Shown: positions 1 to 47,194 of the stretch, piece by piece | How positions within the stretch are numbered: the first letter of the stretch is position 1 | Layout of the letters: each line of letters starts with the position of its first letter | Virus record (IMG/VR): IMGVR_UViG_3300025141_014356 | Coordinates: 1 to 47,194 of that record | Length of the DNA stretch: 47,194 nucleotides | Source of the DNA: a virus | Reading direction: 5' to 3' (one strand) | The notes under the pieces: generated by a model | What the model saw: only the letters and a program-made list of their open reading frames with translations | Told to the model about the DNA's origin: nothing | Database searches by the model: none | Translations under genes and position numbers: made by a program

Positions 1-333
1 TATGACTTCACAGACCCAGATGGTTTACAAATGGGGTCAAGCAGAGGTAATTATGCTGCCACGGGTGTTTTGAAATTATATGATGGTTGTGGGACTGCCA
101 TCGAAGAATGGGTACTCGAAGATTTGTGGCCACAAGCAATAAACTTTGGTGAATTAGATTATTCTAGCTCAGAGGAATCTAATATTGAGTTAACTCTTAG
201 ATATTCCTCAGTTACATACAAGAGTTTCTGCCCAAAGGTAGAGAAGTTCAAGAGTTGCTGCACGGAATGCAATTCTGCCGCACAGTCTACAGGCAGTGGA
301 AACCTCCAGCCGGGGTACAGCGCAGTAGTCTAA
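1..333 (+). CDS. Tail tube protein, T4 gp19-like (5' end outside window)
   Basis: The reading frame is open from base 1 and an ATG at 31 is internal, so this is the C-terminal part of a longer protein. It carries the pattern LKLYDGCG..IEEW, then WPQAINFGELDYSSS and ELTLRYS, which matches the C-terminal half of T4 gp19, the subunit that stacks in rings to form the inner tail tube. Three further copies of the same pattern lie at 411-923, 4708-5181 and 5182-5718. The tail after the tube domain is Cys-rich (KSCCTEC) and Gly/Ser-rich, which T4 gp19 lacks. A hairpin terminator follows. Confidence 0.8.
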   Translation, partial: YDFTDPDGLQMGSSRGNYAATGVLKLYDGCGTAIEEWVLEDLWPQAINFGELDYSSSEESNIELTLRYSSVTYKSFCPKVEKFKSCCTECNSAAQSTGSGNLQPGYSAVV

Positions 334-363
334 TCCTTTTGTTAAAACCATGTACTAAGAAAG

Positions 364-388
364 TCCCCCAATCTTGAGGGGCTTTTTT
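364..388 (+). terminator. Rho-independent terminator after the first tail tube gene
   Basis: A C-rich arm (CCCCCAA) and a G-rich arm (TTGAGGGG) form a short stem with one bulged base, followed directly by six T residues (383-388). It lies 31 bases after the stop codon of the first tail tube gene and just before the ribosome binding site of the next. Confidence 0.7.
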
Positions 389-410
389 GGTACATTTTAA
401 GGAGTGAGTT

Positions 411-923
411 ATGGCTAGACAGATGGGATTCGATTTTGGCCTTGAAAACAGCGATACTTGTTTCAAAAGAAAATTTCGCTGGATTTTGACAATAGAAGGG
501 ATATCCGCCGACCAAAATAGTGTAAATTCTTTGCCCCCTCTAAAAAGTGCAAGACCAAATATTTCTTTCAAAGAAATGGAAGTTAAACATTTAATTGAAA
601 ATATTTATTATCCAGCAAGACCTGATTGGAAGCCAATCGCATTAGTCCTATATGATTTAAAAAGTGATAAACACCCCGTGTTTGAATGGATTCAAACTAT
701 TTATGATGTATCTGTAAATGGTAATTGGTTTCCATCTGGCGAGAATGAATTCAAAAAAGAGGCTAGATTAGAACTATATGATGGATGTGGTAATGTTATA
801 GAAACTTGGATATACGAAAACGCATGGCCACAAACTGTTGATTTTGGAGAAATGGACATGGGAGATTCCTCCTATATGACAGCCGATATCACTTTAAGGT
901 ACGATAGAGCTTTTATAGATTAA
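411..923 (+). CDS. Tail tube protein paralog, T4 gp19-like
   Basis: A 170-residue protein close in length to T4 gp19 (163 residues). The N-terminal half contains PSIKF-like strand signals and WKPIALVLYD. The C-terminal half has LELYDGCGNVIETW, WPQTVDFGEMD and ITLRYDRA, the tail tube signature also seen in its three paralogs here. The start is supported by AAGGAG nine bases upstream of ATG 411. It probably forms the tail tube or a specialised ring at the tube end or baseplate. Which of the four copies is the major tube subunit cannot be told from the sequence. Confidence 0.8.
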   Translation: MARQMGFDFGLENSDTCFKRKFRWILTIEGISADQNSVNSLPPLKSARPNISFKEMEVKHLIENIYYPARPDWKPIALVLYDLKSDKHPVFEWIQTIYDVSVNGNWFPSGENEFKKEARLELYDGCGNVIETWIYENAWPQTVDFGEMDMGDSSYMTADITLRYDRAFID

Positions 924-936
924 TTAAATTTATAGA

Positions 937-1164
937 TTACTCATCAAACTCTTTATGAAGTATTTCTCTACATGCAGCAAGAGCATCTTCTAGTTGCTTT
1001 GTCTTACACCCTAAAGCTCTACATGCTGCACTTTTGTTAAGACGGCCTTTTTTAGTATAAACTTTACTATTGCATAATAAAGTTTCAACTAACTTATAAT
1101 GACCGGCATTTTTTAACTTATCAACTAACTCTCGCTGTTCTATAGATTCAATCAATATATTCAT
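937..1164 (-). CDS. Small conserved-looking phage protein, unknown function
   Basis: A 75-residue basic protein if the ATG at 1164 is the start. An upstream in-frame start at 1200 would add a hydrophobic stretch rich in Tyr and Ile that looks like translated AT-rich leader. It ends in a helix-turn-helix-like segment (LNKSAACRALGCKTKQLEDALAA with adjacent basic residues). It lies immediately downstream of the gp55-like late sigma gene on the same strand, so a transcription-accessory role is possible but unproven. It does not resemble T4 gp33 in sequence. It is convergent with the tail tube paralog, 13 bases away. Confidence 0.6.
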   Translation of the reverse strand: MNILIESIEQRELVDKLKNAGHYKLVETLLCNSKVYTKKGRLNKSAACRALGCKTKQLEDALAACREILHKEFDE

Positions 1165-1215
1165 AAGATAAATTATATATAAACAAATTAACAAGTACAA
1201 GGAAAAAATAAAAAT

Positions 1216-1737
1216 TTATTCAATAAACTTTGCTTTTTTCATGGGTTTATTGTCAGATTGGAAATTCATAAAATTTTGATACCTTTTCTTTAATTCATTA
1301 TAATTTCTAGCCGACCTATAAAGTTGTCTATAATGATTCAATATACAAGTAGTCATATAATTAAAAGCTTTTCCTTTAGAAGGGTCAAATCTGTCAATTT
1401 TTTCGAAACAAATTAAAACACCTTCTTGGATAGCGTCATCTGGGTCGATAAAGTTAAATTTTGCATATCTGGCTATGTTCTCAGATAAAGTATAAAATGC
1501 GGTCGCTAATGCATCTTGAGATTCTTCAAAAGAAAGAATAGAAGTTCTCAAGACACGATTTTTTGCTTTTAGTGTTTTGGAATCTTCAGGTTTATTTGCG
1601 TTTCTTTTAGATTTACGTTTATACGCATCATCTAAGTCTTCCACAATAAGCTCATATTTGTGTTTTGTTTTTTTAGAAGTTTGAAAAGTGTTTATTATAT
1701 TTTCAAAGGTTCTGTTATTAAGATATTCTGTAGCCAT
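1216..1737 (-). CDS. 55: Late-transcription sigma factor, T4 gp55-like
   Basis: A 173-residue protein with a sigma-70 region 2 signature. Residues about 80-150 contain the run ENIARYAKFNFIDPDDAIQE, then CFEKIDRFDPSKGKAFNYM and a basic helix with RQLYRSARNYNELKKRY. T4 gp55 is 185 residues and has the same layout: it binds host RNA polymerase core and recognises the TATAAATA late promoter. TATAAATA-like boxes occur before several late-type genes here, including this one (1745-1752). The first 70 residues are lysine-rich and less typical. The C-terminus is short and basic rather than the acidic clamp-binding tail of T4 gp55. Confidence 0.85.
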   Translation of the reverse strand: MATEYLNNRTFENIINTFQTSKKTKHKYELIVEDLDDAYKRKSKRNANKPEDSKTLKAKNRVLRTSILSFEESQDALATAFYTLSENIARYAKFNFIDPDDAIQEGVLICFEKIDRFDPSKGKAFNYMTTCILNHYRQLYRSARNYNELKKRYQNFMNFQSDNKPMKKAKFIE

Positions 1738-1744
1738 GTAATCC

Positions 1745-1752
1745 TATTTATG
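1745..1752 (-). promoter_or_regulatory. T4-type late promoter box before the gp55-like gene
   Basis: On the minus strand the sequence is CATAAATA, seven of eight matches to the T4 late box TATAAATA. It ends 7 bases before ATG 1737. Transcription from such boxes starts about 6 bases downstream, so the mRNA would have almost no leader. No Shine-Dalgarno sequence is visible in the gap. Confidence 0.5.
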
Positions 1753-1826
1753 CATTAATTTATATTATATCGTTCTTTCTTTTCATAGGATTTTCTATTC
1801 TTTCTTTCTCTGCTCTATAATAACAT

Positions 1827-2003
1827 GTGGAAAAGATTATAGAACATCTTCTTAATGTATTAGAGCACGATATCGCAGAAAAAGCTTATATCAATTTAAA
1901 AAAATATTATGAAGAATGTAATAAGACGGAAGAGGCAGAAATTATAGGACACATTATTTACAGAAGATTTTATGAAGATAACAACAATAATTCTGACATG
2001 TGA
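1827..2003 (+). CDS. Small hypothetical ORF with GTG start, overlapping the next gene
   Basis: A 58-codon frame starting GTG 1827 encodes a Glu/Lys-rich, helix-prone peptide (VEKIIEHLLNVLEHDIAEKA at the N-terminus, ending NNNNSDM). It overlaps the first ten codons of the glycosyltransferase at 1972. It has coding-like composition and fills an otherwise empty gap, but there is no clear ribosome binding site and no recognisable family, so it is a weak call. Confidence 0.35.
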   Translation: MEKIIEHLLNVLEHDIAEKAYINLKKYYEECNKTEEAEIIGHIIYRRFYEDNNNNSDM

Positions 2004-2898
2004 TAATGAACTGACTATAGAAAAGACTTTACAATCTATATCTGGAGATATACTTATTGGGGATATAGGGTCAAAGGATTTGACATTATCTATATGTAAA
2101 AAATATAATACATCAATAATTGAAATACCATTTGAAAATGATTATAGTAAAGCCAAAAATAAACTAATATCATATGTGAAATCAGATTGGATTTTACATA
2201 TGGAGCCATGGGAAGTATTGGTTCAGGCAAGTTTTGAAGAAGCTGATATATCAAAATCTTATCATTTACAAATAATATCAAATAAAATTATTTCAAAAAG
2301 CATAAGATTTTGGCACAAAAATAAATCATTATCTTTTGTCAATCCAGTATTTGAAATAATTGATGATAATTCTCATTATCTTCCATCTGTTATTTATGCC
2401 GCTCCAGTAATGGCAAAACAGCAAACAGATATTATAAACAAATGGAAGAAGGAGAAGCCAACAGACTCCGCCCCTTATTACTATGAGGCATGTGTATTAT
2501 TGCAAGAAGAAAAATACGATGAATTTTTATCAGTAGCACAGAAATATTTATTTTTAGAAAATATGGGCTTACCTGTTGTTATGATAAAATATTATTTAGC
2601 CGCTGTCCAACTTTACATTAAGAAAGATGTATCAAGTTCTCTTAGAAACATCTTACCGTGTATAGCCACAAAGCCAAATATGGCAGAATTTTGGTGTTTA
2701 TTAGGTGACATCTATTACCATAAAAAAATATACAAAAAGGCTCAAACTTTTTATAAAAATGCAATTTACGCTGGTGAGAGAAGGTTGAAAGAAGACATGT
2801 GGCCTCTAGAAATAGATAAATATCGTAATCATCCCAACAAGATGATAAAAAGTTGCCAAAAAATATTAGATGAATCTAATTACATAGCCGCCATATAA
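1972..2898 (+). CDS. Glycosyltransferase family 2-like protein with C-terminal TPR repeats
   Basis: A 308-residue protein. The N-terminal 100 residues have the GT-A start ITTIILTCDNELTIEKTLQS, then GDIGSKDLT and NDYSKAKNKLISYVKSDWIL, as in SunS/WaaE-type GT2 enzymes. The usual D-x-D is replaced by a HMEPWE segment, so the metal site is atypical. The C-terminal 130 residues contain TPR-like helices (AEFWCLLGDIYYHKKIYKKA, FYKNAIYAGE). It overlaps the stop of the minus-strand receiver-like gene tail to tail. It may glycosylate a virion or host component, but the acceptor is unknown. Confidence 0.65.
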   Translation: MKITTIILTCDNELTIEKTLQSISGDILIGDIGSKDLTLSICKKYNTSIIEIPFENDYSKAKNKLISYVKSDWILHMEPWEVLVQASFEEADISKSYHLQIISNKIISKSIRFWHKNKSLSFVNPVFEIIDDNSHYLPSVIYAAPVMAKQQTDIINKWKKEKPTDSAPYYYEACVLLQEEKYDEFLSVAQKYLFLENMGLPVVMIKYYLAAVQLYIKKDVSSSLRNILPCIATKPNMAEFWCLLGDIYYHKKIYKKAQTFYKNAIYAGERRLKEDMWPLEIDKYRNHPNKMIKSCQKILDESNYIAAI

Positions 2899-3341
2899 TT
2901 TCCACAACATTTAGCTGCTTCGCTAATGTTTTTCAGAAATTTAATTTGTCCTTCTACAGATTGTGGAACTTTATAAAAGTCTGTAACATCTTCAATTGCT
3001 GAAGCAAGAATTTTGGGTAAAGTATTGTTTTTAGGTATATAATTAGTGCTTCCATTCTTAACGGTAAACACTACAAATTTATTCCTGTATTCAGAAACAA
3101 TTATAATAGGAGTAGAAATTTTTTGTATTCGTAATTCATTTACTAAAGAAAAACTTTCATAATCGGGAAGACCATAGCTTATTACAATACAAGAAAAAAT
3201 TTCTTTCTTAGCTCGTTCTATTATTTCTTCCCCCGTTTCTACTTCTACAATATCAGCATTCAAGCCTGAAATGCTTCTGTTAATAGCATTACGTCTTTCT
3301 TCTTCTTCGTGCCCCAATAATATGAGCATTCTTTCTTTCAC
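2880..3341 (-). CDS. Response-regulator receiver-like protein lacking the phospho-acceptor Asp
   Basis: A GTG start at 3341 is chosen because GGAGGGGG lies five bases upstream; longer in-frame starts cross this site. The protein is 153 residues, with a receiver-like fold: MLILLGHEEEERRN (beta1/alpha1), CIVISYGLPD (beta3), TPIIIVSEY (beta4) and NYIPKN with the conserved Lys (beta5). The position normally occupied by the phosphorylated Asp in the beta3 motif is Ser (VIS rather than VLD), and the acidic pair after beta1 is displaced. It is probably a phosphorylation-independent pseudo-receiver acting by protein contact. Such phage proteins are uncommon and no partner is identifiable. Confidence 0.6.
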   Translation of the reverse strand: MKERMLILLGHEEEERRNAINRSISGLNADIVEVETGEEIIERAKKEIFSCIVISYGLPDYESFSLVNELRIQKISTPIIIVSEYRNKFVVFTVKNGSTNYIPKNNTLPKILASAIEDVTDFYKVPQSVEGQIKFLKNISEAAKCCGNYMAAM

Positions 3342-3390
3342 GTATCCCCCTCCAATCCAATAATTTGTACATCGGTATATATATGACTTG

Positions 3391-3768
3391 CTACCACAAT
3401 ATATTAATTTCATTAACAATAACAGTCACCTCATCTTCATATCTACTAACTGCTAATTGTTTTCTTCCGGGGGCCAATTGTTTTAATCTACTTTCAAGTT
3501 CGAATATCTTGCAGTTTATAACGCTCCAATTGTTTTCAGCGAGTTGTTTTATTTCTTCTTCCTCATCTGAAACTTCAGAACCCGGATAATATTTTTTAAG
3601 ATATTTAGAATATTTTTTTATTAATTTTCTATAAAATGGGACATTACATGCACACCCCGGATTATGAAGATATCCTGCAACATCTTCTTGAAGTTCTATT
3701 GGTAACGAATCTCTGAATCTATAATCTTTAAGAGCCGCTTTCACGTCCATTAAACCTATCTTTTTCAT
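3391..3768 (-). CDS. Hypothetical phage protein with C-x-C motif
   Basis: A 125-residue protein. The start ATG 3768 has GGAG ten bases upstream. The N-terminal half (ALKDYRFRDSLPIELQEDV, NPGCACNVPFYRKLI, YYPGSEV) looks strongly conserved in type, with a CAC pair. The C-terminal half is charged and helical. It overlaps the 3' end of the zinc-ribbon gene by 41 bases, so the minus-strand genes from 4684 to 2880 form one unit. I do not recognise a family. Confidence 0.65.
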   Translation of the reverse strand: MKKIGLMDVKAALKDYRFRDSLPIELQEDVAGYLHNPGCACNVPFYRKLIKKYSKYLKKYYPGSEVSDEEEEIKQLAENNWSVINCKIFELESRLKQLAPGRKQLAVSRYEDEVTVIVNEINILW

Positions 3769-4021
3769 TCAGTTTCTCCGTTCGAAGTTTTCTGGGAATT
3801 ATCACTCGCCCACACTGAGGACATTTAAATCTTCTTGTTTGTTTTTTGCTCTTATGAATAATTGTTTTTTTAGTAACAGGGTCAAGGGTCGGTGGGCTAC
3901 TCGGAACAGGAGATGTTTTAATTTCGGTCATCTCTTTAATATCAGACCCATCTGAAACTTTCTTCCAGTTACAAATTTCACAATACAATATGTAAAACGG
4001 TTTTTCTTTATTATTTTTCAT
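3728..4021 (-). CDS. Small zinc-ribbon protein
   Basis: A 97-residue protein from ATG 4021, which overlaps the preceding stop by 11 bases. Two Cys pairs, YCEIC near residue 13 and KCPQCGR near residue 70, are separated by a Pro/Ser/Thr-rich linker, giving a split four-Cys zinc ribbon. The C-terminus is basic. Nucleic-acid or protein binding is plausible; the specific role is unknown. Confidence 0.6.
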   Translation of the reverse strand: MKNNKEKPFYILYCEICNWKKVSDGSDIKEMTEIKTSPVPSSPPTLDPVTKKTIIHKSKKQTRRFKCPQCGRVIIPRKLRTEKLNEKDRFNGRESGS

Positions 4022-4307
4022 CGAATTCAATAATCGTTCTAGCTTCTAAATAATTCATAAATAATTCTGAGAATCCACAGATAAAACTACCTGCGAACCC
4101 ACACATCAAAATATAAAGTGGTGCATTACTTAGTAATACAAATCCACATAATAATCCTGCGAAGAATCCAGTGCATTTAGAACATATAGATATGGAATAA
4201 AATGGAGTTGCCAATAGGTAATTTCTCCAATTATCCAGAAATGTTTGATTTACGATAATATCTGTAAGTCCTGATACTGCGAACACAAAAAGTATTAATT
4301 CTATCAT
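4011..4307 (-). CDS. Small inner-membrane protein with Cys pair, DUF1360-like
   Basis: A 98-residue protein with three predicted membrane segments: about residues 2-20 (ELILFVFAVSGLTDIIV), 42-60 (CTGFFAGLLCGFVLL) and 64-84. The ICSKCTGFFAG element before the second segment resembles the C-x2-C-x-G-F-W signature of DUF1360 membrane proteins. ATG 4307 is preferred because GGA precedes it and it avoids overlapping the upstream gene; ATG 4328 would add seven residues. Its role in phage infection is unknown. Confidence 0.6.
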   Translation of the reverse strand: MIELILFVFAVSGLTDIIVNQTFLDNWRNYLLATPFYSISICSKCTGFFAGLLCGFVLLSNAPLYILMCGFAGSFICGFSELFMNYLEARTIIEFDEK

Positions 4308-4312
4308 TTTTT

Positions 4313-4684
4313 CTATTTCCAAAAACATATATAAAGTTGGCCACCTTTTCGATACATGGAAGGGTATCCTTTTGGTTCCATTTTGTTAAGTTCTAATTCC
4401 GCATCGTCAATGTTGCAACTTAGCAATCTTATATTCCGATGGTCTATTGATTTATCAATAGTAACTTTGTCGTCTAAGTGATGTTCAATCACTTTAATTT
4501 GTTCAGATTCCAAATGATTCAAAATGTATAATAAAGATTTATTTTTAAGAGACCTAGCCCCTGTCATGGTGGCTAACTTCCATTGGTCAAAGTATCCCTT
4601 AAATTCAGGAAGCTTTTGTCTAAGGTCTGAATCTAAAAAAACTAAATCTTCTATATTATTGAAATTTAGTTCTATCACACTCAT
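4313..4684 (-). CDS. Hypothetical protein, first gene of the minus-strand unit
   Basis: A 123-residue protein of mixed alpha/beta character without a motif I recognise. It is divergent from the tail tube paralog at 4708, with only 23 bases between the two start codons, so any promoters must overlap or lie inside the genes. No Shine-Dalgarno is visible. Confidence 0.55.
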   Translation of the reverse strand: MSVIELNFNNIEDLVFLDSDLRQKLPEFKGYFDQWKLATMTGARSLKNKSLLYILNHLESEQIKVIEHHLDDKVTIDKSIDHRNIRLLSCNIDDAELELNKMEPKGYPSMYRKGGQLYICFWK

Positions 4685-4707
4685 ATAAGAATAACGAAGA
4701 AGTAAAA

Positions 4708-5181
4708 ATGGAAGAAATTAAAACAAAAGAAAAATGGACTTTAGAAGTTCTTGGGGTAAGCCCAGAAACCGAAGTAACTATGTTAAAGATGCCTTCTATG
4801 TACCACGACGTAGTACGATGGGATTTGAATAACGAACCTAATTTTTTTGCAGGGAGAGCTAATTGGGAACCCTTTAAAATAGGTGTAGAGGGATTGTGGG
4901 GACGTAATATTGAAAATAGCCTTTTAAATTGGGGTTATGAAAAAATATTAAATTTCGACAATTCAAGAGATTATTCAAAAACAGGCATATTAAAATGTTC
5001 AAACGGTTTAAGTTTTAAGATAGAAAAAATGTGGCCACAAGCGATTGATTATGGCCAATTAGATTATTCTTCCAGTGATATTCCTATTGTTGAATTTACA
5101 TTTAGTTATTCTAAGGCCACAGTACAAGAAGAGCAAAAGCCACAACGAAGAAAATTATCCCTTAATTGGGAGAACAAATAA
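4708..5181 (+). CDS. Tail tube protein paralog, T4 gp19-like
   Basis: A 157-residue protein. It retains the tube signature (ILKCSNGLSFKIEKMWPQAI, DYGQLDYSSSD, VEFTFSYSKAT), but LYDGCG is replaced by CSNGLS. GAAGAAG precedes ATG 4708. Its stop codon abuts the ATG of the next paralog, and the two share start (MEEIK) and end (LNWENK), so they are a recent tandem duplication. It probably belongs to a tail tube ring or tube initiator. Confidence 0.75.
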   Translation: MEEIKTKEKWTLEVLGVSPETEVTMLKMPSMYHDVVRWDLNNEPNFFAGRANWEPFKIGVEGLWGRNIENSLLNWGYEKILNFDNSRDYSKTGILKCSNGLSFKIEKMWPQAIDYGQLDYSSSDIPIVEFTFSYSKATVQEEQKPQRRKLSLNWENK

Positions 5182-5718
5182 ATGGAAGAAATTAAAAAAG
5201 ACACTTTAGAAATAATCGGTGTAACCACGGAAATTGAAGTAAATGTATTAAAACTACCTAGCATTGAATTTGATGAAGAAGAAATTTATTGTAAAGGTCA
5301 AAAGCTCTATAAACCAATTCCGGGGTCTACTCGTTGGGTGCCCTTTACGGTGCAGTATGATGTTTATTGCGATGATGATAACCACAATTCGTTTGGTCTT
5401 CTTAAATGGTTTTCAACATTACTTGACCCATCATCAGAAGGTGGATTTCGTTCTAAAGTAGTAGATAATGAAACTAAAACGTGCATATTAAGATTATCAA
5501 ATGGTCAAGTTTGGAAAATAGAAAAAATACATCCACAGTCGATGAGTTGGGGCGGCTTACCTTATTATCCTCCTGTTGAGATGGAATTTACATTTGCTTA
5601 TTCTAAATCCACAGTTGATTTTTCTAATTCCACAAATGATTATTGTAATTGTTGCAATTCGTGCAAACCCAAACCACTAAAAAATAGAAAATTATTCCTT
5701 AATTGGGAAAATAAATAG
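5182..5718 (+). CDS. Tail tube protein paralog, T4 gp19-like, Cys-rich C-terminus
   Basis: A 178-residue protein starting directly after the previous stop codon. It has the tube pattern ILRLSNGQVWKIEKIHPQSM, then GGLPYYPPVEMEFTFAYSKS. Near the C-terminus a segment YCNCCNSCKPK carries four Cys in eight residues, a likely metal or disulfide site that is absent from the 4708 copy but echoed in the first copy (KSCCTEC). The last six residues match the 4708 copy. It sits upstream of the gp26-like hub gene, as expected for a tail module. Confidence 0.75.
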   Translation: MEEIKKDTLEIIGVTTEIEVNVLKLPSIEFDEEEIYCKGQKLYKPIPGSTRWVPFTVQYDVYCDDDNHNSFGLLKWFSTLLDPSSEGGFRSKVVDNETKTCILRLSNGQVWKIEKIHPQSMSWGGLPYYPPVEMEFTFAYSKSTVDFSNSTNDYCNCCNSCKPKPLKNRKLFLNWENK

Positions 5719-5728
5719 GAGAGAAAAA

Positions 5729-6937
5729 ATGCCAGATGAAGTATACCAACCGAAGAGAGTGCCTATTAATCCAGATATCGTAGATACTCCAGAAACTCAG
5801 AGCGAAACACCGGACTTGCCACAACCAGACGTGGAGCAGCCAAATATGCGACCTCTCCAACCAGACATGGAGCAGCCAAATATGCGACCTCTCCAATCAG
5901 ATGTGGAACAACCAACTATGCGTCCTGCACAGGAGGGTGCAGAGCCGACTATGCGACCATTGCAACCAGAAGGTGGAATGGAGATTTCAGGAAATATTCC
6001 CCCTCAATTTACTGCCGCTTTGTCAAAAGAAAGAAAAGCAAAAAGAGAAACTACAAGTGAGACAAAAATTGTGTCTCCAGCGGCGTTGCGAGAAGTTCAA
6101 CCAAGTATTCCACCGGGAACAATTAGAACTCTTGAGCAATTGATTCAGGGAATTCAGACTAAATCTACTCTTTTTGAAGAAATTACTCTCCCATCAAAGG
6201 GAAGATTTTATGATGGTGAAGATGGTCCACAAGATGGTATAATCCATATTCGTCCGATGACAGGTGAAGAGGAACAGATTTTAGCTACCCCTAGATTTGT
6301 TAAAAAGGGTCAAGCAATTAACATGATATTTGATAGGTGTATGCAAGAAAACTTTAATTCAGAAAGATTTATTACGCCAGATAGAACATATATGTTAATT
6401 TTCTTACGTGGTATTTCTTATACACCATCATATGATGTAGAAGTCAAATGTCCCCATTGTGACCGAAAGTTTGCAACAGTCATAGATTTGAATGATTTAT
6501 ACGTAGAGTCATGCCCGGAAACATTCTCATCTACAAATTTAAAAGATTCTCTTCCAACAACTGGTTATAATTTTAGTTATCGTCTTTCAACTGGGTCCGA
6601 TGAGCAAAATGTCCAATCGCATAGAGATAGAAAGCTTAGAGGAGGATTTGAAACTAGTGGACAAGCCGATGACACTCTTTTGTATCGTACAGCAATTATG
6701 ATAGAAGAGATAGAGGGGCTTAATAATAAAGAAGAATTACAAGCCTTATTAAAGAAGTTGCCCATTAGTGATGTTGCTTATTTAAGAACGACAGTTAACG
6801 AGCCTCCGTTTGGTGTAGATACCAAGGTTGAGATTCCTTGTCCGGGTTGTTTGGAAGATTTTGAAATAGAACTCCCCCTTGAATCAAATTTTTTCTTCCC
6901 AAGGGGCCGGAAGAAGACCCCGAATCCGCAAGCATAG
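5729..6937 (+). CDS. 26: Baseplate hub protein, T4 gp26-like, with repetitive N-terminal extension
   Basis: A 402-residue protein, about twice the length of T4 gp26 (208). Residues 1-140 are a low-complexity extension with tandem PD-x-EQPNMRPLQ units. The conserved domain starts near residue 145 (LFEEITLPSKGRFYDGE) and continues with HIRPMTGEEEQI and FLRGISYTPSYDVEVKCPHC. A second Cys pair (CPGC) near residue 370 forms a zinc-ribbon-like element with the first. GGAGAG precedes the ATG. In T4 this protein is part of the hub at the centre of the baseplate. The C-terminal coding end overlaps an open -1 frame that continues into the next small gene. Confidence 0.75.
   Translation: MPDEVYQPKRVPINPDIVDTPETQSETPDLPQPDVEQPNMRPLQPDMEQPNMRPLQSDVEQPTMRPAQEGAEPTMRPLQPEGGMEISGNIPPQFTAALSKERKAKRETTSETKIVSPAALREVQPSIPPGTIRTLEQLIQGIQTKSTLFEEITLPSKGRFYDGEDGPQDGIIHIRPMTGEEEQILATPRFVKKGQAINMIFDRCMQENFNSERFITPDRTYMLIFLRGISYTPSYDVEVKCPHCDRKFATVIDLNDLYVESCPETFSSTNLKDSLPTTGYNFSYRLSTGSDEQNVQSHRDRKLRGGFETSGQADDTLLYRTAIMIEEIEGLNNKEELQALLKKLPISDVAYLRTTVNEPPFGVDTKVEIPCPGCLEDFEIELPLESNFFFPRGRKKTPNPQA
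5834..5940 (+). repeat. Three 36-bp tandem repeats inside the gp26-like gene
   Basis: Units begin at 5834, 5870 and 5906. The first two are nearly identical and the third is diverged. Each encodes EQPNMRPLQ-type residues, and a further partial unit follows. The unit is a multiple of three, so copy-number change keeps the frame. Confidence 0.8.
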
Positions 6938-6951
6938 AATTATGGAAAAAT

Positions 6952-7122
6952 ATGATGGAAGAAATATTTTTCTTTCAATATCATTTACATATGAGCAGGG
7001 CAGAAGCTTTCAATATGCCTGTGCATGAGAGGAAATGGTTGATTGATAGATTTATCGAACAAAAACAAAAAGAAAATTCGGCCATGGAAGATGCAAGAAG
7101 AAAAGCAAAAAGAAAACATTAG
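6952..7122 (+). CDS. Small tail-assembly-type protein downstream of gp26-like hub
   Basis: A 56-residue protein from ATG 6952: MMEEIFFFQYHLHMSRAEAF, then NMPVHERKWLIDRFIEQK and a basic tail. The YH..M..AEA..MPV..R.W...R pattern is typical of the short proteins encoded beside baseplate hub genes in T4-like phages, often called tail-assembly chaperone or gp51-like; the exact role is uncertain. The frame is already open from 6883 and reads sensibly (GPEEDPESASIELWKN) before the ATG. The ATG has no good ribosome binding site, so expression by frameshift from gp26 is possible. Confidence 0.6.
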   Translation: MMEEIFFFQYHLHMSRAEAFNMPVHERKWLIDRFIEQKQKENSAMEDARRKAKRKH

Positions 7123-7123
7123 A

Positions 7124-7131
7124 GATAAATA
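7124..7131 (+). promoter_or_regulatory. T4-type late promoter box
   Basis: GATAAATA, seven of eight matches to TATAAATA, lies in the gap after the small tail gene. It could drive the genes at 7172, 7254 and 8002. The match is short, so chance occurrence in AT-rich DNA cannot be excluded. Confidence 0.4.
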
Positions 7132-7171
7132 CTAATGGTTCGTCCTTACGGGCATAAAAAAAGGTAATTAA

Positions 7172-7264
7172 GTGGCTATAAATTCAAGCACACTATACAG
7201 TAGAAAACGTTATGGTTGGAATGATGAAGAATGTTTAAAAGGAAAGAAAAATAATGGCCACTAA
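7172..7264 (+). CDS. Very small ORF before the structural protein gene
   Basis: A 30-codon GTG-started frame (VAINSSTLYSRKRYGWNDEE, ending NNGH) with AAAGG eight bases upstream. It overlaps the next ATG (7254) by 11 bases, a spacing typical of translational coupling. It has no recognisable family and is listed because the ribosome binding site and overlap are convincing. Confidence 0.3.
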   Translation: MAINSSTLYSRKRYGWNDEECLKGKKNNGH

Positions 7265-7991
7265 AGAACGATATCAGAACCCCACTATAGGAGATAGTGT
7301 AAGATTAAAACTGTTTTCATTCAACTCAAATAACAGAACAAATTTTAATGCTGTAGATAAAGTAGAGATATATTTCTTAGACCCCGAAGAAGTAACTGAA
7401 GAGAATCCAGAAGGTAGAAGATTAGTAGAAACTCTGACGGGGGCTTCTATTGTTAATGTTGAAACAGGTCTATATCAAGTTACACTAACTCTGAGTGATA
7501 CAAAATACACGATAGGAGATTATGTGGATGTGTGGTATGCCTACATAGAAGCAAATGATGACCTTTCTATTGTGGAAAATACATGGATGATTTATCCTGC
7601 TTTGTTTTATACCAGTCCACGTCCAATTGTATATGATTTTTCATTTGCATTTAGGCCCAATAAGATAAGATTAGGCTCCAAACAATATATCATCATAGAC
7701 ATAACTCCTAATGTGACAAACGCCTCAGACTTAGCAAGATATTATGAAAATATAGCTATTGTTTCTCCTTTGAAAATATCTATAGAACAAGTATGTGGTG
7801 ATTGTCTTCCAGCAGAAGAAGACCTAAGAATAATTGCCGATGAAGTAGATGTAGAATTACGAGAAAAAGGAAGAGGATATTATTTCTTAGATACTGAAGA
7901 ATTAACGACTGGCCTATATGACATATGGTTTACTATGGAATTTGGTGGAAATACGTATGTTTCTAGTAAACAACAGCTTCAACTTTATTAA
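7254..7991 (+). CDS. Putative virion structural protein, beta-rich
   Basis: A 245-residue protein, AAAGGAAAG before the ATG. It is rich in beta strand with two repeated features: GLYQVTLTLSDTKYTIGDYV in the first half and GLYDIWFTMEFGGNTYVSS at the end, suggesting two Ig-like sandwich domains. A CGDC pair lies near residue 182. Its position between hub and late genes suggests a tail or head decoration protein. I do not recognise a named family. Confidence 0.65.
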   Translation: MATKERYQNPTIGDSVRLKLFSFNSNNRTNFNAVDKVEIYFLDPEEVTEENPEGRRLVETLTGASIVNVETGLYQVTLTLSDTKYTIGDYVDVWYAYIEANDDLSIVENTWMIYPALFYTSPRPIVYDFSFAFRPNKIRLGSKQYIIIDITPNVTNASDLARYYENIAIVSPLKISIEQVCGDCLPAEEDLRIIADEVDVELREKGRGYYFLDTEELTTGLYDIWFTMEFGGNTYVSSKQQLQLY

Positions 7992-8001
7992 AAGGTCAAA
8001 A

Positions 8002-8664
8002 ATGTCTGATTGTTTTATTATATCATTATATCCTGATTGTATATCCCAAAGTATGATAGATTATCAAAAAAAAGTTTTTGATAATCTTGATATACCCATT
8101 ACTCAAATTAAAGTAGATGGTCGTCTTGCGGCTGAAACTCATGCTCATGCTATGGGAGAAATTGTAAAGTCGTATAAATACGACTACTACATTTTTTTTG
8201 ATATTGATGCCATTCCTCTAAAAAAGGAATTAGTTAATTATATTTTACATTCAATTCGTGATGATGAAACACTTTTTGGTGTTGCCCAACAAAGCAACCA
8301 TATAATAAAACCAAATGGAACTTATGACCACATTTATGCCGGTCCTTCTTGTATGGGTTTTTCTAGTAAATTATATTCTAAACTTGGAAGTCCTTCTTTT
8401 GCTCCTAACCACCGTGGTGACACAGCCGAAGAATTGACATGGGAAACAGAATCAAAAGAATTGAAGTTAAAATTACTTTATCCAACACATAGCGTTGGAA
8501 AACCCATTTGGGATTTGGGTCATTTGCCTCCGTATGGTTTTGGTACTACATATGATGATATGGTATTTCATTGTTTTGGGGCTACGGGGAATAATGGAGT
8601 GACTAAAGGTTACAATATATTAGAAATGTTTGTTGAAAAGTGTAAAGAGGTTTTGGGAGAATAG
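8002..8664 (+). CDS. GT-A fold glycosyltransferase-like protein
   Basis: A 220-residue protein. ATG 8002 is chosen because AAAGG precedes it and it lies just after the previous stop. It begins with CFIISLYPDCISQSM and carries YYIFFDIDAIPLKKE near residue 70, a D-x-D motif (DID) of metal-dependent GT-A glycosyltransferases. YAGPSCMGFSSKLYSKLG and a late His (VFHCFGA) fit acceptor-side elements. The gene is convergent and directly adjacent to the internal head protein candidate. The substrate is unknown. Confidence 0.6.
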   Translation: MSDCFIISLYPDCISQSMIDYQKKVFDNLDIPITQIKVDGRLAAETHAHAMGEIVKSYKYDYYIFFDIDAIPLKKELVNYILHSIRDDETLFGVAQQSNHIIKPNGTYDHIYAGPSCMGFSSKLYSKLGSPSFAPNHRGDTAEELTWETESKELKLKLLYPTHSVGKPIWDLGHLPPYGFGTTYDDMVFHCFGATGNNGVTKGYNILEMFVEKCKEVLGE

Positions 8665-8665
8665 T

Positions 8666-9058
8666 TTATGTTTGTGGTTGGGCTGTGCTAGTCGGTGTTG
8701 TGGGAAGTTGTTGTTGTCCTTGTGCAGTAGGTTGGGGCTGCTGGACAGTTTGAACTCTCTGCATCATTTTTTCTAATTCCCCGCTAAAGCTCATTATTGA
8801 CCCATCAAATTCATTTCCCAATCCTGCGGTTTGCAATTCTCTTCTTAATGTTTGTAACCCTTGATTTACGTTCTGTGCCGCCATAAGAACTTGTTGAACA
8901 GCTTGTTGCTGTTGTTGAGCGTTTTGTTGACTCTGTGCTGTCTGAACAGCATGTGATTGTGTTTGTGCCACTGGTTGTGGTTGCACCTCTAGGCCACGGG
9001 GTTCTGGTTGTGTTGGCACGCCGTCTTGTTCTACGATATATTGAATAAATGTTCTCAT
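8666..9058 (-). CDS. Candidate internal head protein with T4-like capsid-targeting peptide, Q/P-rich
   Basis: A 130-residue protein beginning MRTFIQYIVEQ, which matches the T4 capsid-targeting peptide MKTYQEFIAE and ends in an I-x-E cleavage site for a gp21-type prohead protease. The remainder is Gln/Ala/Pro/Thr-rich with a short helical centre (LQTLRRELQTAGLGNEFDGS). T4 internal proteins IPI-IPIII use this peptide to enter the prohead and are injected with DNA. Two other genes (14007-14558 and 22425-22904) share the arrangement. There is no Shine-Dalgarno, but a late box sits six bases upstream of the ATG. Confidence 0.6.
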   Translation of the reverse strand: MRTFIQYIVEQDGVPTQPEPRGLEVQPQPVAQTQSHAVQTAQSQQNAQQQQQAVQQVLMAAQNVNQGLQTLRRELQTAGLGNEFDGSIMSFSGELEKMMQRVQTVQQPQPTAQGQQQLPTTPTSTAQPQT

Positions 9059-9064
9059 TGCTAT

Positions 9065-9072
9065 TATTTATG
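9065..9072 (-). promoter_or_regulatory. T4-type late promoter box, six bases from the start codon
   Basis: On the minus strand this reads CATAAATA, followed by ATAGCA and ATG 9058. The predicted transcript start falls at or next to the AUG, implying a leaderless message. Confidence 0.5.
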
Positions 9073-9093
9073 AACGAAAGAAGCAATTTGTTT

Positions 9094-9101
9094 ACTAAAT
9101 A
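9094..9101 (+). promoter_or_regulatory. Late-promoter-like box before the HhH-domain gene
   Basis: ACTAAATA (six of eight matches to TATAAATA) lies five bases before ATG 9107 and is nearly back-to-back with the box of the divergent gene at 9065. No Shine-Dalgarno is present. Confidence 0.35.
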
Positions 9102-9106
9102 ATTAT

Positions 9107-10390
9107 ATGGAATTTAAAGACTGGATAAATTTTTACGAAGGTGTTGTGGGATATGTTGCCGCTGCATGTATTATAGAAGGGCGAAGAGTACCTGAAGCTC
9201 TTAGAAGTAAGGACTTTTCCTCAACTTTATTTGATGAACCTAAACAAATTTTAGGAGCAGATGCGTGTCCAATAAACCCTCTTAGCGGTTATGATACACA
9301 TATTAAATCTATACAAAAGTTCGCATTTTCGGGTCCAGACCAATTTGCTCAAACAATGCTTTTTTCACCATTGTCGGCAAATGTTCCATTCTCAAAGCAC
9401 TGGGATAATTTCCAAGTACTTATGATGATATTAAAACATTATTTTCCTAATAAAGTAGACACACAAAAATTAAGATATATAGTTGATGCATTTAACACCA
9501 AGTATCATGCTATGGCTCATACTATATCAGGTTTTAAATATGATACAATTGCTTACATATGGAATGATAGAGAAAAACTATTCAATGAACTTCCGAAATT
9601 ATCTGAAGAGGGAGATGACGAAAAGTTGATAAGAAGATTATCCAAAATCCCCGGTGTTCGGCCTGTTAAAGCTGGGTTTATTGCTCAATTATTGTTTGGG
9701 AAAGCAGGGTGTATAGACACCCATAATATAGATATTTATACTAAAGTATTTCCAGATATGGCCGACGAGTTTAACGTAAACAAATGGGACGGCGAAGATG
9801 GACCTAAAAATTATACAGCCTTATTGAAAAAGTTAGAAAAAGAAAAGAAAATAGGTAGCAAACAATTATGGAATATTTGGGTAGATTTTGTAGAACATTT
9901 CTATCGCCTTGTATCAACACACGGTAAAGGAATTTATGCAGATATGGGTTCTGCGTTAGACCCAAGTGAACCAGTTTATCAAGCAATAATAGAAAAAGAC
10001 ATAGAAATTCCAAAAAAAGCTATTGGACAACCCAAAGGGGCACCAGACAGTTTCATGGTTCCGCTTATTTCGGGTAGATACGGAATGGGAGCTAGTGCAA
10101 CTCACTTGCAAGATGACCCAGATGAAATGCTTAGACAATTCCAAAGATTACAACAAGGTAAAGAGGGTAGTTCGGCTTCTAGAGCAATCCCATTTGATGC
10201 ATCTCAATTTGTTGATAAATCTATGCCAACAAAACCATCTTCCCTGTACTATTTTGAGCCAGCTCTTAGTGACGAAGGGGAAGTAGACCCAGATAGAGTA
10301 ATAAGCATCATAAATAAAAAGATAGATAGAGGTGGAAGAAAAGCTCATGCTGCTCAATGGGCAAAGCGACAAGGAAATCTTTTTAAATAA
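9107..10390 (+). CDS. HhH-GPD (DNA glycosylase)-like protein with capsid-targeting-like start
   Basis: A 427-residue protein. Residues about 178-215 read RRLSKIPGVRPVKAGFIAQ, then LLFGKAGCIDTHNIDIYTKVF. This has the layout of the helix-hairpin-helix of endonuclease III (LPGVG..TA) followed at nearly the same distance by the catalytic-Asp motif VDTH. The iron-sulfur Cys cluster of EndoIII is not visible. The last 100 residues are Gln/Ser-rich and basic at the end. The start MEFKDWINFYE resembles the capsid-targeting peptides of three other proteins here but lacks a clean I/L-x-E cleavage site. It may be a virion-packaged DNA repair or DNA-binding protein; the activity is an inference. Confidence 0.5.
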   Translation: MEFKDWINFYEGVVGYVAAACIIEGRRVPEALRSKDFSSTLFDEPKQILGADACPINPLSGYDTHIKSIQKFAFSGPDQFAQTMLFSPLSANVPFSKHWDNFQVLMMILKHYFPNKVDTQKLRYIVDAFNTKYHAMAHTISGFKYDTIAYIWNDREKLFNELPKLSEEGDDEKLIRRLSKIPGVRPVKAGFIAQLLFGKAGCIDTHNIDIYTKVFPDMADEFNVNKWDGEDGPKNYTALLKKLEKEKKIGSKQLWNIWVDFVEHFYRLVSTHGKGIYADMGSALDPSEPVYQAIIEKDIEIPKKAIGQPKGAPDSFMVPLISGRYGMGASATHLQDDPDEMLRQFQRLQQGKEGSSASRAIPFDASQFVDKSMPTKPSSLYYFEPALSDEGEVDPDRVISIINKKIDRGGRKAHAAQWAKRQGNLFK

Positions 10391-10459
10391 CTATATTAAA
10401 TCATGTATCCAAGGTAAAAATTATATCCAGAATTAAACTCTATAGACTATATAATTAAT

Positions 10460-11020
10460 ATGAACGAAGATTTTATTATAGATAATTTATTAAAACCAAA
10501 AAAAAAGAAAAAGGTAAATTCTAACAAAAAAGGAAAAAGGAAAGAGCTTCAAGTTGTGGCTGCATTAAACAAACGTTTTGAAGAAATGTTATCAAAATTT
10601 CCTAGTTGGGGACAATTTTCTAGAACTGTTGCGTCTGGGGCAAGATGGGGCCAAAATGTTGTTTTACCACAACATGCAAAAGATACTTTTACCGGAGATT
10701 TAGTATGTCCATCGGGTGGTTTTAAATATGTAATTGAATCTAAAGGAGGCTATAACGAAATAGATTTATGTTCTGTATTTAATGGAAAGTGCTCTCAATT
10801 AGATGGTTTTTTGTCTCAAGTACAAAAAGATGCAGAACGATGTGGAAGAAAACCATTGTTATTATGGAAAAAAGACAGAAAACCAATGTTGTCTGTTGTA
10901 AAATATGAAGATGTAAAAAATTATGAATTTAAAATATACATGAAATATAACGATTGGATAATTTTAGAATTTGATGATTTTTTTAAACTACCTGATAATT
11001 TCTTTTTTAAAAATGCCTAA
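10460..11020 (+). CDS. PD-(D/E)XK nuclease, putative Holliday-junction-resolvase-like
   Basis: A 186-residue protein with a very basic N-terminus (PKKKKKVNSNKKGKRKELQ). The nuclease core shows an early Glu in KGKRKE, Asp in FTGDLVCPSG and ExK in VIESKGG, with a Lys/Gln-rich following helix (SQLDGFLSQVQKDAER). This is the order of PD-(D/E)XK enzymes such as archaeal Hjc and phage resolvases. It is probably used in recombination or genome processing. Its final codons overlap the HNH gene start by eight bases, consistent with insertion of that mobile gene here. Confidence 0.6.
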   Translation: MNEDFIIDNLLKPKKKKKVNSNKKGKRKELQVVAALNKRFEEMLSKFPSWGQFSRTVASGARWGQNVVLPQHAKDTFTGDLVCPSGGFKYVIESKGGYNEIDLCSVFNGKCSQLDGFLSQVQKDAERCGRKPLLLWKKDRKPMLSVVKYEDVKNYEFKIYMKYNDWIILEFDDFFKLPDNFFFKNA

Positions 11021-12206
11021 AAAATTAAAATATAATGATGTGAAAGAATATTTTGAAGAACAAGGATGTTTTCTTTTAGAAGATTCTTACATCAACGCCC
11101 ACTACAAAATGAAATATAAATGTATTTGTGGAAATGATTCTGAAATTTCATGGATGAAATTTAGAATCGGAAGAAGGTGCAAATCTTGTGCTGGCGTTAG
11201 AATATCTGAAAAAAAGAAATTTACTTTAGAACATGTTAAAAATATATTTAAACAATCTAATTGTGAATTATTAGAAAAAAAATATAAAAATTCAAAACAA
11301 TTATTGTTGTATAAATGTTCATGCGGAAATAAACATAAAATAAATCTTAATAATTTTTCATCAGGGAAAAGATGTCCACATTGCGGATTAAAAAAAATAA
11401 AAGAAAAGCAAAAATTAAATTATAATTATGTTAAAAAATTTTTTGAATCTAAGGATTGTGTTTTGCTTGAAAGTGAGTATATTAATTCACATTATAAAAT
11501 GAGATATGTTTGTAGTTGTAAAAATAAAGCTGTTATTAATTGGAATTCATTTAGAAATGGTTCAAGATGTCGTGAATGTGGTAATAAAAAAATAAGTGAA
11601 TCTAATAAAAAATATAATACAAAAATAGTTCAAAAAATATTCAAAAAAGACGGGTGTGAATTGCTTGGAGAGTTTAAGTCCACACATGTTCCTATGAAAT
11701 ATAAATGTTCTTGTAAAAGAATATCTCATGTGAGACTAAGCGATTTTCTAAAAGGAAATAGATGCAAATGTGGTTACAAAAAAAACTCTGGTTTAAATCA
11801 CCCAAATTGGATTGTGGACCGTAAATTGAAAAAAGAAAATGATATGTTTAGGAAAAAATTATACAGTACGCTTAGTAGAACATTATGTGCCGTTGGGGAT
11901 AAAAAAAATGAGAGTAGTAGAAAATTATTAGGATATACACCAAACGAATTAAGATTACATATAATAAATCATTTGAATTGGGAAAATGTTCATAAAAGAA
12001 AATGGCATTTAGACCACATATTTCCTATAAAGGCGTTTTTAGACCACAATATAAAAGATATAAAAATAATAAACGCTCTTGACAATCTACAGCCACTAGA
12101 GCAAAAGGAAAATTTACGCAAATCAGACATTTATGACATTGATAAATTTAACATTTGGATTAGTCAATTTGAAGTCCCTGTGATTCCAACCAATAAACAT
12201 CATTAG
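11013..12206 (+). CDS. HNH homing endonuclease with four zinc-finger repeats
   Basis: A 397-residue protein from ATG 11013. Residues 1-260 are four repeats of about 63 residues, each with GC.LLE or similar, M.YKCSCGN and RC..CG; three have a full four-Cys set. A NUMOD3-like GLNHPNW follows. The nuclease is at the C-terminus: KWHLDHIFPIKAF, then NALDNLQPLEQKENLRKSD, the HNH pattern with the first DH, an Asn and a final NL.K. Repeated fingers probably read DNA, as in other free-standing phage homing endonucleases. It overlaps both neighbours slightly and its 3' end runs 47 bases into an opposing small gene. Confidence 0.8.
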   Translation: MPKKLKYNDVKEYFEEQGCFLLEDSYINAHYKMKYKCICGNDSEISWMKFRIGRRCKSCAGVRISEKKKFTLEHVKNIFKQSNCELLEKKYKNSKQLLLYKCSCGNKHKINLNNFSSGKRCPHCGLKKIKEKQKLNYNYVKKFFESKDCVLLESEYINSHYKMRYVCSCKNKAVINWNSFRNGSRCRECGNKKISESNKKYNTKIVQKIFKKDGCELLGEFKSTHVPMKYKCSCKRISHVRLSDFLKGNRCKCGYKKNSGLNHPNWIVDRKLKKENDMFRKKLYSTLSRTLCAVGDKKNESSRKLLGYTPNELRLHIINHLNWENVHKRKWHLDHIFPIKAFLDHNIKDIKIINALDNLQPLEQKENLRKSDIYDIDKFNIWISQFEVPVIPTNKHH

Positions 12207-12348
12207 TTGTTCTCATATCAGCATCTAATAACATATCAGCTAGTGCGTCACCATCTGATGCCGATATACTGTCTAAGGAGAATTCAATTAAATTAAGAAT
12301 TGTACGTATATCGCCAATGCTCGAATTAATTGCTTGCTCTATTATCAA
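12160..12348 (-). CDS. Small protein, third copy of a 60-residue repeat domain
   Basis: A 62-residue frame starting at TTG 12348, directly after the stop of the gene at 12349. It aligns loosely with the C-terminal domain of the amidotransferase and with the 12349-12576 protein: IGDIRTILNLIEFSLDSI, then SDGDALADMLL. Its 3' end overlaps the HNH endonuclease gene by 47 bases on the opposite strand. The C-terminus may have been replaced when that element inserted. Function unknown. Confidence 0.4.
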   Translation of the reverse strand: MIIEQAINSSIGDIRTILNLIEFSLDSISASDGDALADMLLDADMRTTNDVYWLESQGLQID

Positions 12349-12576
12349 CTATTTAGCCTCTAGTAAAGTCAAAGACCCTTCCATGTCCAAATTAGTTTGT
12401 TTCAAGGTATCGGCCAAATAGTTGCCATCCTCTGCCGTCATTTCAGCACCATTCATGATTGCTTCTATTTTTTCAAGACTCTCACGAATAGTTGTAATAT
12501 TTGTGCCAATTTTTTTATTTAGTTCTTTAGCCATACTAATTTCATCTCTCTCAAATTCGATTAAATCCTGTCGCAT
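12349..12576 (-). CDS. Small protein sharing the amidotransferase C-terminal domain
   Basis: A 75-residue protein from ATG 12576; ATG 12534 (MAKELNKK) is an equally likely start. The core NITTIRESLEKIEAIM, then EDGNYLADTLKQTNLDMEGS and LTLLEAK is nearly the same as the last 60 residues of the glutamine amidotransferase just upstream. It starts eight bases after that gene's stop codon, so the genes are co-transcribed. It may be a free-standing copy of a helical protein-interaction domain produced by duplication. Confidence 0.6.
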   Translation of the reverse strand: MRQDLIEFERDEISMAKELNKKIGTNITTIRESLEKIEAIMNGAEMTAEDGNYLADTLKQTNLDMEGSLTLLEAK

Positions 12577-12584
12577 CTTTGAAA

Positions 12585-13970
12585 TTACTCACCCAACAAT
12601 TTCAAAGACCCTTCCATGTCCAGACCACATTGTTCTAAGGAATCAGCTAACATAACACCATCTTCTGTAGAAAATTCATCCTTCTTTGTAATCGTCTCTA
12701 TTTTATCAAGATTTCCACGAATAGTAGTCATACTTTTCTTAATTGTTTCTAATAGTGCTTCAGAGGCCATGCCGCCATCACTATCATCATCGTCTATGTC
12801 AATGTCGGTCCCAGCATTCAATTCTTCTAAATCCCATTCGGCGTCGTCCGCTTTTTTTTTGGCTGATGCTGGTGTCCTGTTATTTTGGTTTTGCCAACCA
12901 CCGTTTTTATACAAATCCCCTTGGCGATTTCTGTTGCCAGCACCATATGTGTTATATTGATTACCAACGGTATAAGATTTTTTACCAATAACATCGTCGT
13001 CATCATCTAATTTTGTGATGACTTCAGCAACGGGTTTATTTTGAGGAATTTTGATTTCGTCGCCATCATGTTCGAATGACGTATAGCCAGTAGCTTTAAC
13101 ATCGAACTTGCGAAGAGTCTTATTCTCCAAAATTGGATGAGCAGGATTTGTATTAAGAACCCATATTTCTTCTGTGGGCAACTCAATAAGCTTCGTTTTT
13201 GTTTTTACAATAGAAGAAGCTTCTGGACAGGACAGAATAGCTCGATGCCATATTTCTGGAGTAGAACAGAAAAACACTAATCCTAGAGTTTTTCTTAGGT
13301 CCATCAACCAAAGAGGACGATGCCTATTTCTGAAGAGCCACAGACGACGATGACCTTTTTCTAATCTTTCGCCAATAGCGACTGCCATTTGTCCTTTGAC
13401 TACCTGAGACCAGATGTTTCGAAGTCCCATGAGGCGATTAACAATGTTTGCATCCAGCTTCAATCCGCTAAGGTCATCATCTAATTCTTCGCCTGCCTCA
13501 AATATACGAAGTAAAATTTCAGAGTCACAAGCAGAATTCACTTCGTACTTCTTCTTCAGAGCTTTATATTCAGCATCGGGAATTCTTCCATTATGAGCTA
13601 AACCAATTGTGCGGTCTGTGCTTGCAAATGGATGATTGTTTTTGTTTACGTGGGCCGTTCCAACGCCAGTAGACGAAGCTCTTGCATGTATGATGAGAAG
13701 GTCAGGGTTGGCAGCACAAACGCTCTTCCATGTATCAGTATCAATGAAGTCAGATGCTTTTCCGGGTTCCTTATGGTAAATAATCTTACCGTTATCCCTT
13801 TGACTTCCCCAGATACCAGAAGCGTCAGTTCCACGAACTTCCAACTGGTCAAAAACAGAGTTCATTATTTGGAATGAGACTTCTGGATTTTTACTTCTTC
13901 CGATATATCCTGCTATGCCGCAAATAATACACCAGCCTTTTTTATTGGGTTTGCGAAAATAGATTTTCAA
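12585..13970 (-). CDS. Class II glutamine amidotransferase with acidic linker and C-terminal repeat domain
   Basis: An Ntn-hydrolase amidotransferase of the GlmS/PurF/AsnB type: CGIAGYIG, then RGTDASGIW, IHARASSTG, LAHNGRI and CDSEILLR. It transfers ammonia from glutamine. After about residue 270 come a Gly/Asn-rich stretch (YNTYGAGNRNRQGD), an acidic run (DIDIDDDDSDGG) and a 60-residue domain repeated in the two following genes. The longest frame starts at TTG 13970 and puts 16 residues before the catalytic Cys. An ATT codon at 13928, with AAGG seven bases upstream, would place Cys close to the N-terminus. Acceptor substrate unknown; synthase or sugar-isomerase domains are absent. Confidence 0.75.
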   Translation of the reverse strand: MKIYFRKPNKKGWCIICGIAGYIGRSKNPEVSFQIMNSVFDQLEVRGTDASGIWGSQRDNGKIIYHKEPGKASDFIDTDTWKSVCAANPDLLIIHARASSTGVGTAHVNKNNHPFASTDRTIGLAHNGRIPDAEYKALKKKYEVNSACDSEILLRIFEAGEELDDDLSGLKLDANIVNRLMGLRNIWSQVVKGQMAVAIGERLEKGHRRLWLFRNRHRPLWLMDLRKTLGLVFFCSTPEIWHRAILSCPEASSIVKTKTKLIELPTEEIWVLNTNPAHPILENKTLRKFDVKATGYTSFEHDGDEIKIPQNKPVAEVITKLDDDDDVIGKKSYTVGNQYNTYGAGNRNRQGDLYKNGGWQNQNNRTPASAKKKADDAEWDLEELNAGTDIDIDDDDSDGGMASEALLETIKKSMTTIRGNLDKIETITKKDEFSTEDGVMLADSLEQCGLDMEGSLKLLGE

Positions 13971-14006
13971 CGAGAGTTAGTATATCAAAATTCCACAGCA
14001 AATCAA

Positions 14007-14558
14007 CTAAAATTGAGGAAATTGTTGAGGCTGCTGTGGTGCCTGTGGCTGATTTGGGTCCATCTGGGGCTGTTGTGGGGGCATTTGTGGCCCTTCTGGA
14101 GGTTGAGGTTGTTGTTCTGGCTGTTCTGGCTGTTCTGGCTGTTCTGGCGGGGATTCGCTCTCAGAAGGAGGTAAAGTCTCATTTTCAGGAGGGGCTTTCT
14201 CTGGTGAGGCAAGTGTGTTTACAGGTGTGCCTACACTATCTGCTAATTTCTGTAGCTCTTCTACAGAAGCGGTCATGATATCACTTAAATCATCTTTTTC
14301 TTCAATGGCATTCATAATAGCAACCCCTACTTTCTGAAGAGGGGCGAGATATTGAGTATCCTTCTTCGGCCAGTGCGTGTGAAGAATAGTACGTATTTGG
14401 TTTACTATTTTTTTAGAAGCAGTAACTACTTGTCGCTTGCCCATTCCTTCACTGTTATCCAGTAAATTTTGCATAGCATTAGTTAAGTCGCCAATCTTCT
14501 CGTTTAGAAAAGATGCGTCTTCATTTAATAAGTAGTCTCTGAATCTCATGTTGCTCAT
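14007..14558 (-). CDS. Candidate internal head protein with capsid-targeting peptide, P/Q-rich tail
   Basis: A 183-residue protein beginning MSNMRFRDYLLNED, with the L-x-E site expected for a prohead protease; the second Met at 14549 may be the true start. Residues 15-110 are helical (LTNAMQNLLDNSEGMGKRQV, IVNQIRTILHTHWPKKD). The last 70 residues are Pro/Gln/Glu-rich, partly made of four exact nine-base repeats. It is grouped with 8666-9058 and 22425-22904 by its N-terminus and tail. It is probably packaged in the capsid; function after ejection is unknown. Confidence 0.6.
   Translation of the reverse strand: MSNMRFRDYLLNEDASFLNEKIGDLTNAMQNLLDNSEGMGKRQVVTASKKIVNQIRTILHTHWPKKDTQYLAPLQKVGVAIMNAIEEKDDLSDIMTASVEELQKLADSVGTPVNTLASPEKAPPENETLPPSESESPPEQPEQPEQPEQQPQPPEGPQMPPQQPQMDPNQPQAPQQPQQFPQF
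14113..14148 (-). repeat. Four 9-bp tandem repeats coding PEQ
   Basis: Four perfect units of TGTTCTGGC on the plus strand encode PEQPEQPEQPEQ in the internal head candidate. The unit length preserves the frame on expansion or loss. Confidence 0.85.
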
Positions 14559-14563
14559 GTTAG

Positions 14564-14571
14564 TATCTATT
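14564..14571 (-). promoter_or_regulatory. Weak late-promoter-like box before an internal head candidate
   Basis: On the minus strand AATAGATA (six of eight matches) is followed by CTAAC and ATG 14558, the same five-base spacing as at 22910 and 9094. It is listed because of that spacing rather than match quality. Confidence 0.3.
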
Positions 14572-14675
14572 CTAGAAAAAGTTGTTTTTGCTACGACTTT
14601 TTATTCGTTGTATATTAATGTGTTTTATATCAAACATCAAAGTATTATAAAGCAAATCAATGAAAAAATCAACTG

Positions 14676-14844
14676 TTATTCTTCATACCACCATTTAACT
14701 GATTTTAATACCTTTTTAAATTGAGATTCGTTAAATGATACACCACACCACATTGCCTTTCACATATCCCTTTTCAGGAGTTTTTCTGTCAACTGATGGT
14801 GCGTCCCATGCCTGAAAACCTTGGTGTTTAAATTGGCTTTTCAT
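14676..14844 (-). pseudogene. Frameshifted C-terminal remnant of a phage endonuclease-type gene
   Basis: Between the amidotransferase-side genes and the dUTPase end, the minus strand encodes MKSQFKHQGFQAWDAPSVDR, then KTPEKGYVKGNVVWC, and shifts frame into GVSFNESQFKKVLKSVKWWYEE before a stop at 14676. The element PS(V/L)DR...KGY..GN..W is the C-terminal signature of a family of small HNH-associated phage endonucleases. The frame breaks inside the overlap near 14750, so no intact product is made. Upstream (14845-14877) the sequence repeats the final Gly-rich codons of dUTPase in another frame. Bases 14559-14675 hold nothing else that I can support. Confidence 0.5.
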
Positions 14845-14877
14845 ATCTATGCTGCCAATTACCAAAACCTCCCATAC

Positions 14878-15225
14878 CTAGCTGCCAGTACTGCCAAAAC
14901 CACCTAAACCTCGGTCGGTTTCTGAAAGTTCTTCAACTTCTTCTATATCACCATAAATAGTTTTTTCAATTTTAAGCTGGCCTATTCTGTCGCTTTTTTT
15001 GTACAACTTAGGGGCCAATTCTTGAAACAACGGGATGCTATGTAATTGCCCATCTACCAGAGTCTCTGGCCGTATATGTTTAAATCTAAATCTTATTGAC
15101 CCACGATAATCACAATTATGTAGGCATAAATTATTAGCAAAAAAATTATGATTTTTTTGCGTGGTGATATGATATATGTTTTGCCTATTATGTTTATTTA
15201 TTTTTTTTATTTTTACGAATTTCAT
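14878..15225 (-). CDS. dut: Split intein C-half fused to dUTPase C-terminal half
   Basis: A 115-residue protein. Residues 1-37 are a C-intein: MKFVKIKKINKHNRQNIYHI, then block F/G TTQKNHNFFANNLCLHN ending His-Asn before Cys38. Residues 38-115 are the C-extein, starting in the middle of dUTPase motif 3 (CDYRG), then motif 4 (SDRIGQL) and motif 5 (RGLGGFGSTG). The N-half is encoded at 15402-15941. Protein trans-splicing would join 84 and 78 residues into a normal 162-residue trimeric dUTPase, which converts dUTP to dUMP. ATG 15225 lies inside the VSR-like remnant frame. Confidence 0.85.
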   Translation of the reverse strand: MKFVKIKKINKHNRQNIYHITTQKNHNFFANNLCLHNCDYRGSIRFRFKHIRPETLVDGQLHSIPLFQELAPKLYKKSDRIGQLKIEKTIYGDIEEVEELSETDRGLGGFGSTGS

Positions 15226-15409
15226 TAATTAATTCCTGAAAGAGAATATCTCTATTTTTTTTATAATCTAATTCCCAAACCACTATGACATTATACCCAA
15301 TTTTCTTAATATTTTCAATTCTTTGTTTATCGTGATTCCAGATATCTTTAGCAGTTTTTTTTATTTGTGAATAGATATAGTGATATAGTATAATATTTTG
15401 ATTAAAATT
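15194..15409 (-). pseudogene. Remnant of a VSR-like (EDxHD) homing endonuclease between split-intein halves
   Basis: A 71-codon open frame without a start codon lies between the two intein halves and overlaps both. It reads YIYSQIKKTAKDIWNHDKQR, then IENIKKIGYNVIVVWELDY and KKNRDILFQELI. The K..DIW..D..R...I...GY.V..WE pattern is the C-terminal part of VSR-fold homing endonucleases such as I-Bth0305I. The N-terminal catalytic part is missing. Published fractured phage genes often carry this endonuclease class between split-intein halves, so this is read as a decayed homing gene. Confidence 0.7.
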
Positions 15410-15941
15410 TTAATATTTCTTCACCTTCTTTTATATCTTTTAACATTTTCCACCCATCTTTAGTGTATAATAACTTATTAGCAGGTATTTTTATATTATC
15501 ATTTTCTTCTGTTTCTATTTCATATAATTGGACATCTTCTTTAATCCACATGTCCGTTATGCTGTCTTCTTCTACTTGCCATTCTTCTTCGTTAAAAGAT
15601 AATATATTTGTTTTATCTATAGAAGAAAAGATATCTTCGATTAACTTATCTCCATCTGGTGTTTTTATAAAAGTTCCTTCAGGCACACAATCTATTAGTC
15701 CTTCGCCATTGCAAAGAACTAAATCATATTTACTTACACTAGACCGAGCAGATATTTTAAGATGATACCCAATTGGTAATTCAACGGCAATACCAGTATC
15801 ATATTCTATATATCTTCCATCTTCAGACCAGACTCCATCATCTATAGCTACAACATCATAACCTGAATCAGTTGGCTTTCCTTGGGTGGGTATCTGTGCA
15901 TCTGGGTGTGTTCTTTTTACTTTCATGCTAATTCTATTCAT
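15402..15941 (-). CDS. dut: dUTPase N-terminal half fused to split intein N-half
   Basis: A 179-residue protein. Residues 1-84 are dUTPase: motif 1 DSGYDV, motif 2 ARSSVS, and the first half of motif 3, NGEGLID. Cys85 starts the intein: block A CVPEGTFIKTPDG, and a block-B-like stretch NDNIKIPANKLLYTKDGW. The final residues KEGEEILKF end the N-intein at about 95 residues, the usual split position. The block B Thr-x-x-His is replaced by Ile-Pro-Ala-Asn, which is unusual. The partner is 14878-15225. Without splicing neither half has all five dUTPase motifs. Confidence 0.85.
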   Translation of the reverse strand: MNRISMKVKRTHPDAQIPTQGKPTDSGYDVVAIDDGVWSEDGRYIEYDTGIAVELPIGYHLKISARSSVSKYDLVLCNGEGLIDCVPEGTFIKTPDGDKLIEDIFSSIDKTNILSFNEEEWQVEEDSITDMWIKEDVQLYEIETEENDNIKIPANKLLYTKDGWKMLKDIKEGEEILKF

Positions 15942-15952
15942 TTCTTTTCTTT

Positions 15953-16573
15953 CTATGCTTCGTATAAGATTTCATACGTAACTAATTCTTTGGGGGGAAC
16001 ATACAGGTTAAATTTCCCATACTTTTCATTCCAATTCTTTTTCCACCAGATGTCACATTTTCCATCAGAGAAGACTTTTTCGTTTCGTTTATTTTTTATC
16101 CACTTTTTAGTGGTTAATTCATTAAATATTTCTGGTTTATCCCAGTTGTCTTTAGTCCTATTCCATTTTGCTATGAGTTTGGTACAGATTCTACAGAGTT
16201 CTTTACTCTCACATCTAGAAACAGATATTAATTTGTTATTCTTTGTGACTCCAACATAGTAATATTCGGACATATGGTTAAACAATGCTTTTATGTCTCT
16301 TCCTTTTTTTGTGTTTTCATGGCCCCATCCATAAAAAGGTTGTGCTATTACCACTGGGTAGTCTGGCCAGTTATATCTAATTTTAAACTGGATAGGGACA
16401 TTCTTTTTCTTAGGAAAGTCTACCCACAAATCTATCCCTGTTTTATCTTCTTCTAAGGTAACAGGTCTTACATCTTTAAAGTGTTTAATATTAGTAAGAA
16501 TTTCAATACATTCGTTCGTATTCTTATCAGACACATTCTTTCTATTTACAAATGACGTTTCGTTTACTGACAT
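15953..16573 (-). CDS. Hypothetical protein, possible PD-(D/E)XK-like fold
   Basis: A 206-residue protein with AAAGGAAA before ATG 16573. A central segment GIDLWVDFPKKKNVPIQFKI has D-x(12)-Q-x-K spacing reminiscent of PD-(D/E)XK enzymes that use Gln in place of Glu; two Cys (RCESKELCRICTK) lie near residue 130. The C-terminal part is Trp/Lys-rich (CDIWWKKNWNEKYGKF). It lies between dUTPase and NrdJ on the same strand, in a nucleotide-metabolism unit. A nuclease role is only a suggestion. Confidence 0.5.
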   Translation of the reverse strand: MSVNETSFVNRKNVSDKNTNECIEILTNIKHFKDVRPVTLEEDKTGIDLWVDFPKKKNVPIQFKIRYNWPDYPVVIAQPFYGWGHENTKKGRDIKALFNHMSEYYYVGVTKNNKLISVSRCESKELCRICTKLIAKWNRTKDNWDKPEIFNELTTKKWIKNKRNEKVFSDGKCDIWWKKNWNEKYGKFNLYVPPKELVTYEILYEA

Positions 16574-16585
16574 AATTTCCTTTCT

Positions 16586-19225
16586 TTATCCGCATTTGCT
16601 CCAACCACACGAGCAGCCAATGCAGCCTTCATTTCTCATTAAATCATTTCCACCACAATCCGGGCATTTTCCGTTTACTTTCGTTCCGTTCTTAATATAC
16701 TTCTTCAAAGCACGAGAAATTGCCTTTGAAAGACAACACAAATCGCCTTCTGATTTTTCTAACTGTTCTACGACATAAAGGATATCCGCTCCATGACGAA
16801 GAGATGTGGAGATGAGACGAGTAAAGATATCTTCTTCTTGCGTGGCATCTTTTGTTACATCATCAATCGTGAAACCATCTTCTTCAAATCGTAACGAATA
16901 AACGCCGCTTTTTATTTTCGAAATAGTCCCAACTACATTTTTCTTAGGAACAAATCCATTTTCCATTACAAACACTTCATATGGGTCTCCCCCCAACAAT
17001 CCAACCATGACTAGATAATCAAAAGTTCTCACCTTATCCAGCTTCTTAGTGACTTTAATGTGATGAATATCGCACTGAAGTACATGAGGTCTTATAGGTG
17101 CTTTTGTTTTAGAAATTTGTCCTCTATCAGCGGCATGAGGGCTAATTCCAAAATATTCTTCAAGCTGTGAGTGTTCTTTCTTAGTAAAGTTTTGGTCATG
17201 AATATTCAAGCCTTCTGATATCAGTTTAGTTGCAAGAGATTTAAAGGGGATATAAGAAATAATCCCGTACATCTTCTTATCTGGAAAGGCAGCGATACTT
17301 TTAACTTCTTTTTTATGAGCGGCAAGAATAAAATTATAAACATCACGCCATTTGGCATTTTCTGGCAACATATATGTCACAGAAATGGAAGAATCTATAT
17401 GTTTCATTACTCGACCCATCAAATCTAGCTTGTCCATTGGTTTGACATGAGTAGAGCGATGGAAATTGATTCCTAATTTTTCCAAATTATTATCTATGAA
17501 TTCGGCTACGGGTTTTCCACGTTTGCCATCCCATGTGTCTTTAATGGTATCGCTTGCGATGGGAATTTCTAAACCATGTTCTTTAAAAGCTTCTCGGACA
17601 ACAGCAGGAACGCAGAAATAGTAATCATAATGACCAGCAATACGTGTTCTTTTCCAGAAGTAAATACCAAAAGCAGGCTCAATTCCATAAGATAAAACTA
17701 AATTTTTGAACATAAGAGACAACGTGCCTGTTGGTGCAATACTAGAGCAATTGCAATTTCGCATGGTTTTAAACTCTAAACCAAGCTTCATCATTCTTTT
17801 CACAAATGGAGAAGCTTCAAATTTTTCTCGATTGAATAATTCGAAGCTCCCTTTTTCTTTGCCTAATTCTATTGAAGATTTATAAAGATGATAATTATAT
17901 CTCTTTGTGAATTCCGCAATAGCCTTATTGCCTTCAGGTGTTCCGTATTCAAGACCTTGTTTGAACAACCACCCTGCAATGTTGGTGTATCCAGCACCAA
18001 CACGTCTTAATTTTTCTATAGACATTTTTTGGAATGGTGTGGCGTAAGTTCCAGATACAATTTCCATAGTGTTAACATTATCAAGAAATCTAACTAGAGA
18101 TTCTCCTACTGTTTGAAGTTGTAGCTCATATTCTTTTGGATTAATGGAAAATGTTCCCACATTAGCCGATGATAACACACAAAGTGCATCTCTTGAAAGA
18201 TACTGTTCTGAACAGGCATTTGTAGAAATGATTCTGCTGTCATATTCGTCCTTGGGGTCATAAACATAGTCTGAATTAGAATATTTTCTAGCTATGTCTA
18301 TATTTTGTATTCCCGGCTCGGCACACTTGGACATATGTTTCGCTATAAGTTCAAGGAGATATCTGGCCTGAACTGTCTTGATAATCTTTTCTTCTTTTCG
18401 ATTCTTACGAGCGAGATGATAATACTTTTTCTTTTTTTTATCATATAAAGAATCTTTATCTGTGCTGTGGACATCCAAATAAATTTTTTGTCCCTTTCTC
18501 ACTTCTGGAATCGTAAATGTGAGTTGCCACTCTTTATCTTTATCTACCGCTTTGTAAAATGCCTCTGTGCAATGTACAGATATATTTGCATTTTGCATCT
18601 CTGTATTGCCATCCTTCATCTTAATAAACTCTTCAACATCAGGATGGTCACAAGAAAGAGAAAAGAGCATGGCTGGGACACGACCAAATTGACCAACATA
18701 ATAACCAATTGAATCTATGAATTTCATCCAATGGGTAGCACCAGAACTGGTACTTGCAGAATTTTTAACACTTGTTCCTACAGGGCGTAGTCGAGAAAAA
18801 TCAACACCTATTCCCTGACGAAATGCTGCGGCTTTAGCAACGGTATAAGCTGTATTCTTTACAATACTTTCTAAATTATCCCATTCTTCGTCATCTCTTC
18901 CGCTACCCAAAGAGATGGTGGTGCAATTGCATAAAGAAACATTTTTCCCCGATGCTGCACCTTGCATGATGCTTCCTGCTGGGTGCCACCAATCTTTATA
19001 AATTTCATCAAACCAGCGATTAGACCAGTATTTTTTAAGTTCTGTTGTTTCTTCGGCAGAGGCAACAAAATCACATACTCTCTTTATTGCTTGAACGTAG
19101 GTTTCTCCTTCAAATAAGATATATTTGCTATTGAATGCATCTATGGCAAATTGATTATCTTTGAAATATTCTTCGGTGGTTTGGTCTTTGACAGACTCAT
19201 AAGTTACAACATTCTTCTCTTCCAT
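16586..19225 (-). CDS. nrdJ: Class II (adenosylcobalamin-dependent) ribonucleotide reductase
   Basis: An 879-residue single-chain reductase that makes deoxyribonucleotides using B12. Key features are SLCNCTTISLG near residue 97 (first redox Cys), the catalytic NACSEQ motif near residue 338, PTGTLSLM near residue 500, and a C-terminal zinc ribbon (CPDCGG...CIGCSCGWSKCG) typical of NrdJ. No separate NrdB radical subunit or NrdD activase is nearby, consistent with class II. A -10-like TATAAT lies upstream at 19299. It sits with dUTPase and gp46/gp47 in the replication block. Confidence 0.9.
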   Translation of the reverse strand: MEEKNVVTYESVKDQTTEEYFKDNQFAIDAFNSKYILFEGETYVQAIKRVCDFVASAEETTELKKYWSNRWFDEIYKDWWHPAGSIMQGAASGKNVSLCNCTTISLGSGRDDEEWDNLESIVKNTAYTVAKAAAFRQGIGVDFSRLRPVGTSVKNSASTSSGATHWMKFIDSIGYYVGQFGRVPAMLFSLSCDHPDVEEFIKMKDGNTEMQNANISVHCTEAFYKAVDKDKEWQLTFTIPEVRKGQKIYLDVHSTDKDSLYDKKKKKYYHLARKNRKEEKIIKTVQARYLLELIAKHMSKCAEPGIQNIDIARKYSNSDYVYDPKDEYDSRIISTNACSEQYLSRDALCVLSSANVGTFSINPKEYELQLQTVGESLVRFLDNVNTMEIVSGTYATPFQKMSIEKLRRVGAGYTNIAGWLFKQGLEYGTPEGNKAIAEFTKRYNYHLYKSSIELGKEKGSFELFNREKFEASPFVKRMMKLGLEFKTMRNCNCSSIAPTGTLSLMFKNLVLSYGIEPAFGIYFWKRTRIAGHYDYYFCVPAVVREAFKEHGLEIPIASDTIKDTWDGKRGKPVAEFIDNNLEKLGINFHRSTHVKPMDKLDLMGRVMKHIDSSISVTYMLPENAKWRDVYNFILAAHKKEVKSIAAFPDKKMYGIISYIPFKSLATKLISEGLNIHDQNFTKKEHSQLEEYFGISPHAADRGQISKTKAPIRPHVLQCDIHHIKVTKKLDKVRTFDYLVMVGLLGGDPYEVFVMENGFVPKKNVVGTISKIKSGVYSLRFEEDGFTIDDVTKDATQEEDIFTRLISTSLRHGADILYVVEQLEKSEGDLCCLSKAISRALKKYIKNGTKVNGKCPDCGGNDLMRNEGCIGCSCGWSKCG

Positions 19226-19298
19226 CAGGTCTTCTTTCTTTTCTACGCTCAGGTTAATGAACTGCCGTGCAAACTTTCAAATCATTTTATCTAACGAT

Positions 19299-19327
19299 AT
19301 TATATCAAAAAAATTTATATAAATAAA
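19299..19327 (-). promoter_or_regulatory. Sigma-70-like promoter upstream of nrdJ
   Basis: On the minus strand TTTATT (19327-19322) and TATAAT (19304-19299) are 17 bases apart, about 75 bases before the nrdJ start. The -10 is perfect and the -35 is weak. This suggests early or middle expression by host polymerase. Confidence 0.4.
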
Positions 19328-19341
19328 CTATTAATTTTTAA

Positions 19342-21321
19342 TTATTTGAAAGTTGTAAATTCGTTTTTTCTTTCCAAATTAATAGAATCACAATCGCCTA
19401 ATGATTCTAATAAATCACGGTCATGAGTAGTGACAAACACCTTTTTATTCTTAGATAACTGCATAATCATGTTGTATACATTCTCTACACCTAACGGGTC
19501 TATGTTAGTTGTAACTTCATCTAAAAACAAAATAGAAGACGATGCCCCAGAATCTATTGTCATTATGTGAGCAAATGCTTGGGATACAGCAAGATTAAGT
19601 CGTCTTCGTTCGCCGCCCGACAGGTTATGATAATCAAACGATTCGCTTTCAGTAGGAACTCTACTAATTGTTTCATCAAATTCATTATTGAATTCTAATT
19701 TTATTTTTCCGTCAATGAGGAATTGAAGCCAATAAGAAATTCGGGAATTTAATGCTGGAATTATTCCATCAATAATAAACTTTCGTATTCCGTTGTCCCC
19801 GAAAGCTTTAACCCAAAATTCATAATAAGGTAAATTTTGTTCAGATTTCTCTAATTCAGTCTTCTTATCTTTACATTCAATTTCCTTCTCCTCTTTTTCT
19901 TTAACAGATAATAAGCTTATCTCTGTATATGGGGAGGTTTCTTCCTTTTTAGCCAGTGCTTGTTTTTTGAGACTTTCGATATCGTTATTAAGAATCTTAT
20001 CATCAGAATCGGCATCGGGTTTGTTAATCTTAGACAACCGAGACATATTAAAAGTGACGCTCGTAATTCTCTTAGAATTGTTTAAAGATTTATTTGAGGC
20101 TAATTCAACAGCTTCGTATAACTTTTTTATTTTTGAATTTATCGGGACAAGAAGAGCTAATTTTTCTTCGGCTATCAATTTTTGAGCTTCTAATTTTGCT
20201 TCTTCATCATTAATATTGTTTTTAGATTCTATTATGACATGTTCATAGTTTTCTTTTTTAACAATTCCAAGGCACGTTGGGCATTTTTTGCCTTCTTTAT
20301 TTTCATAATCAGATATTGTTTTTTTATTCTTACTAATTGTAGCTGAGAGGTTTGTTATATTGGCTTGTGCTGTCTTTAAGACAGAATCCAATTCAGCTTT
20401 CTTAACAACCTCTTCATCTAGTTGTTTGTTAATCTTTTCTTTTATTTTGTTTATTTGTTCAATCTCAGATTGGAGTTGAGACATTTTTTCTTTTAATTCT
20501 TTTAGTTCTTCCTGTGCTTCATTGTACTTAATAAGAGCCGCTCCAGAATTACTATTCCTGAGAGATATAGTTTTAGTTTTAATAATATTGACTAATTCAG
20601 AAAGCTCTTCTTCTTTGTTGTTTTTCCACTCTTCTTCTTGTTGTTTTATTTTATTGATTCTAATTTCACATGAATTTAATTGGGCAAGAATATTAGAATA
20701 TTGTTCAGAAATTAGATTTATTTTTTCTTTGTATTTGTTTTTTATCTTTTTAGCTTTTTCTGAATATTCTCGGTAAGAACCTAGAGATAACAAATTATCA
20801 ATAATTTGTCTTTTTGTTGGAGTATCACACTCAAGAAAACATCCGCTGTTGTTGTCTCTGAATATTACAGTGTTGACAAACGTTTCATATGAAAGGCCAA
20901 TAATATCTTGAATCGCCTTCTGTGTCTCTGTCATACTCCCACGAGTCTTTTCGTTATTTTCATCCCATATATGGTCTTCGCTTTCCCATAATTTAAGCTT
21001 GTTGGGTTTTCTGCTCCGAACTATTCGGTAGTTGTTCCATATAATTTCTACTTCTAGATTCTTACATACTTTAAGATTGATTATCTTATCATTTGTAAGT
21101 TTTTTAATAGTTTTACCATACAAAGCATAAACAAGTATTTCAGGAATACTTGATTTTCCAACTCCATTTGAAGATGCATTTCCCTCATCATCTAAAATAT
21201 CTTTATTTTTGCCACGAACAAGAATTATGTTACCGTATGATGTTAAATCAATCTCGATTCCCTCTGGGCCAAAACACAGGAAATTCTTTGCACGAACATA
21301 TCGAAAATCTAAGTTCTTCAT
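19342..21321 (-). CDS. 46: Recombination endonuclease subunit, T4 gp46 / SbcC / Rad50-like
   Basis: A 659-residue SMC-type ATPase. Walker A is SSNGVGKSS near residue 53, the zinc hook CPTC near residue 345 lies at the tip of a long Glu/Lys-rich coiled coil, the ABC signature LSGGERRR is near residue 562 and Walker B ILFLDEVTT near residue 598. It is about 100 residues longer than T4 gp46. With gp47 it forms the nuclease that resects ends for recombination-dependent replication. Its ATG shares one base with the gp47 stop codon, so the two are translationally coupled. Confidence 0.9.
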   Translation of the reverse strand: MKNLDFRYVRAKNFLCFGPEGIEIDLTSYGNIILVRGKNKDILDDEGNASSNGVGKSSIPEILVYALYGKTIKKLTNDKIINLKVCKNLEVEIIWNNYRIVRSRKPNKLKLWESEDHIWDENNEKTRGSMTETQKAIQDIIGLSYETFVNTVIFRDNNSGCFLECDTPTKRQIIDNLLSLGSYREYSEKAKKIKNKYKEKINLISEQYSNILAQLNSCEIRINKIKQQEEEWKNNKEEELSELVNIIKTKTISLRNSNSGAALIKYNEAQEELKELKEKMSQLQSEIEQINKIKEKINKQLDEEVVKKAELDSVLKTAQANITNLSATISKNKKTISDYENKEGKKCPTCLGIVKKENYEHVIIESKNNINDEEAKLEAQKLIAEEKLALLVPINSKIKKLYEAVELASNKSLNNSKRITSVTFNMSRLSKINKPDADSDDKILNNDIESLKKQALAKKEETSPYTEISLLSVKEKEEKEIECKDKKTELEKSEQNLPYYEFWVKAFGDNGIRKFIIDGIIPALNSRISYWLQFLIDGKIKLEFNNEFDETISRVPTESESFDYHNLSGGERRRLNLAVSQAFAHIMTIDSGASSSILFLDEVTTNIDPLGVENVYNMIMQLSKNKKVFVTTHDRDLLESLGDCDSINLERKNEFTTFK

Positions 21322-22385
21322 TAAAGTTCCTTATTTTTTATATTACGTCCTATTGTTAGCAATTTCTCTTTATTAAGACCATCAAGAGAATCTGCCTCAT
21401 TTTTAATTTCAATATACTTTTCTAACATCTCTGATTCTTTGAAGAGAATAGCCTTAGCATTATCCACAAGGTCTTCCTCTTCTTCCTTTTCAACCTGTTT
21501 GAATTCAAGAGTCCCCACCTTGTTATTGTTTAATATTTCATTTCTTAATTCTACGATATCGGAAGACGCTAAATCTTCCATGATAATTTGAATAAAATTA
21601 TCATTTAAGTCGTATTTGTCTATATCTTTCTGAGGTACGATAAAGTGTTGGGGACTAAAATTATTTCTTACATATTCTTTTTCTTGTGTTTCTAAGTCGT
21701 ATACAAGTATCTCTTTATGAGTAAAAGCTTCTCCAAAACTCAATTGAAGTGGTGAGCCAATATATTCAATATTTGGCTTGATGATTTGTTTGGCATGATA
21801 ATGCCCAAGAAATACTTGATCCCAATCTTTGAAAATCTCCGGGGACATTTTGCTCATGTATCCATCGTGTTCTACAGATACATTAGAATGAACGCCGCCC
21901 ATAACATTAAGTAATGCTCCATCTATAGCACAATGACCACATAATATTTTATGCTTAGAATCATTATGGATATCAACAATGTCCTCTGCGGGGTCAGATG
22001 TGTATGGGAGAAAACTAATTGGATATTCGCCCACTTGTAAAGTACAAGGACGGTTGATAACAGTGGCATTAGGGAGACTTCGAAGAGGATATACGCTACT
22101 TACATCCCATTTGTTTAGATGCCATATATCATGATTTCCCAATAAAAAATAAACATTTACTGACCCATCCATATACTTTTCAAATATTTCGAAAGATTTT
22201 TGATAAGTGTATACGTCTATTTTTTGTTTTTCATGAAATAAATCCCCGAGAAGCAAAATATGTTTAATTTGCTTTTCTTTTGCCGTTTCAAATATCCAAG
22301 ATAAAACATCTAAACAATTTTGAAGACGACTATAACTCTTTTTATGGGGATACAGATGTAAATCAGAAGATAACAATACTTTCAT
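21321..22385 (-). CDS. 47: Recombination endonuclease subunit, T4 gp47 / SbcD / Mre11-like
   Basis: A 354-residue metallophosphoesterase with all phosphodiesterase motifs in order: SSDLHLY, LLGDLFHEK, LLGNHDIWH, CGHCAIDG and FLGHYHAKQ. Length is close to T4 gp47 (339). The C-terminal acidic, helical segment (KQVEKEEEEDLVDNAKA) is in the position that contacts the partner ATPase. It is encoded immediately upstream of gp46. The only GATC I find in the first 27.6 kb lies in this gene (21818-21821). Confidence 0.9.
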   Translation of the reverse strand: MKVLLSSDLHLYPHKKSYSRLQNCLDVLSWIFETAKEKQIKHILLLGDLFHEKQKIDVYTYQKSFEIFEKYMDGSVNVYFLLGNHDIWHLNKWDVSSVYPLRSLPNATVINRPCTLQVGEYPISFLPYTSDPAEDIVDIHNDSKHKILCGHCAIDGALLNVMGGVHSNVSVEHDGYMSKMSPEIFKDWDQVFLGHYHAKQIIKPNIEYIGSPLQLSFGEAFTHKEILVYDLETQEKEYVRNNFSPQHFIVPQKDIDKYDLNDNFIQIIMEDLASSDIVELRNEILNNNKVGTLEFKQVEKEEEEDLVDNAKAILFKESEMLEKYIEIKNEADSLDGLNKEKLLTIGRNIKNKEL

Positions 22386-22424
22386 AACAACCTCTATTGA
22401 GCCGATGGCTCAATAGAACCACGG

Positions 22425-22904
22425 CTACATCATTGGTGGTGGGGCCGCAGGAGGGGGGGCCATTCCCGGTTGTTGTGGGGGTGGTTGTTGAGGTTGTTGA
22501 GGTGGGGGTGGTGGTTGTTGTTGTGGGGGTGGTTGTTGTTGTTGCGTAGAATCTACCATATCTGGCTTATCTTCGCCAGCATTTTCTTCAGGATTTACAG
22601 GTTTTCCTGAAAGTATTTTTTCTATTACGTCCCAAACACTAGAAGCTTTGAATTCTGTTGCGGGTTCTGGTTGTCCCGGTTGAGGCTGACCGCCCATTGG
22701 GTCCATACCACCACCCATCGGGTCCATACCACCACCCATCGGGGGAGCACCGCCGCCACCCATTGGAGGAGCACCACCACCCATTGGAGGAGCACCACCC
22801 ATTGGAGGAGCACCACCCATCGGGTCCATACCACCACCCATTGGAGGTCCACCGGGAGGTGCTTGCGGGTCTTCTTCTAAAATAAAATCTTCGAAAGTTC
22901 TCAT
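22425..22904 (-). CDS. Candidate internal head protein with capsid-targeting peptide, G/P/M- and Q/P-rich
   Basis: A 159-residue protein starting MRTFEDFILEED, close to T4 MKTYQEFIAE and with an I-L-E cleavage site. Residues 14-75 are PPMGGG and MDPMGG repeats, residues 84-115 a short folded segment (FKASSVWDVIEKILSGKPVN), and the rest is polyPro/polyGln. It is the third protein here with this plan. Low-complexity flanks around a tiny core suggest a packed, disordered, DNA- or scaffold-associated protein. There is no Shine-Dalgarno; a late box is five bases upstream of the ATG. Confidence 0.6.
   Translation of the reverse strand: MRTFEDFILEEDPQAPPGGPPMGGGMDPMGGAPPMGGAPPMGGGAPPMGGGGAPPMGGGMDPMGGGMDPMGGQPQPGQPEPATEFKASSVWDVIEKILSGKPVNPEENAGEDKPDMVDSTQQQQPPPQQQPPPPPQQPQQPPPQQPGMAPPPAAPPPMM
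22681..22852 (-). repeat. Imperfect short tandem repeats coding PPMGGG / MDPMGG
   Basis: Repeated units of 18-27 bases built from CCACCCATTGGAGGAGCACC and CCACCCATCGGGTCCATA variants on the plus strand. Units are multiples of three. There are no spacers of unique sequence, so this is coding low complexity and not a CRISPR array. Confidence 0.8.
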
Positions 22905-22909
22905 TACAA

Positions 22910-22917
22910 TATATATA
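22910..22917 (-). promoter_or_regulatory. Late-promoter-like box five bases before an internal head gene
   Basis: On the minus strand TATATATA (seven of eight matches to TATAAATA), then TTGTA, then ATG 22904. It shares the very short spacing of the other capsid-targeted genes. Confidence 0.4.
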
Positions 22918-22952
22918 GTGATTACAACTCACAAAGAAAAACAACTTTTTTC

Positions 22953-22980
22953 TTGTTTTTATTATTAAAAGCTCTATATT
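22953..22980 (+). promoter_or_regulatory. Sigma-70-like promoter for the VWA-partner operon
   Basis: TTGTTT (22953-22958) and TATATT (22975-22980) are 16 bases apart. The leader that follows holds two small hairpins, GGTAG/CTACC and GCAGC/GCTGC, before the strong GAAGGAG ribosome binding site of the gene at 23047. Confidence 0.4.
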
Positions 22981-23046
22981 ACTTATAGTTGGTAGATACG
23001 CTACCGAAGATTGCAGCAACAGGCTGCGTAGAAGAAGGAGCTTAAG

Positions 23047-23955
23047 ATGTACGAAGAAAAGATTAGTAACGCTATTGCGCTCATCGTAGAGCATAACGAA
23101 GCAATTGGACAAGACGAAAAAGGCAACGCAAATCCGGGGTATATTGACCCCAATGAATTCACAATGTGCTTAAAAGCATCAGGTGGAACTTCCGAAGAAA
23201 GACTCAAAGGGTTCTCTTATGAGGATATTTTGACCTGTCTCCCAAAAGTTAAAACTCCATCTGGTCTAGAGGCATATCCTCGTGTTGTGGCTAAAGAAAT
23301 TGCAAAAATATTTCGAGGAAATGATAACGTCGAAAATCGCCCCATTAGCCGTAGAAGAACAGAACGTATGACTTTAAAGGAATTGGTTGAAAATTTCGAC
23401 CCAGAAGAAGATACGTCCCCAATTGCTAAAAGACTTAAAGAAGTTTCTAAAGGACATGCTTTCATCGTATTTGAAAACGGACGTACTGTGGATGTAGAAA
23501 CTACGATGAAATTACTGTTGGAAATCAAACAAGGTCATAAGGGAAGGTCAAATATAAAGGTAAATGGCCAAATAAAAAGAGTCAATAAAATAGGACAATT
23601 GCCTGATAATTATGCCATGGAAAACCCATTATATCCTCGTCGTCCTCTACGACCTGATGGTACTTGCGACCAAACTGGCCGCTCATGGGAAGGAATCCCT
23701 TTAGAGATTATGCAACTTGTTAGACTCGCACTTACAACGGGAGAACTAAAAGTAAATCTAGAGACGGCTCATAACATATTAGATATAGTTATGGGCGAAG
23801 GTGCCGAAGAAAAAATCAGAAATAGATATCAAGACGCATCTATTCTGTTTGATGAGAAGCCAGATGAAAGACCCAAATTAAAAATTTCATTGAATAGCTC
23901 TAAAGGAAACCCTTTTAAAGATGGACATCCTGTAAAATGGAATTCGTATCGTTAA
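23047..23955 (+). CDS. Hypothetical protein encoded with a VWA-domain protein
   Basis: A 302-residue, charged, probably soluble protein with GAAGGAG before the ATG. N-terminal helices (MYEEKISNAIALIVEHNEAI), then a basic linker (NRPISRRRTERMTLKEL) and a C-terminal region with RPLRPDGTCDQTGRSWEGIP. I recognise no family. It is followed after 22 bases by a VWA-domain gene and the pair ends at a strong terminator, so the two probably act together, perhaps as adaptor and VWA scaffold. Confidence 0.6.
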   Translation: MYEEKISNAIALIVEHNEAIGQDEKGNANPGYIDPNEFTMCLKASGGTSEERLKGFSYEDILTCLPKVKTPSGLEAYPRVVAKEIAKIFRGNDNVENRPISRRRTERMTLKELVENFDPEEDTSPIAKRLKEVSKGHAFIVFENGRTVDVETTMKLLLEIKQGHKGRSNIKVNGQIKRVNKIGQLPDNYAMENPLYPRRPLRPDGTCDQTGRSWEGIPLEIMQLVRLALTTGELKVNLETAHNILDIVMGEGAEEKIRNRYQDASILFDEKPDERPKLKISLNSSKGNPFKDGHPVKWNSYR

Positions 23956-23977
23956 AAACTAAATTAAAGGACAAAAA

Positions 23978-24838
23978 ATGTCAAAAGAAAACAAGAAATT
24001 ACATGTAGCAATCGTATTGGATAAGTCTGGTTCAATGTGGCAAACAAAACAAGCCGCTATTGAAGGATATAATGAACAGGTCCAACAACTAAAAATAAAT
24101 CAAGAAAATGGTCTGGAAACAGAGGTTTGTTTAATAACCTTTAACGGACAAGTCTTTGAACATCTTTGGTGTGTTCCTGCTGCCGAGTTGACAGAAATAG
24201 GTGATGATGATTATACCCCAAATGGAGCAACCGCTCTACGAGATGCTATGGGATATACAATCAAAAAACTTATGGATACGACAGATTGGGAAGATGAAAA
24301 TAATATCTATCTAGTTATTGCCATTTCCGATGGCGACTCCATGAGCGATAAACATTATGGTGCGGCTGAGTTAAAAGAAATCATCGGAGGCTGTCAGGCT
24401 ACAGACCGATGGACGTTTACCCATATGGGATGTAGTGAAGATTATTTAAAAGAAATGGCAAAAGAAACTGGGATTCCAGTAGCCAATTGTGCAGCATGGG
24501 ATAATGCATCCATTGATTCTACAAGAGGTGGAATGCGACGTGCAGCAGGAAGAACACAACAATACTGTGCAAGTGTTGCTTCTGGTGCATCAGTTAAATC
24601 AGCTAATTTTATGTCAGATTTTGATGGCGAAGTTGCTGATTTTACTGCCCCTATAGAAGATGATGTTGCAAAGCCAGATTCAGAGATAGTTGATTTAGCA
24701 AATGCTGTAAAATCTGCGAAACCACTTCCCAAGATGAAGATGGCCCAAGCACGAACCGCAATAAAAACAAACACACCGTGTATTAGTGCTTTTTCTAACA
24801 CTAAAGCTGTTGAATGGCCGAAGGAAGATTCAATTTAA
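23978..24838 (+). CDS. VWA-domain protein with intact MIDAS metal site
   Basis: A 286-residue protein. The N-terminal 180 residues are a von Willebrand factor A domain: VAIVLDKSGSMW (the D-x-S-x-S of MIDAS), TPNGATALRDAM (Thr) and VIAISDGDSMSD (second Asp). The remaining 100 residues are Ala/Ser-rich and end with a basic stretch. VWA domains bind partner proteins through Mg. The gene follows its likely partner at 23047 and precedes a 13-bp-stem terminator. No MoxR-type ATPase is seen here, so a VWA-MoxR system is not supported. Confidence 0.8.
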   Translation: MSKENKKLHVAIVLDKSGSMWQTKQAAIEGYNEQVQQLKINQENGLETEVCLITFNGQVFEHLWCVPAAELTEIGDDDYTPNGATALRDAMGYTIKKLMDTTDWEDENNIYLVIAISDGDSMSDKHYGAAELKEIIGGCQATDRWTFTHMGCSEDYLKEMAKETGIPVANCAAWDNASIDSTRGGMRRAAGRTQQYCASVASGASVKSANFMSDFDGEVADFTAPIEDDVAKPDSEIVDLANAVKSAKPLPKMKMAQARTAIKTNTPCISAFSNTKAVEWPKEDSI

Positions 24839-24854
24839 GTTAATGATTATCTCA

Positions 24855-24890
24855 AGCTGCGGTTCCTGAGAGGAACCGCAGCTTTTTTTT
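24855..24890 (+). terminator. Strong Rho-independent terminator after the VWA gene
   Basis: A perfect 13-bp stem (AGCTGCGGTTCCT / AGGAACCGCAGCT) with a GAG loop and eight T residues. Confidence 0.9.
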
Positions 24891-24926
24891 GCGTTAAATA
24901 ACTATGATTATTATAGGTAGGTTACT

Positions 24927-25583
24927 ATGATTGTTATAGCCACATATGATGACATAAAAATTTTAAAACGTTTATTGGATAGTCTAAAAATAACAAATAA
25001 TTTAGATGAAGAAGTCCTTGTCATAGGAACCGATATTTCTAAAAAAAACATGGTAGAATTTTTAGAACATATTTCTAAAAATAAACCCTATGAATTTCCA
25101 ATAAAAGTTGATTTTACGCCATATAAAGGCTACGACTCTGGAGCTTATATTTTTGCCTATAAGAACTATTTGGCTGATTATTATCTATTTATGCAAGACA
25201 GTTTATCTATCAAAAGCCCAAAATGGCTAGATTTTTTTAAATCTCACAGAGATGAAAATTCTTTAAACGCATGGGCGACTTTTCCTATGCGATTTATGAG
25301 CTATCATCAGTATTCTTTGATTGTAAAAAAAATAATAAAACCAATAAAAAGACCGCCATATGGTATTTTTGGTCCAATATTTCAGATTTCTAAAAATGGT
25401 TTGAATAAAATAGATAAAAAACATGACTTATCTAGATTTATTCCACAAAATAAATTAATGCAAGAGGGGATGGAAAGGGGATGGGCTTATTTAGCTTATA
25501 ATTCTGGTTTGCAAATTACTTCTTTAGAGGAAATACAGAATGATAAAGTATGTTTCAATAAATATTTTTATAGAAGGAAGTGA
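24927..25583 (+). CDS. Putative glycosyltransferase (GT-A-like)
   Basis: A 218-residue protein: MIVIATYDDIKILKRLLDSL, then PYKGYDSGAYIFAYKNYLAD and YLFMQDSLSIKSPKW, where the MQDS loop takes the D-x-D place. The YDSGAY element resembles rhamnan-synthesis-type transferases. A GTTAAATA box at 24893 and GGTAGG precede the ATG. The stop lies one base before the ATG of the HAD/nucleotidyltransferase gene, so the two form an operon, probably glycan-related. Confidence 0.55.
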   Translation: MIVIATYDDIKILKRLLDSLKITNNLDEEVLVIGTDISKKNMVEFLEHISKNKPYEFPIKVDFTPYKGYDSGAYIFAYKNYLADYYLFMQDSLSIKSPKWLDFFKSHRDENSLNAWATFPMRFMSYHQYSLIVKKIIKPIKRPPYGIFGPIFQISKNGLNKIDKKHDLSRFIPQNKLMQEGMERGWAYLAYNSGLQITSLEEIQNDKVCFNKYFYRRK

Positions 25584-25584
25584 T

Positions 25585-26949
25585 ATGATAAAATTAGTAA
25601 TATTTGACCTTGATGGCGTTTTAGTAGATTCTCGTGAATTACATTATGAAGCATTAAATAAAGCACTTGAATCAATTGGTATGGGGACCATAAGTAGAGA
25701 GGAACATCTTTCTACTTATGATGGTCTATCAACAACAAAAAAACTTCAAATGTTATCTGCGAATAAAGGTTTGGCTGAAACTTTGCATAATAATGTTTGG
25801 GAATTAAAACAAGAAATGACCATTAAAATTATAGATGATTTTTTGCCAGATGAAAGAATTAAAAAGATATTAAAACGATTAAAATCAGATGGGTATATTA
25901 TTGCCTGTGCCACTAATTCTATTAGGGAAACTGCTAAATTACAATTAATTAGAAAAGGGTTTTTTGAGTATATTGATTTTATGTACTCAAACCAAGATGT
26001 AAAAAATTCTAAACCAAATACAGAAATGTACATGAAATGTATGATTAGGGCTGAAGTTAACCCTATTGAAACTGTTATTATTGAAGATTCACATATAGGC
26101 AGAGAGGCGGTGTTAAATAGTGGAGCATATCTTTGTGCCGTTGAAAATTGTACAGATGTTTCATATGAAAAAATACAAACAGCTATCACCAAAGCCAATA
26201 AAAAATATAAAATTAAACCAAAATGGCAAGGTGACAATATGAATGTGCTAATACCTATGGCTGGGGCTGGGTCTAGATTTGAAAAAGCTGGGTACACTTT
26301 TCCCAAGCCACTTATAGATGTTAATGGAAAGCCGATGATACAGACGGTGGTTGACAACCTAAATATTGATGCTAGGCATATTTTTATTGTTCGTAAAGAA
26401 CATTATGAAAAATACAATTTAAAACATTTATTAAATCTAATAAGTAATAACTGTGAAATTATACAAGTCGATGGAATAACTGAAGGGGCCGCTTGCACGA
26501 CTTTACTAGCTAAACAATATGTTGATAATGATGAATCTTTAATTTTAGCTAATTCAGACCAATTTGTTGAGTGGGAGTCAAATGAATTTATGTACTCCAT
26601 GATTGCTGATGACATAGATGGCGGAATATTGTCATTTACGTCCACTCACCCAAAATGGTCATTTGCTAAATTAGATGAAAATGGATTCGTTTCAGAAGTA
26701 GCGGAAAAAAAACCAATTTCAGATATTGCAACTGTTGGAATATATTATTGGAACAAAGGTTCTGACTATGTTAAATATGCTGAACAAATGATTGATAAAA
26801 ACATCAGAGTTAATAATGAATTCTATATATGTCCTGTTTTCAATGAGGCTATTGCTGATGGATTAAAAATTAAAACATTCCCAATAAAAAAAATGTGGGG
26901 TTTGGGCACCCCAGAGGATTTAAGCAGATTTTTAGGACATCACTGTTAA
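25585..26949 (+). CDS. HAD phosphatase fused to sugar nucleotidyltransferase
   Basis: A 454-residue two-domain protein from ATG 25585 (GGAAG upstream). Residues 1-205: HAD domain with IFDLDGVLVDS, ACATNSIRETAK and KPNTEMYMKC...VIIEDSHIG, as in phosphoglycolate/beta-phosphoglucomutase-type enzymes. Residues 215-454: RmlA-like nucleotidyltransferase, MNVLIPMAGAGSRFEKAGYT, then FPKPLIDVNGKPMIQ and LANSDQFVEW. The fusion would process a sugar phosphate and activate it as an NDP-sugar. It is the last gene before the tRNA region. Confidence 0.8.
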   Translation: MIKLVIFDLDGVLVDSRELHYEALNKALESIGMGTISREEHLSTYDGLSTTKKLQMLSANKGLAETLHNNVWELKQEMTIKIIDDFLPDERIKKILKRLKSDGYIIACATNSIRETAKLQLIRKGFFEYIDFMYSNQDVKNSKPNTEMYMKCMIRAEVNPIETVIIEDSHIGREAVLNSGAYLCAVENCTDVSYEKIQTAITKANKKYKIKPKWQGDNMNVLIPMAGAGSRFEKAGYTFPKPLIDVNGKPMIQTVVDNLNIDARHIFIVRKEHYEKYNLKHLLNLISNNCEIIQVDGITEGAACTTLLAKQYVDNDESLILANSDQFVEWESNEFMYSMIADDIDGGILSFTSTHPKWSFAKLDENGFVSEVAEKKPISDIATVGIYYWNKGSDYVKYAEQMIDKNIRVNNEFYICPVFNEAIADGLKIKTFPIKKMWGLGTPEDLSRFLGHHC

Positions 26950-26992
26950 TTAGGGATAGTTGAAAAAAATTCCTAAAAATCCAAAAAAGTTG

Positions 26993-27021
26993 TTTACAAA
27001 CCAAAACAGATACCCTATTAT
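26993..27021 (+). promoter_or_regulatory. Sigma-70-like promoter for the leader-tRNA region
   Basis: TTTACA (26993-26998) and TATTAT (27016-27021) with exactly 17 bases between. Predicted start near 27028. It precedes the leader peptide, terminator and two tRNA genes. Confidence 0.65.
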
Positions 27022-27043
27022 ATGGTGAAGCAGGAAAAAGAAC

Positions 27044-27127
27044 ATGAACAAGAACACGTTTTATTTTAGTCTAAGCTTATTATCCTCATTGCTCCTGAGC
27101 AATGATAAAGGAACCGCTGTGGACTAA
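27044..27127 (+). CDS. Putative 27-residue leader peptide of an attenuator
   Basis: ATG 27044 has AGGA eight bases upstream. The peptide starts MNKNTFYFSLSLLSSLLLSN and ends DKGTAVD. It contains five Ser (three by AGT/AGC codons), six Leu and two Phe. The coding region folds on itself: TTTAGTC (27065-27071) pairs with GACTAAA (27122-27128) and TCATTGCTC/GAGCAATGA forms a nine-bp inner hairpin. A terminator follows 25 bases after the stop, then tRNA-Ser(GCT), which reads AGT/AGC. This is the layout of a translation-coupled attenuator, but function is inferred. Confidence 0.45.
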   Translation: MNKNTFYFSLSLLSSLLLSNDKGTAVD

Positions 27128-27152
27128 AGGTATAAAACACCAAGAGACGGGC

Positions 27153-27189
27153 AAAAGCCCCGAACCACACAACGGTTCGGGGCTTTTTT
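27153..27189 (+). terminator. Rho-independent terminator (possible attenuator) before tRNA-Ser
   Basis: A 13-14-bp stem AAAAGCCCCGAACC / GGTTCGGGGCTTTT with a seven-base loop and a T run. A competing hairpin GGGC-AAAA-GCCC (27149-27160) uses the same GCCC and excludes the terminator, as expected in attenuation. Confidence 0.85.
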
Positions 27190-27201
27190 GTTGTATATTT
27201 T

Positions 27202-27284
27202 GGAGAGTAAAGAGTTAAGGCGACTTCTCGGTTTGCTAAACCGAAGGTACTGAAAAGTATGTGTTTCGAGTACACTGCTCTCCG
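27202..27284 (+). tRNA. tRNA-Ser (anticodon GCT)
   Basis: Acceptor GGAGAGT/GCTCTCC, anticodon stem TCGGT/ACCGA with loop TTGCTAA, a long variable arm GTACT/AGTAT and T arm GTGT-TTCGAGT-ACAC. The long arm and GCT anticodon identify serine (AGC/AGT codons). The D stem is short, base 8 is not T and one T-stem pair is mismatched, so it is somewhat degenerate. CCA is not encoded. Confidence 0.7.
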
Positions 27285-27302
27285 GTTTTGGTTAGTTTGT
27301 TT

Positions 27303-27363
27303 GGTGTTATTTTTTATAAAAATAATTACACCTACCGAACGCCAATGCAACGCTAGGTTGCAT
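27303..27363. other. Two inverted repeats between the tRNA genes
   Basis: 27303-27332 is a near-palindrome (GGTGT ... TTTTTATAAAAA ... ACACC). 27345-27363 is ATGCAAC/GTTGCAT with a five-base loop. They may be RNA processing signals or recombination sites; no gene lies here. Confidence 0.5.
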
Positions 27364-27397
27364 TAAGTTTAAATAAATAAAAAGTGAATATTGCCAC

Positions 27398-27468
27398 GGT
27401 GATTGGGTGTGACGGTAGCACGGTTGGTTGAAACCCAGCAAGGACAAGTTCAATTCTTGTAATCACCA
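27398..27468 (+). tRNA. tRNA-Phe (anticodon GAA)
   Basis: Acceptor GGTGATT/AATCACC plus A, D arm GTGT/GCAC (one GU pair) with a GG-containing loop, anticodon stem GTTGG/CCAGC with loop TTGAAAC, four-base variable region and T arm ACAAG-TTCAATT-CTTGT. Only 71 bases, with G at position 8, so compact and slightly unusual. It lies at the edge where GATC frequency changes. Confidence 0.65.
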
Positions 27469-27548
27469 TTTAAAAATCAAACAGTACTATATAACAATAT
27501 TGATGTGAAGAGAGTAGTAATAATTCTCACTCATGATGGAGGAAAGTA

Positions 27549-28259
27549 ATGAAAAGACAACTAATACCAGAAGGTTATTATAATAGCAATACAAAGGACT
27601 GTGATGTATTTTGTGTAAAGGGCACAATACAAGATCAACAGAAATTCTATTTTAGACAAGACAGCGCTCCGGGTTGTGTCAATTCAGCAGGTGCTGATGT
27701 TAAATGGAGCATTACAAACAAACAAACATTCGATCATTGCATTTCAGTTACCGATACAGTCACTGTTGAAGCAGGTGCCGGAGGAGGATATCAGTATAGT
27801 GATAAGAACGGTAAAGGATTTTATGTTTCTGCTAATTACAACTATGGCGCTTCTGTAGAAGCAAAAACACAATGGGCTTATCATGACGATAGTGGAGATT
27901 CTATCTCGGCTTGGGGTGCGGTAAGTGCTGGTGTAGGAGGTAACGTAAGTGGTAGTGTTGGAGTATGGTATGACAAAGATGGCGACTTACATGTTAAGTT
28001 TGGTCTAGATGGGGTAATACCAGAATGTCCTGGTTTTGGACTCAATGCTACATTAAGTAAAAGTACAGTTAGTGAAGTGGGTGATGATACAACATATGCT
28101 GAACATGTAGCAGGTGCCCTTACTGGGAATACAGATGATGTTATTGCAGTAATTAATTCTCCAACGACGAAAACGATAGTTGACACCGTATCACACGTTG
28201 TTACTCATCTTCCTGATGAAGCTAAAAAGGATGTTGAGAAGATATTTGGTGGATTATAA
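27549..28259 (+). CDS. Hypothetical glycine-rich, beta-structured protein
   Basis: A 236-residue protein with GGAGGAAAG before the ATG. The N-terminal 60 residues contain four or five Cys (KDCDVFCVKG, PGCVN). The middle is Gly/Ser/Tyr-rich with alternating strand pattern (AGAGGGYQYSDKNGKGFYVS, SAGVGGNVSGSVGVWYDKDG), and the C-terminus is a short helix (DEAKKDVEKIFGGL). No signal peptide. It could be a virion decoration or a secreted protein; I do not recognise it. It carries the first GATC sites after the long stretch lacking them. Confidence 0.55.
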   Translation: MKRQLIPEGYYNSNTKDCDVFCVKGTIQDQQKFYFRQDSAPGCVNSAGADVKWSITNKQTFDHCISVTDTVTVEAGAGGGYQYSDKNGKGFYVSANYNYGASVEAKTQWAYHDDSGDSISAWGAVSAGVGGNVSGSVGVWYDKDGDLHVKFGLDGVIPECPGFGLNATLSKSTVSEVGDDTTYAEHVAGALTGNTDDVIAVINSPTTKTIVDTVSHVVTHLPDEAKKDVEKIFGGL

Positions 28260-28279
28260 ATAATTTTAAATAGAGTTTC

Positions 28280-29164
28280 TCAAGCTCTAAGTTTATTCCT
28301 TTGCTCCATTTCAATGTCGTCTATAGCGTATGGCTTGCCTTCTAAGGCAACTTCTAAGGCTCGAAGGTCTCTGATAAGCTTTTTTAAACCTTGTTTCTCC
28401 AGAGAGCAGGACGCATCTGTATGTCGGAATGATCTGTCATCTATAAAATGCCTTTCAAAGTATCTAGCTCCTAAAACATATGCTGCTGGTTCCATGGCGA
28501 TCCCATATCCATGATTTGAAAACCCTAATTTAAGATTTGAGCTAACACTTAGATTGTCGCATTTGGATTTAAATGTTGAAGACATCGTTGTCAGTTCTTG
28601 TAGGTAGAGTTTGTCGAATGGTACTGGATAGCCACTAGTACAGTGATATATGACTGTACGTTCTAGATTTTTGTCTTTTTCAAGTATATGAGTGAATAAT
28701 AAATCTCTTTCCACGTGGTTGGTCATGCCGGTAGAGATGTGAAGTCCGCATTTGCTGTTGTCGTATATGTAATCTATGAGATCTGTTCTATGGTTGCATG
28801 CACTAGGTATTTTTATGAAATCAGGTTGTAGTTCGACTATCTCTTTGGTAGATGTTTCGTCCCAGACTGATGTACTGTATACGATTCCTATTTTTTCACA
28901 ATATTCTTTGAGTACCGCATGTTGATCTTGAGATAATTCTAGATTAAGTCTGTGTTCTAGATAGGTATCTCCGTAAGAGAATGTTTGGTTTGGATGAGGT
29001 CTGTCCCACCATTCTCTAGCAACGCTTTCGTATGGATTTCGTTTTTGAAATTTAACTACATCTGCTCCAGCTTCTTTTGCTAGTTTAATGAGTTCTTTTG
29101 CTCTGTCTACTTTACCGATATGAGTCCCGCCGATTTCAGCTATTACTGTTGCGTACTTTTTCAT
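28280..29164 (-). CDS. neuB: Nonulosonic (sialic) acid synthase, NeuB-like
   Basis: A 294-residue protein. ATG 29164 is chosen because TTGGAGA precedes it at the right distance. NeuB features: VIAEIGGTHIGKVDRAKELI, then AGADVVKFQKRNPYE, IVYSTSVWDE, FIKIPSACN, HISTGMT and ILGFSNHGYG-like KLGFSNHG. The final ERHFIDDRSFRHTDASCSLE matches the phosphoenolpyruvate-site end. The enzyme condenses PEP with an N-acyl-mannosamine-type sugar. The antifreeze-like SAF domain of full NeuB (about 340 residues) is missing. It is transcribed opposite to the rest of the glycan cluster. Confidence 0.85.
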   Translation of the reverse strand: MKKYATVIAEIGGTHIGKVDRAKELIKLAKEAGADVVKFQKRNPYESVAREWWDRPHPNQTFSYGDTYLEHRLNLELSQDQHAVLKEYCEKIGIVYSTSVWDETSTKEIVELQPDFIKIPSACNHRTDLIDYIYDNSKCGLHISTGMTNHVERDLLFTHILEKDKNLERTVIYHCTSGYPVPFDKLYLQELTTMSSTFKSKCDNLSVSSNLKLGFSNHGYGIAMEPAAYVLGARYFERHFIDDRSFRHTDASCSLEKQGLKKLIRDLRALEVALEGKPYAIDDIEMEQRNKLRA

Positions 29165-29330
29165 ATTTGTCTCCAATCTATTTTTTTATCGGAATGTGAA
29201 AGATAATTCGATATAATATTTACTATGACAAGAATTAAAATAGCTATTTTTGATAAATAACAAAGGATATTCAGTACAGAATTAATAACTTAGTATTGTA
29301 TGGAACCTTAACAAAAAAAAAGGAGATATA

Positions 29331-30317
29331 ATGCTAATTATTAAGGATTGTTATAAGATTAATAAGAAAACAAAAGAAATAATAAAAAGACAAAAAGTTG
29401 ATATTTCTTGTGATGAATGCGGTTGTGTTTGGAGCAGTTTGTACGGAAATCGAAAAAGAAAAATATACAAAAAAGATTTATGTAAGTCGTGTAGGAGTAA
29501 AAAAAGCTATAAAAACCAAATATCTTTATCTAAAAGACGATGGAGTGGTGTCGATGCAAAAGAAAATGTTAAGTGTTTGTTTTGCGGAAAAGTTTTTGGT
29601 AGGTTTCCTTCTCAAATTAATAAGACCAACAATTTTTGCAGCATAAAGTGTAGAGATGATTCTTTTTTGAAGAGATATAACCATCTTTATAAAACGTTTG
29701 AAGATAATGAAAATGAGGTTGCTTATTTGTTTGGTTTAATTTTGGGAGATGGAAATTTTAAAAAGACTCAAAAACATACAACTAGAGTTAGTATTTCTTT
29801 TAATTCGGAACAGATAAGTATGGTTATGCTTGCAGAGAACGTTTTGAAGAAATTAGGAATAAAATATTATTCTAAAACTGAAAAAAAATCTAAATGTACA
29901 AATGTAGGATTTGTTTTATTGGATGATTTATTGAAAAAATATGATATGTTATGGTCTGGATCTAAATATAAAAGTCAACCCTATCCAAGTACAAAAATAG
30001 TTAGAAATATAAATATGGTAGTTGGTTTAATTAATTCTGATGGACGTTGTATCGTTAATAAGAGTAATATAGTATACATTGTGTTTTCAAATACCGTTAA
30101 TTCTATAGTAAAGGCGTTTACTGATTGTTTAAAATATCATAAAATAAACTTTAGATATAGGAAAGATCCTGGACGTTTTGATGAGAGAACTGGCAATACA
30201 AACAAAGATTCAATGCATATTTGTTTGAAAAAAGAATATACTAATTGCATAAAAAATGAAAAGAGTATAGCCTTGAAAGGAGAAAATGGATACGCATATA
30301 AAAGTGTTTGTAACTGA
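29331..30317 (+). CDS. LAGLIDADG homing endonuclease with N-terminal zinc fingers
   Basis: A 328-residue protein with AAAAGGAGATATA before the ATG. The N-terminal 110 residues hold three Cys clusters (SCDECGCVW, LCKSC, KCLFCGKVFG..FCSIKC). The two catalytic helices are AYLFGLILGDGNF near residue 133 and VVGLINSDGRC near residue 229, each with its acidic residue. It is free-standing: no intein or intron borders are visible. It overlaps the KdsC-like gene by 32 bases, placing a homing gene directly between the two sugar-acid genes. Confidence 0.85.
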   Translation: MLIIKDCYKINKKTKEIIKRQKVDISCDECGCVWSSLYGNRKRKIYKKDLCKSCRSKKSYKNQISLSKRRWSGVDAKENVKCLFCGKVFGRFPSQINKTNNFCSIKCRDDSFLKRYNHLYKTFEDNENEVAYLFGLILGDGNFKKTQKHTTRVSISFNSEQISMVMLAENVLKKLGIKYYSKTEKKSKCTNVGFVLLDDLLKKYDMLWSGSKYKSQPYPSTKIVRNINMVVGLINSDGRCIVNKSNIVYIVFSNTVNSIVKAFTDCLKYHKINFRYRKDPGRFDERTGNTNKDSMHICLKKEYTNCIKNEKSIALKGENGYAYKSVCN

Positions 30318-30801
30318 TTTAGACGGTACATTGACAGATGGGACTTATAGGGTTTCTGAAGATGGGACTGTTACTAAATCTTTCAATACTAAAGATTTCC
30401 ATGGGTTGTCGAAGCTACAGGATTTGGGAGTTGAGGTTTGTATTATAACTGGTGCTACAGATATGTGCATCGAGCAACAGGTAAAAAGGTTGCCTAAAGT
30501 AGCAAAATCTAAATTGCATGTTTTTAGTTCTATAGCGGACAAGAAGAGTCTTGTTGAAGAACAGATTTTGAAAGATGGGATCACATTCGATAATGTTATT
30601 TATATGGGAGACGATGAAAATGACTTAGAATGTATGAAGTTGGCTAAGATTACTGCTTGTCCGAGAGACGCTATACTGGAAATACAAGAGGAATCTAACT
30701 ACATTTCCGATAACAATGGAGGACATGGAGCAGTAAGAGATTTTATAGATCTCTTACTTAAAAATAAAGATATAATATTAGGAGAAAAAAATGAGAGTTA
30801 A
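30286..30801 (+). CDS. HAD-family phosphatase, KdsC-like (sugar-acid 8/9-phosphate phosphatase)
   Basis: A 171-residue protein, the length of KdsC. HAD motifs: VFVTDLDGTLTDG, then the typical KdsC segment KSFNTKDFHGLSKLQDLGVE, VCIITGAT, and IYMGDDENDLECMKLA. GAAAGGAG precedes the ATG. With NeuB next door it most likely removes phosphate from a nonulosonate 9-phosphate, as in the Kdo or sialate-9-P routes. A dedicated CMP-sugar synthetase (NeuA/KdsB) is not found in the window. Confidence 0.8.
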   Translation: MDTHIKVFVTDLDGTLTDGTYRVSEDGTVTKSFNTKDFHGLSKLQDLGVEVCIITGATDMCIEQQVKRLPKVAKSKLHVFSSIADKKSLVEEQILKDGITFDNVIYMGDDENDLECMKLAKITACPRDAILEIQEESNYISDNNGGHGAVRDFIDLLLKNKDIILGEKNES

Positions 30802-31264
30802 TGTAATAGGAAAACAGGTCAAAGGAAAAAGGCTAGGCGATTTGGATCAAGTAAAGAATCTCGCTAGAAAGTTTGGAGCAGCAGCGAAATATAATCATAT
30901 TAGAGTTCAGTTCCCAAGCGGTGACGAAAAACATTTATTGTTCACTGATTGGCAGATTAAACTTGGACTCAAGAGGGCTAATAAAAATCCAGAAGATTTA
31001 CCCAAGGTGTCTTGGATACGCGATATAATCGTAGATGAGATAAGTCTTTTCGATGAGTCGAGAATGACAGATTTACAGGAAGTCGTAAACAAGAAGAAAG
31101 TCCCACAAGCGGCAAGTAAATATAATCATATAAGAGTATTGGTCGCCGGTGAAGAATGTCATATGCTCTTTACTGATAAAGATGTTATAGTCGCTTTGGA
31201 TAGAGCTAAGAAAAATACAGAGGATTTACCTAAAACATCTTGGTTGAAAGATATGCTAGATTAA
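30791..31264 (+). CDS. Hypothetical protein of two tandem repeats
   Basis: A 157-residue protein made of two copies of about 50 residues: YNHIRVQFPSGDEKHLLFTD...NPEDLPKVSW (residues 33-78) and YNHIRVLVAGEECHMLFTDK...NTEDLPKTSW (residues 110-154). Both begin with SKYNHIRV or AKYNHIRV. This is an internal gene duplication of a small beta-alpha domain. It overlaps the KdsC-like gene by 11 bases with AGGAG upstream. I recognise no function. Confidence 0.65.
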   Translation: MRVNVIGKQVKGKRLGDLDQVKNLARKFGAAAKYNHIRVQFPSGDEKHLLFTDWQIKLGLKRANKNPEDLPKVSWIRDIIVDEISLFDESRMTDLQEVVNKKKVPQAASKYNHIRVLVAGEECHMLFTDKDVIVALDRAKKNTEDLPKTSWLKDMLD

Positions 31265-31275
31265 GGAAGACAGAT

Positions 31276-31473
31276 ATGAGCAGTAAAATATTTTTAATTG
31301 TCTGTTTAGTTGTGTTATTGATCTCTTTTTGTTTGATAATTAAGTTTAAGTCTAACGAATCTCAACAGACATTCCCCGCCGGAACACAGATTGAGTATCG
31401 TGAAAAAATTGAAGTTGATCAAGGTTATGAACGTCATGAAGTACATGAGAAGCGTTGGAGTTTAGGGAAATAA
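31276..31473 (+). CDS. Small single-pass membrane protein
   Basis: A 65-residue protein from ATG 31276 (AAGGAAG upstream). Residues 3-26 form one membrane segment (KIFLIVCLVVLLISFCLIIK), and the rest is charged (EYREKIEVDQGYERHEVHEK). It follows the repeat protein by 11 bases. It may be anchored in the host inner membrane; no known family. Confidence 0.5.
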   Translation: MSSKIFLIVCLVVLLISFCLIIKFKSNESQQTFPAGTQIEYREKIEVDQGYERHEVHEKRWSLGK

Positions 31474-31517
31474 AGATTAAATAAAGGATTTGTCATGAGG
31501 TAGAAGTAGATATAGTT

Positions 31518-32306
31518 ATGGCAAACAAATTATATACAAACAAAAAATGGTTAACGACACAATATTGTAAATTAAAAATCCCTACCGCTGATATAGCTAA
31601 AAGCTGTGATTCTAACGCTAATATAATTAGATATTGGTGCAGAAAATTTAATCTAAAAAGATATAGGCTTAGAAAAGGTAGATATTATGATGTTAACGAA
31701 GATTATTTTTCTAAAATCAACAACACTGAAAAAGCGTATTGGCTAGGATTTATTGCTGCTGACGGATGTGTTGGAGATAAGAAGGGTCAGAAAATGCTTT
31801 CTATCGAGTTGGCTTTTAAGGATAAGTCTCATTTAGAAAAATTAAAAAAGAATATTGGATATAGTGGTCCAGTTCATGATAAAATAAGAACTGTCAAAGG
31901 CGAACTTCGTTATAGTTGTTATTTGACAATTTGTTGTGAAAGAATTGTTGATGATCTATTTAAACTAGGCATAGTTCCAAGAAAGAGTAGTATATTGAAA
32001 CGTCCAAATATAAAAGAAGAGTTTTTTAGACATTGGATCAGAGGTTATTTTGATGGGGATGGATCTGTATCAGTTTGTAACGGTAAAAATATTATAGGTC
32101 AGTTTTTTGGAACAAAAGATGTTATCGAGTTTATATGTGAAAATAGACCAGGGCGTGGATCTCCATGCAAGAAAAAAGATTCTAAAGGATGGTATTGTAG
32201 TTGGGGCGGTAATTTGATATCTAAAAAGATATACGATTATATGTATAAACGATCAAAAGTTTGTTTAGAAAGAAAAAAGAAAGTCTTTTTGAGTTTGTCG
32301 AAATAA
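31518..32306 (+). CDS. LAGLIDADG homing endonuclease with N-terminal HTH
   Basis: A 262-residue protein. The N-terminus looks like a helix-turn-helix (IPTADIAKSCDSNANIIRYW). The catalytic helices are AYWLGFIAADGCV near residue 73 and WIRGYFDGDGSVSV near residue 173. It is unrelated in detail to the other LAGLIDADG protein 2 kb upstream, so two separate homing genes invaded this stretch. It is followed by the DUF1257-like gene after 12 bases. Confidence 0.85.
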   Translation: MANKLYTNKKWLTTQYCKLKIPTADIAKSCDSNANIIRYWCRKFNLKRYRLRKGRYYDVNEDYFSKINNTEKAYWLGFIAADGCVGDKKGQKMLSIELAFKDKSHLEKLKKNIGYSGPVHDKIRTVKGELRYSCYLTICCERIVDDLFKLGIVPRKSSILKRPNIKEEFFRHWIRGYFDGDGSVSVCNGKNIIGQFFGTKDVIEFICENRPGRGSPCKKKDSKGWYCSWGGNLISKKIYDYMYKRSKVCLERKKKVFLSLSK

Positions 32307-32318
32307 AGGAATATAAAT

Positions 32319-32720
32319 ATGTCGGAATATTGTCAGGTAGACATTGGTCTTAAAGATCAAGACTGTTTAGTTAAAACGCTAGAAGAGCTTGGCTATAAGC
32401 CACAGATACATGCGAAAGCTGTTCCTCTTGTAGGATATATGGGGAAAAAGCGAAAGCAAAAAGCTCATATTGTTATACCTAGAAGCCAGGTCGGTTCAGC
32501 TTCTAACGATGTTGGCTTTGAATTGGTAAATGGCGAATACGTTTTGCGTGTTTCTCAATACGATCAAGGAAAGGCAAAGCTGAGACCAAATCAATTGAAA
32601 CAGCTTTACGCTAAACATAAAGTAGAAAAAACTATTTCCGGAAAGGCCACAAAGTATCGACTGAAATCAAAAACAGTTGACGCTGATGGTCGAATTAGAA
32701 TCAAAGTAGCTATAAGGTAA
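32319..32720 (+). CDS. DUF1257 / Ycf35-like protein
   Basis: A 133-residue protein with the layout of DUF1257 (Ycf35): an opening KDQDCLVKTLEELGYKPQIH, a basic middle (GKKRKQKAHIVIP), VGFELVNGEYVL, LKQLYAKHKVEKTI and the ending DADGRIRIKVAIR. The family occurs in cyanobacteria, plastids and phages with unknown function. A decayed second copy follows directly downstream. Confidence 0.7.
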   Translation: MSEYCQVDIGLKDQDCLVKTLEELGYKPQIHAKAVPLVGYMGKKRKQKAHIVIPRSQVGSASNDVGFELVNGEYVLRVSQYDQGKAKLRPNQLKQLYAKHKVEKTISGKATKYRLKSKTVDADGRIRIKVAIR

Positions 32721-32724
32721 AAAG

Positions 32725-33108
32725 ATGAGTGAAAACATTACAGTAAAAGTCGATCTAAAGGACGAAACTTGTTTGGTAGGCTCTTAAGGAGTTGGGATTT
32801 GTTGTTGAACAACATGTAGCAGCTAAAGTAATCAAAAGTTACTACAATAGAAATGGCAGTAAGAAAGCTCATTCTACGAAAAGCATCTAACAAACTGAGT
32901 GCTGATGTGGGTTTTGAGATGGTAGGAGACACATATGTCATGCATTGCGATTCTATGGACAAAAGGAAGCTTAAGCTTAAACTTTTGAAACAGTTGTACT
33001 CTAAGCATAGAGTAAAGCAGACTATCAGAAGGAAGAATACTAAATATTTTTAAATCAGAAAAAGTAGATAAGGATGGTCGCATCCGAATTAAGGTTGCGT
33101 TACGTTAA
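32725..33108 (+). pseudogene. Decayed tandem copy of the DUF1257-like gene
   Basis: The region encodes, in successive frames, MSENITVKVDLKDETCLVGS (stop), ALKELGFVVEQHVAAKVIKS, ADVGFEMVGDTYVMHCDSMD, KLLKQLYSKHRVKQTIRRKN and finally KSEKVDKDGRIRIKVALR before TAA 33106-33108. Each piece aligns in order with the intact copy at 32319-32720. At least three frameshifts are present, with total length still a multiple of three. An internal ATG-started piece (32853-33053) is an artefact of this decay, although its translation cannot be excluded. Confidence 0.75.
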
Positions 33109-33112
33109 AATC

Positions 33113-33697
33113 ATGGGTAAGAAATCAACAAAATCAAAAATCATACAAAGACGTAATAGAGTTTTCGCTAAGCGAGAGAAAAAACGAGCAGCTAATCTGA
33201 AGCTTGTTGAGAAAATTCTTTTATATGATGCTCCTGAACTTCATCTTCCATCTACAGAACTTACTAAGGATGATGACGCTTCGTTTATCGGGACTCTGAC
33301 GGATGTTTTATGCGCGACTTCAAACGGAGTTGGTATGGCGGCTTGTCAGATAGGAGTAAATAAAAGAGTATGTGCATTAAGAATTAATACGAAGCTTAAC
33401 GTAGTAAAATTATTAATAAATCCGGAAATTATAGAACAATCTTCTAATAAATTCACTACCGGAGAAGAGGGGTGTCTTTCCTTCCCAGGAATAGTCTCAG
33501 AAATTCAAAGACCTTATAGTATAAAGGTTAAATATTTAGATGAAAATTTTGAAGAACATGTAGAAGATGTTGAAGGATTTGCATCGAAAGTCATTGGACA
33601 CGAAATAGATCACATGGATGGTCAGTGTCTCATTGGCAAAATATGGAAAGAGAGACAGAACCCTGAGGAGACGTTCGTTGAAAAAACAAAAGAGTGA
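33113..33697 (+). CDS. def: Peptide deformylase
   Basis: A 194-residue protein from ATG 33113, four bases after the pseudogene stop. All three deformylase motifs are present: GVGMAACQIG, EGCLSFPG and GHEIDHMDG (metal ligands Cys and two His, catalytic Glu). The N-terminal 30 residues are very basic (KKSTKSKIIQRRNRVFAKRE), an extension not usual in phage deformylases. It removes formyl groups from nascent proteins. The 3' end overlaps the radical SAM gene. Confidence 0.9.
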   Translation: MGKKSTKSKIIQRRNRVFAKREKKRAANLKLVEKILLYDAPELHLPSTELTKDDDASFIGTLTDVLCATSNGVGMAACQIGVNKRVCALRINTKLNVVKLLINPEIIEQSSNKFTTGEEGCLSFPGIVSEIQRPYSIKVKYLDENFEEHVEDVEGFASKVIGHEIDHMDGQCLIGKIWKERQNPEETFVEKTKE

Positions 33698-34676
33698 TTT
33701 GTTCAAATGTGAGATATGTCCGCATGAATGTACGTTGAAAAGCGGTCAAGTTGGTATCTGTGGGGCTAGAAAAGCTTCTAAGGATGGGATATATCTCGAA
33801 GGTTACAGTCGCATTTCTACAATGGCTATAGAACCGATTGAAAAGAAGCCTTTTTATCATTTCTTCCCAGGTTCTAAGATATTGTCAGTCGGCGGTTATG
33901 GTTGTAACTTGTCTTGTAGTTTTTGCCAGAATACATGCATAAGTAAAAAGAAGGACGCTGACGGATGTAAATATTTTAGTCCAAGTGCGATAGTCAATAT
34001 GGCTGTTGCAAAAGGGTGTATTGGCGTATGTATGACTTATACTGAGCCTATCCCTTATTATGAGTTTCTTATAGATTTGGCAGAGAAGTGTAAGAAGCAA
34101 CATATCAAATTTATGATAAGCACAAATGCTTACGCTGAAGAATCCCCTTGGCTTGATATTATCGAGGCTACTGATGCTCTGAATATAGACTGGAAGGGCG
34201 ATCCTAGCCAATATTATCATAGATGCGGAGCGAACAAGGATAAAGAGATTACTGTCCTTAAAAGGATAAAACAAGCCATTGAGAAAGGGAAGCATGTAGA
34301 GATCAGTCTCCCAGTTTATAAGGATAGTGATTTATATAATTTTGCTGCTCTTTTTCGTTTGGATTCGATAGGTCCAAAATCGGATGTTCCGCTTCATGTA
34401 TTGAGGATTATTCCAACTGACGAAAACTTAGGTGAGGGTAGTTCTGATGAAATGGTTTTTGAGGTAGCAGAATATTTAAAGACTGGTTTTAATTTCGTCT
34501 ATGTCCATAATATCTTCAACGATAAAGCTGTAGAACTTAGAAGGACAGTATGTCCCGATTGTAATAGCGTCATTGCGACGAGAGAAGCACTAAAGGCAGA
34601 AATAAAATTGAATTATAAATGCGATAAATGTAAGAGTATATTTGTAGATGAAAAGAATTGGCGAAAAAGAATTTAA
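33678..34676 (+). CDS. Radical SAM enzyme, PflA / AmmeMemoRadiSam-like
   Basis: A 332-residue protein. TTG 33678 is taken as the start because GAGGAG lies seven bases upstream; it overlaps deformylase by 20 bases. An N-terminal Cys cluster (CEICPHECTLKSGQVGICG) is followed by IEKKPFYHFFPGSKILSVGG and the radical SAM cluster GCNLSCSFCQN. A C-terminal Cys ribbon (CPDCNSV...YKCDKCKS) completes the layout of the radical SAM partner of AMMECR1/MEMO proteins, relatives of glycyl-radical activases. No AMMECR1, MEMO or glycyl-radical enzyme is visible here. The substrate is unknown. Confidence 0.8.
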   Translation: MKKQKSDLFKCEICPHECTLKSGQVGICGARKASKDGIYLEGYSRISTMAIEPIEKKPFYHFFPGSKILSVGGYGCNLSCSFCQNTCISKKKDADGCKYFSPSAIVNMAVAKGCIGVCMTYTEPIPYYEFLIDLAEKCKKQHIKFMISTNAYAEESPWLDIIEATDALNIDWKGDPSQYYHRCGANKDKEITVLKRIKQAIEKGKHVEISLPVYKDSDLYNFAALFRLDSIGPKSDVPLHVLRIIPTDENLGEGSSDEMVFEVAEYLKTGFNFVYVHNIFNDKAVELRRTVCPDCNSVIATREALKAEIKLNYKCDKCKSIFVDEKNWRKRI

Positions 34677-35452
34677 AAGACATAAGAAGAGTGATACACT
34701 TGTAATTTATGGGTGTGGTTACTCTATCAAAAAACTTACAGAGGAGGACAAAAAGAAGCTGATGCAATTTGATAGCATTGGCTTCAATTAACTGGTTTTG
34801 TAAAAGTAGAATCCCAACTACTTTCTATTTTTTAAGAGAGCAAGCGATTAAGACGTTTACGACTAGGGGTGAAACATATGGTGTTTTATCCGGCGTATTA
34901 GGTCGTCATTACCCAAAGACATGTCTGATATGTGATGATATGTCAGAATCTTCTCCTAGATGGAGTCGGATTAATACTTATTCGCTTAAAAGTGCTACTA
35001 ACAAATTTAACCAAAGCGGTGTGGTTTTGAAAGAAATTTTTGCAAAAACAAAACTCGAAGAGTTTAAAGATAAACTTGGAGCGAGAGGTCGTAGACAATC
35101 TATAATTTCTAAAAAGATGTTAGAATATGATGTTTTTACTGACGGATTGATTTATGATTTTTGTACTATGACATGCATTTTACATATTGCTACATATTTG
35201 GGGTATAAGAATATTATATTCGTTGGAGTTGACTTGTATGACCATCGATATTTTTGGTTACCAGAGAATGCCCTTAGAGGAATCACTAGAATAATGGGTA
35301 GAGGGTTAGAACAAAAGCACCATACGGCTAAATACACTTGTGAGTTAGTTGCAATGTACAAAAAGGTAACTGGTAAGAATTTGTACACATTTAATCCAGA
35401 TTCACTTTTGAAAGATCATATTGCAGTATATGATATAAGTTTGGGTAAATGA
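34648..35452 (+). pseudogene. GT42-like sialyltransferase homolog, frameshifted near its N-terminus
   Basis: ATG 34648 opens a frame reading KSDTLVIYGCGYSIKKLTEE, then FDSIGFN, which stops at 34789-34791. The following frame continues NWFCKSRIPTTFYFLREQ and runs to 35452. The joined sequence aligns along its length with the intact homolog at 44736-45455 and with the Cst sialyltransferase pattern: G-x-G-x-S start, GYKNIIFVGVDLYDHRYFW, a His pair in KHHTAKYT and YTFNPDSLLKDHI. About four extra bases at the break explain the shift. It may be inactive, slippage-corrected or a sequence error. A downstream ATG at 34769 gives only the truncated C-terminal part. Confidence 0.6.
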
Positions 35453-35453
35453 T

Positions 35454-36518
35454 ATGGCTAAATCTACTATAATTCATTACATTTCTAGTTTTGATACAGG
35501 TGGAGCACAATCTATTTTGCTAGAGCTTTATTATGCTATCAACAAGTATTCAGATTATAAACAAATTGTTTATACTAGAAAAATTGGAAGTGAGAGAGCT
35601 AGGCAGAATGCTCATTCGTATGGAGTAAAACTGGTAGAGCTAAAGGAGAAGAAATTTGCTCAACATATCTTAACTCATAAGCCGTGTTTCCTGATATACC
35701 ACAAGTTATTTCATTCTGACACAAACATTTATCAAAAATTATATTCTAAAATACCTGTCATAGTTGTAAATCATACTTTTACAATGAGTAAAGTGTGGTC
35801 CAAGATTAAAAGATGCAATTATATAGTATCTGTTTGTAAGAGTATGTCAAATGGCATAGCGAAGAATAGGAAGCTTTGTAAAGGGAATATGGCAACTATA
35901 TTGAATGGTGTTAATAGGGAGAGGTATCTGCCTATTAAAGCGAGAAAAAGGCATGAGACAGATACACTTATAACTGGTAGAGTCAATACATTTAATAAAT
36001 GGAAGTATTCTGACGGATGGATAAAGTGGTGCTCGAAAGTTAAGCTGCCTAGACCAATGGTTCATGAATATATAGGGAATGGACCATTCTTTAAAAGGTC
36101 TAGAAAGTATTTGTCTAGAATTAAAAATAGTAGAAATCATGTTGCTCTGCTCGGTTCGATCACTTCTTTTGAAAAAAAAATATCTATAATGAAAAGTTGG
36201 GATCTGTTTTTATATGAGATCAACGAGCAAGAGGGGCTTAGCGTTTCTGTTTTGGAATCTTTAGCTTGTGGCGTACCTGTTATTTGTAGTAATCACTTTG
36301 GCAACAAAGAGATTATAGAAAATGGGGTAAATGGTTATGTCTTTCAAAGCAAAAATCACGCTAAAGACATAATGACTGAACTTTGTGAGAATCCGGCTAA
36401 ACTAGCAAAGCTTAAAGAAACTACTAAAATCCATTTTAAGGAAAAACATTTAGATGCTAAATATATGGCAAGGTCATATATCAAATTGTTAGAAAAAATA
36501 AAGATTAAAAAGAGATGA
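35454..36518 (+). CDS. Glycosyltransferase family 4 (GT-B)
   Basis: A 354-residue protein. The N-terminal acceptor domain starts HYISSFDTGGAQSILLELYY, and the C-terminal donor domain has ITGRVNTFNKWK, then EINEQEGLSVSVLESLACGVP (catalytic E-x7-E) and NGYVFQS. It starts one base after the previous stop and overlaps the next gene by four bases. It is most like the 38013 gene in the cluster. Sugar and acceptor are unknown. Confidence 0.8.
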   Translation: MAKSTIIHYISSFDTGGAQSILLELYYAINKYSDYKQIVYTRKIGSERARQNAHSYGVKLVELKEKKFAQHILTHKPCFLIYHKLFHSDTNIYQKLYSKIPVIVVNHTFTMSKVWSKIKRCNYIVSVCKSMSNGIAKNRKLCKGNMATILNGVNRERYLPIKARKRHETDTLITGRVNTFNKWKYSDGWIKWCSKVKLPRPMVHEYIGNGPFFKRSRKYLSRIKNSRNHVALLGSITSFEKKISIMKSWDLFLYEINEQEGLSVSVLESLACGVPVICSNHFGNKEIIENGVNGYVFQSKNHAKDIMTELCENPAKLAKLKETTKIHFKEKHLDAKYMARSYIKLLEKIKIKKR

Positions 36519-37432
36519 AAATTCAATTTTTCCACAGTAAGCATGGCGGTCCCAGCATTTTCATGAGAAGACTAAGGCATTATTTAGTGGATCATTACAA
36601 TGTAAAAGTTACAGATAAGAACCCAGATTTATATTTGTCTGCTGTTTGGAGAGGAAATCCCCCCAAAGGAGCCAAGGTCATACATCGTGTAGACAACTGC
36701 TATTTCGACAAATTAAATAAAGATAGAATTAAATTTAATAATAAAATAAAGACTGCCATTAAAAAAGCAGATGGCGTAATATATCAAAGTGTGTTTTCTT
36801 TGGGTATGTGCAATAAAATACTTGGAGTAAGAGGATCTAAAATAGCAACGATACATAATGGTTTCGATCAATCTATATGTGACAATATTATCCCATTTAG
36901 GCATAAGTATAAACATCTGTTTGTAGCATGTGCTTTATGGAGACCTATAAAACGTCCTCAAGCTATTATGAGGGCGTTTATTAAGGCTGATATACCGAAT
37001 AGTGCATTGGTGATGATTGGAGGCGGCATAAAGAGTTCTCCATCTAATCCTAATATTATTTGCACTGGAAAACTTAAGCCTAAAGAGACATACCAGTATT
37101 ATAAAGCAGCTACAGCTATAGTACATATTTCTAGGATGGAATCGTGTCCGAATAGTGTTATAGAGGGATTGTCTTTTGGCAAGCCTGTTGTATGCAATAA
37201 CGCTGGTGGAACTAAAGAGATTGTTGGTTCTGATGGTATAGTTGTAGAAATTGATCCGTCAGATAATTTTAAGATGTTCTCTATGAGAAATCCAGATTCT
37301 ATCGATATAGACAAGGTTGCTCTAGCTATGAGAGATGTAGTAAAAAAGAAGTGGGATATAAATAGAACTGATTTAAGCATGAAAAATTGTGTTGAGCAAT
37401 ATTATGATTTTTTTAAAAAAATCATAGGATAG
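36515..37432 (+). CDS. Glycosyltransferase family 4-like, first of three close paralogs
   Basis: A 305-residue protein: MKIQFFHSKHGGPSIFMRRL, DLYLSAVWRG, ATIHNGFDQ, ACALWRPIKRPQAIMRAFIK and SRMESCPNSVIEGLSFGKPV with the E-x7-E motif. Paralogs at 39777 and 43832 share VWRG, W.P.KRP and CPN.V.E. It overlaps its upstream neighbour by ATGA. The role is probably addition of one sugar in a phage-coded glycan. Confidence 0.8.
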   Translation: MKIQFFHSKHGGPSIFMRRLRHYLVDHYNVKVTDKNPDLYLSAVWRGNPPKGAKVIHRVDNCYFDKLNKDRIKFNNKIKTAIKKADGVIYQSVFSLGMCNKILGVRGSKIATIHNGFDQSICDNIIPFRHKYKHLFVACALWRPIKRPQAIMRAFIKADIPNSALVMIGGGIKSSPSNPNIICTGKLKPKETYQYYKAATAIVHISRMESCPNSVIEGLSFGKPVVCNNAGGTKEIVGSDGIVVEIDPSDNFKMFSMRNPDSIDIDKVALAMRDVVKKKWDINRTDLSMKNCVEQYYDFFKKIIG

Positions 37433-37440
37433 GAGATAGT

Positions 37441-38016
37441 ATGGATCGAAAAATAAAGAAAGTAGCGAAAAATTTAACAAAATTAGGTATATGTAGGCAA
37501 TCGTATAATGATGCATGTTTTATGAGTCTCGCCGCATCTAATCTAAAATCAAAAAAGGTAATTGTTGAGATAGGTATGGCTCATGGTGGTTCACTAGTTT
37601 TATTGTGTTTGTCTGCAATGGATTCTCATGTATATTCTATTGATATCGATAGTAGGAATAATGAAAAAATTATCAAGCTATGCGATAGCTATGGTATAGA
37701 TCGTTCGCAGTATACTTTATTAACCGGGAATAGTATTGGTATCAGTAAGCAATGGAATAAAGACATAGACTGTCTTTTAATAGATGGAGATCATTCTTAT
37801 AGCGGCGTATATAATGATTTATGTAATTTTGTTCCTTTCGTTAATGCTGGAGGTATTGTTCTTATGCATGATTGCCCTGATAGCAAGTGGAGAAAGCAAA
37901 GGAAGCATTATCGTGATTCTAGGAAAGCTTTGAAGAAGTATAACAAAAATAATCCGACAGGAATCCTTAAAACGATTGGAACATGTGATATTATGAGATT
38001 ATTAATAAAGAAATGA
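37441..38016 (+). CDS. SAM-dependent methyltransferase, Methyltransf_24-like
   Basis: A 191-residue class I methyltransferase: VIVEIGMAHGGSLVLLCLSA (SAM loop), VYSIDIDSRN (acidic residue for ribose), DCLLIDGDHSYSGVYNDL and GGIVLMHDCPDSKW. These are features of the Methyltransf_24 / cephalosporin-hydroxylase-like group often found in glycan clusters. It overlaps the next glycosyltransferase by four bases. It probably O-methylates a sugar. Confidence 0.75.
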   Translation: MDRKIKKVAKNLTKLGICRQSYNDACFMSLAASNLKSKKVIVEIGMAHGGSLVLLCLSAMDSHVYSIDIDSRNNEKIIKLCDSYGIDRSQYTLLTGNSIGISKQWNKDIDCLLIDGDHSYSGVYNDLCNFVPFVNAGGIVLMHDCPDSKWRKQRKHYRDSRKALKKYNKNNPTGILKTIGTCDIMRLLIKK

Positions 38017-39005
38017 GAGTAATTAACATAATAGATAGTCTTGAATTGAACGGAGGATCTACCACTTTTCTTGAAATGGCTGCTGGGATGCATAAATACT
38101 GGAAATGTAACATTCATTCATACGTTGTTAGCAAGACAGGTCTTTTGGGAAGGAATGGTTTAGTAGATAATGGCTTTGCTCCTTCCTATAAAGTTCCTTT
38201 GGAAATTTACGATTATTCTAATTTTGAAAGGAAGGTCGTTCCAAAGATTAGGAATTGTCTCGTTTTTCATCATGTGCTCGGTTATACAAAGAGTATAAAG
38301 TTTCATAAATCTTGCAAGTATGTAATTGTAAATCACAGAGACATTAATCTCCATAGACTCCCAAAATTCAAAGCGTTCAAAATTGTGTGTGTTTCTAATT
38401 ATTTCGCTAAGCAAGTTAGAAAAGCTAAAGCAGGCAATCCAGTTGTTATTCTTAATGGGTGCGAAGATTACTACAATACTAAGCCATCTCATCCCAGCGA
38501 CAAATTGGTTTTGGGTAGGTGTCAAAGAGTTACACCGTCAAAGTTTTTAAATGAAAAGATCCGGGACGAACGTGTATCTCAATATATAGTTGGGCCAGTA
38601 GATCCCAAAGCTAAACGTTTAATTCCCAAAGGGGCTAAGTTGTTTGGTCCTGTATTTAGACTAAATGAAAAGATTCCAATTATTAAAAGTTTTGATCTTT
38701 ATCTTCACGGATCGAATCGTCCCGAAGGTTGCAGTATGGCTATTTTAGAAGCTTTATCTTGTGGAGTTCCAATTGTCGCAAGAGATGCAGGAGGAGGGGT
38801 GAGCGAAATTATAATTCAAGGTGTTAATGGATTTTTGTATAAAACCGAATCGGAGTTAAAGAAAATTATTTCACAACTTATAGACGATAAAGAATATATG
38901 AAAAAGATGAAAGAAAGTACTCACAAGTATTTTTTAGAAAAATTTCATGTTAAGCATATGTTAGATAATTATAAAAGGATGTTCAATGATTGCGGAATCA
39001 TCTAG
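38013..39005 (+). CDS. Glycosyltransferase family 4 (GT-B)
   Basis: A 330-residue protein: INIIDSLELNGGSTTFLEMA at the start, VILNGCEDYYN, LGRCQRVTPSKFLNEKI, and HGSNRPEGCSMAILEALSCG with the donor-site E-x7-E. It resembles the 35454 gene. The last 20 bases overlap the next gene, whose start carries the poly-Ser repeat. Confidence 0.8.
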   Translation: MRVINIIDSLELNGGSTTFLEMAAGMHKYWKCNIHSYVVSKTGLLGRNGLVDNGFAPSYKVPLEIYDYSNFERKVVPKIRNCLVFHHVLGYTKSIKFHKSCKYVIVNHRDINLHRLPKFKAFKIVCVSNYFAKQVRKAKAGNPVVILNGCEDYYNTKPSHPSDKLVLGRCQRVTPSKFLNEKIRDERVSQYIVGPVDPKAKRLIPKGAKLFGPVFRLNEKIPIIKSFDLYLHGSNRPEGCSMAILEALSCGVPIVARDAGGGVSEIIIQGVNGFLYKTESELKKIISQLIDDKEYMKKMKESTHKYFLEKFHVKHMLDNYKRMFNDCGII

Positions 39006-39780
39006 TCCCAGTTCTTCTAGTTCTTCTAGTTCTTCTAGTTCTTCTAGTTCTTCTAGTTCTAGTGCAATAAAATTTTCTGTACTTACAGCTACAAGGGATT
39101 GTCTTCGATATGTCGGAGAGATGATGCGTAGTGTTATTTCTCAAAGCTACGATAATTGGGAACATATAATAGTAGATGATTGTAGTAGCGACAGAACCTA
39201 TAAGAGGGCATGTGAAATTGCCGCTAAGCATGATAATATCATTGTTGTTCGTAACGAAGAGCGTTTGTATTGCGGGGCTAACTATAGAAAGATACTGTCT
39301 ATGGCTACTGGTAAATATTGTGGAATTCTAGATGGAGATGATAAACTTAGACCTGATTCTATATCTAGAATAGTTGAATTGTATGAGAATAACCTTGACG
39401 TAGATTTTATTTGGACTAATCATAAGTGGGGCAATACCAAAATGGATAGATTTAGAAATGGATTGTCTAGTATGGCTAAAAAAGGAACTATTTATGATTC
39501 AGAGGCAGGATTGAAGCATGTTTATTCTCATTGGAGAACTTTTAAAACTGAGATGCGAGACAGAGGAGAACTTTTTAGAGATTTGAAGTGTACTGTAGAT
39601 AAAGATCTCGGATATAACCTCGAAGAGTTGGGGCAGGGAGCTTTCCACTCAAAGCAGCTATATTTGTATAGATACCATAGTAGCAATATGTCTCACAATT
39701 CATCTCAGAAGGATGTGTGGAAGAAAATTAGGAAATATCATGAAAATAAATATAGACCATTTGAGATTGTAAAAATATGA
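38986..39780 (+). CDS. Glycosyltransferase family 2 with N-terminal poly-serine tract
   Basis: A 264-residue protein. Residues 5-26 are almost pure Ser, encoded by a nine-base tandem repeat. The GT2 domain follows: FSVLTATRDCLRYVGEMMRS, IIVDDCSSDRT and CGILDGDDKLRPDS (D-x-D). The C-terminal part SHWRTFKTEMRDRGELF...LEELGQGAFHSKQLYLYR is shared with the 41645 protein, so these are paralogs. The start overlaps the upstream gene by 20 bases. The Ser tract may be a flexible linker. Confidence 0.8.
   Translation: MIAESSSPSSSSSSSSSSSSSSSSSSAIKFSVLTATRDCLRYVGEMMRSVISQSYDNWEHIIVDDCSSDRTYKRACEIAAKHDNIIVVRNEERLYCGANYRKILSMATGKYCGILDGDDKLRPDSISRIVELYENNLDVDFIWTNHKWGNTKMDRFRNGLSSMAKKGTIYDSEAGLKHVYSHWRTFKTEMRDRGELFRDLKCTVDKDLGYNLEELGQGAFHSKQLYLYRYHSSNMSHNSSQKDVWKKIRKYHENKYRPFEIVKI
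39010..39063 (+). repeat. Nine-base tandem repeat (AGTTCTTCT) coding poly-Ser
   Basis: Five perfect units at 39010-39054, then AGTTCTAGT. It lies at the 5' end of the GT2 gene. Changes in copy number alter linker length but not frame. Confidence 0.9.
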
Positions 39781-40712
39781 AAAAAGTTAGATTAAAAATA
39801 TATTCTTCAGGTTTGGGGTCAAAAGTTTTCATAAGTAGGCTTAGTAAAAATTTGACTTCTAATTTTCCTGTAGATATAGTTGATAAGAGAGAGGACATCT
39901 ATCTGTCATGCGTCTGGAGGGGTCCAGGTAAGTCTAAAGATGCTATTTGGATACATAGGGCAGATGGGGTCTATTTTGATGAGCTACGGCATGGCAGAAC
40001 GGGTATGAATAAAAAAATAAAAAAGAATATCAAAAGATCTGATGCGGTTATTTTTCAGAGCGATTTTTCTAAAAAAATATGTAAAGGTGTTTTAGGGATC
40101 TCAAAAAATGAGAGTAGAATAATATATAATGGATGCGATCCAGATATTTATAAAAAATCTATTAAAGATAAGATGGGTTATAAGAAAATGTTAGTTGCTT
40201 GTGCTAGATGGGTTCCTCTTAAGCGTCCTCGTTCTATCATAAATGGTTTCATTAGGGCAGACCTCAAAGATACTGTTTTAGTAATGATAGGCAAAATAGA
40301 TAAAAAAAATATGATACCTCACCCTAATGTTAAATATCTCGGGCATATCAAACCCTTTGAAACATATAAGCATTATGCTAGTTGTGATGGCGTTATACAT
40401 ATCAGTAGATTAGACGCTTGTCCTAATGCCGTTGTAGAGGCTTTGTGCGCTGGCAATCCAGTTTTGTCTAATAACGTTGGGGGGACTCCAGAATTAGTTA
40501 AAGATGATGGTGTTATAATAGATATCGATCCAATATGTAAATACAGATCATTTAAAATGAAGCGTCCAGATAAGGTCTCCCCAAAGATTGTAAGCGTTGG
40601 TATAAAAGAATTGTTGTCAAGAGAGTGGAGTATCCATCGCCCAGACCTGCATATCATAAATGTTGCCGGACAATATTACGATTATTTTAGATATTTATTG
40701 GATAGGAGATAA
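39777..40712 (+). CDS. Glycosyltransferase family 4-like, second of three close paralogs
   Basis: A 311-residue protein: IYLSCVWRGPGKSKDAIWIH, IIYNGCDPD, ACARWVPLKRPRSIINGF, and SRLDACPNAVVEALCAGNPV with E-x7-type donor loop and GGTPELV. It aligns over its full length with 36515-37432. It overlaps the upstream gene by ATGA. Confidence 0.8.
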   Translation: MKKVRLKIYSSGLGSKVFISRLSKNLTSNFPVDIVDKREDIYLSCVWRGPGKSKDAIWIHRADGVYFDELRHGRTGMNKKIKKNIKRSDAVIFQSDFSKKICKGVLGISKNESRIIYNGCDPDIYKKSIKDKMGYKKMLVACARWVPLKRPRSIINGFIRADLKDTVLVMIGKIDKKNMIPHPNVKYLGHIKPFETYKHYASCDGVIHISRLDACPNAVVEALCAGNPVLSNNVGGTPELVKDDGVIIDIDPICKYRSFKMKRPDKVSPKIVSVGIKELLSREWSIHRPDLHIINVAGQYYDYFRYLLDRR

Positions 40713-40715
40713 TAA

Positions 40716-41648
40716 GTGTTAAATTTGCAGGGAACAGGGCGAGTACAGAAAATTGTTGGTCGCAAAAAAGACGGTTCTATAGAAGTCGTTCAGGACTTGT
40801 TATGTGCTAGGAAGCATGTTATAGATAATAATTGGAAACACATCAAACGAGCAAAAAAGTTATTTGCTTTTGTATCTTCTCCTAAGATATATAATCAAAA
40901 AAGGATGAGAAAAAAGGTACAAGCATGGTGTCATGTTTTTAGAAAACCTCATAAAATGTTACCTAAAAGCGTTCCTTCCATATTGTTGCCAGAATCTGAT
41001 TTTATAGATTCTTCTTTGATTCTAAATTCTAGCTCTAGATCGTATGCATATGATTATTTTTATTTCACAATTAATTCTACTGCTGGGATAAAAAATAAAG
41101 GGTTATATAATTTTATAGATATCCTTCCGACTCTAAACAAGATGAAGTTAAAAGGTCTTGTAATAGTTTACTTTCCAAATAACGGTAAGCGAAAAAACTT
41201 TGTTGTACCGTTGTCTTCAAGACAAAAGGCGATACTTAGATTTAGCAAACCTTTTTTAAGGTATCATTGGGGAATACTTGATGCTAAGGGTATGGATCGT
41301 TGCATGTCGCAGTGTAGATTTGGGTTATTTCCTAATAAAGTTGATAATAGTCCAAGAATAATAAGTGAATGTCTTTCTAGAGACGTTCCTATATTGGTAA
41401 ATAAAAAAATACATGGTGGATGGCATTATGTGAGTAAACAAACAGGAGCTTTATTTACGATGAAAGATATAGAGAATAAGATTGAGTTTATGTTAAACAA
41501 TAAATTTAATCCTCGTAAGTATTATGAGGCTAATTTTGGGTTTAATAATTCTTCGCAACGATTAGCTTCTTTCTTAAATCCTATTTTTGATTACAGCTAT
41601 ACACATATGTGTTTTAAAGCTTTTAAAGCGAGGTTAGAGCAAGTATGA
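40716..41648 (+). CDS. Divergent GT-B glycosyltransferase-like protein
   Basis: A 310-residue protein from GTG 40716 with AGGAG upstream. The C-terminal part CRFGLFPNKVDNSPRIISEC, then LSRDVPILVNKKIHGGWHYV, resembles the donor domain of GT4 enzymes, but the second catalytic Glu is not clear. The N-terminal region has no obvious GT-B nucleotide fold. The opening GRVQKIVGRKKDGSIEVVQD is loosely echoed by the partial gene at 47126. Function less certain than its neighbours. Confidence 0.5.
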   Translation: MLNLQGTGRVQKIVGRKKDGSIEVVQDLLCARKHVIDNNWKHIKRAKKLFAFVSSPKIYNQKRMRKKVQAWCHVFRKPHKMLPKSVPSILLPESDFIDSSLILNSSSRSYAYDYFYFTINSTAGIKNKGLYNFIDILPTLNKMKLKGLVIVYFPNNGKRKNFVVPLSSRQKAILRFSKPFLRYHWGILDAKGMDRCMSQCRFGLFPNKVDNSPRIISECLSRDVPILVNKKIHGGWHYVSKQTGALFTMKDIENKIEFMLNNKFNPRKYYEANFGFNNSSQRLASFLNPIFDYSYTHMCFKAFKARLEQV

Positions 41649-42385
41649 AGGTTACGATATTGACAGCGTGTTACAATTGTGCTCCATGGATAAAACAGAG
41701 TATAAAGAGCGTTTTATCTCAAGATTATAAAAATTGGGAATGGATTATAGTTAATGATAAGAGTTCTGATAGCTCTTTAAAAGTTATTCGAAAGCATACT
41801 AAAAAACATGATAATATTAAAGTTATCAATAATAAGTCTAGACTGAAATGCGGAGGATCATATGCATTAGCTTTAGAACATGCTACTGGTGATATTTGTT
41901 GCGTTTTAGATGCAGACGATATTTTGGTTAACAGTAATGCCTTATCTACATTAGTTCAGTTATATGAAAAATATACAGAAGTAGCGTATATTTGGACTCA
42001 GTTTAAGTTTTGTGATTCTAATATGAAGGTTTTAAAAAATGGTTCTTGTCAATTGCCAGATACTTCGCTTTTGCAAGCTGGACTTGATTATTCGAAGTAT
42101 AGGCATTCTTTTTCTCACTGGAGAACGTTCAGAACAGAATTGAGAGAGTTAGGTGAGATATTTAAAAAAGGATTACCAGCGGCAGTGGATAAGTGGATGG
42201 GATATGCTCTAGAAGAGCTTGGAATTGGAGGATTTTACCCTAAAACTTTATATTTATATAGACAGCGAGTAGGAGGTTTATCTTTTAAAGGTAGAAAGCA
42301 TTGGAGTAAGATGTTGAAAACCTTTGAGAAGAAAAGGCGTGAAGAGAATGTTGAAGCGTATCCTACAATAAGATTATCATTATAG
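41645..42385 (+). CDS. Glycosyltransferase family 2
   Basis: A 246-residue GT-A enzyme: VTILTACYNCAPWIKQSIKS, WIIVNDKSSDSS and CVLDADDILVNSN (D-x-D). The C-terminal block HWRTFRTELRELGEIF...LEELGIGGFYPKTLYLYR is shared with the 38986 protein but without the poly-Ser start. It overlaps the previous gene by four bases. Confidence 0.85.
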   Translation: MKVTILTACYNCAPWIKQSIKSVLSQDYKNWEWIIVNDKSSDSSLKVIRKHTKKHDNIKVINNKSRLKCGGSYALALEHATGDICCVLDADDILVNSNALSTLVQLYEKYTEVAYIWTQFKFCDSNMKVLKNGSCQLPDTSLLQAGLDYSKYRHSFSHWRTFRTELRELGEIFKKGLPAAVDKWMGYALEELGIGGFYPKTLYLYRQRVGGLSFKGRKHWSKMLKTFEKKRREENVEAYPTIRLSL

Positions 42386-42394
42386 GACATTAAT

Positions 42395-43084
42395 ATGGAA
42401 AAAACAAACATTATAGATTTTTTAAAGTATTGCGATTTTGATTATAGGATATATATCGAAAACGTTTTACGAATCGGAGATAGTACTGCCATACGTGAAC
42501 TTAAAGGAGTAATGTATAGAAGGAATTATGAACGCGGTTTACTTTTGATGGGTATTATCAATAAATTCAGTTCAACAAAGTTTTTAGAGTTTGGTACGGG
42601 TCGAGGGTTCGCTACAGCTTGTGCTCTGTTTGCAAAAAGCGATTTAGAGATAACGACCATAGATAGTAAGTCATCTGAACATTCTAAGGATCTTATATGT
42701 AGTTTGGGGATAGACGTTAGTCCCGTTTCCTTCTTAGGAGTAGATAGCAAATCTTTATCCGCTAAAGATATCGGAGATGGTTTTGATCTTGTTTTTATAG
42801 ATGGTGGTCATGATTATAAGAGTGTTAAAAATGATTATGAGATAGCTGTTAAATGTTGTAAAAAAGGAATAATAGTGTTTGATGATTTTAGGAATAAACA
42901 TGCTGGAGTTAAAAAGTTTATTAAAAGCTTAGATGTAACGAAAATTTTAGTTAATACACAAGGTTGGATTTGGAAAAATAAAATGATGGCAAAAACAAAG
43001 GATGGAGATGGAATAGTGGATGGTAAAGAGCATAAATCAGGACAAGTCGTTGTCCCTGTTAATATTGATTTGGATAGTAAATGA
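42395..43084 (+). CDS. SAM-dependent methyltransferase, Methyltransf_24-like
   Basis: A 229-residue protein: KFLEFGTGRGFATACALFAK (SAM loop), ITTIDSKSSEH, FDLVFIDGGHDYKSVKNDYE and GIIVFDDFRN, the same order as in the 37441 protein. An N-terminal extension of about 55 residues precedes the fold. It overlaps the next GT2 gene by four bases. It probably methylates a sugar in the same glycan. Confidence 0.75.
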   Translation: MEKTNIIDFLKYCDFDYRIYIENVLRIGDSTAIRELKGVMYRRNYERGLLLMGIINKFSSTKFLEFGTGRGFATACALFAKSDLEITTIDSKSSEHSKDLICSLGIDVSPVSFLGVDSKSLSAKDIGDGFDLVFIDGGHDYKSVKNDYEIAVKCCKKGIIVFDDFRNKHAGVKKFIKSLDVTKILVNTQGWIWKNKMMAKTKDGDGIVDGKEHKSGQVVVPVNIDLDSK

Positions 43085-43839
43085 TTAAAGATAAAGTTTC
43101 CATAATAGTACCGCTTTATAATTATAAAGATTATATTGTAGAATTAATAGATTCTGTAGAAAATCAAAACTATGATCCATTGGAATTAATAATAGTTGAT
43201 GACTGTTCTACCGACGATCCATGTACAGTTATCGACCCTTATATTTCAGACAAGATAAAATATTTTAGACTCGATGAGAATAAGGGTTATGCCACAGCTA
43301 AAAATGAAGGCATTATTAAGTCTAATGGTGAGTATATTGTTGTTTTAGATGCGGATGACATGTTGTCTCCTAAGTCAATAATTCGTAGAGTTGCTTTTAT
43401 GAAAAGGAAAGAGGCAAAATGGCTTCATGCTAAGGCTTATGAATTCTCAAATGCTAAACCTTATAAATTTGTATGGAGGAAAAGACAGTTCATTAGACGT
43501 TTCGAAAAGATGAAGAAAAATGGTAAATACAAAAATCTTTGGAATACTATTCACGCTCAAACGGTTATGGTCCATCGTTCAGCTTATTTGAAGGTGGGAT
43601 TGTATCGAGAATCGATGAGATCAATGTCTGATAAGGAAATGTGGGCTAGATTACAGTTTAATGTCGGGCTACCAGCTTATTTTAATAAGTTTGTAGCATA
43701 TTACAGAATGCATAAAAATCAAATGCATAGGAGTAAAAGTAAAAAGAAGAATCTTCCTAATCTTCTTAAGCAGCTTAATGATTCGGTTAAAAGAAGTAAG
43801 AAAGGAGATTTTAGTGAAGTGAGGAAGCTTAATGAGTAA
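43081..43839 (+). CDS. Glycosyltransferase family 2
   Basis: A 252-residue GT-A enzyme: VSIIVPLYNYKDYIVELIDS, IIVDDCSTDD, GYATAKNEGIIKSNGEYIVV and LDADDMLSPKS (D-x-D). The C-terminus has SDKEMWARLQFNVG and a Lys-rich end. It is less related to the other two GT2 proteins. It overlaps its neighbours by four and eight bases. Confidence 0.85.
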   Translation: MIKDKVSIIVPLYNYKDYIVELIDSVENQNYDPLELIIVDDCSTDDPCTVIDPYISDKIKYFRLDENKGYATAKNEGIIKSNGEYIVVLDADDMLSPKSIIRRVAFMKRKEAKWLHAKAYEFSNAKPYKFVWRKRQFIRRFEKMKKNGKYKNLWNTIHAQTVMVHRSAYLKVGLYRESMRSMSDKEMWARLQFNVGLPAYFNKFVAYYRMHKNQMHRSKSKKKNLPNLLKQLNDSVKRSKKGDFSEVRKLNE

Positions 43840-44743
43840 TTTGAGAATTTCATTTTCTTGTAAATTGAAGCCTAGTTCTGGAAAGCAAAAATTTGCTATA
43901 AGAATCGCTAAAGCGATGCGTAAGTTAGGTGTTAAGATTACAGATAAAAGACCTGATGCTAATTTAGTTTTTGTTAAAGGCATTAAAAAGGGATGTGTTA
44001 ACATTATGCGTCTTGATAATGCTTGGATTAATAATAAGATGAATTCTGTCGGTAAAAACTCAAAGATAAATAGGACATTGAGAAGATGTAAAGGAGCCAT
44101 TTATCAAGGAGTTTATTCTAAAAAAGTCTGCGATAAATTTATAGGAAGGTTTAAAAGGAAGTGTGCTATTATACCTAACGGCTGTAACCCTTTTGAGTTT
44201 AATGAGAATTTTAAACATAGTAAACCTTATATTTTGGCTTTTTCTAGATGGAGACCTCATAAAAGATTAAAAGATATAACGGTTGGGTTTTTGGAGAGTG
44301 GTCTTAAAAAGACACATGATCTTATTGTTTGTGGTGATCCTGATTTTATAGTAAAAGATAGTAGTGTAATATATAAGGGAAGGACAGGTCCGAAAGAGAC
44401 GAATGCTTTTATTAACGGATGCGATTTTGTTTCTCATTTGGCTTATATGGATTGTTGCCCTAATTCTGTGGTAGAATCGTTGGTGTGCGAAAAGAATGTT
44501 TTATATTCGGATAGCGGTGGGATGAAAGAGTTAGTCGGAGATAATGGATATTTGATACATGATAAGCCGTTTAAATTTAAATTGATAGATTTGTATAATG
44601 CTCCAGAGCTAAACATGGATGAGATCATTAGCGGGTACAATAATATTTTAGAAGTCAAAAGTACGGTTAGACACGATTTACATATAGATGAGGTCGCAAC
44701 AAAGTATATTGATTTTATCAAAAAGGTAGTGAAAAATGCGTGA
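43832..44743 (+). CDS. Glycosyltransferase family 4-like, third of three close paralogs
   Basis: A 303-residue protein: KPSSGKQKFAIRIAKAMRKL, IIPNGCNPFEF, AFSRWRPHKRLKDITVGFLE and AYMDCCPNSVVESLVCEKNV with GGMKELVGDNG. It is the most diverged of the 36515/39777/43832 set. It overlaps the GT42-like gene by eight bases. Confidence 0.75.
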   Translation: MSNLRISFSCKLKPSSGKQKFAIRIAKAMRKLGVKITDKRPDANLVFVKGIKKGCVNIMRLDNAWINNKMNSVGKNSKINRTLRRCKGAIYQGVYSKKVCDKFIGRFKRKCAIIPNGCNPFEFNENFKHSKPYILAFSRWRPHKRLKDITVGFLESGLKKTHDLIVCGDPDFIVKDSSVIYKGRTGPKETNAFINGCDFVSHLAYMDCCPNSVVESLVCEKNVLYSDSGGMKELVGDNGYLIHDKPFKFKLIDLYNAPELNMDEIISGYNNILEVKSTVRHDLHIDEVATKYIDFIKKVVKNA

Positions 44744-45455
44744 TTTGTCAAAAGAACAATTTATAGATCGCAAAAAAAGTGATACACTTTTTATTTTGGG
44801 TAGCGGTTATTCTATAAATAAAATTAAAGATTGGGATAAGATAAAGAAGTTTGATTCTATAGCGTTTAATTGGTTTTGTAATCATGAATTCGCTCCTAAT
44901 TTCTTTTTGATTCGTGAACAGTCTAATATAAAGTCTCGTGTTAATAAGAGCGAAACTGTCAAACGTTTTTATGGCTTATTATCTAAAGAATCATATAAAG
45001 ATACGTGTATGGTGGTCCAAAATCTAAAGCATTCTAGAAAAGCTAACATTCACATAAACAAGAAGGATTTACTTTCTCAACAAGGTGTTGTCTTAAATGA
45101 TATTCGCTGCCTTCGTAGACCAGATTTTAATACGGACATATTTAAAAAAGGCGTTATACATTATCGTTGTACGTTATCTAATGTTTTACACATTGGTGTC
45201 TTCCTTAAATATGATAGGATTATATTTGCTGGTGTAGATCTATATGATTCTAGATATTTTTGGTTGCCGCGAAAGAGTACTCGTAAAAATATTAAGCGTA
45301 AGGGTCTTATTTTTAAGAATAAACATCCAATTACTTCTAGTGTTTTAAAGACAGTAAGTTATGCTAAGCAGTGTGGCAATGTAAGAATGTATACGTTGAA
45401 TCATAAGTCTTTGTTGAAGAGGAAAATTGAATGTATATCAGAAGGAGATTTATGA
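44736..45455 (+). CDS. GT42-like sialyltransferase homolog (Cst-type)
   Basis: A 239-residue protein. KKSDTLFILGSGYSINKIKD matches the nucleotide-binding start of Cst-I/Cst-II (G-x-G-x-S-L). FDSIAFNWFCNHEF follows at the place of the conserved N-Q-F segment. LSNVLHIGVFLKYDRIIFAG, then VDLYDSRYFW, corresponds to the T-S-G...G-I-D-F-Y strand. NKHPITSS supplies a His near the catalytic position, and MYTLNHKSLLKRKI matches the end (PNSLL). Cst enzymes transfer sialic acid from CMP-sialate. NeuB lies 15 kb away in the same block. Assignment is from pattern only. Confidence 0.6.
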   Translation: MRDLSKEQFIDRKKSDTLFILGSGYSINKIKDWDKIKKFDSIAFNWFCNHEFAPNFFLIREQSNIKSRVNKSETVKRFYGLLSKESYKDTCMVVQNLKHSRKANIHINKKDLLSQQGVVLNDIRCLRRPDFNTDIFKKGVIHYRCTLSNVLHIGVFLKYDRIIFAGVDLYDSRYFWLPRKSTRKNIKRKGLIFKNKHPITSSVLKTVSYAKQCGNVRMYTLNHKSLLKRKIECISEGDL

Positions 45456-46318
45456 GAATTGCATACATTTCAAGCTGTAAAGGGAAAGTTCACGATATTA
45501 GGATAAAAGCTATTCAAAAAATATTGCCAGATATTAAATTTGATGTATACGTTCCTCCAAAAAAACCTAATGTAAAAAAATATGATGTAATATATTATGC
45601 GTTCCATGGACTCTATAAGAGAATGCCGCTTTTGCACGCTAATATGGTTACGTCTGTAACGAGTCATAAGTGTCTGAGCGATTTAAAGAATACGTTAAAA
45701 CAGCTTAGTAAGTTTAATCGTATTTCAGTTAATAATAAAATGCTTTATAAAGAATTTTCTAAGCATATTGATGTTATCTATTTGCCTAATGGGGTTGACA
45801 CTAAAAGATTTTCTCCTGGCGAGAGGACATTTGATCCAGATAATATAGTTTTTGGGTGGATAGGAAACACAGATAGAGCTACCAAAAATTTTGAATCTAT
45901 AATTAAACCTTTGAAGAGGAGATTTAAATTCAAGACTATTGAAACAAAGAAATCAAAAAAATACAAAATAAATCATAAAGATATTGTTAATTTTTATCGT
46001 TCTATTGATTTTTATGTAGTTGCCAGTGGGACAGAAGGAACTCCAAATCCAGCTTTGGAAGCAGCTTCATGTGGAGTCCCTTTGATAACTACTAGGGTTG
46101 GCAATATGGTGGATATCGTTGTTAATGGAGAGAATGGTTATTTCATAGAATCTCCTTCCTTGGGGTCGGCATTAGACACTTTTAATTTAGCTCTTGATTT
46201 ATCAAAAAAGGAATATCTCACAATGTCTAATAATATTAGGGATGAAGTCCGTAATATTTGGAGTTGGTCTGACAGTATAGCGGGGTTTAACTCTTTGTTT
46301 GGAATTGAAAATGAATAA
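45452..46318 (+). CDS. Glycosyltransferase family 4 (GT-B)
   Basis: A 288-residue protein from ATG 45452, which has AAGGAG upstream and overlaps the previous stop as ATGA. Donor-domain features: YLPNGVDTKRFSPGER, NIVFGWIGNTDRATKNFESI, ASGTEGTPNPALEAASCGVP (E-x7-E) and NGENGYFIE. The N-terminal domain is short. It is probably one step in the same glycan pathway. Confidence 0.85.
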   Translation: MRIAYISSCKGKVHDIRIKAIQKILPDIKFDVYVPPKKPNVKKYDVIYYAFHGLYKRMPLLHANMVTSVTSHKCLSDLKNTLKQLSKFNRISVNNKMLYKEFSKHIDVIYLPNGVDTKRFSPGERTFDPDNIVFGWIGNTDRATKNFESIIKPLKRRFKFKTIETKKSKKYKINHKDIVNFYRSIDFYVVASGTEGTPNPALEAASCGVPLITTRVGNMVDIVVNGENGYFIESPSLGSALDTFNLALDLSKKEYLTMSNNIRDEVRNIWSWSDSIAGFNSLFGIENE

Positions 46319-47129
46319 AACTTTAGTTTACATATTGTCTAGTTCTCATTCAGGTAGTACTTTATTGGACCTCATTTTGTCTAGTAATTCAATATCCTCT
46401 AGCTTGGGAGAATACGCTCATATTGTTGAAAGGGTAAAAGATAAAAAACCTATTTGCAAATTATGTGGGAGTGATTGTACCTATTGGAGCAAACTAAATA
46501 AAGAATTGAATAAAGTGGGCAAGTTAAAGTATCATGATGCTGCATTTAATATTTTTAATACCCCTGTTCTAATCGATTCTTCTAAACGTATCAAATGGAT
46601 TAATCAAAAAACAAAGTCAAAAAAAGTTGATATAAAAGTTATAAAAATTACCAGATATGGACTATCTACGCTATTAAAGACTAAAAGGAAAAAGGGAAGT
46701 ATTACCGAGTCTAATGTTAAGAGTTGGATAAAAGGTAATAAAAAGATTGATACTTATATGTCTAGGTTAAAAAAATCCCAAAAATTATTTATCAAATATG
46801 AAGATTTGTGTAATTCACCATCTGATATAGTTGATAAGTGTTGCAGTTTTATAGGAATGCCATACGAAGAAGGCATGTTAGATTTTTGGAAAACTAAACA
46901 TCATTCTATAGGAGGAAATGCAAAACCTATAGGTATGGTTAGATTGTATCACAAAATGGTTAAGCTTGAAGATATGCACCCAGATGTAGTTGATTTTTTC
47001 GAACGTAATGGGTTTAGTCTGAAGTTGGATACTAGATTTGCTGAGAGATTTTCTGCTACTGAGGTTAAATTATTTAATAGAATCGCTGGTAAGTTTTGCA
47101 AGTCTTATGGATATGAGTGTGAGTTATGA
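46311..47129 (+). CDS. Sulfotransferase (PAPS-dependent)
   Basis: A 272-residue protein from ATG 46311. VYILSSSHSGSTLLDLILSS is the 5'-phosphosulfate-binding loop (S-x-R/H-S-G-S-T-L-L). LFIKYEDLCNSPSDIVDKCC is the 3'-phosphate-binding region typical of this fold. A CKLCGSDCTYW cluster near residue 50 may bind metal. It overlaps the upstream glycosyltransferase by eight bases, so a sulfated glycan is plausible. Confidence 0.75.
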   Translation: MNKTLVYILSSSHSGSTLLDLILSSNSISSSLGEYAHIVERVKDKKPICKLCGSDCTYWSKLNKELNKVGKLKYHDAAFNIFNTPVLIDSSKRIKWINQKTKSKKVDIKVIKITRYGLSTLLKTKRKKGSITESNVKSWIKGNKKIDTYMSRLKKSQKLFIKYEDLCNSPSDIVDKCCSFIGMPYEEGMLDFWKTKHHSIGGNAKPIGMVRLYHKMVKLEDMHPDVVDFFERNGFSLKLDTRFAERFSATEVKLFNRIAGKFCKSYGYECEL

Positions 47130-47194
47130 AAGTAACTAAATCACCAGTTTCTAAAATAATTGGAGACAAAAAAGGTAGTCTTCGTACAGTTAAA
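47126..47194 (+). CDS. Start of another cluster gene (3' end outside window)
   Basis: ATG 47126 overlaps the sulfotransferase stop as ATGA. The 23 visible residues start MKVTKSPVSKIIGDKKGSLR. There is a weak likeness to the start of the 40716 protein (QKIVGRKKDGSIEVV), so it could be a related glycosyltransferase-like gene. Too little is present to say more. Confidence 0.5.
   Translation, partial: MKVTKSPVSKIIGDKKGSLRTVK

Follow-up and report, generated by a model that had tools for sequence, protein, structure and literature searches.

At positions 26,993–27,284 of the 47-kb viral record IMGVR_UViG_3300025141_014356 (the window, 47,194 nt), a short open reading frame and an intrinsic terminator stand directly upstream of a tRNA-Ser(GCT) gene, which raises the question of whether a phage can control its tRNA genes by the supply of the very tRNAs that they encode. 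The order of leader, terminator and tRNA-Ser(GCT) described by a sequence-only reading of the window was confirmed, and a tRNA-Phe gene comes next; contig IMGVR_UViG_3300025141_000232 has a stretch identical to the window's. The locus is very probably a phage tRNA operon under trp-type, ribosome-mediated transcription attenuation, with the operon's own tRNAs as those sensed; the parts, their conservation and the match between leader and array come from sequence, and the switch comes from computation only.

The leader in the window and in a sister phage

All parts of the leader lie on the plus strand. A promoter-like site (TTTACA-17-TATTAT, 26993–27021) has 10 of 12 matches and had been called a good promoter; both hexamers and their spacing are identical in the sister phage introduced below, and promoter-like sites were read by eye upstream of three further leaders of this kind, but a scan of the window found 13 such sites against 11.4 in shuffled sequences, so the site is weak taken alone. 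A Shine-Dalgarno-like AGGA (27032–27035) lies 8 nt upstream of the ATG (27044) of a 27-codon ORF (MNKNTFYFSLSLLSSLLLSNDKGTAVD, 27044–27127, stop codon TAA at 27125–27127), in agreement with the peptide and ribosome binding site noted earlier. Codons 6–19 (27059–27100) form a control run of 14 unbroken residues, all of them Phe, Tyr, Ser or Leu (FYFSLSLLSSSLLLS). The leader's five Ser codons (AGT, AGC, TCC, TCA and AGC) include the three AGT/AGC codons from which sensing of serine had been proposed; serine does belong to the control set, but this set is Phe/Tyr/Ser/Leu and not AGY serine alone. Runs as rich in these residues as this one were found in 10 of 14,016 ORF segments of the window, which counts against an attenuation reading.

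The coding region contains a hairpin (UCAUUGCU-CCUG-AGCAAUGA, 27086–27105), and in stem 1:2 (27058–27138) a control-codon strand (~27058–27076) pairs with a stop-codon strand (~27114–27138). Just 5' of the stop codon is region 2, the candidate antiterminator strand (GAACCGCUGUG, 27111–27121), which in inverted repeat I8 is 91% complementary to region 3 (27168–27178), the terminator loop and the start of its 3' arm. A GGGC-AAAA-GCCC hairpin that had been set against the terminator does exist (27149–27160), and lies within the predicted antiterminator structure (region 2 with region 3), but the main antiterminator is the stronger pairing of 27111–27121 with 27168–27178, which had not been noted. 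The terminator (27153–27187) has 14 pairs followed by a U tract, and is succeeded by tRNA-Ser(GCT) (27202–27284, CCA not encoded) and tRNA-Phe(GAA) (27398–27468). The tRNA calls throughout are those of ARAGORN, some of them doubtful, and tRNA-Phe alone passed the Rfam gathering score in the window. That this array holds only Ser and Phe, though the leader also reads Tyr and Leu, counts against the attenuation reading. Between the two tRNA genes there is a hairpin (AATGCAAC-GCTAG-GTTGCATT, 27344–27364) that is present in the sister's array too. The start of the gene after the tRNAs (27534–27786) is 94.5% identical to phage contig L084, whose upstream DNA is unrelated, so that it looks like a swapped module; the window also has a NeuB-family gene on the opposite strand (28280–29176) and, near the tRNAs, a LAGLIDADG-type homing endonuclease (PF14528, 29331–30317).

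The sister phage (IMGVR_UViG_3300035698_018317, 225 kb) was reached via an SbcC-like protein of 86% identity; its leader DNA is 85% identical to the window's and encodes the peptide MNTNTFYFSLSLLSSSLLLSNDKGTAVD. Counted by eye, the two ORFs differ by one codon inserted in frame, one non-synonymous substitution and four or five synonymous ones, depending on gap placement, and past the stop codon the indels are of 1 and 2 nt; the in-frame codon indel and the mostly synonymous changes support the leader ORF being translated. ARAGORN reads the sister's array as Ser(GCT), Ser(CGA), Ser(TGA), Phe, Tyr, Tyr, Leu, Ser(TGA) and Ser(GGA), the amino acid of the 74-nt Ser(TGA) call being doubtful, and Rfam adds three more tRNAs; by eye, two of these are Phe(GAA) and the third is a Leu carrying an insertion. 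The amino acids of this array (Ser, Phe, Tyr and Leu) are the residues of the leader run. Two 106-nt tRNA genes of the sister (L120:2518–2623 and L131:5187–5292; Rfam 41.8 and 37.2 bits) resemble tRNA-Leu into whose anticodon loop a short hairpin has been inserted, in the manner of a small intron, and tRNA matches of 117–127 nt occur in some other records.

The self-folding coding region of the earlier reading agrees with the hairpin predicted at 27086–27105; the whole leader RNA (27028–27195) folds at -53 kcal/mol with a z of -5.06 (shuffles as good, 0/200); without the terminator z is -2.03 (8/200), hence the strong fold is largely due to the terminator. Such a fold and terminator, with a gap of only 14 nt from terminator to tRNA-Ser in the window and only indirect evidence for translation of the leader, might also be expected of a self-contained small structured RNA that has a promoter and terminator to itself, in which case the ORF would be incidental and the tRNAs would be transcribed from another promoter of their own or through constant readthrough. 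We consider this quite improbable, as window and sister differ by a whole-codon indel within the ORF and by indels of 1–2 nt after it, and as a non-coding RNA would leave unexplained the match of leader residues to arrays in the unrelated leaders described below.

Phe/Tyr/Ser/Leu leaders in more distant phages

Conservation of the layout in relatives, proposed at the outset as a check, was found in the sister, in LR756511 and in the IMG/VR contigs L138 and L141. LR756511 (595 kb) has a terminase 51% identical to the sister's, and its leader (VHTFSASLRLSSYSLSSLLYSNVRRGT) and terminator precede an array of 11 tRNAs that serve only Ser, Leu and Tyr; the other tRNA region examined in this genome is mostly for different amino acids, among them Phe, and contains one odd Ser call. 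The hairpin TTGCTnnnnAGCAA is common to LR756511, L138 and L141 and is kept in the sister with an extra codon; CGGGnnnnnnCCC of the GGGC-AAAA-GCCC hairpin likewise occurs in LR756511, L138 and L141. It was a pattern built on the shared hairpin that found the leaders of L138 and L141. In L141 the leader (VNKFSYQLSSLSSSLLFSNDRGGCVR) precedes a small Peptidase_S24-like gene and 16 ARAGORN calls, of which 15 are for Tyr, Leu, Phe or Ser and one is a doubtful 91-nt 'Thr'; in L138 the leader (VDKFFYQLSSLSSSLLFSNVWGGCVR) precedes the same small gene, here split by an insertion element, then a tRNA-Ser(GCT) and the contig end. The presence of this small gene between leader and tRNAs in two of the five Phe/Tyr/Ser/Leu leaders counts against the attenuation reading. 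The Peptidase_S24-like gene between the L138/L141 leader and the tRNAs (L282:2229–2528) has relatives in a number of huge phages, among them LR756511 and phage G; the insertion within it (L138:8740–10760) carries a MerR-like recombinase and a TnpB-like gene (names by eye), and the gene is intact in L141.

The five leaders have 26–28 codons and 56–72 nt from stop codon to U tract, and share a predicted fold in which the control-codon strand pairs with the stop-codon strand around an inner hairpin, followed by the terminator. All six Ser codons are used in LR756511 and in L141, and many Ser and Leu codons across the leaders, a diversity that is at most suggestive when compared with genome codon usage (single-test P 0.035 to 0.41) and carries no weight in the argument. 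At ~288000–291500 of LR756511 (L291), repeated tRNA-like elements with the motifs CTTGGA..GTCCCC and ACTTACAAAC lie near atypical tRNA calls and are possibly tRNAs with longer insertions.

Searches for further members gave little beyond these. A peptide-degenerate DNA pattern matched two contigs in viral_contigs, both already known, and the hairpin pattern TCNTCRTTGCTNNNNAGCAAYG matched 31 viral contigs, three of which have the leader (the window's twin L082, L138 and L141). The same pattern matched at least 119 stretches in genome_contigs, with the leader layout absent from the DNA examined among the matches listed; the hairpin-plus-CGGG pattern matched eight contigs, these being L082, L138, L141 and five without tRNAs in the available DNA. 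Searches with neighbouring proteins added none: that with the HAD/nucleotidyltransferase protein kept 80 loci, and a tRNA was nearby in 0 of the 28 relatives scanned for tRNAs (L003–L030). A tblastn search with a leader peptide gave no match, not even the expected similar record, and so carries no information.

Leaders and tRNA arrays for other amino acids in huge phages

Records of huge phages, mostly of metagenomic source, were scanned for an intrinsic terminator <400 nt before a tRNA with an ORF of 10–40 codons ending 0–75 nt before the terminator. In LR745206 this rule identified the leader HKNFSKSHKWF before His/Phe/Trp/Lys tRNAs, SSSRSSS before Arg/Ser, YESYYEE before Glu/Tyr, ISIAVIGNGAGAI before Ile/Gly/Met, MNLNMTMNLTLNVVNITLCNIR before Asn/Arg/Leu/Val/Ile/Thr/Met, PQPQDQDP before Pro/Asp (Gln comes next) and QQIQQQQINQ before Gln tRNAs. 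LR756501 has one leader for Trp/His/Phe/Lys/Ser, one for Met/Gln and one for Leu, the last with all six Leu codons before a Leu-only array. LR756502 and LR756504 yielded further leaders of kinds not met in those two genomes, namely IIRMRIIR with Arg/Ile/Met, LSLCLSLSLSL with Leu/Ser/Cys, QQYKQYQPQY with Tyr/Gln and IAIVEIAVIGGAEEGV with Glu/Ala/Ile/Val/Gly. A Shine-Dalgarno motif is absent from most leaders of LR745206 and LR756501. Under the same rule LR745208 and Rctr197k gave no candidate leader and LR756508 a single, non-matching candidate, and a convincing leader is absent from many tRNA clusters, including all those found in these three records. An Arg/Thr/Val/Ala cluster in LR756501 (L302, reverse complement, ~7500–8500) has a terminator upstream, but a cognate leader was not found there, and it is a useful internal negative.

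The records examined contained 29 units, for each of which the longest ORF was taken. The summed match of leaders to their own arrays over these units came to 102.3 z units, a value reached in 0 of 50,000 free permutations (mean 4.4, maximum 44.4) and in 0 of 50,000 within-genome permutations (mean 12.5, maximum 66.7), with the units not all independent because LR745206 and LR756502 share related leaders. An earlier version with 13 units reached 50.2, where 200,000 permutations gave no more than 37.7. Taken singly, LR745206, LR756502, LR756504 and LR756501 each had a true pairing that no permutation drawn exceeded (1 in 24 for LR756501, which has only four units). Eight of the 29 units had a z of 2 or less and all were kept in the test; one of these, the LR756501 Arg cluster, is clearly not a leader, and several match only if tRNAs beyond the next leader are counted, which the test did not do. 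The window was left out, its leader being the same as the sister's, and L138 and L141 form no unit because their tRNAs lie >400 nt from the terminator. Eight control phages with 149 tRNAs, comprising phage G, Atu_ph07, crAss001, RaK2, immuto, phiCbK and KVP40, among which we found no cultured phage with a matching leader, and the uncultured cr85_1, gave nine candidate ORFs, none with p <0.01 and none matching, and their five units behave as chance.

These matches in unrelated leaders, together with the masked folding described below, support the earlier suggestion that leader codons may sense the downstream tRNA. They also bear on the notion that the leader is a working hydrophobic micropeptide (a toxin, lysis or membrane peptide) that the tRNAs merely adjoin: the window peptide is indeed hydrophobic and rich in Leu and Ser, but elsewhere the leaders found at this position are rich in Gln, in Arg and Ser, or in Asp, Pro and Gln, and it is the tRNA match that is conserved and not the peptide, making this explanation hardly credible. 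A less remote alternative, though still an unlikely one, is an attenuator that senses a general slowing of translation (host takeover, the stringent response or antibiotics), with the codon match reflecting local codon demand. Any ribosome stall in the run would give the same predicted state, and several leaders would sense many amino acids at once; however, the match is specific to a leader's own array, even within a single genome, and a leader with every Leu codon before an array of tRNA-Leu genes only is hard to reconcile with a general signal.

The predicted switch and its meaning

Under the attenuation that we favour, RNA polymerase would start at ~27027 and a ribosome would translate the leader. 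With plentiful charged Phe, Tyr, Ser and Leu tRNAs, the ribosome would reach the stop codon and cover region 2, the terminator would form and no tRNAs would be made. Were any of these tRNAs scarce, the ribosome would stall in codons 6–19 and cover strand 1, region 2 would pair with region 3, the terminator would fail and the array would be transcribed; the new tRNAs would then relieve the stall, a negative feedback. Because the codons in the leader are those decoded by the downstream tRNAs, the loop would be self-limiting, running from shortage through stall, transcription and supply to relief. Without a ribosome, termination is the predicted state in window and sister. We infer leader translation, coupling of transcription to translation, and charging as the signal; the shortage may arise from a lack of amino acids, heavy phage demand or loss of host tRNAs, including through tRNA-cleaving defences.

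We modelled this by masked folding, a crude procedure that ignores kinetics, in which a 30-nt ribosome footprint is kept unpaired and the terminator arms are fixed. In the window, a ribosome at codons 5–17 gave 10–11 antiterminator pairs, falling to ~0 from codon 20 on and to 1.3 with no ribosome, so that region 2 is predicted to be freed only while the ribosome occupies the run. Sister and window alike gave ~9–11 pairs at most ribosome positions in codons 5–17, and the sister's antiterminator was lost (0 pairs) by codon 21 and hardly formed without a ribosome; in both, region 2 (GAACCGCUGUG or GAACUGCUGUG) pairs with CACAACGGUUC. In L138 and L141 region 2 (GGGGAGGCUG) pairs instead with the 5' arm of the terminator, and for L138 the antiterminator is predicted without a ribosome too, which counts against a switch. 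Region 2 of the LR756501 Leu leader (GAUUGGGU) copies the terminator's 3' arm. In LR745206 the pairing is predicted to be lost at F17/S18 in the His/Lys/Phe/Trp leader, E16/G17 in the Glu/Tyr leader and D19–M21 in the Pro/Asp/Gln leader, two of these three regaining pairing near the stop codon in the model.

For 17 of the 21 matching leaders, the predicted switch-off is no more than two codons away from the end of the run, and for the other four it comes 5–13 codons early; the mean distance of 2.33, against 4.80 when permuted, was matched in 0 of 20,000 permutations. Shuffling region 2 gave a switch as large in 2/100 cases for the window, 1/100 for the sister and 0/100 for L138, but in 36/100 each for LR756511 and L141, which counts against a switch in these two. 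In a second shuffle test, excluding four rows (the window, the sister and two others) whose 'after' points fell inside the run, the observed value was reached in 0–3 of 40 shuffles in eight leaders and in 7 of 40 in the Leu leader, and the LR756501 Arg candidate had no switch. Thermodynamic folding favoured the completed terminator of the window, so antitermination there would have to be kinetic.

Compared with known systems, the window has the short ORF with a ribosome-binding site, the terminator and the regulated genes of trp-type attenuation; the control codons are cognate to the operon product, as judged by the permutation tests, and folding predicts exclusive 1:2, 2:3 and 3:4 pairings whose placement would let ribosome position choose between them, weak against shuffles for LR756511 and L141. 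Like the trp, his, leu, phe and thr attenuators, these leaders combine a short ORF of cognate codons, a region 2 near the stop codon, alternative pairings and a terminator; unlike them, they would regulate phage tRNAs and not amino-acid biosynthetic operons and would sense up to about six amino acids through many isoacceptor codons, and the partner of region 2 in the window is the terminator loop together with the 3' arm. None of the Rfam amino-acid leader families (His, Leu, Thr, Trp, Phe) was found at gathering score in the window (Phe_leader 19.6 and Thr_leader 20 bits, against a gathering score of 55), and the T-box covariance model had no match there at gathering score and none up to an E-value of 10. 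T-box riboswitches respond to tRNA charging and control termination, as proposed here, but they bind the uncharged tRNA themselves and do without a leader peptide. The pheM-type leader of bacterial pheST is an attenuator of a translation component that regulates a tRNA synthetase and not tRNA genes. To our knowledge, leader-peptide attenuation has not been reported for tRNA genes. We found no description of attenuation of phage tRNA genes in the open-licence literature searched, which is weak evidence of absence, and the main text of a huge-phage paper (PMC7162821) lacks 'attenuat', 'leader peptide' and 'terminator'. The mechanism itself is known; what appears to be new is its application to phage tRNA genes, through leaders that each cover several amino acids and with several operons in one genome.

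Ser, Leu and Tyr tRNAs are the bacterial tRNAs with long variable arms. The Septu defence is reported to cleave the variable loop of tRNA-Tyr (PMC13096335), and a link between such cleavage and the Phe/Tyr/Ser/Leu grouping is speculation. Phage-supplied tRNAs are described as replacing host tRNAs lost to nucleases (PMC10264068, PMC11555353); in the portions of these papers that we saw, a regulated supply goes unmentioned, whereas here the shortage itself would induce the supply. We tentatively suggest, as a serious possibility, that huge phages run a tRNA thermostat for each amino acid, with their tRNA genes divided among operons, each governed by an attenuator whose leader samples the codons of just those tRNAs, so that loss of particular host tRNAs, including to cleaving defences, would induce exactly their replacements.

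It has long been asked what phages need tRNA genes for and at what point they use them. Leaders in which the sensed codons are spelled out make the matter testable, in that each array would be switched on when its own tRNAs run short, and such leaders would offer ready-made multi-codon sensors of tRNA supply. Attenuation of this kind would also give a reason for the grouping of tRNA genes by amino acid in huge-phage genomes, and it suggests that phages can respond to the loss of host tRNAs by inducing a supply of their own.

Follow-up and report, generated by a model that had tools for sequence, protein, structure and literature searches.

The question raised by this locus is whether a phage can make a nonulosonic acid of its own and attach it to a glycan. 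A preliminary description of the viral record examined here (the window, by which we mean the whole stretch of 47,194 nucleotides) had proposed as much, with either the virion or the host surface as the recipient. Our analysis supports that proposal as a prediction, on the grounds of a GT42 fold, of NeuA genes beside NeuB in related phages and of the co-occurrence of pathway genes. Quite likely, the window from 28.28 kb onward stems from a large phage with genes for a nonulosonic acid pathway, in a record that is probably a chimera with a T4-like phage.

Synthase, phosphatase and synthetase

At positions 28280–29164, on the minus strand, lies the gene for a 294-aa NeuB-family nonulosonate(-9-phosphate) synthase that lacks the C-terminal SAF (antifreeze-like) domain. 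Its match to Pfam PF03102 (187.9 bits against a cut-off of 22.1, E = 2.8e-55) bears out the earlier assignment. Aligned to N. meningitidis NeuB (1xuu), it retains six active-site metal/PEP residues (E25, K53, K129, H215, H236 and D247), whose equivalents E10, K38, K118, H218, H239 and D250 are invariant in 10/10 phage homologues. The closest solved structure in a profile search is 6ncs, itself SAF-less and 290 aa long. Against TIGR03569, the N-acetylneuraminate synthase equivalog, the protein scores 161.3 bits, below the cut-off of 399.65, and the C-terminal SAF domain of that type is missing, the chain stopping at 294 aa. None of the PHROGs families matched the window NeuB, and a NeuB homologue was detectable in 3 of 50,697 phage records. 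The KDO pathway was ruled out, as the synthase in the window does not belong to the KdsA type; the NeuA homologues also count against it, since PseF gives them higher scores than KdsB does and their solved relatives are NeuA structures.

The preliminary description had called NeuB and the KdsC-type phosphatase gene (30286–30801, plus strand, 171 aa) neighbors. The two do lie near each other, but on divergent strands and with a LAGLIDADG endonuclease ORF (29331–30317, plus strand; PF14528, 5.3e-08) in between, a mobile element outside the pathway. The related phage contig L002 carries a 51-aa LAGLIDADG remnant on the opposite side of NeuB. The phosphatase itself is a KdsC-like HAD enzyme, predicted from NCBIfam matches and its HAD motif to act on KDN-9-phosphate. 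Its best-scoring family is KDN-9-phosphate phosphatase (NF058599, KDN-9-PPhBT; 97.8 bits, equivalog cut-off 180), followed by KdsC (96.5 bits) and the KdsC/YrbI HAD profile (93.9 bits, cut-off 106.95), all below the curated cut-offs; a fusion protein in contig L010 reaches 145.9 bits against NF058599. The HAD motif (Asp11, Asp13, Lys86, Asp109 and Asp113) is invariant in 7/7 homologues, and the best PDB matches, 4hgq and 3e81, were deposited as acylneuraminate cytidylyltransferase. A conserved cassette protein follows (30791–31264, plus strand), 69% identical in L002 and 30% in L009, in both near the KdsC-like gene.

A CMP-sugar synthetase, which the preliminary description could not see in the window and proposed to seek beyond it, indeed has no PF02348 match there, and neither NeuC nor NeuD was recognized in the window. 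A HAD-nucleotidyltransferase fusion at 25540–26949 was ruled out as a NeuA stand-in, its matches being RmlA/GlmU-like NTP transferases and not PF02348. In related phage contigs, the genes beside NeuB are those for the phosphatase, for a NeuA-like synthetase and for a transferase of a second family. PF02348 (CTP_transf_3) was found near NeuB in L002 (36.1 bits) and in 20 other NeuB contigs, which makes 21 of 22. L002 and L006–L010 each combine NeuB with a KdsC-like gene and NeuA, and all of them except L010 also have the second transferase family. Most phages encode phosphatase and NeuA separately; in L010 and the majority of bacterial homologues the two form a fusion. On one contig, G001, the pathway genes share a single sequence with a phage DNA polymerase, a helicase and tail genes. 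As the window lacks NeuA, the complete pathway is seen in relatives, not in this record. Contigs retrieved with the GT42-like profile alone all carry both NeuB and CTP_transf_3 (5/5). By comparison, control contigs retrieved by ribonucleotide reductase contain NeuB or NeuA in 0/36 cases, or 0/13 when restricted to contigs of at least 68 kb.

The scores of NeuB, of the phosphatase and of NeuA stay under the curated equivalog cut-offs, so the families do not reveal the substrate. A KDN-type sugar is more likely than N-acetylneuraminic acid because a SAF-less NeuB is combined with a 9-phosphatase and NeuC is not needed. Among 80 bacterial homologue loci, 74 have a NeuA/KdsC-family neighbor and the next commonest neighbor family appears in 15; a unit of NeuB and NeuA–KdsC with no other conserved partner fits a KDN-type route.

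Proposed pathway and its target

Family membership, catalytic residues, fold, gene order and co-occurrence were established by computation; from them we infer the substrate, product, activity and target of the pathway. NeuB would join PEP to a hexose-6-phosphate of the host (most likely mannose-6-phosphate) and so form a nonulosonate-9-phosphate (KDN-9-P), from which the KdsC-like phosphatase would take off the 9-phosphate. A NeuA-like synthetase, encoded just left of NeuB in sister phages, would convert the product to the CMP-sugar, and GT42-like transferases would add the sugar to a glycan made by neighboring GT4/GT2 enzymes.

These enzymes belong to a glycosyltransferase cluster (35454–46318, plus strand) recognized by Pfam matches, with GT4-like genes starting at 35454, 36515, 38013, 39777, 43832 and 45431, GT2-like genes at 38986, 41645 and 43081, and methyltransferase genes at 37441 and 42395. 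Up to 39005 the gene order largely agrees with that of L002; genes beyond that point have no colinear counterpart. A sulfotransferase-like protein (46299–47129, plus strand; PF13469 4.3e-08, PF00685 5.8e-07) stands at the cluster end. Methyltransferases, and possibly sulfotransferases, would decorate the glycan further. Peptide deformylase-like and radical SAM genes (33074–34676, plus strand; PF04055) are 57% and 55% identical in L002 and keep the order seen in the cassette of phage G001.

The likeliest target is a glycan of the host surface, which would be extended on its cytoplasmic precursor and, once altered, would change receptor properties during infection, with decoration of the virion a close second. 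That the virion and not the host surface is decorated we regard as a real, if tentative, possibility. The cassette has no recognizable flippase, polymerase or initiating transferase, so that glycan export would depend on the host, and most cassette products resemble soluble GT4/GT2 enzymes; both observations speak for the virion. However, no glycoprotein acceptor could be identified, and published phage enzymes that modify nonulosonates target the host capsule (PMC12053666, PMC6586298).

The junction with T4-like sequence

Positions 1–27533 of the window are T4-like phage sequence, probably from a genome other than that of the cassette. Up to 24838, most genes share 67–93% protein identity with G029, a T4-like sister of 225 kb that has a Gp23 capsid gene and neither NeuB nor NeuA. 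From 28.28 kb on, the window matches a phage group unrelated to this left side, and the composition of 1–27533, nearest to that of G029 and the T4-like contig G028, switches at the junction. The probable splice point is a shared gene (27534–28259, plus strand; ORF 27549–28259 with an upstream ribosome-binding site) whose end lies 20 bp ahead of the NeuB stop. Its first part, 27534–27786, matches the end of G066 at 94.5% identity. This contig, from a G001-like phage, terminates in GT42c, NeuA and the shared gene just where the window passes to NeuB; G028 ends within the same gene, at 27816. A search of viral contigs for the exact junction sequence returned no second copy. Terminase_6N, tried as a phage marker, was uninformative.

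Judged by these sequence comparisons, assembly has probably fused a T4-like phage and a cassette phage into one chimeric window, joined in the shared gene. Lateral transfer alone, our first reading of the mosaic, was displaced because G066 and the composition test make a chimeric contig more likely. NeuA would then be missing from the window because the contig was most likely spliced next to NeuB. The probable splice at 27534–28259 had been absent from the preliminary description.

We consider it unlikely that the record is a true recombinant, in which the T4-like phage took the cassette from a G001-like phage at 27534–28259, beside its tRNA genes, a place where variable glycan genes are known to concentrate. 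The variable region of the sister phage G029 likewise begins at a tRNA array, genes are intact across the junction, and GT2 and HAD-nucleotidyltransferase genes sit on the confirmed T4-like side. Yet two contigs, one from either phage, break off within one near-identical sequence, the classic setting for a false join, and the composition changes there. Moreover, the window loses NeuA and the second transferase precisely at the junction, although both are present across it in G066.

GT42-like transferases and comparison with known systems

Two paralogous GT42-like proteins, both on the plus strand, would attach the sugar. The second (44736–45455, 239 aa) is intact and is a predicted CMP-nonulosonate glycosyltransferase. 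The first (34648–35452) is frameshifted, as had been described. The break lies near 34.77 kb: its N-terminus is read in one frame, which meets a stop near 34.79 kb, and the remainder in another, with ORF 34769–35452 as the C-terminal part. The break is either a real lesion or a sequence error; L002 has an unbroken orthologue (2973–3782, 269 aa, 59% identity).

Single GT42-like queries found nothing in viral contigs or the phage collection, and relatives were detected only with a three-sequence profile. The resemblance to Cst sialyltransferases first read from the sequence holds up. The family profile found Cst-I and Cst-II alone in the PDB (best E 6e-4). Comparison of the predicted structure of 44736–45455 with GT42, a check named beforehand, gave CstII (2drj) as the first-ranked Foldseek match of an AlphaFold model with pLDDT 82 and pTM 0.85 (E 2.3e-5, probability 1.0, TM about 0.5); as modeled, the protein has a GT42 fold. 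In the profile alignment, an invariant H197 and a DLYD-RYFW motif fall near H188 and Y156/Y162, the catalytic histidine and tyrosines of CstII, and may correspond to them. As far as profiles and a predicted model can tell, the likeness to Cst enzymes is not chance.

It is improbable that these proteins are instead MptE-like (DUF115) with another activity, so that only the NeuB/KdsC part concerns nonulosonates. Pfam MptE-like does match 6/8 family members, the two window proteins falling below the PF01973 cut-off of 34.6 (13.2 and 17.2 bits), and the MptE pyrophosphokinase 8sd5 is among the best Foldseek matches of the model, together with the P. multocida sialyltransferase 9c08, at TM about 0.5. 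However, profiles place Cst-I/II and Maf above MptE. The second transferase family, beside NeuA in relatives, matches Maf 5mu5 (3.8e-6), CstII and the P. multocida sialyltransferase by profile and CstII by predicted fold, with sialyltransferases only at the top. Co-occurrence with NeuB/NeuA is, in addition, complete in contigs retrieved independently of NeuB. Very improbable is a functionless cluster of decaying cargo, the "stuffer DNA" idea raised for cyanophage LPS clusters (PMC3037559): one frameshifted transferase and inserted endonuclease ORFs would fit it, but the NeuB catalytic residues do not change across six phage homologues at 46–72% identity, and unrelated phages retain the gene set.

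Several known systems resemble this cassette. First, KDN biosynthesis in Bacteroides thetaiotaomicron and the alga Prymnesium parvum (PMC6200933) likewise runs from a NeuB-type synthase via a 9-phosphate, through a KDN-9-P phosphatase family and a CMP-KDN synthetase, with no need for a NeuC step; here, in contrast, the genes are phage-borne, phosphatase and NeuA are mostly unfused and the substrate is predicted. Second, the Neisseria NeuB/NeuA sialic acid pathway draws its synthase and its synthetase from the same superfamilies, with the same active-site residues, whereas the phage set has no SAF domain, an extra KdsC-like phosphatase and no recognized NeuC/NeuD in the window. Finally, GT42 CstI/CstII and the Maf flagellin nonulosonate transferases share fold, sequence profile and NeuB/NeuA context with the phage proteins, although the latter are remote homologues (15–18% identity) that also lie close to MptE, and their activity is predicted.

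Phages that modify host nonulosonic acids and large phages that carry LPS genes are already known. The LPS/O-antigen clusters of cyanophages and pelagimyophages (PMC7824862, PMC3037559, PMC7029224) likewise combine glycosyltransferase blocks with sugar enzymes in large phages, often in variable regions; a term search of these three papers gave no hit for NeuB, sialic acid or neuraminate. Prophage EpaA/EpaB and Acinetobacter phage O-acetyltransferases (PMC12053666, PMC6586298) are, similarly, phage enzymes that alter host-surface nonulosonic acids, but they modify a host-made sugar, whereas the window genes would make the sugar de novo. PMC6292376, relevant by keyword, contains no nonulosonate gene. 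Phage-encoded de novo synthesis and activation of a nonulosonate was not found in the literature searched.

We think it fairly probable that several unrelated large-phage lineages have exchanged a complete nonulosonate module, consisting of a SAF-less NeuB, a KDN-9-P phosphatase, a CMP-synthetase and dedicated GT42/Maf-like transferases. Such a module would start from central metabolites of any host and would supply sugar de novo to re-coat the infected cell or sialylate the virion. The probable chimera is a practical warning against ascribing all genes of this record to a single phage. If active, the pathway would give phages control over one of the most recognized surface sugars.

A predicted phage-borne nonulosonate gene set

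The four genes recognised in the preliminary description, encoding NeuB, a KdsC-like phosphatase and two GT42-like transferases, are real. In alignment, NeuB (28280–29164, minus strand; PF03102, 187.9 bits) keeps the residues at E25, K53, K129, H215, H236 and D247 of N. meningitidis NeuB (1xuu), positions that are invariant in 10 phage NeuB homologues and whose roles we assume from the NeuB literature. The SAF domain is absent because the protein ends at 294 aa; it is likewise absent from the best profile match, the solved 290-aa protein 6ncs. The KdsC-type HAD protein at 30286–30801 has KDN-9-phosphate phosphatase as its top family (97.8 bits, under the cut-off of 180), and its best solved relatives are 4hgq and 3e81, named acylneuraminate cytidylyltransferase by their depositors and presumably the B. 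thetaiotaomicron KDN-9-P phosphatase.

The GT42-like pair (TRANSFERASES), 44736–45455 and 34648–35452, are paralogues of 32–36% identity. The latter is frameshifted, as had been described, with the frame change near 34.77 kb. A predicted structure of 44736–45455 unrelated to GT42 had been named as grounds for abandoning the assignment. Its predicted structure, built with 8 phage homologues, is confident (pLDDT 82, pTM 0.85) and matches CstII first in the PDB, then archaeal MptE (8sd5), Cst-I and P. multocida sialyltransferase, all at TM ~0.5. The assignment thus stands, qualified by the closeness of the MptE fold. Against the PDB, the sequence profile of this family matches Cst-I/II only. The cassette also contains peptide deformylase-like and radical SAM genes (33074–34676), kept there in the related locus L002, a GT2-like protein with a long serine-rich run at its start (38986–39780), and a LAGLIDADG endonuclease ORF, its second (31518–32306).

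A NeuA-like synthetase in related phages

No CMP-sugar synthetase is visible in the window, and the suggestion that one might lie outside it gained support when NeuB relatives were collected from viral contigs. In L002, on the 113-kb contig G001 (NeuB 71% and phosphatase 60% against the window, the orthologue of 34648–35452 intact), NeuB is adjoined by a NeuA-like protein of the CTP_transf_3 family, related among solved structures to CMP-sialic acid synthetases, and then by a second transferase-like family (GT42c) that matches Maf 5mu5, CstII and 9c08 by profile and CstII by predicted fold. Loci L006–L010 have this neighbourhood with changes; in L010, NeuA and phosphatase are fused, and the second transferase is absent from its short contig. 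CTP_transf_3 is present on 21 of 22 NeuB contigs. Two viral contigs of 351 and 548 kb each carry 3 NeuB-family and 4 CTP_transf_3 genes, as if one phage, taking the contigs as such, held several nonulosonate pathways.

All five other contigs picked by the GT42-like profile, with NeuB not used, contain NeuB and CTP_transf_3. Neither occurs on any of 36 control contigs picked by the window's ribonucleotide reductase, 13 of them at least 68 kb long. The chance of 5/5 versus 0/13 is about 1 in 8,600 (Fisher, our own arithmetic), with controls that represent large phages in general, not the cassette's own lineage, because they resemble the window's left half.

Probably two phages in one window

The window is probably made of two phages, and gene 27534–28259 is the hinge between them. 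Most genes of 1–24838 share 67–93% protein identity with G029, a 225-kb T4-like phage contig that has a T4-type capsid gene and from which NeuB, NeuA and all cassette proteins are absent. Another such relative, G028, shows complete identity to the window starting at 4255 and terminates at 27816, within the hinge gene. G001 has nothing in common with the window's left half and shares 4 of 105 ORFs with G029 (20–38% identity); it is colinear with the window over 28286 to about 38973. The G001-like contig G066 runs colinear with G001 for 35.7 kb and likewise terminates within the hinge gene, after GT42c and NeuA. By four-mer composition, all pieces up to 27.5 kb lie closest to G028/G029 and all pieces right of 28.28 kb closest to G066.

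This is most simply read as a false join at common sequence. In the phage to which the cassette belongs, the gene order would then be GT42c, NeuA, the shared gene, NeuB, phosphatase and further genes, then GT42-like and glycosyltransferases. A natural recombinant is the less likely alternative. Whichever holds, it is G001 that carries the argument for a phage-encoded pathway, since the pathway genes lie there on a single contig alongside DNA polymerase, helicase, exonuclease and tail genes of phage type.

The glycine-rich protein of 27549–28259 is encoded by DNA 94.5% identical between two unrelated phages and has 30–37% identity to 16 other viral contigs (L177–L192), many short. In G066 (L195, 44767–45717) the NeuA start is duplicated: a copy of 17 residues is separated from the complete gene by an insertion containing stops, an arrangement that may be left from a mobile element. 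Further left, 14878–15941 encodes a dUTPase with an intein, one ORF joining the N-parts of dUTPase and intein and the other the C-parts of intein and dUTPase, either a split intein or a broken frame. A fusion of HAD phosphatase and sugar-1-phosphate nucleotidyltransferase at 25540–26949 matches phrog_3980 and phrog_8468 and is not in G029.

The proposed sugar and its target

Of 80 loci in bacteria that carry the closest NeuB homologues, 74 have a neighbour from the NeuA/KdsC family, mostly as one fused protein of ~385 aa; the runner-up family neighbours NeuB in 15. The lack of a further conserved enzyme would fit a synthase whose substrate is a widespread hexose phosphate, like that of the KDN pathway, where mannose-6-P and PEP yield KDN-9-P (PMC6200933). 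Since all family scores are under equivalog cut-offs, we can only infer a KDN-type product.

The components are known; the whole set in phages appears undescribed, insofar as a keyword search of open-licence papers found no description of one. Term searches of three phage LPS-cluster papers (PMC7824862, PMC3037559, PMC7029224) found mention of neither sialic acid nor neuraminate. No PHROGs family matches the window NeuB, and a detectable NeuB homologue occurs in 3 of 50,697 phage records.

We propose that NeuB would make a nonulosonate-9-phosphate, the HAD enzyme would remove the 9-phosphate and NeuA would form the CMP-sugar. The GT42-like enzymes would then cap a glycan that is built by the many GT4/GT2 enzymes and would also gain methyl- and perhaps sulfo-groups. 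As neither a flippase nor a polymerase nor an initiating transferase could be recognised in the cassette, the acceptor would be either a lipid-linked glycan of the host or a protein of the virion. The host surface is where published nonulosonate-altering phage enzymes act (PMC12053666, PMC6586298), and we therefore infer that it is the likelier target, with the virion second.
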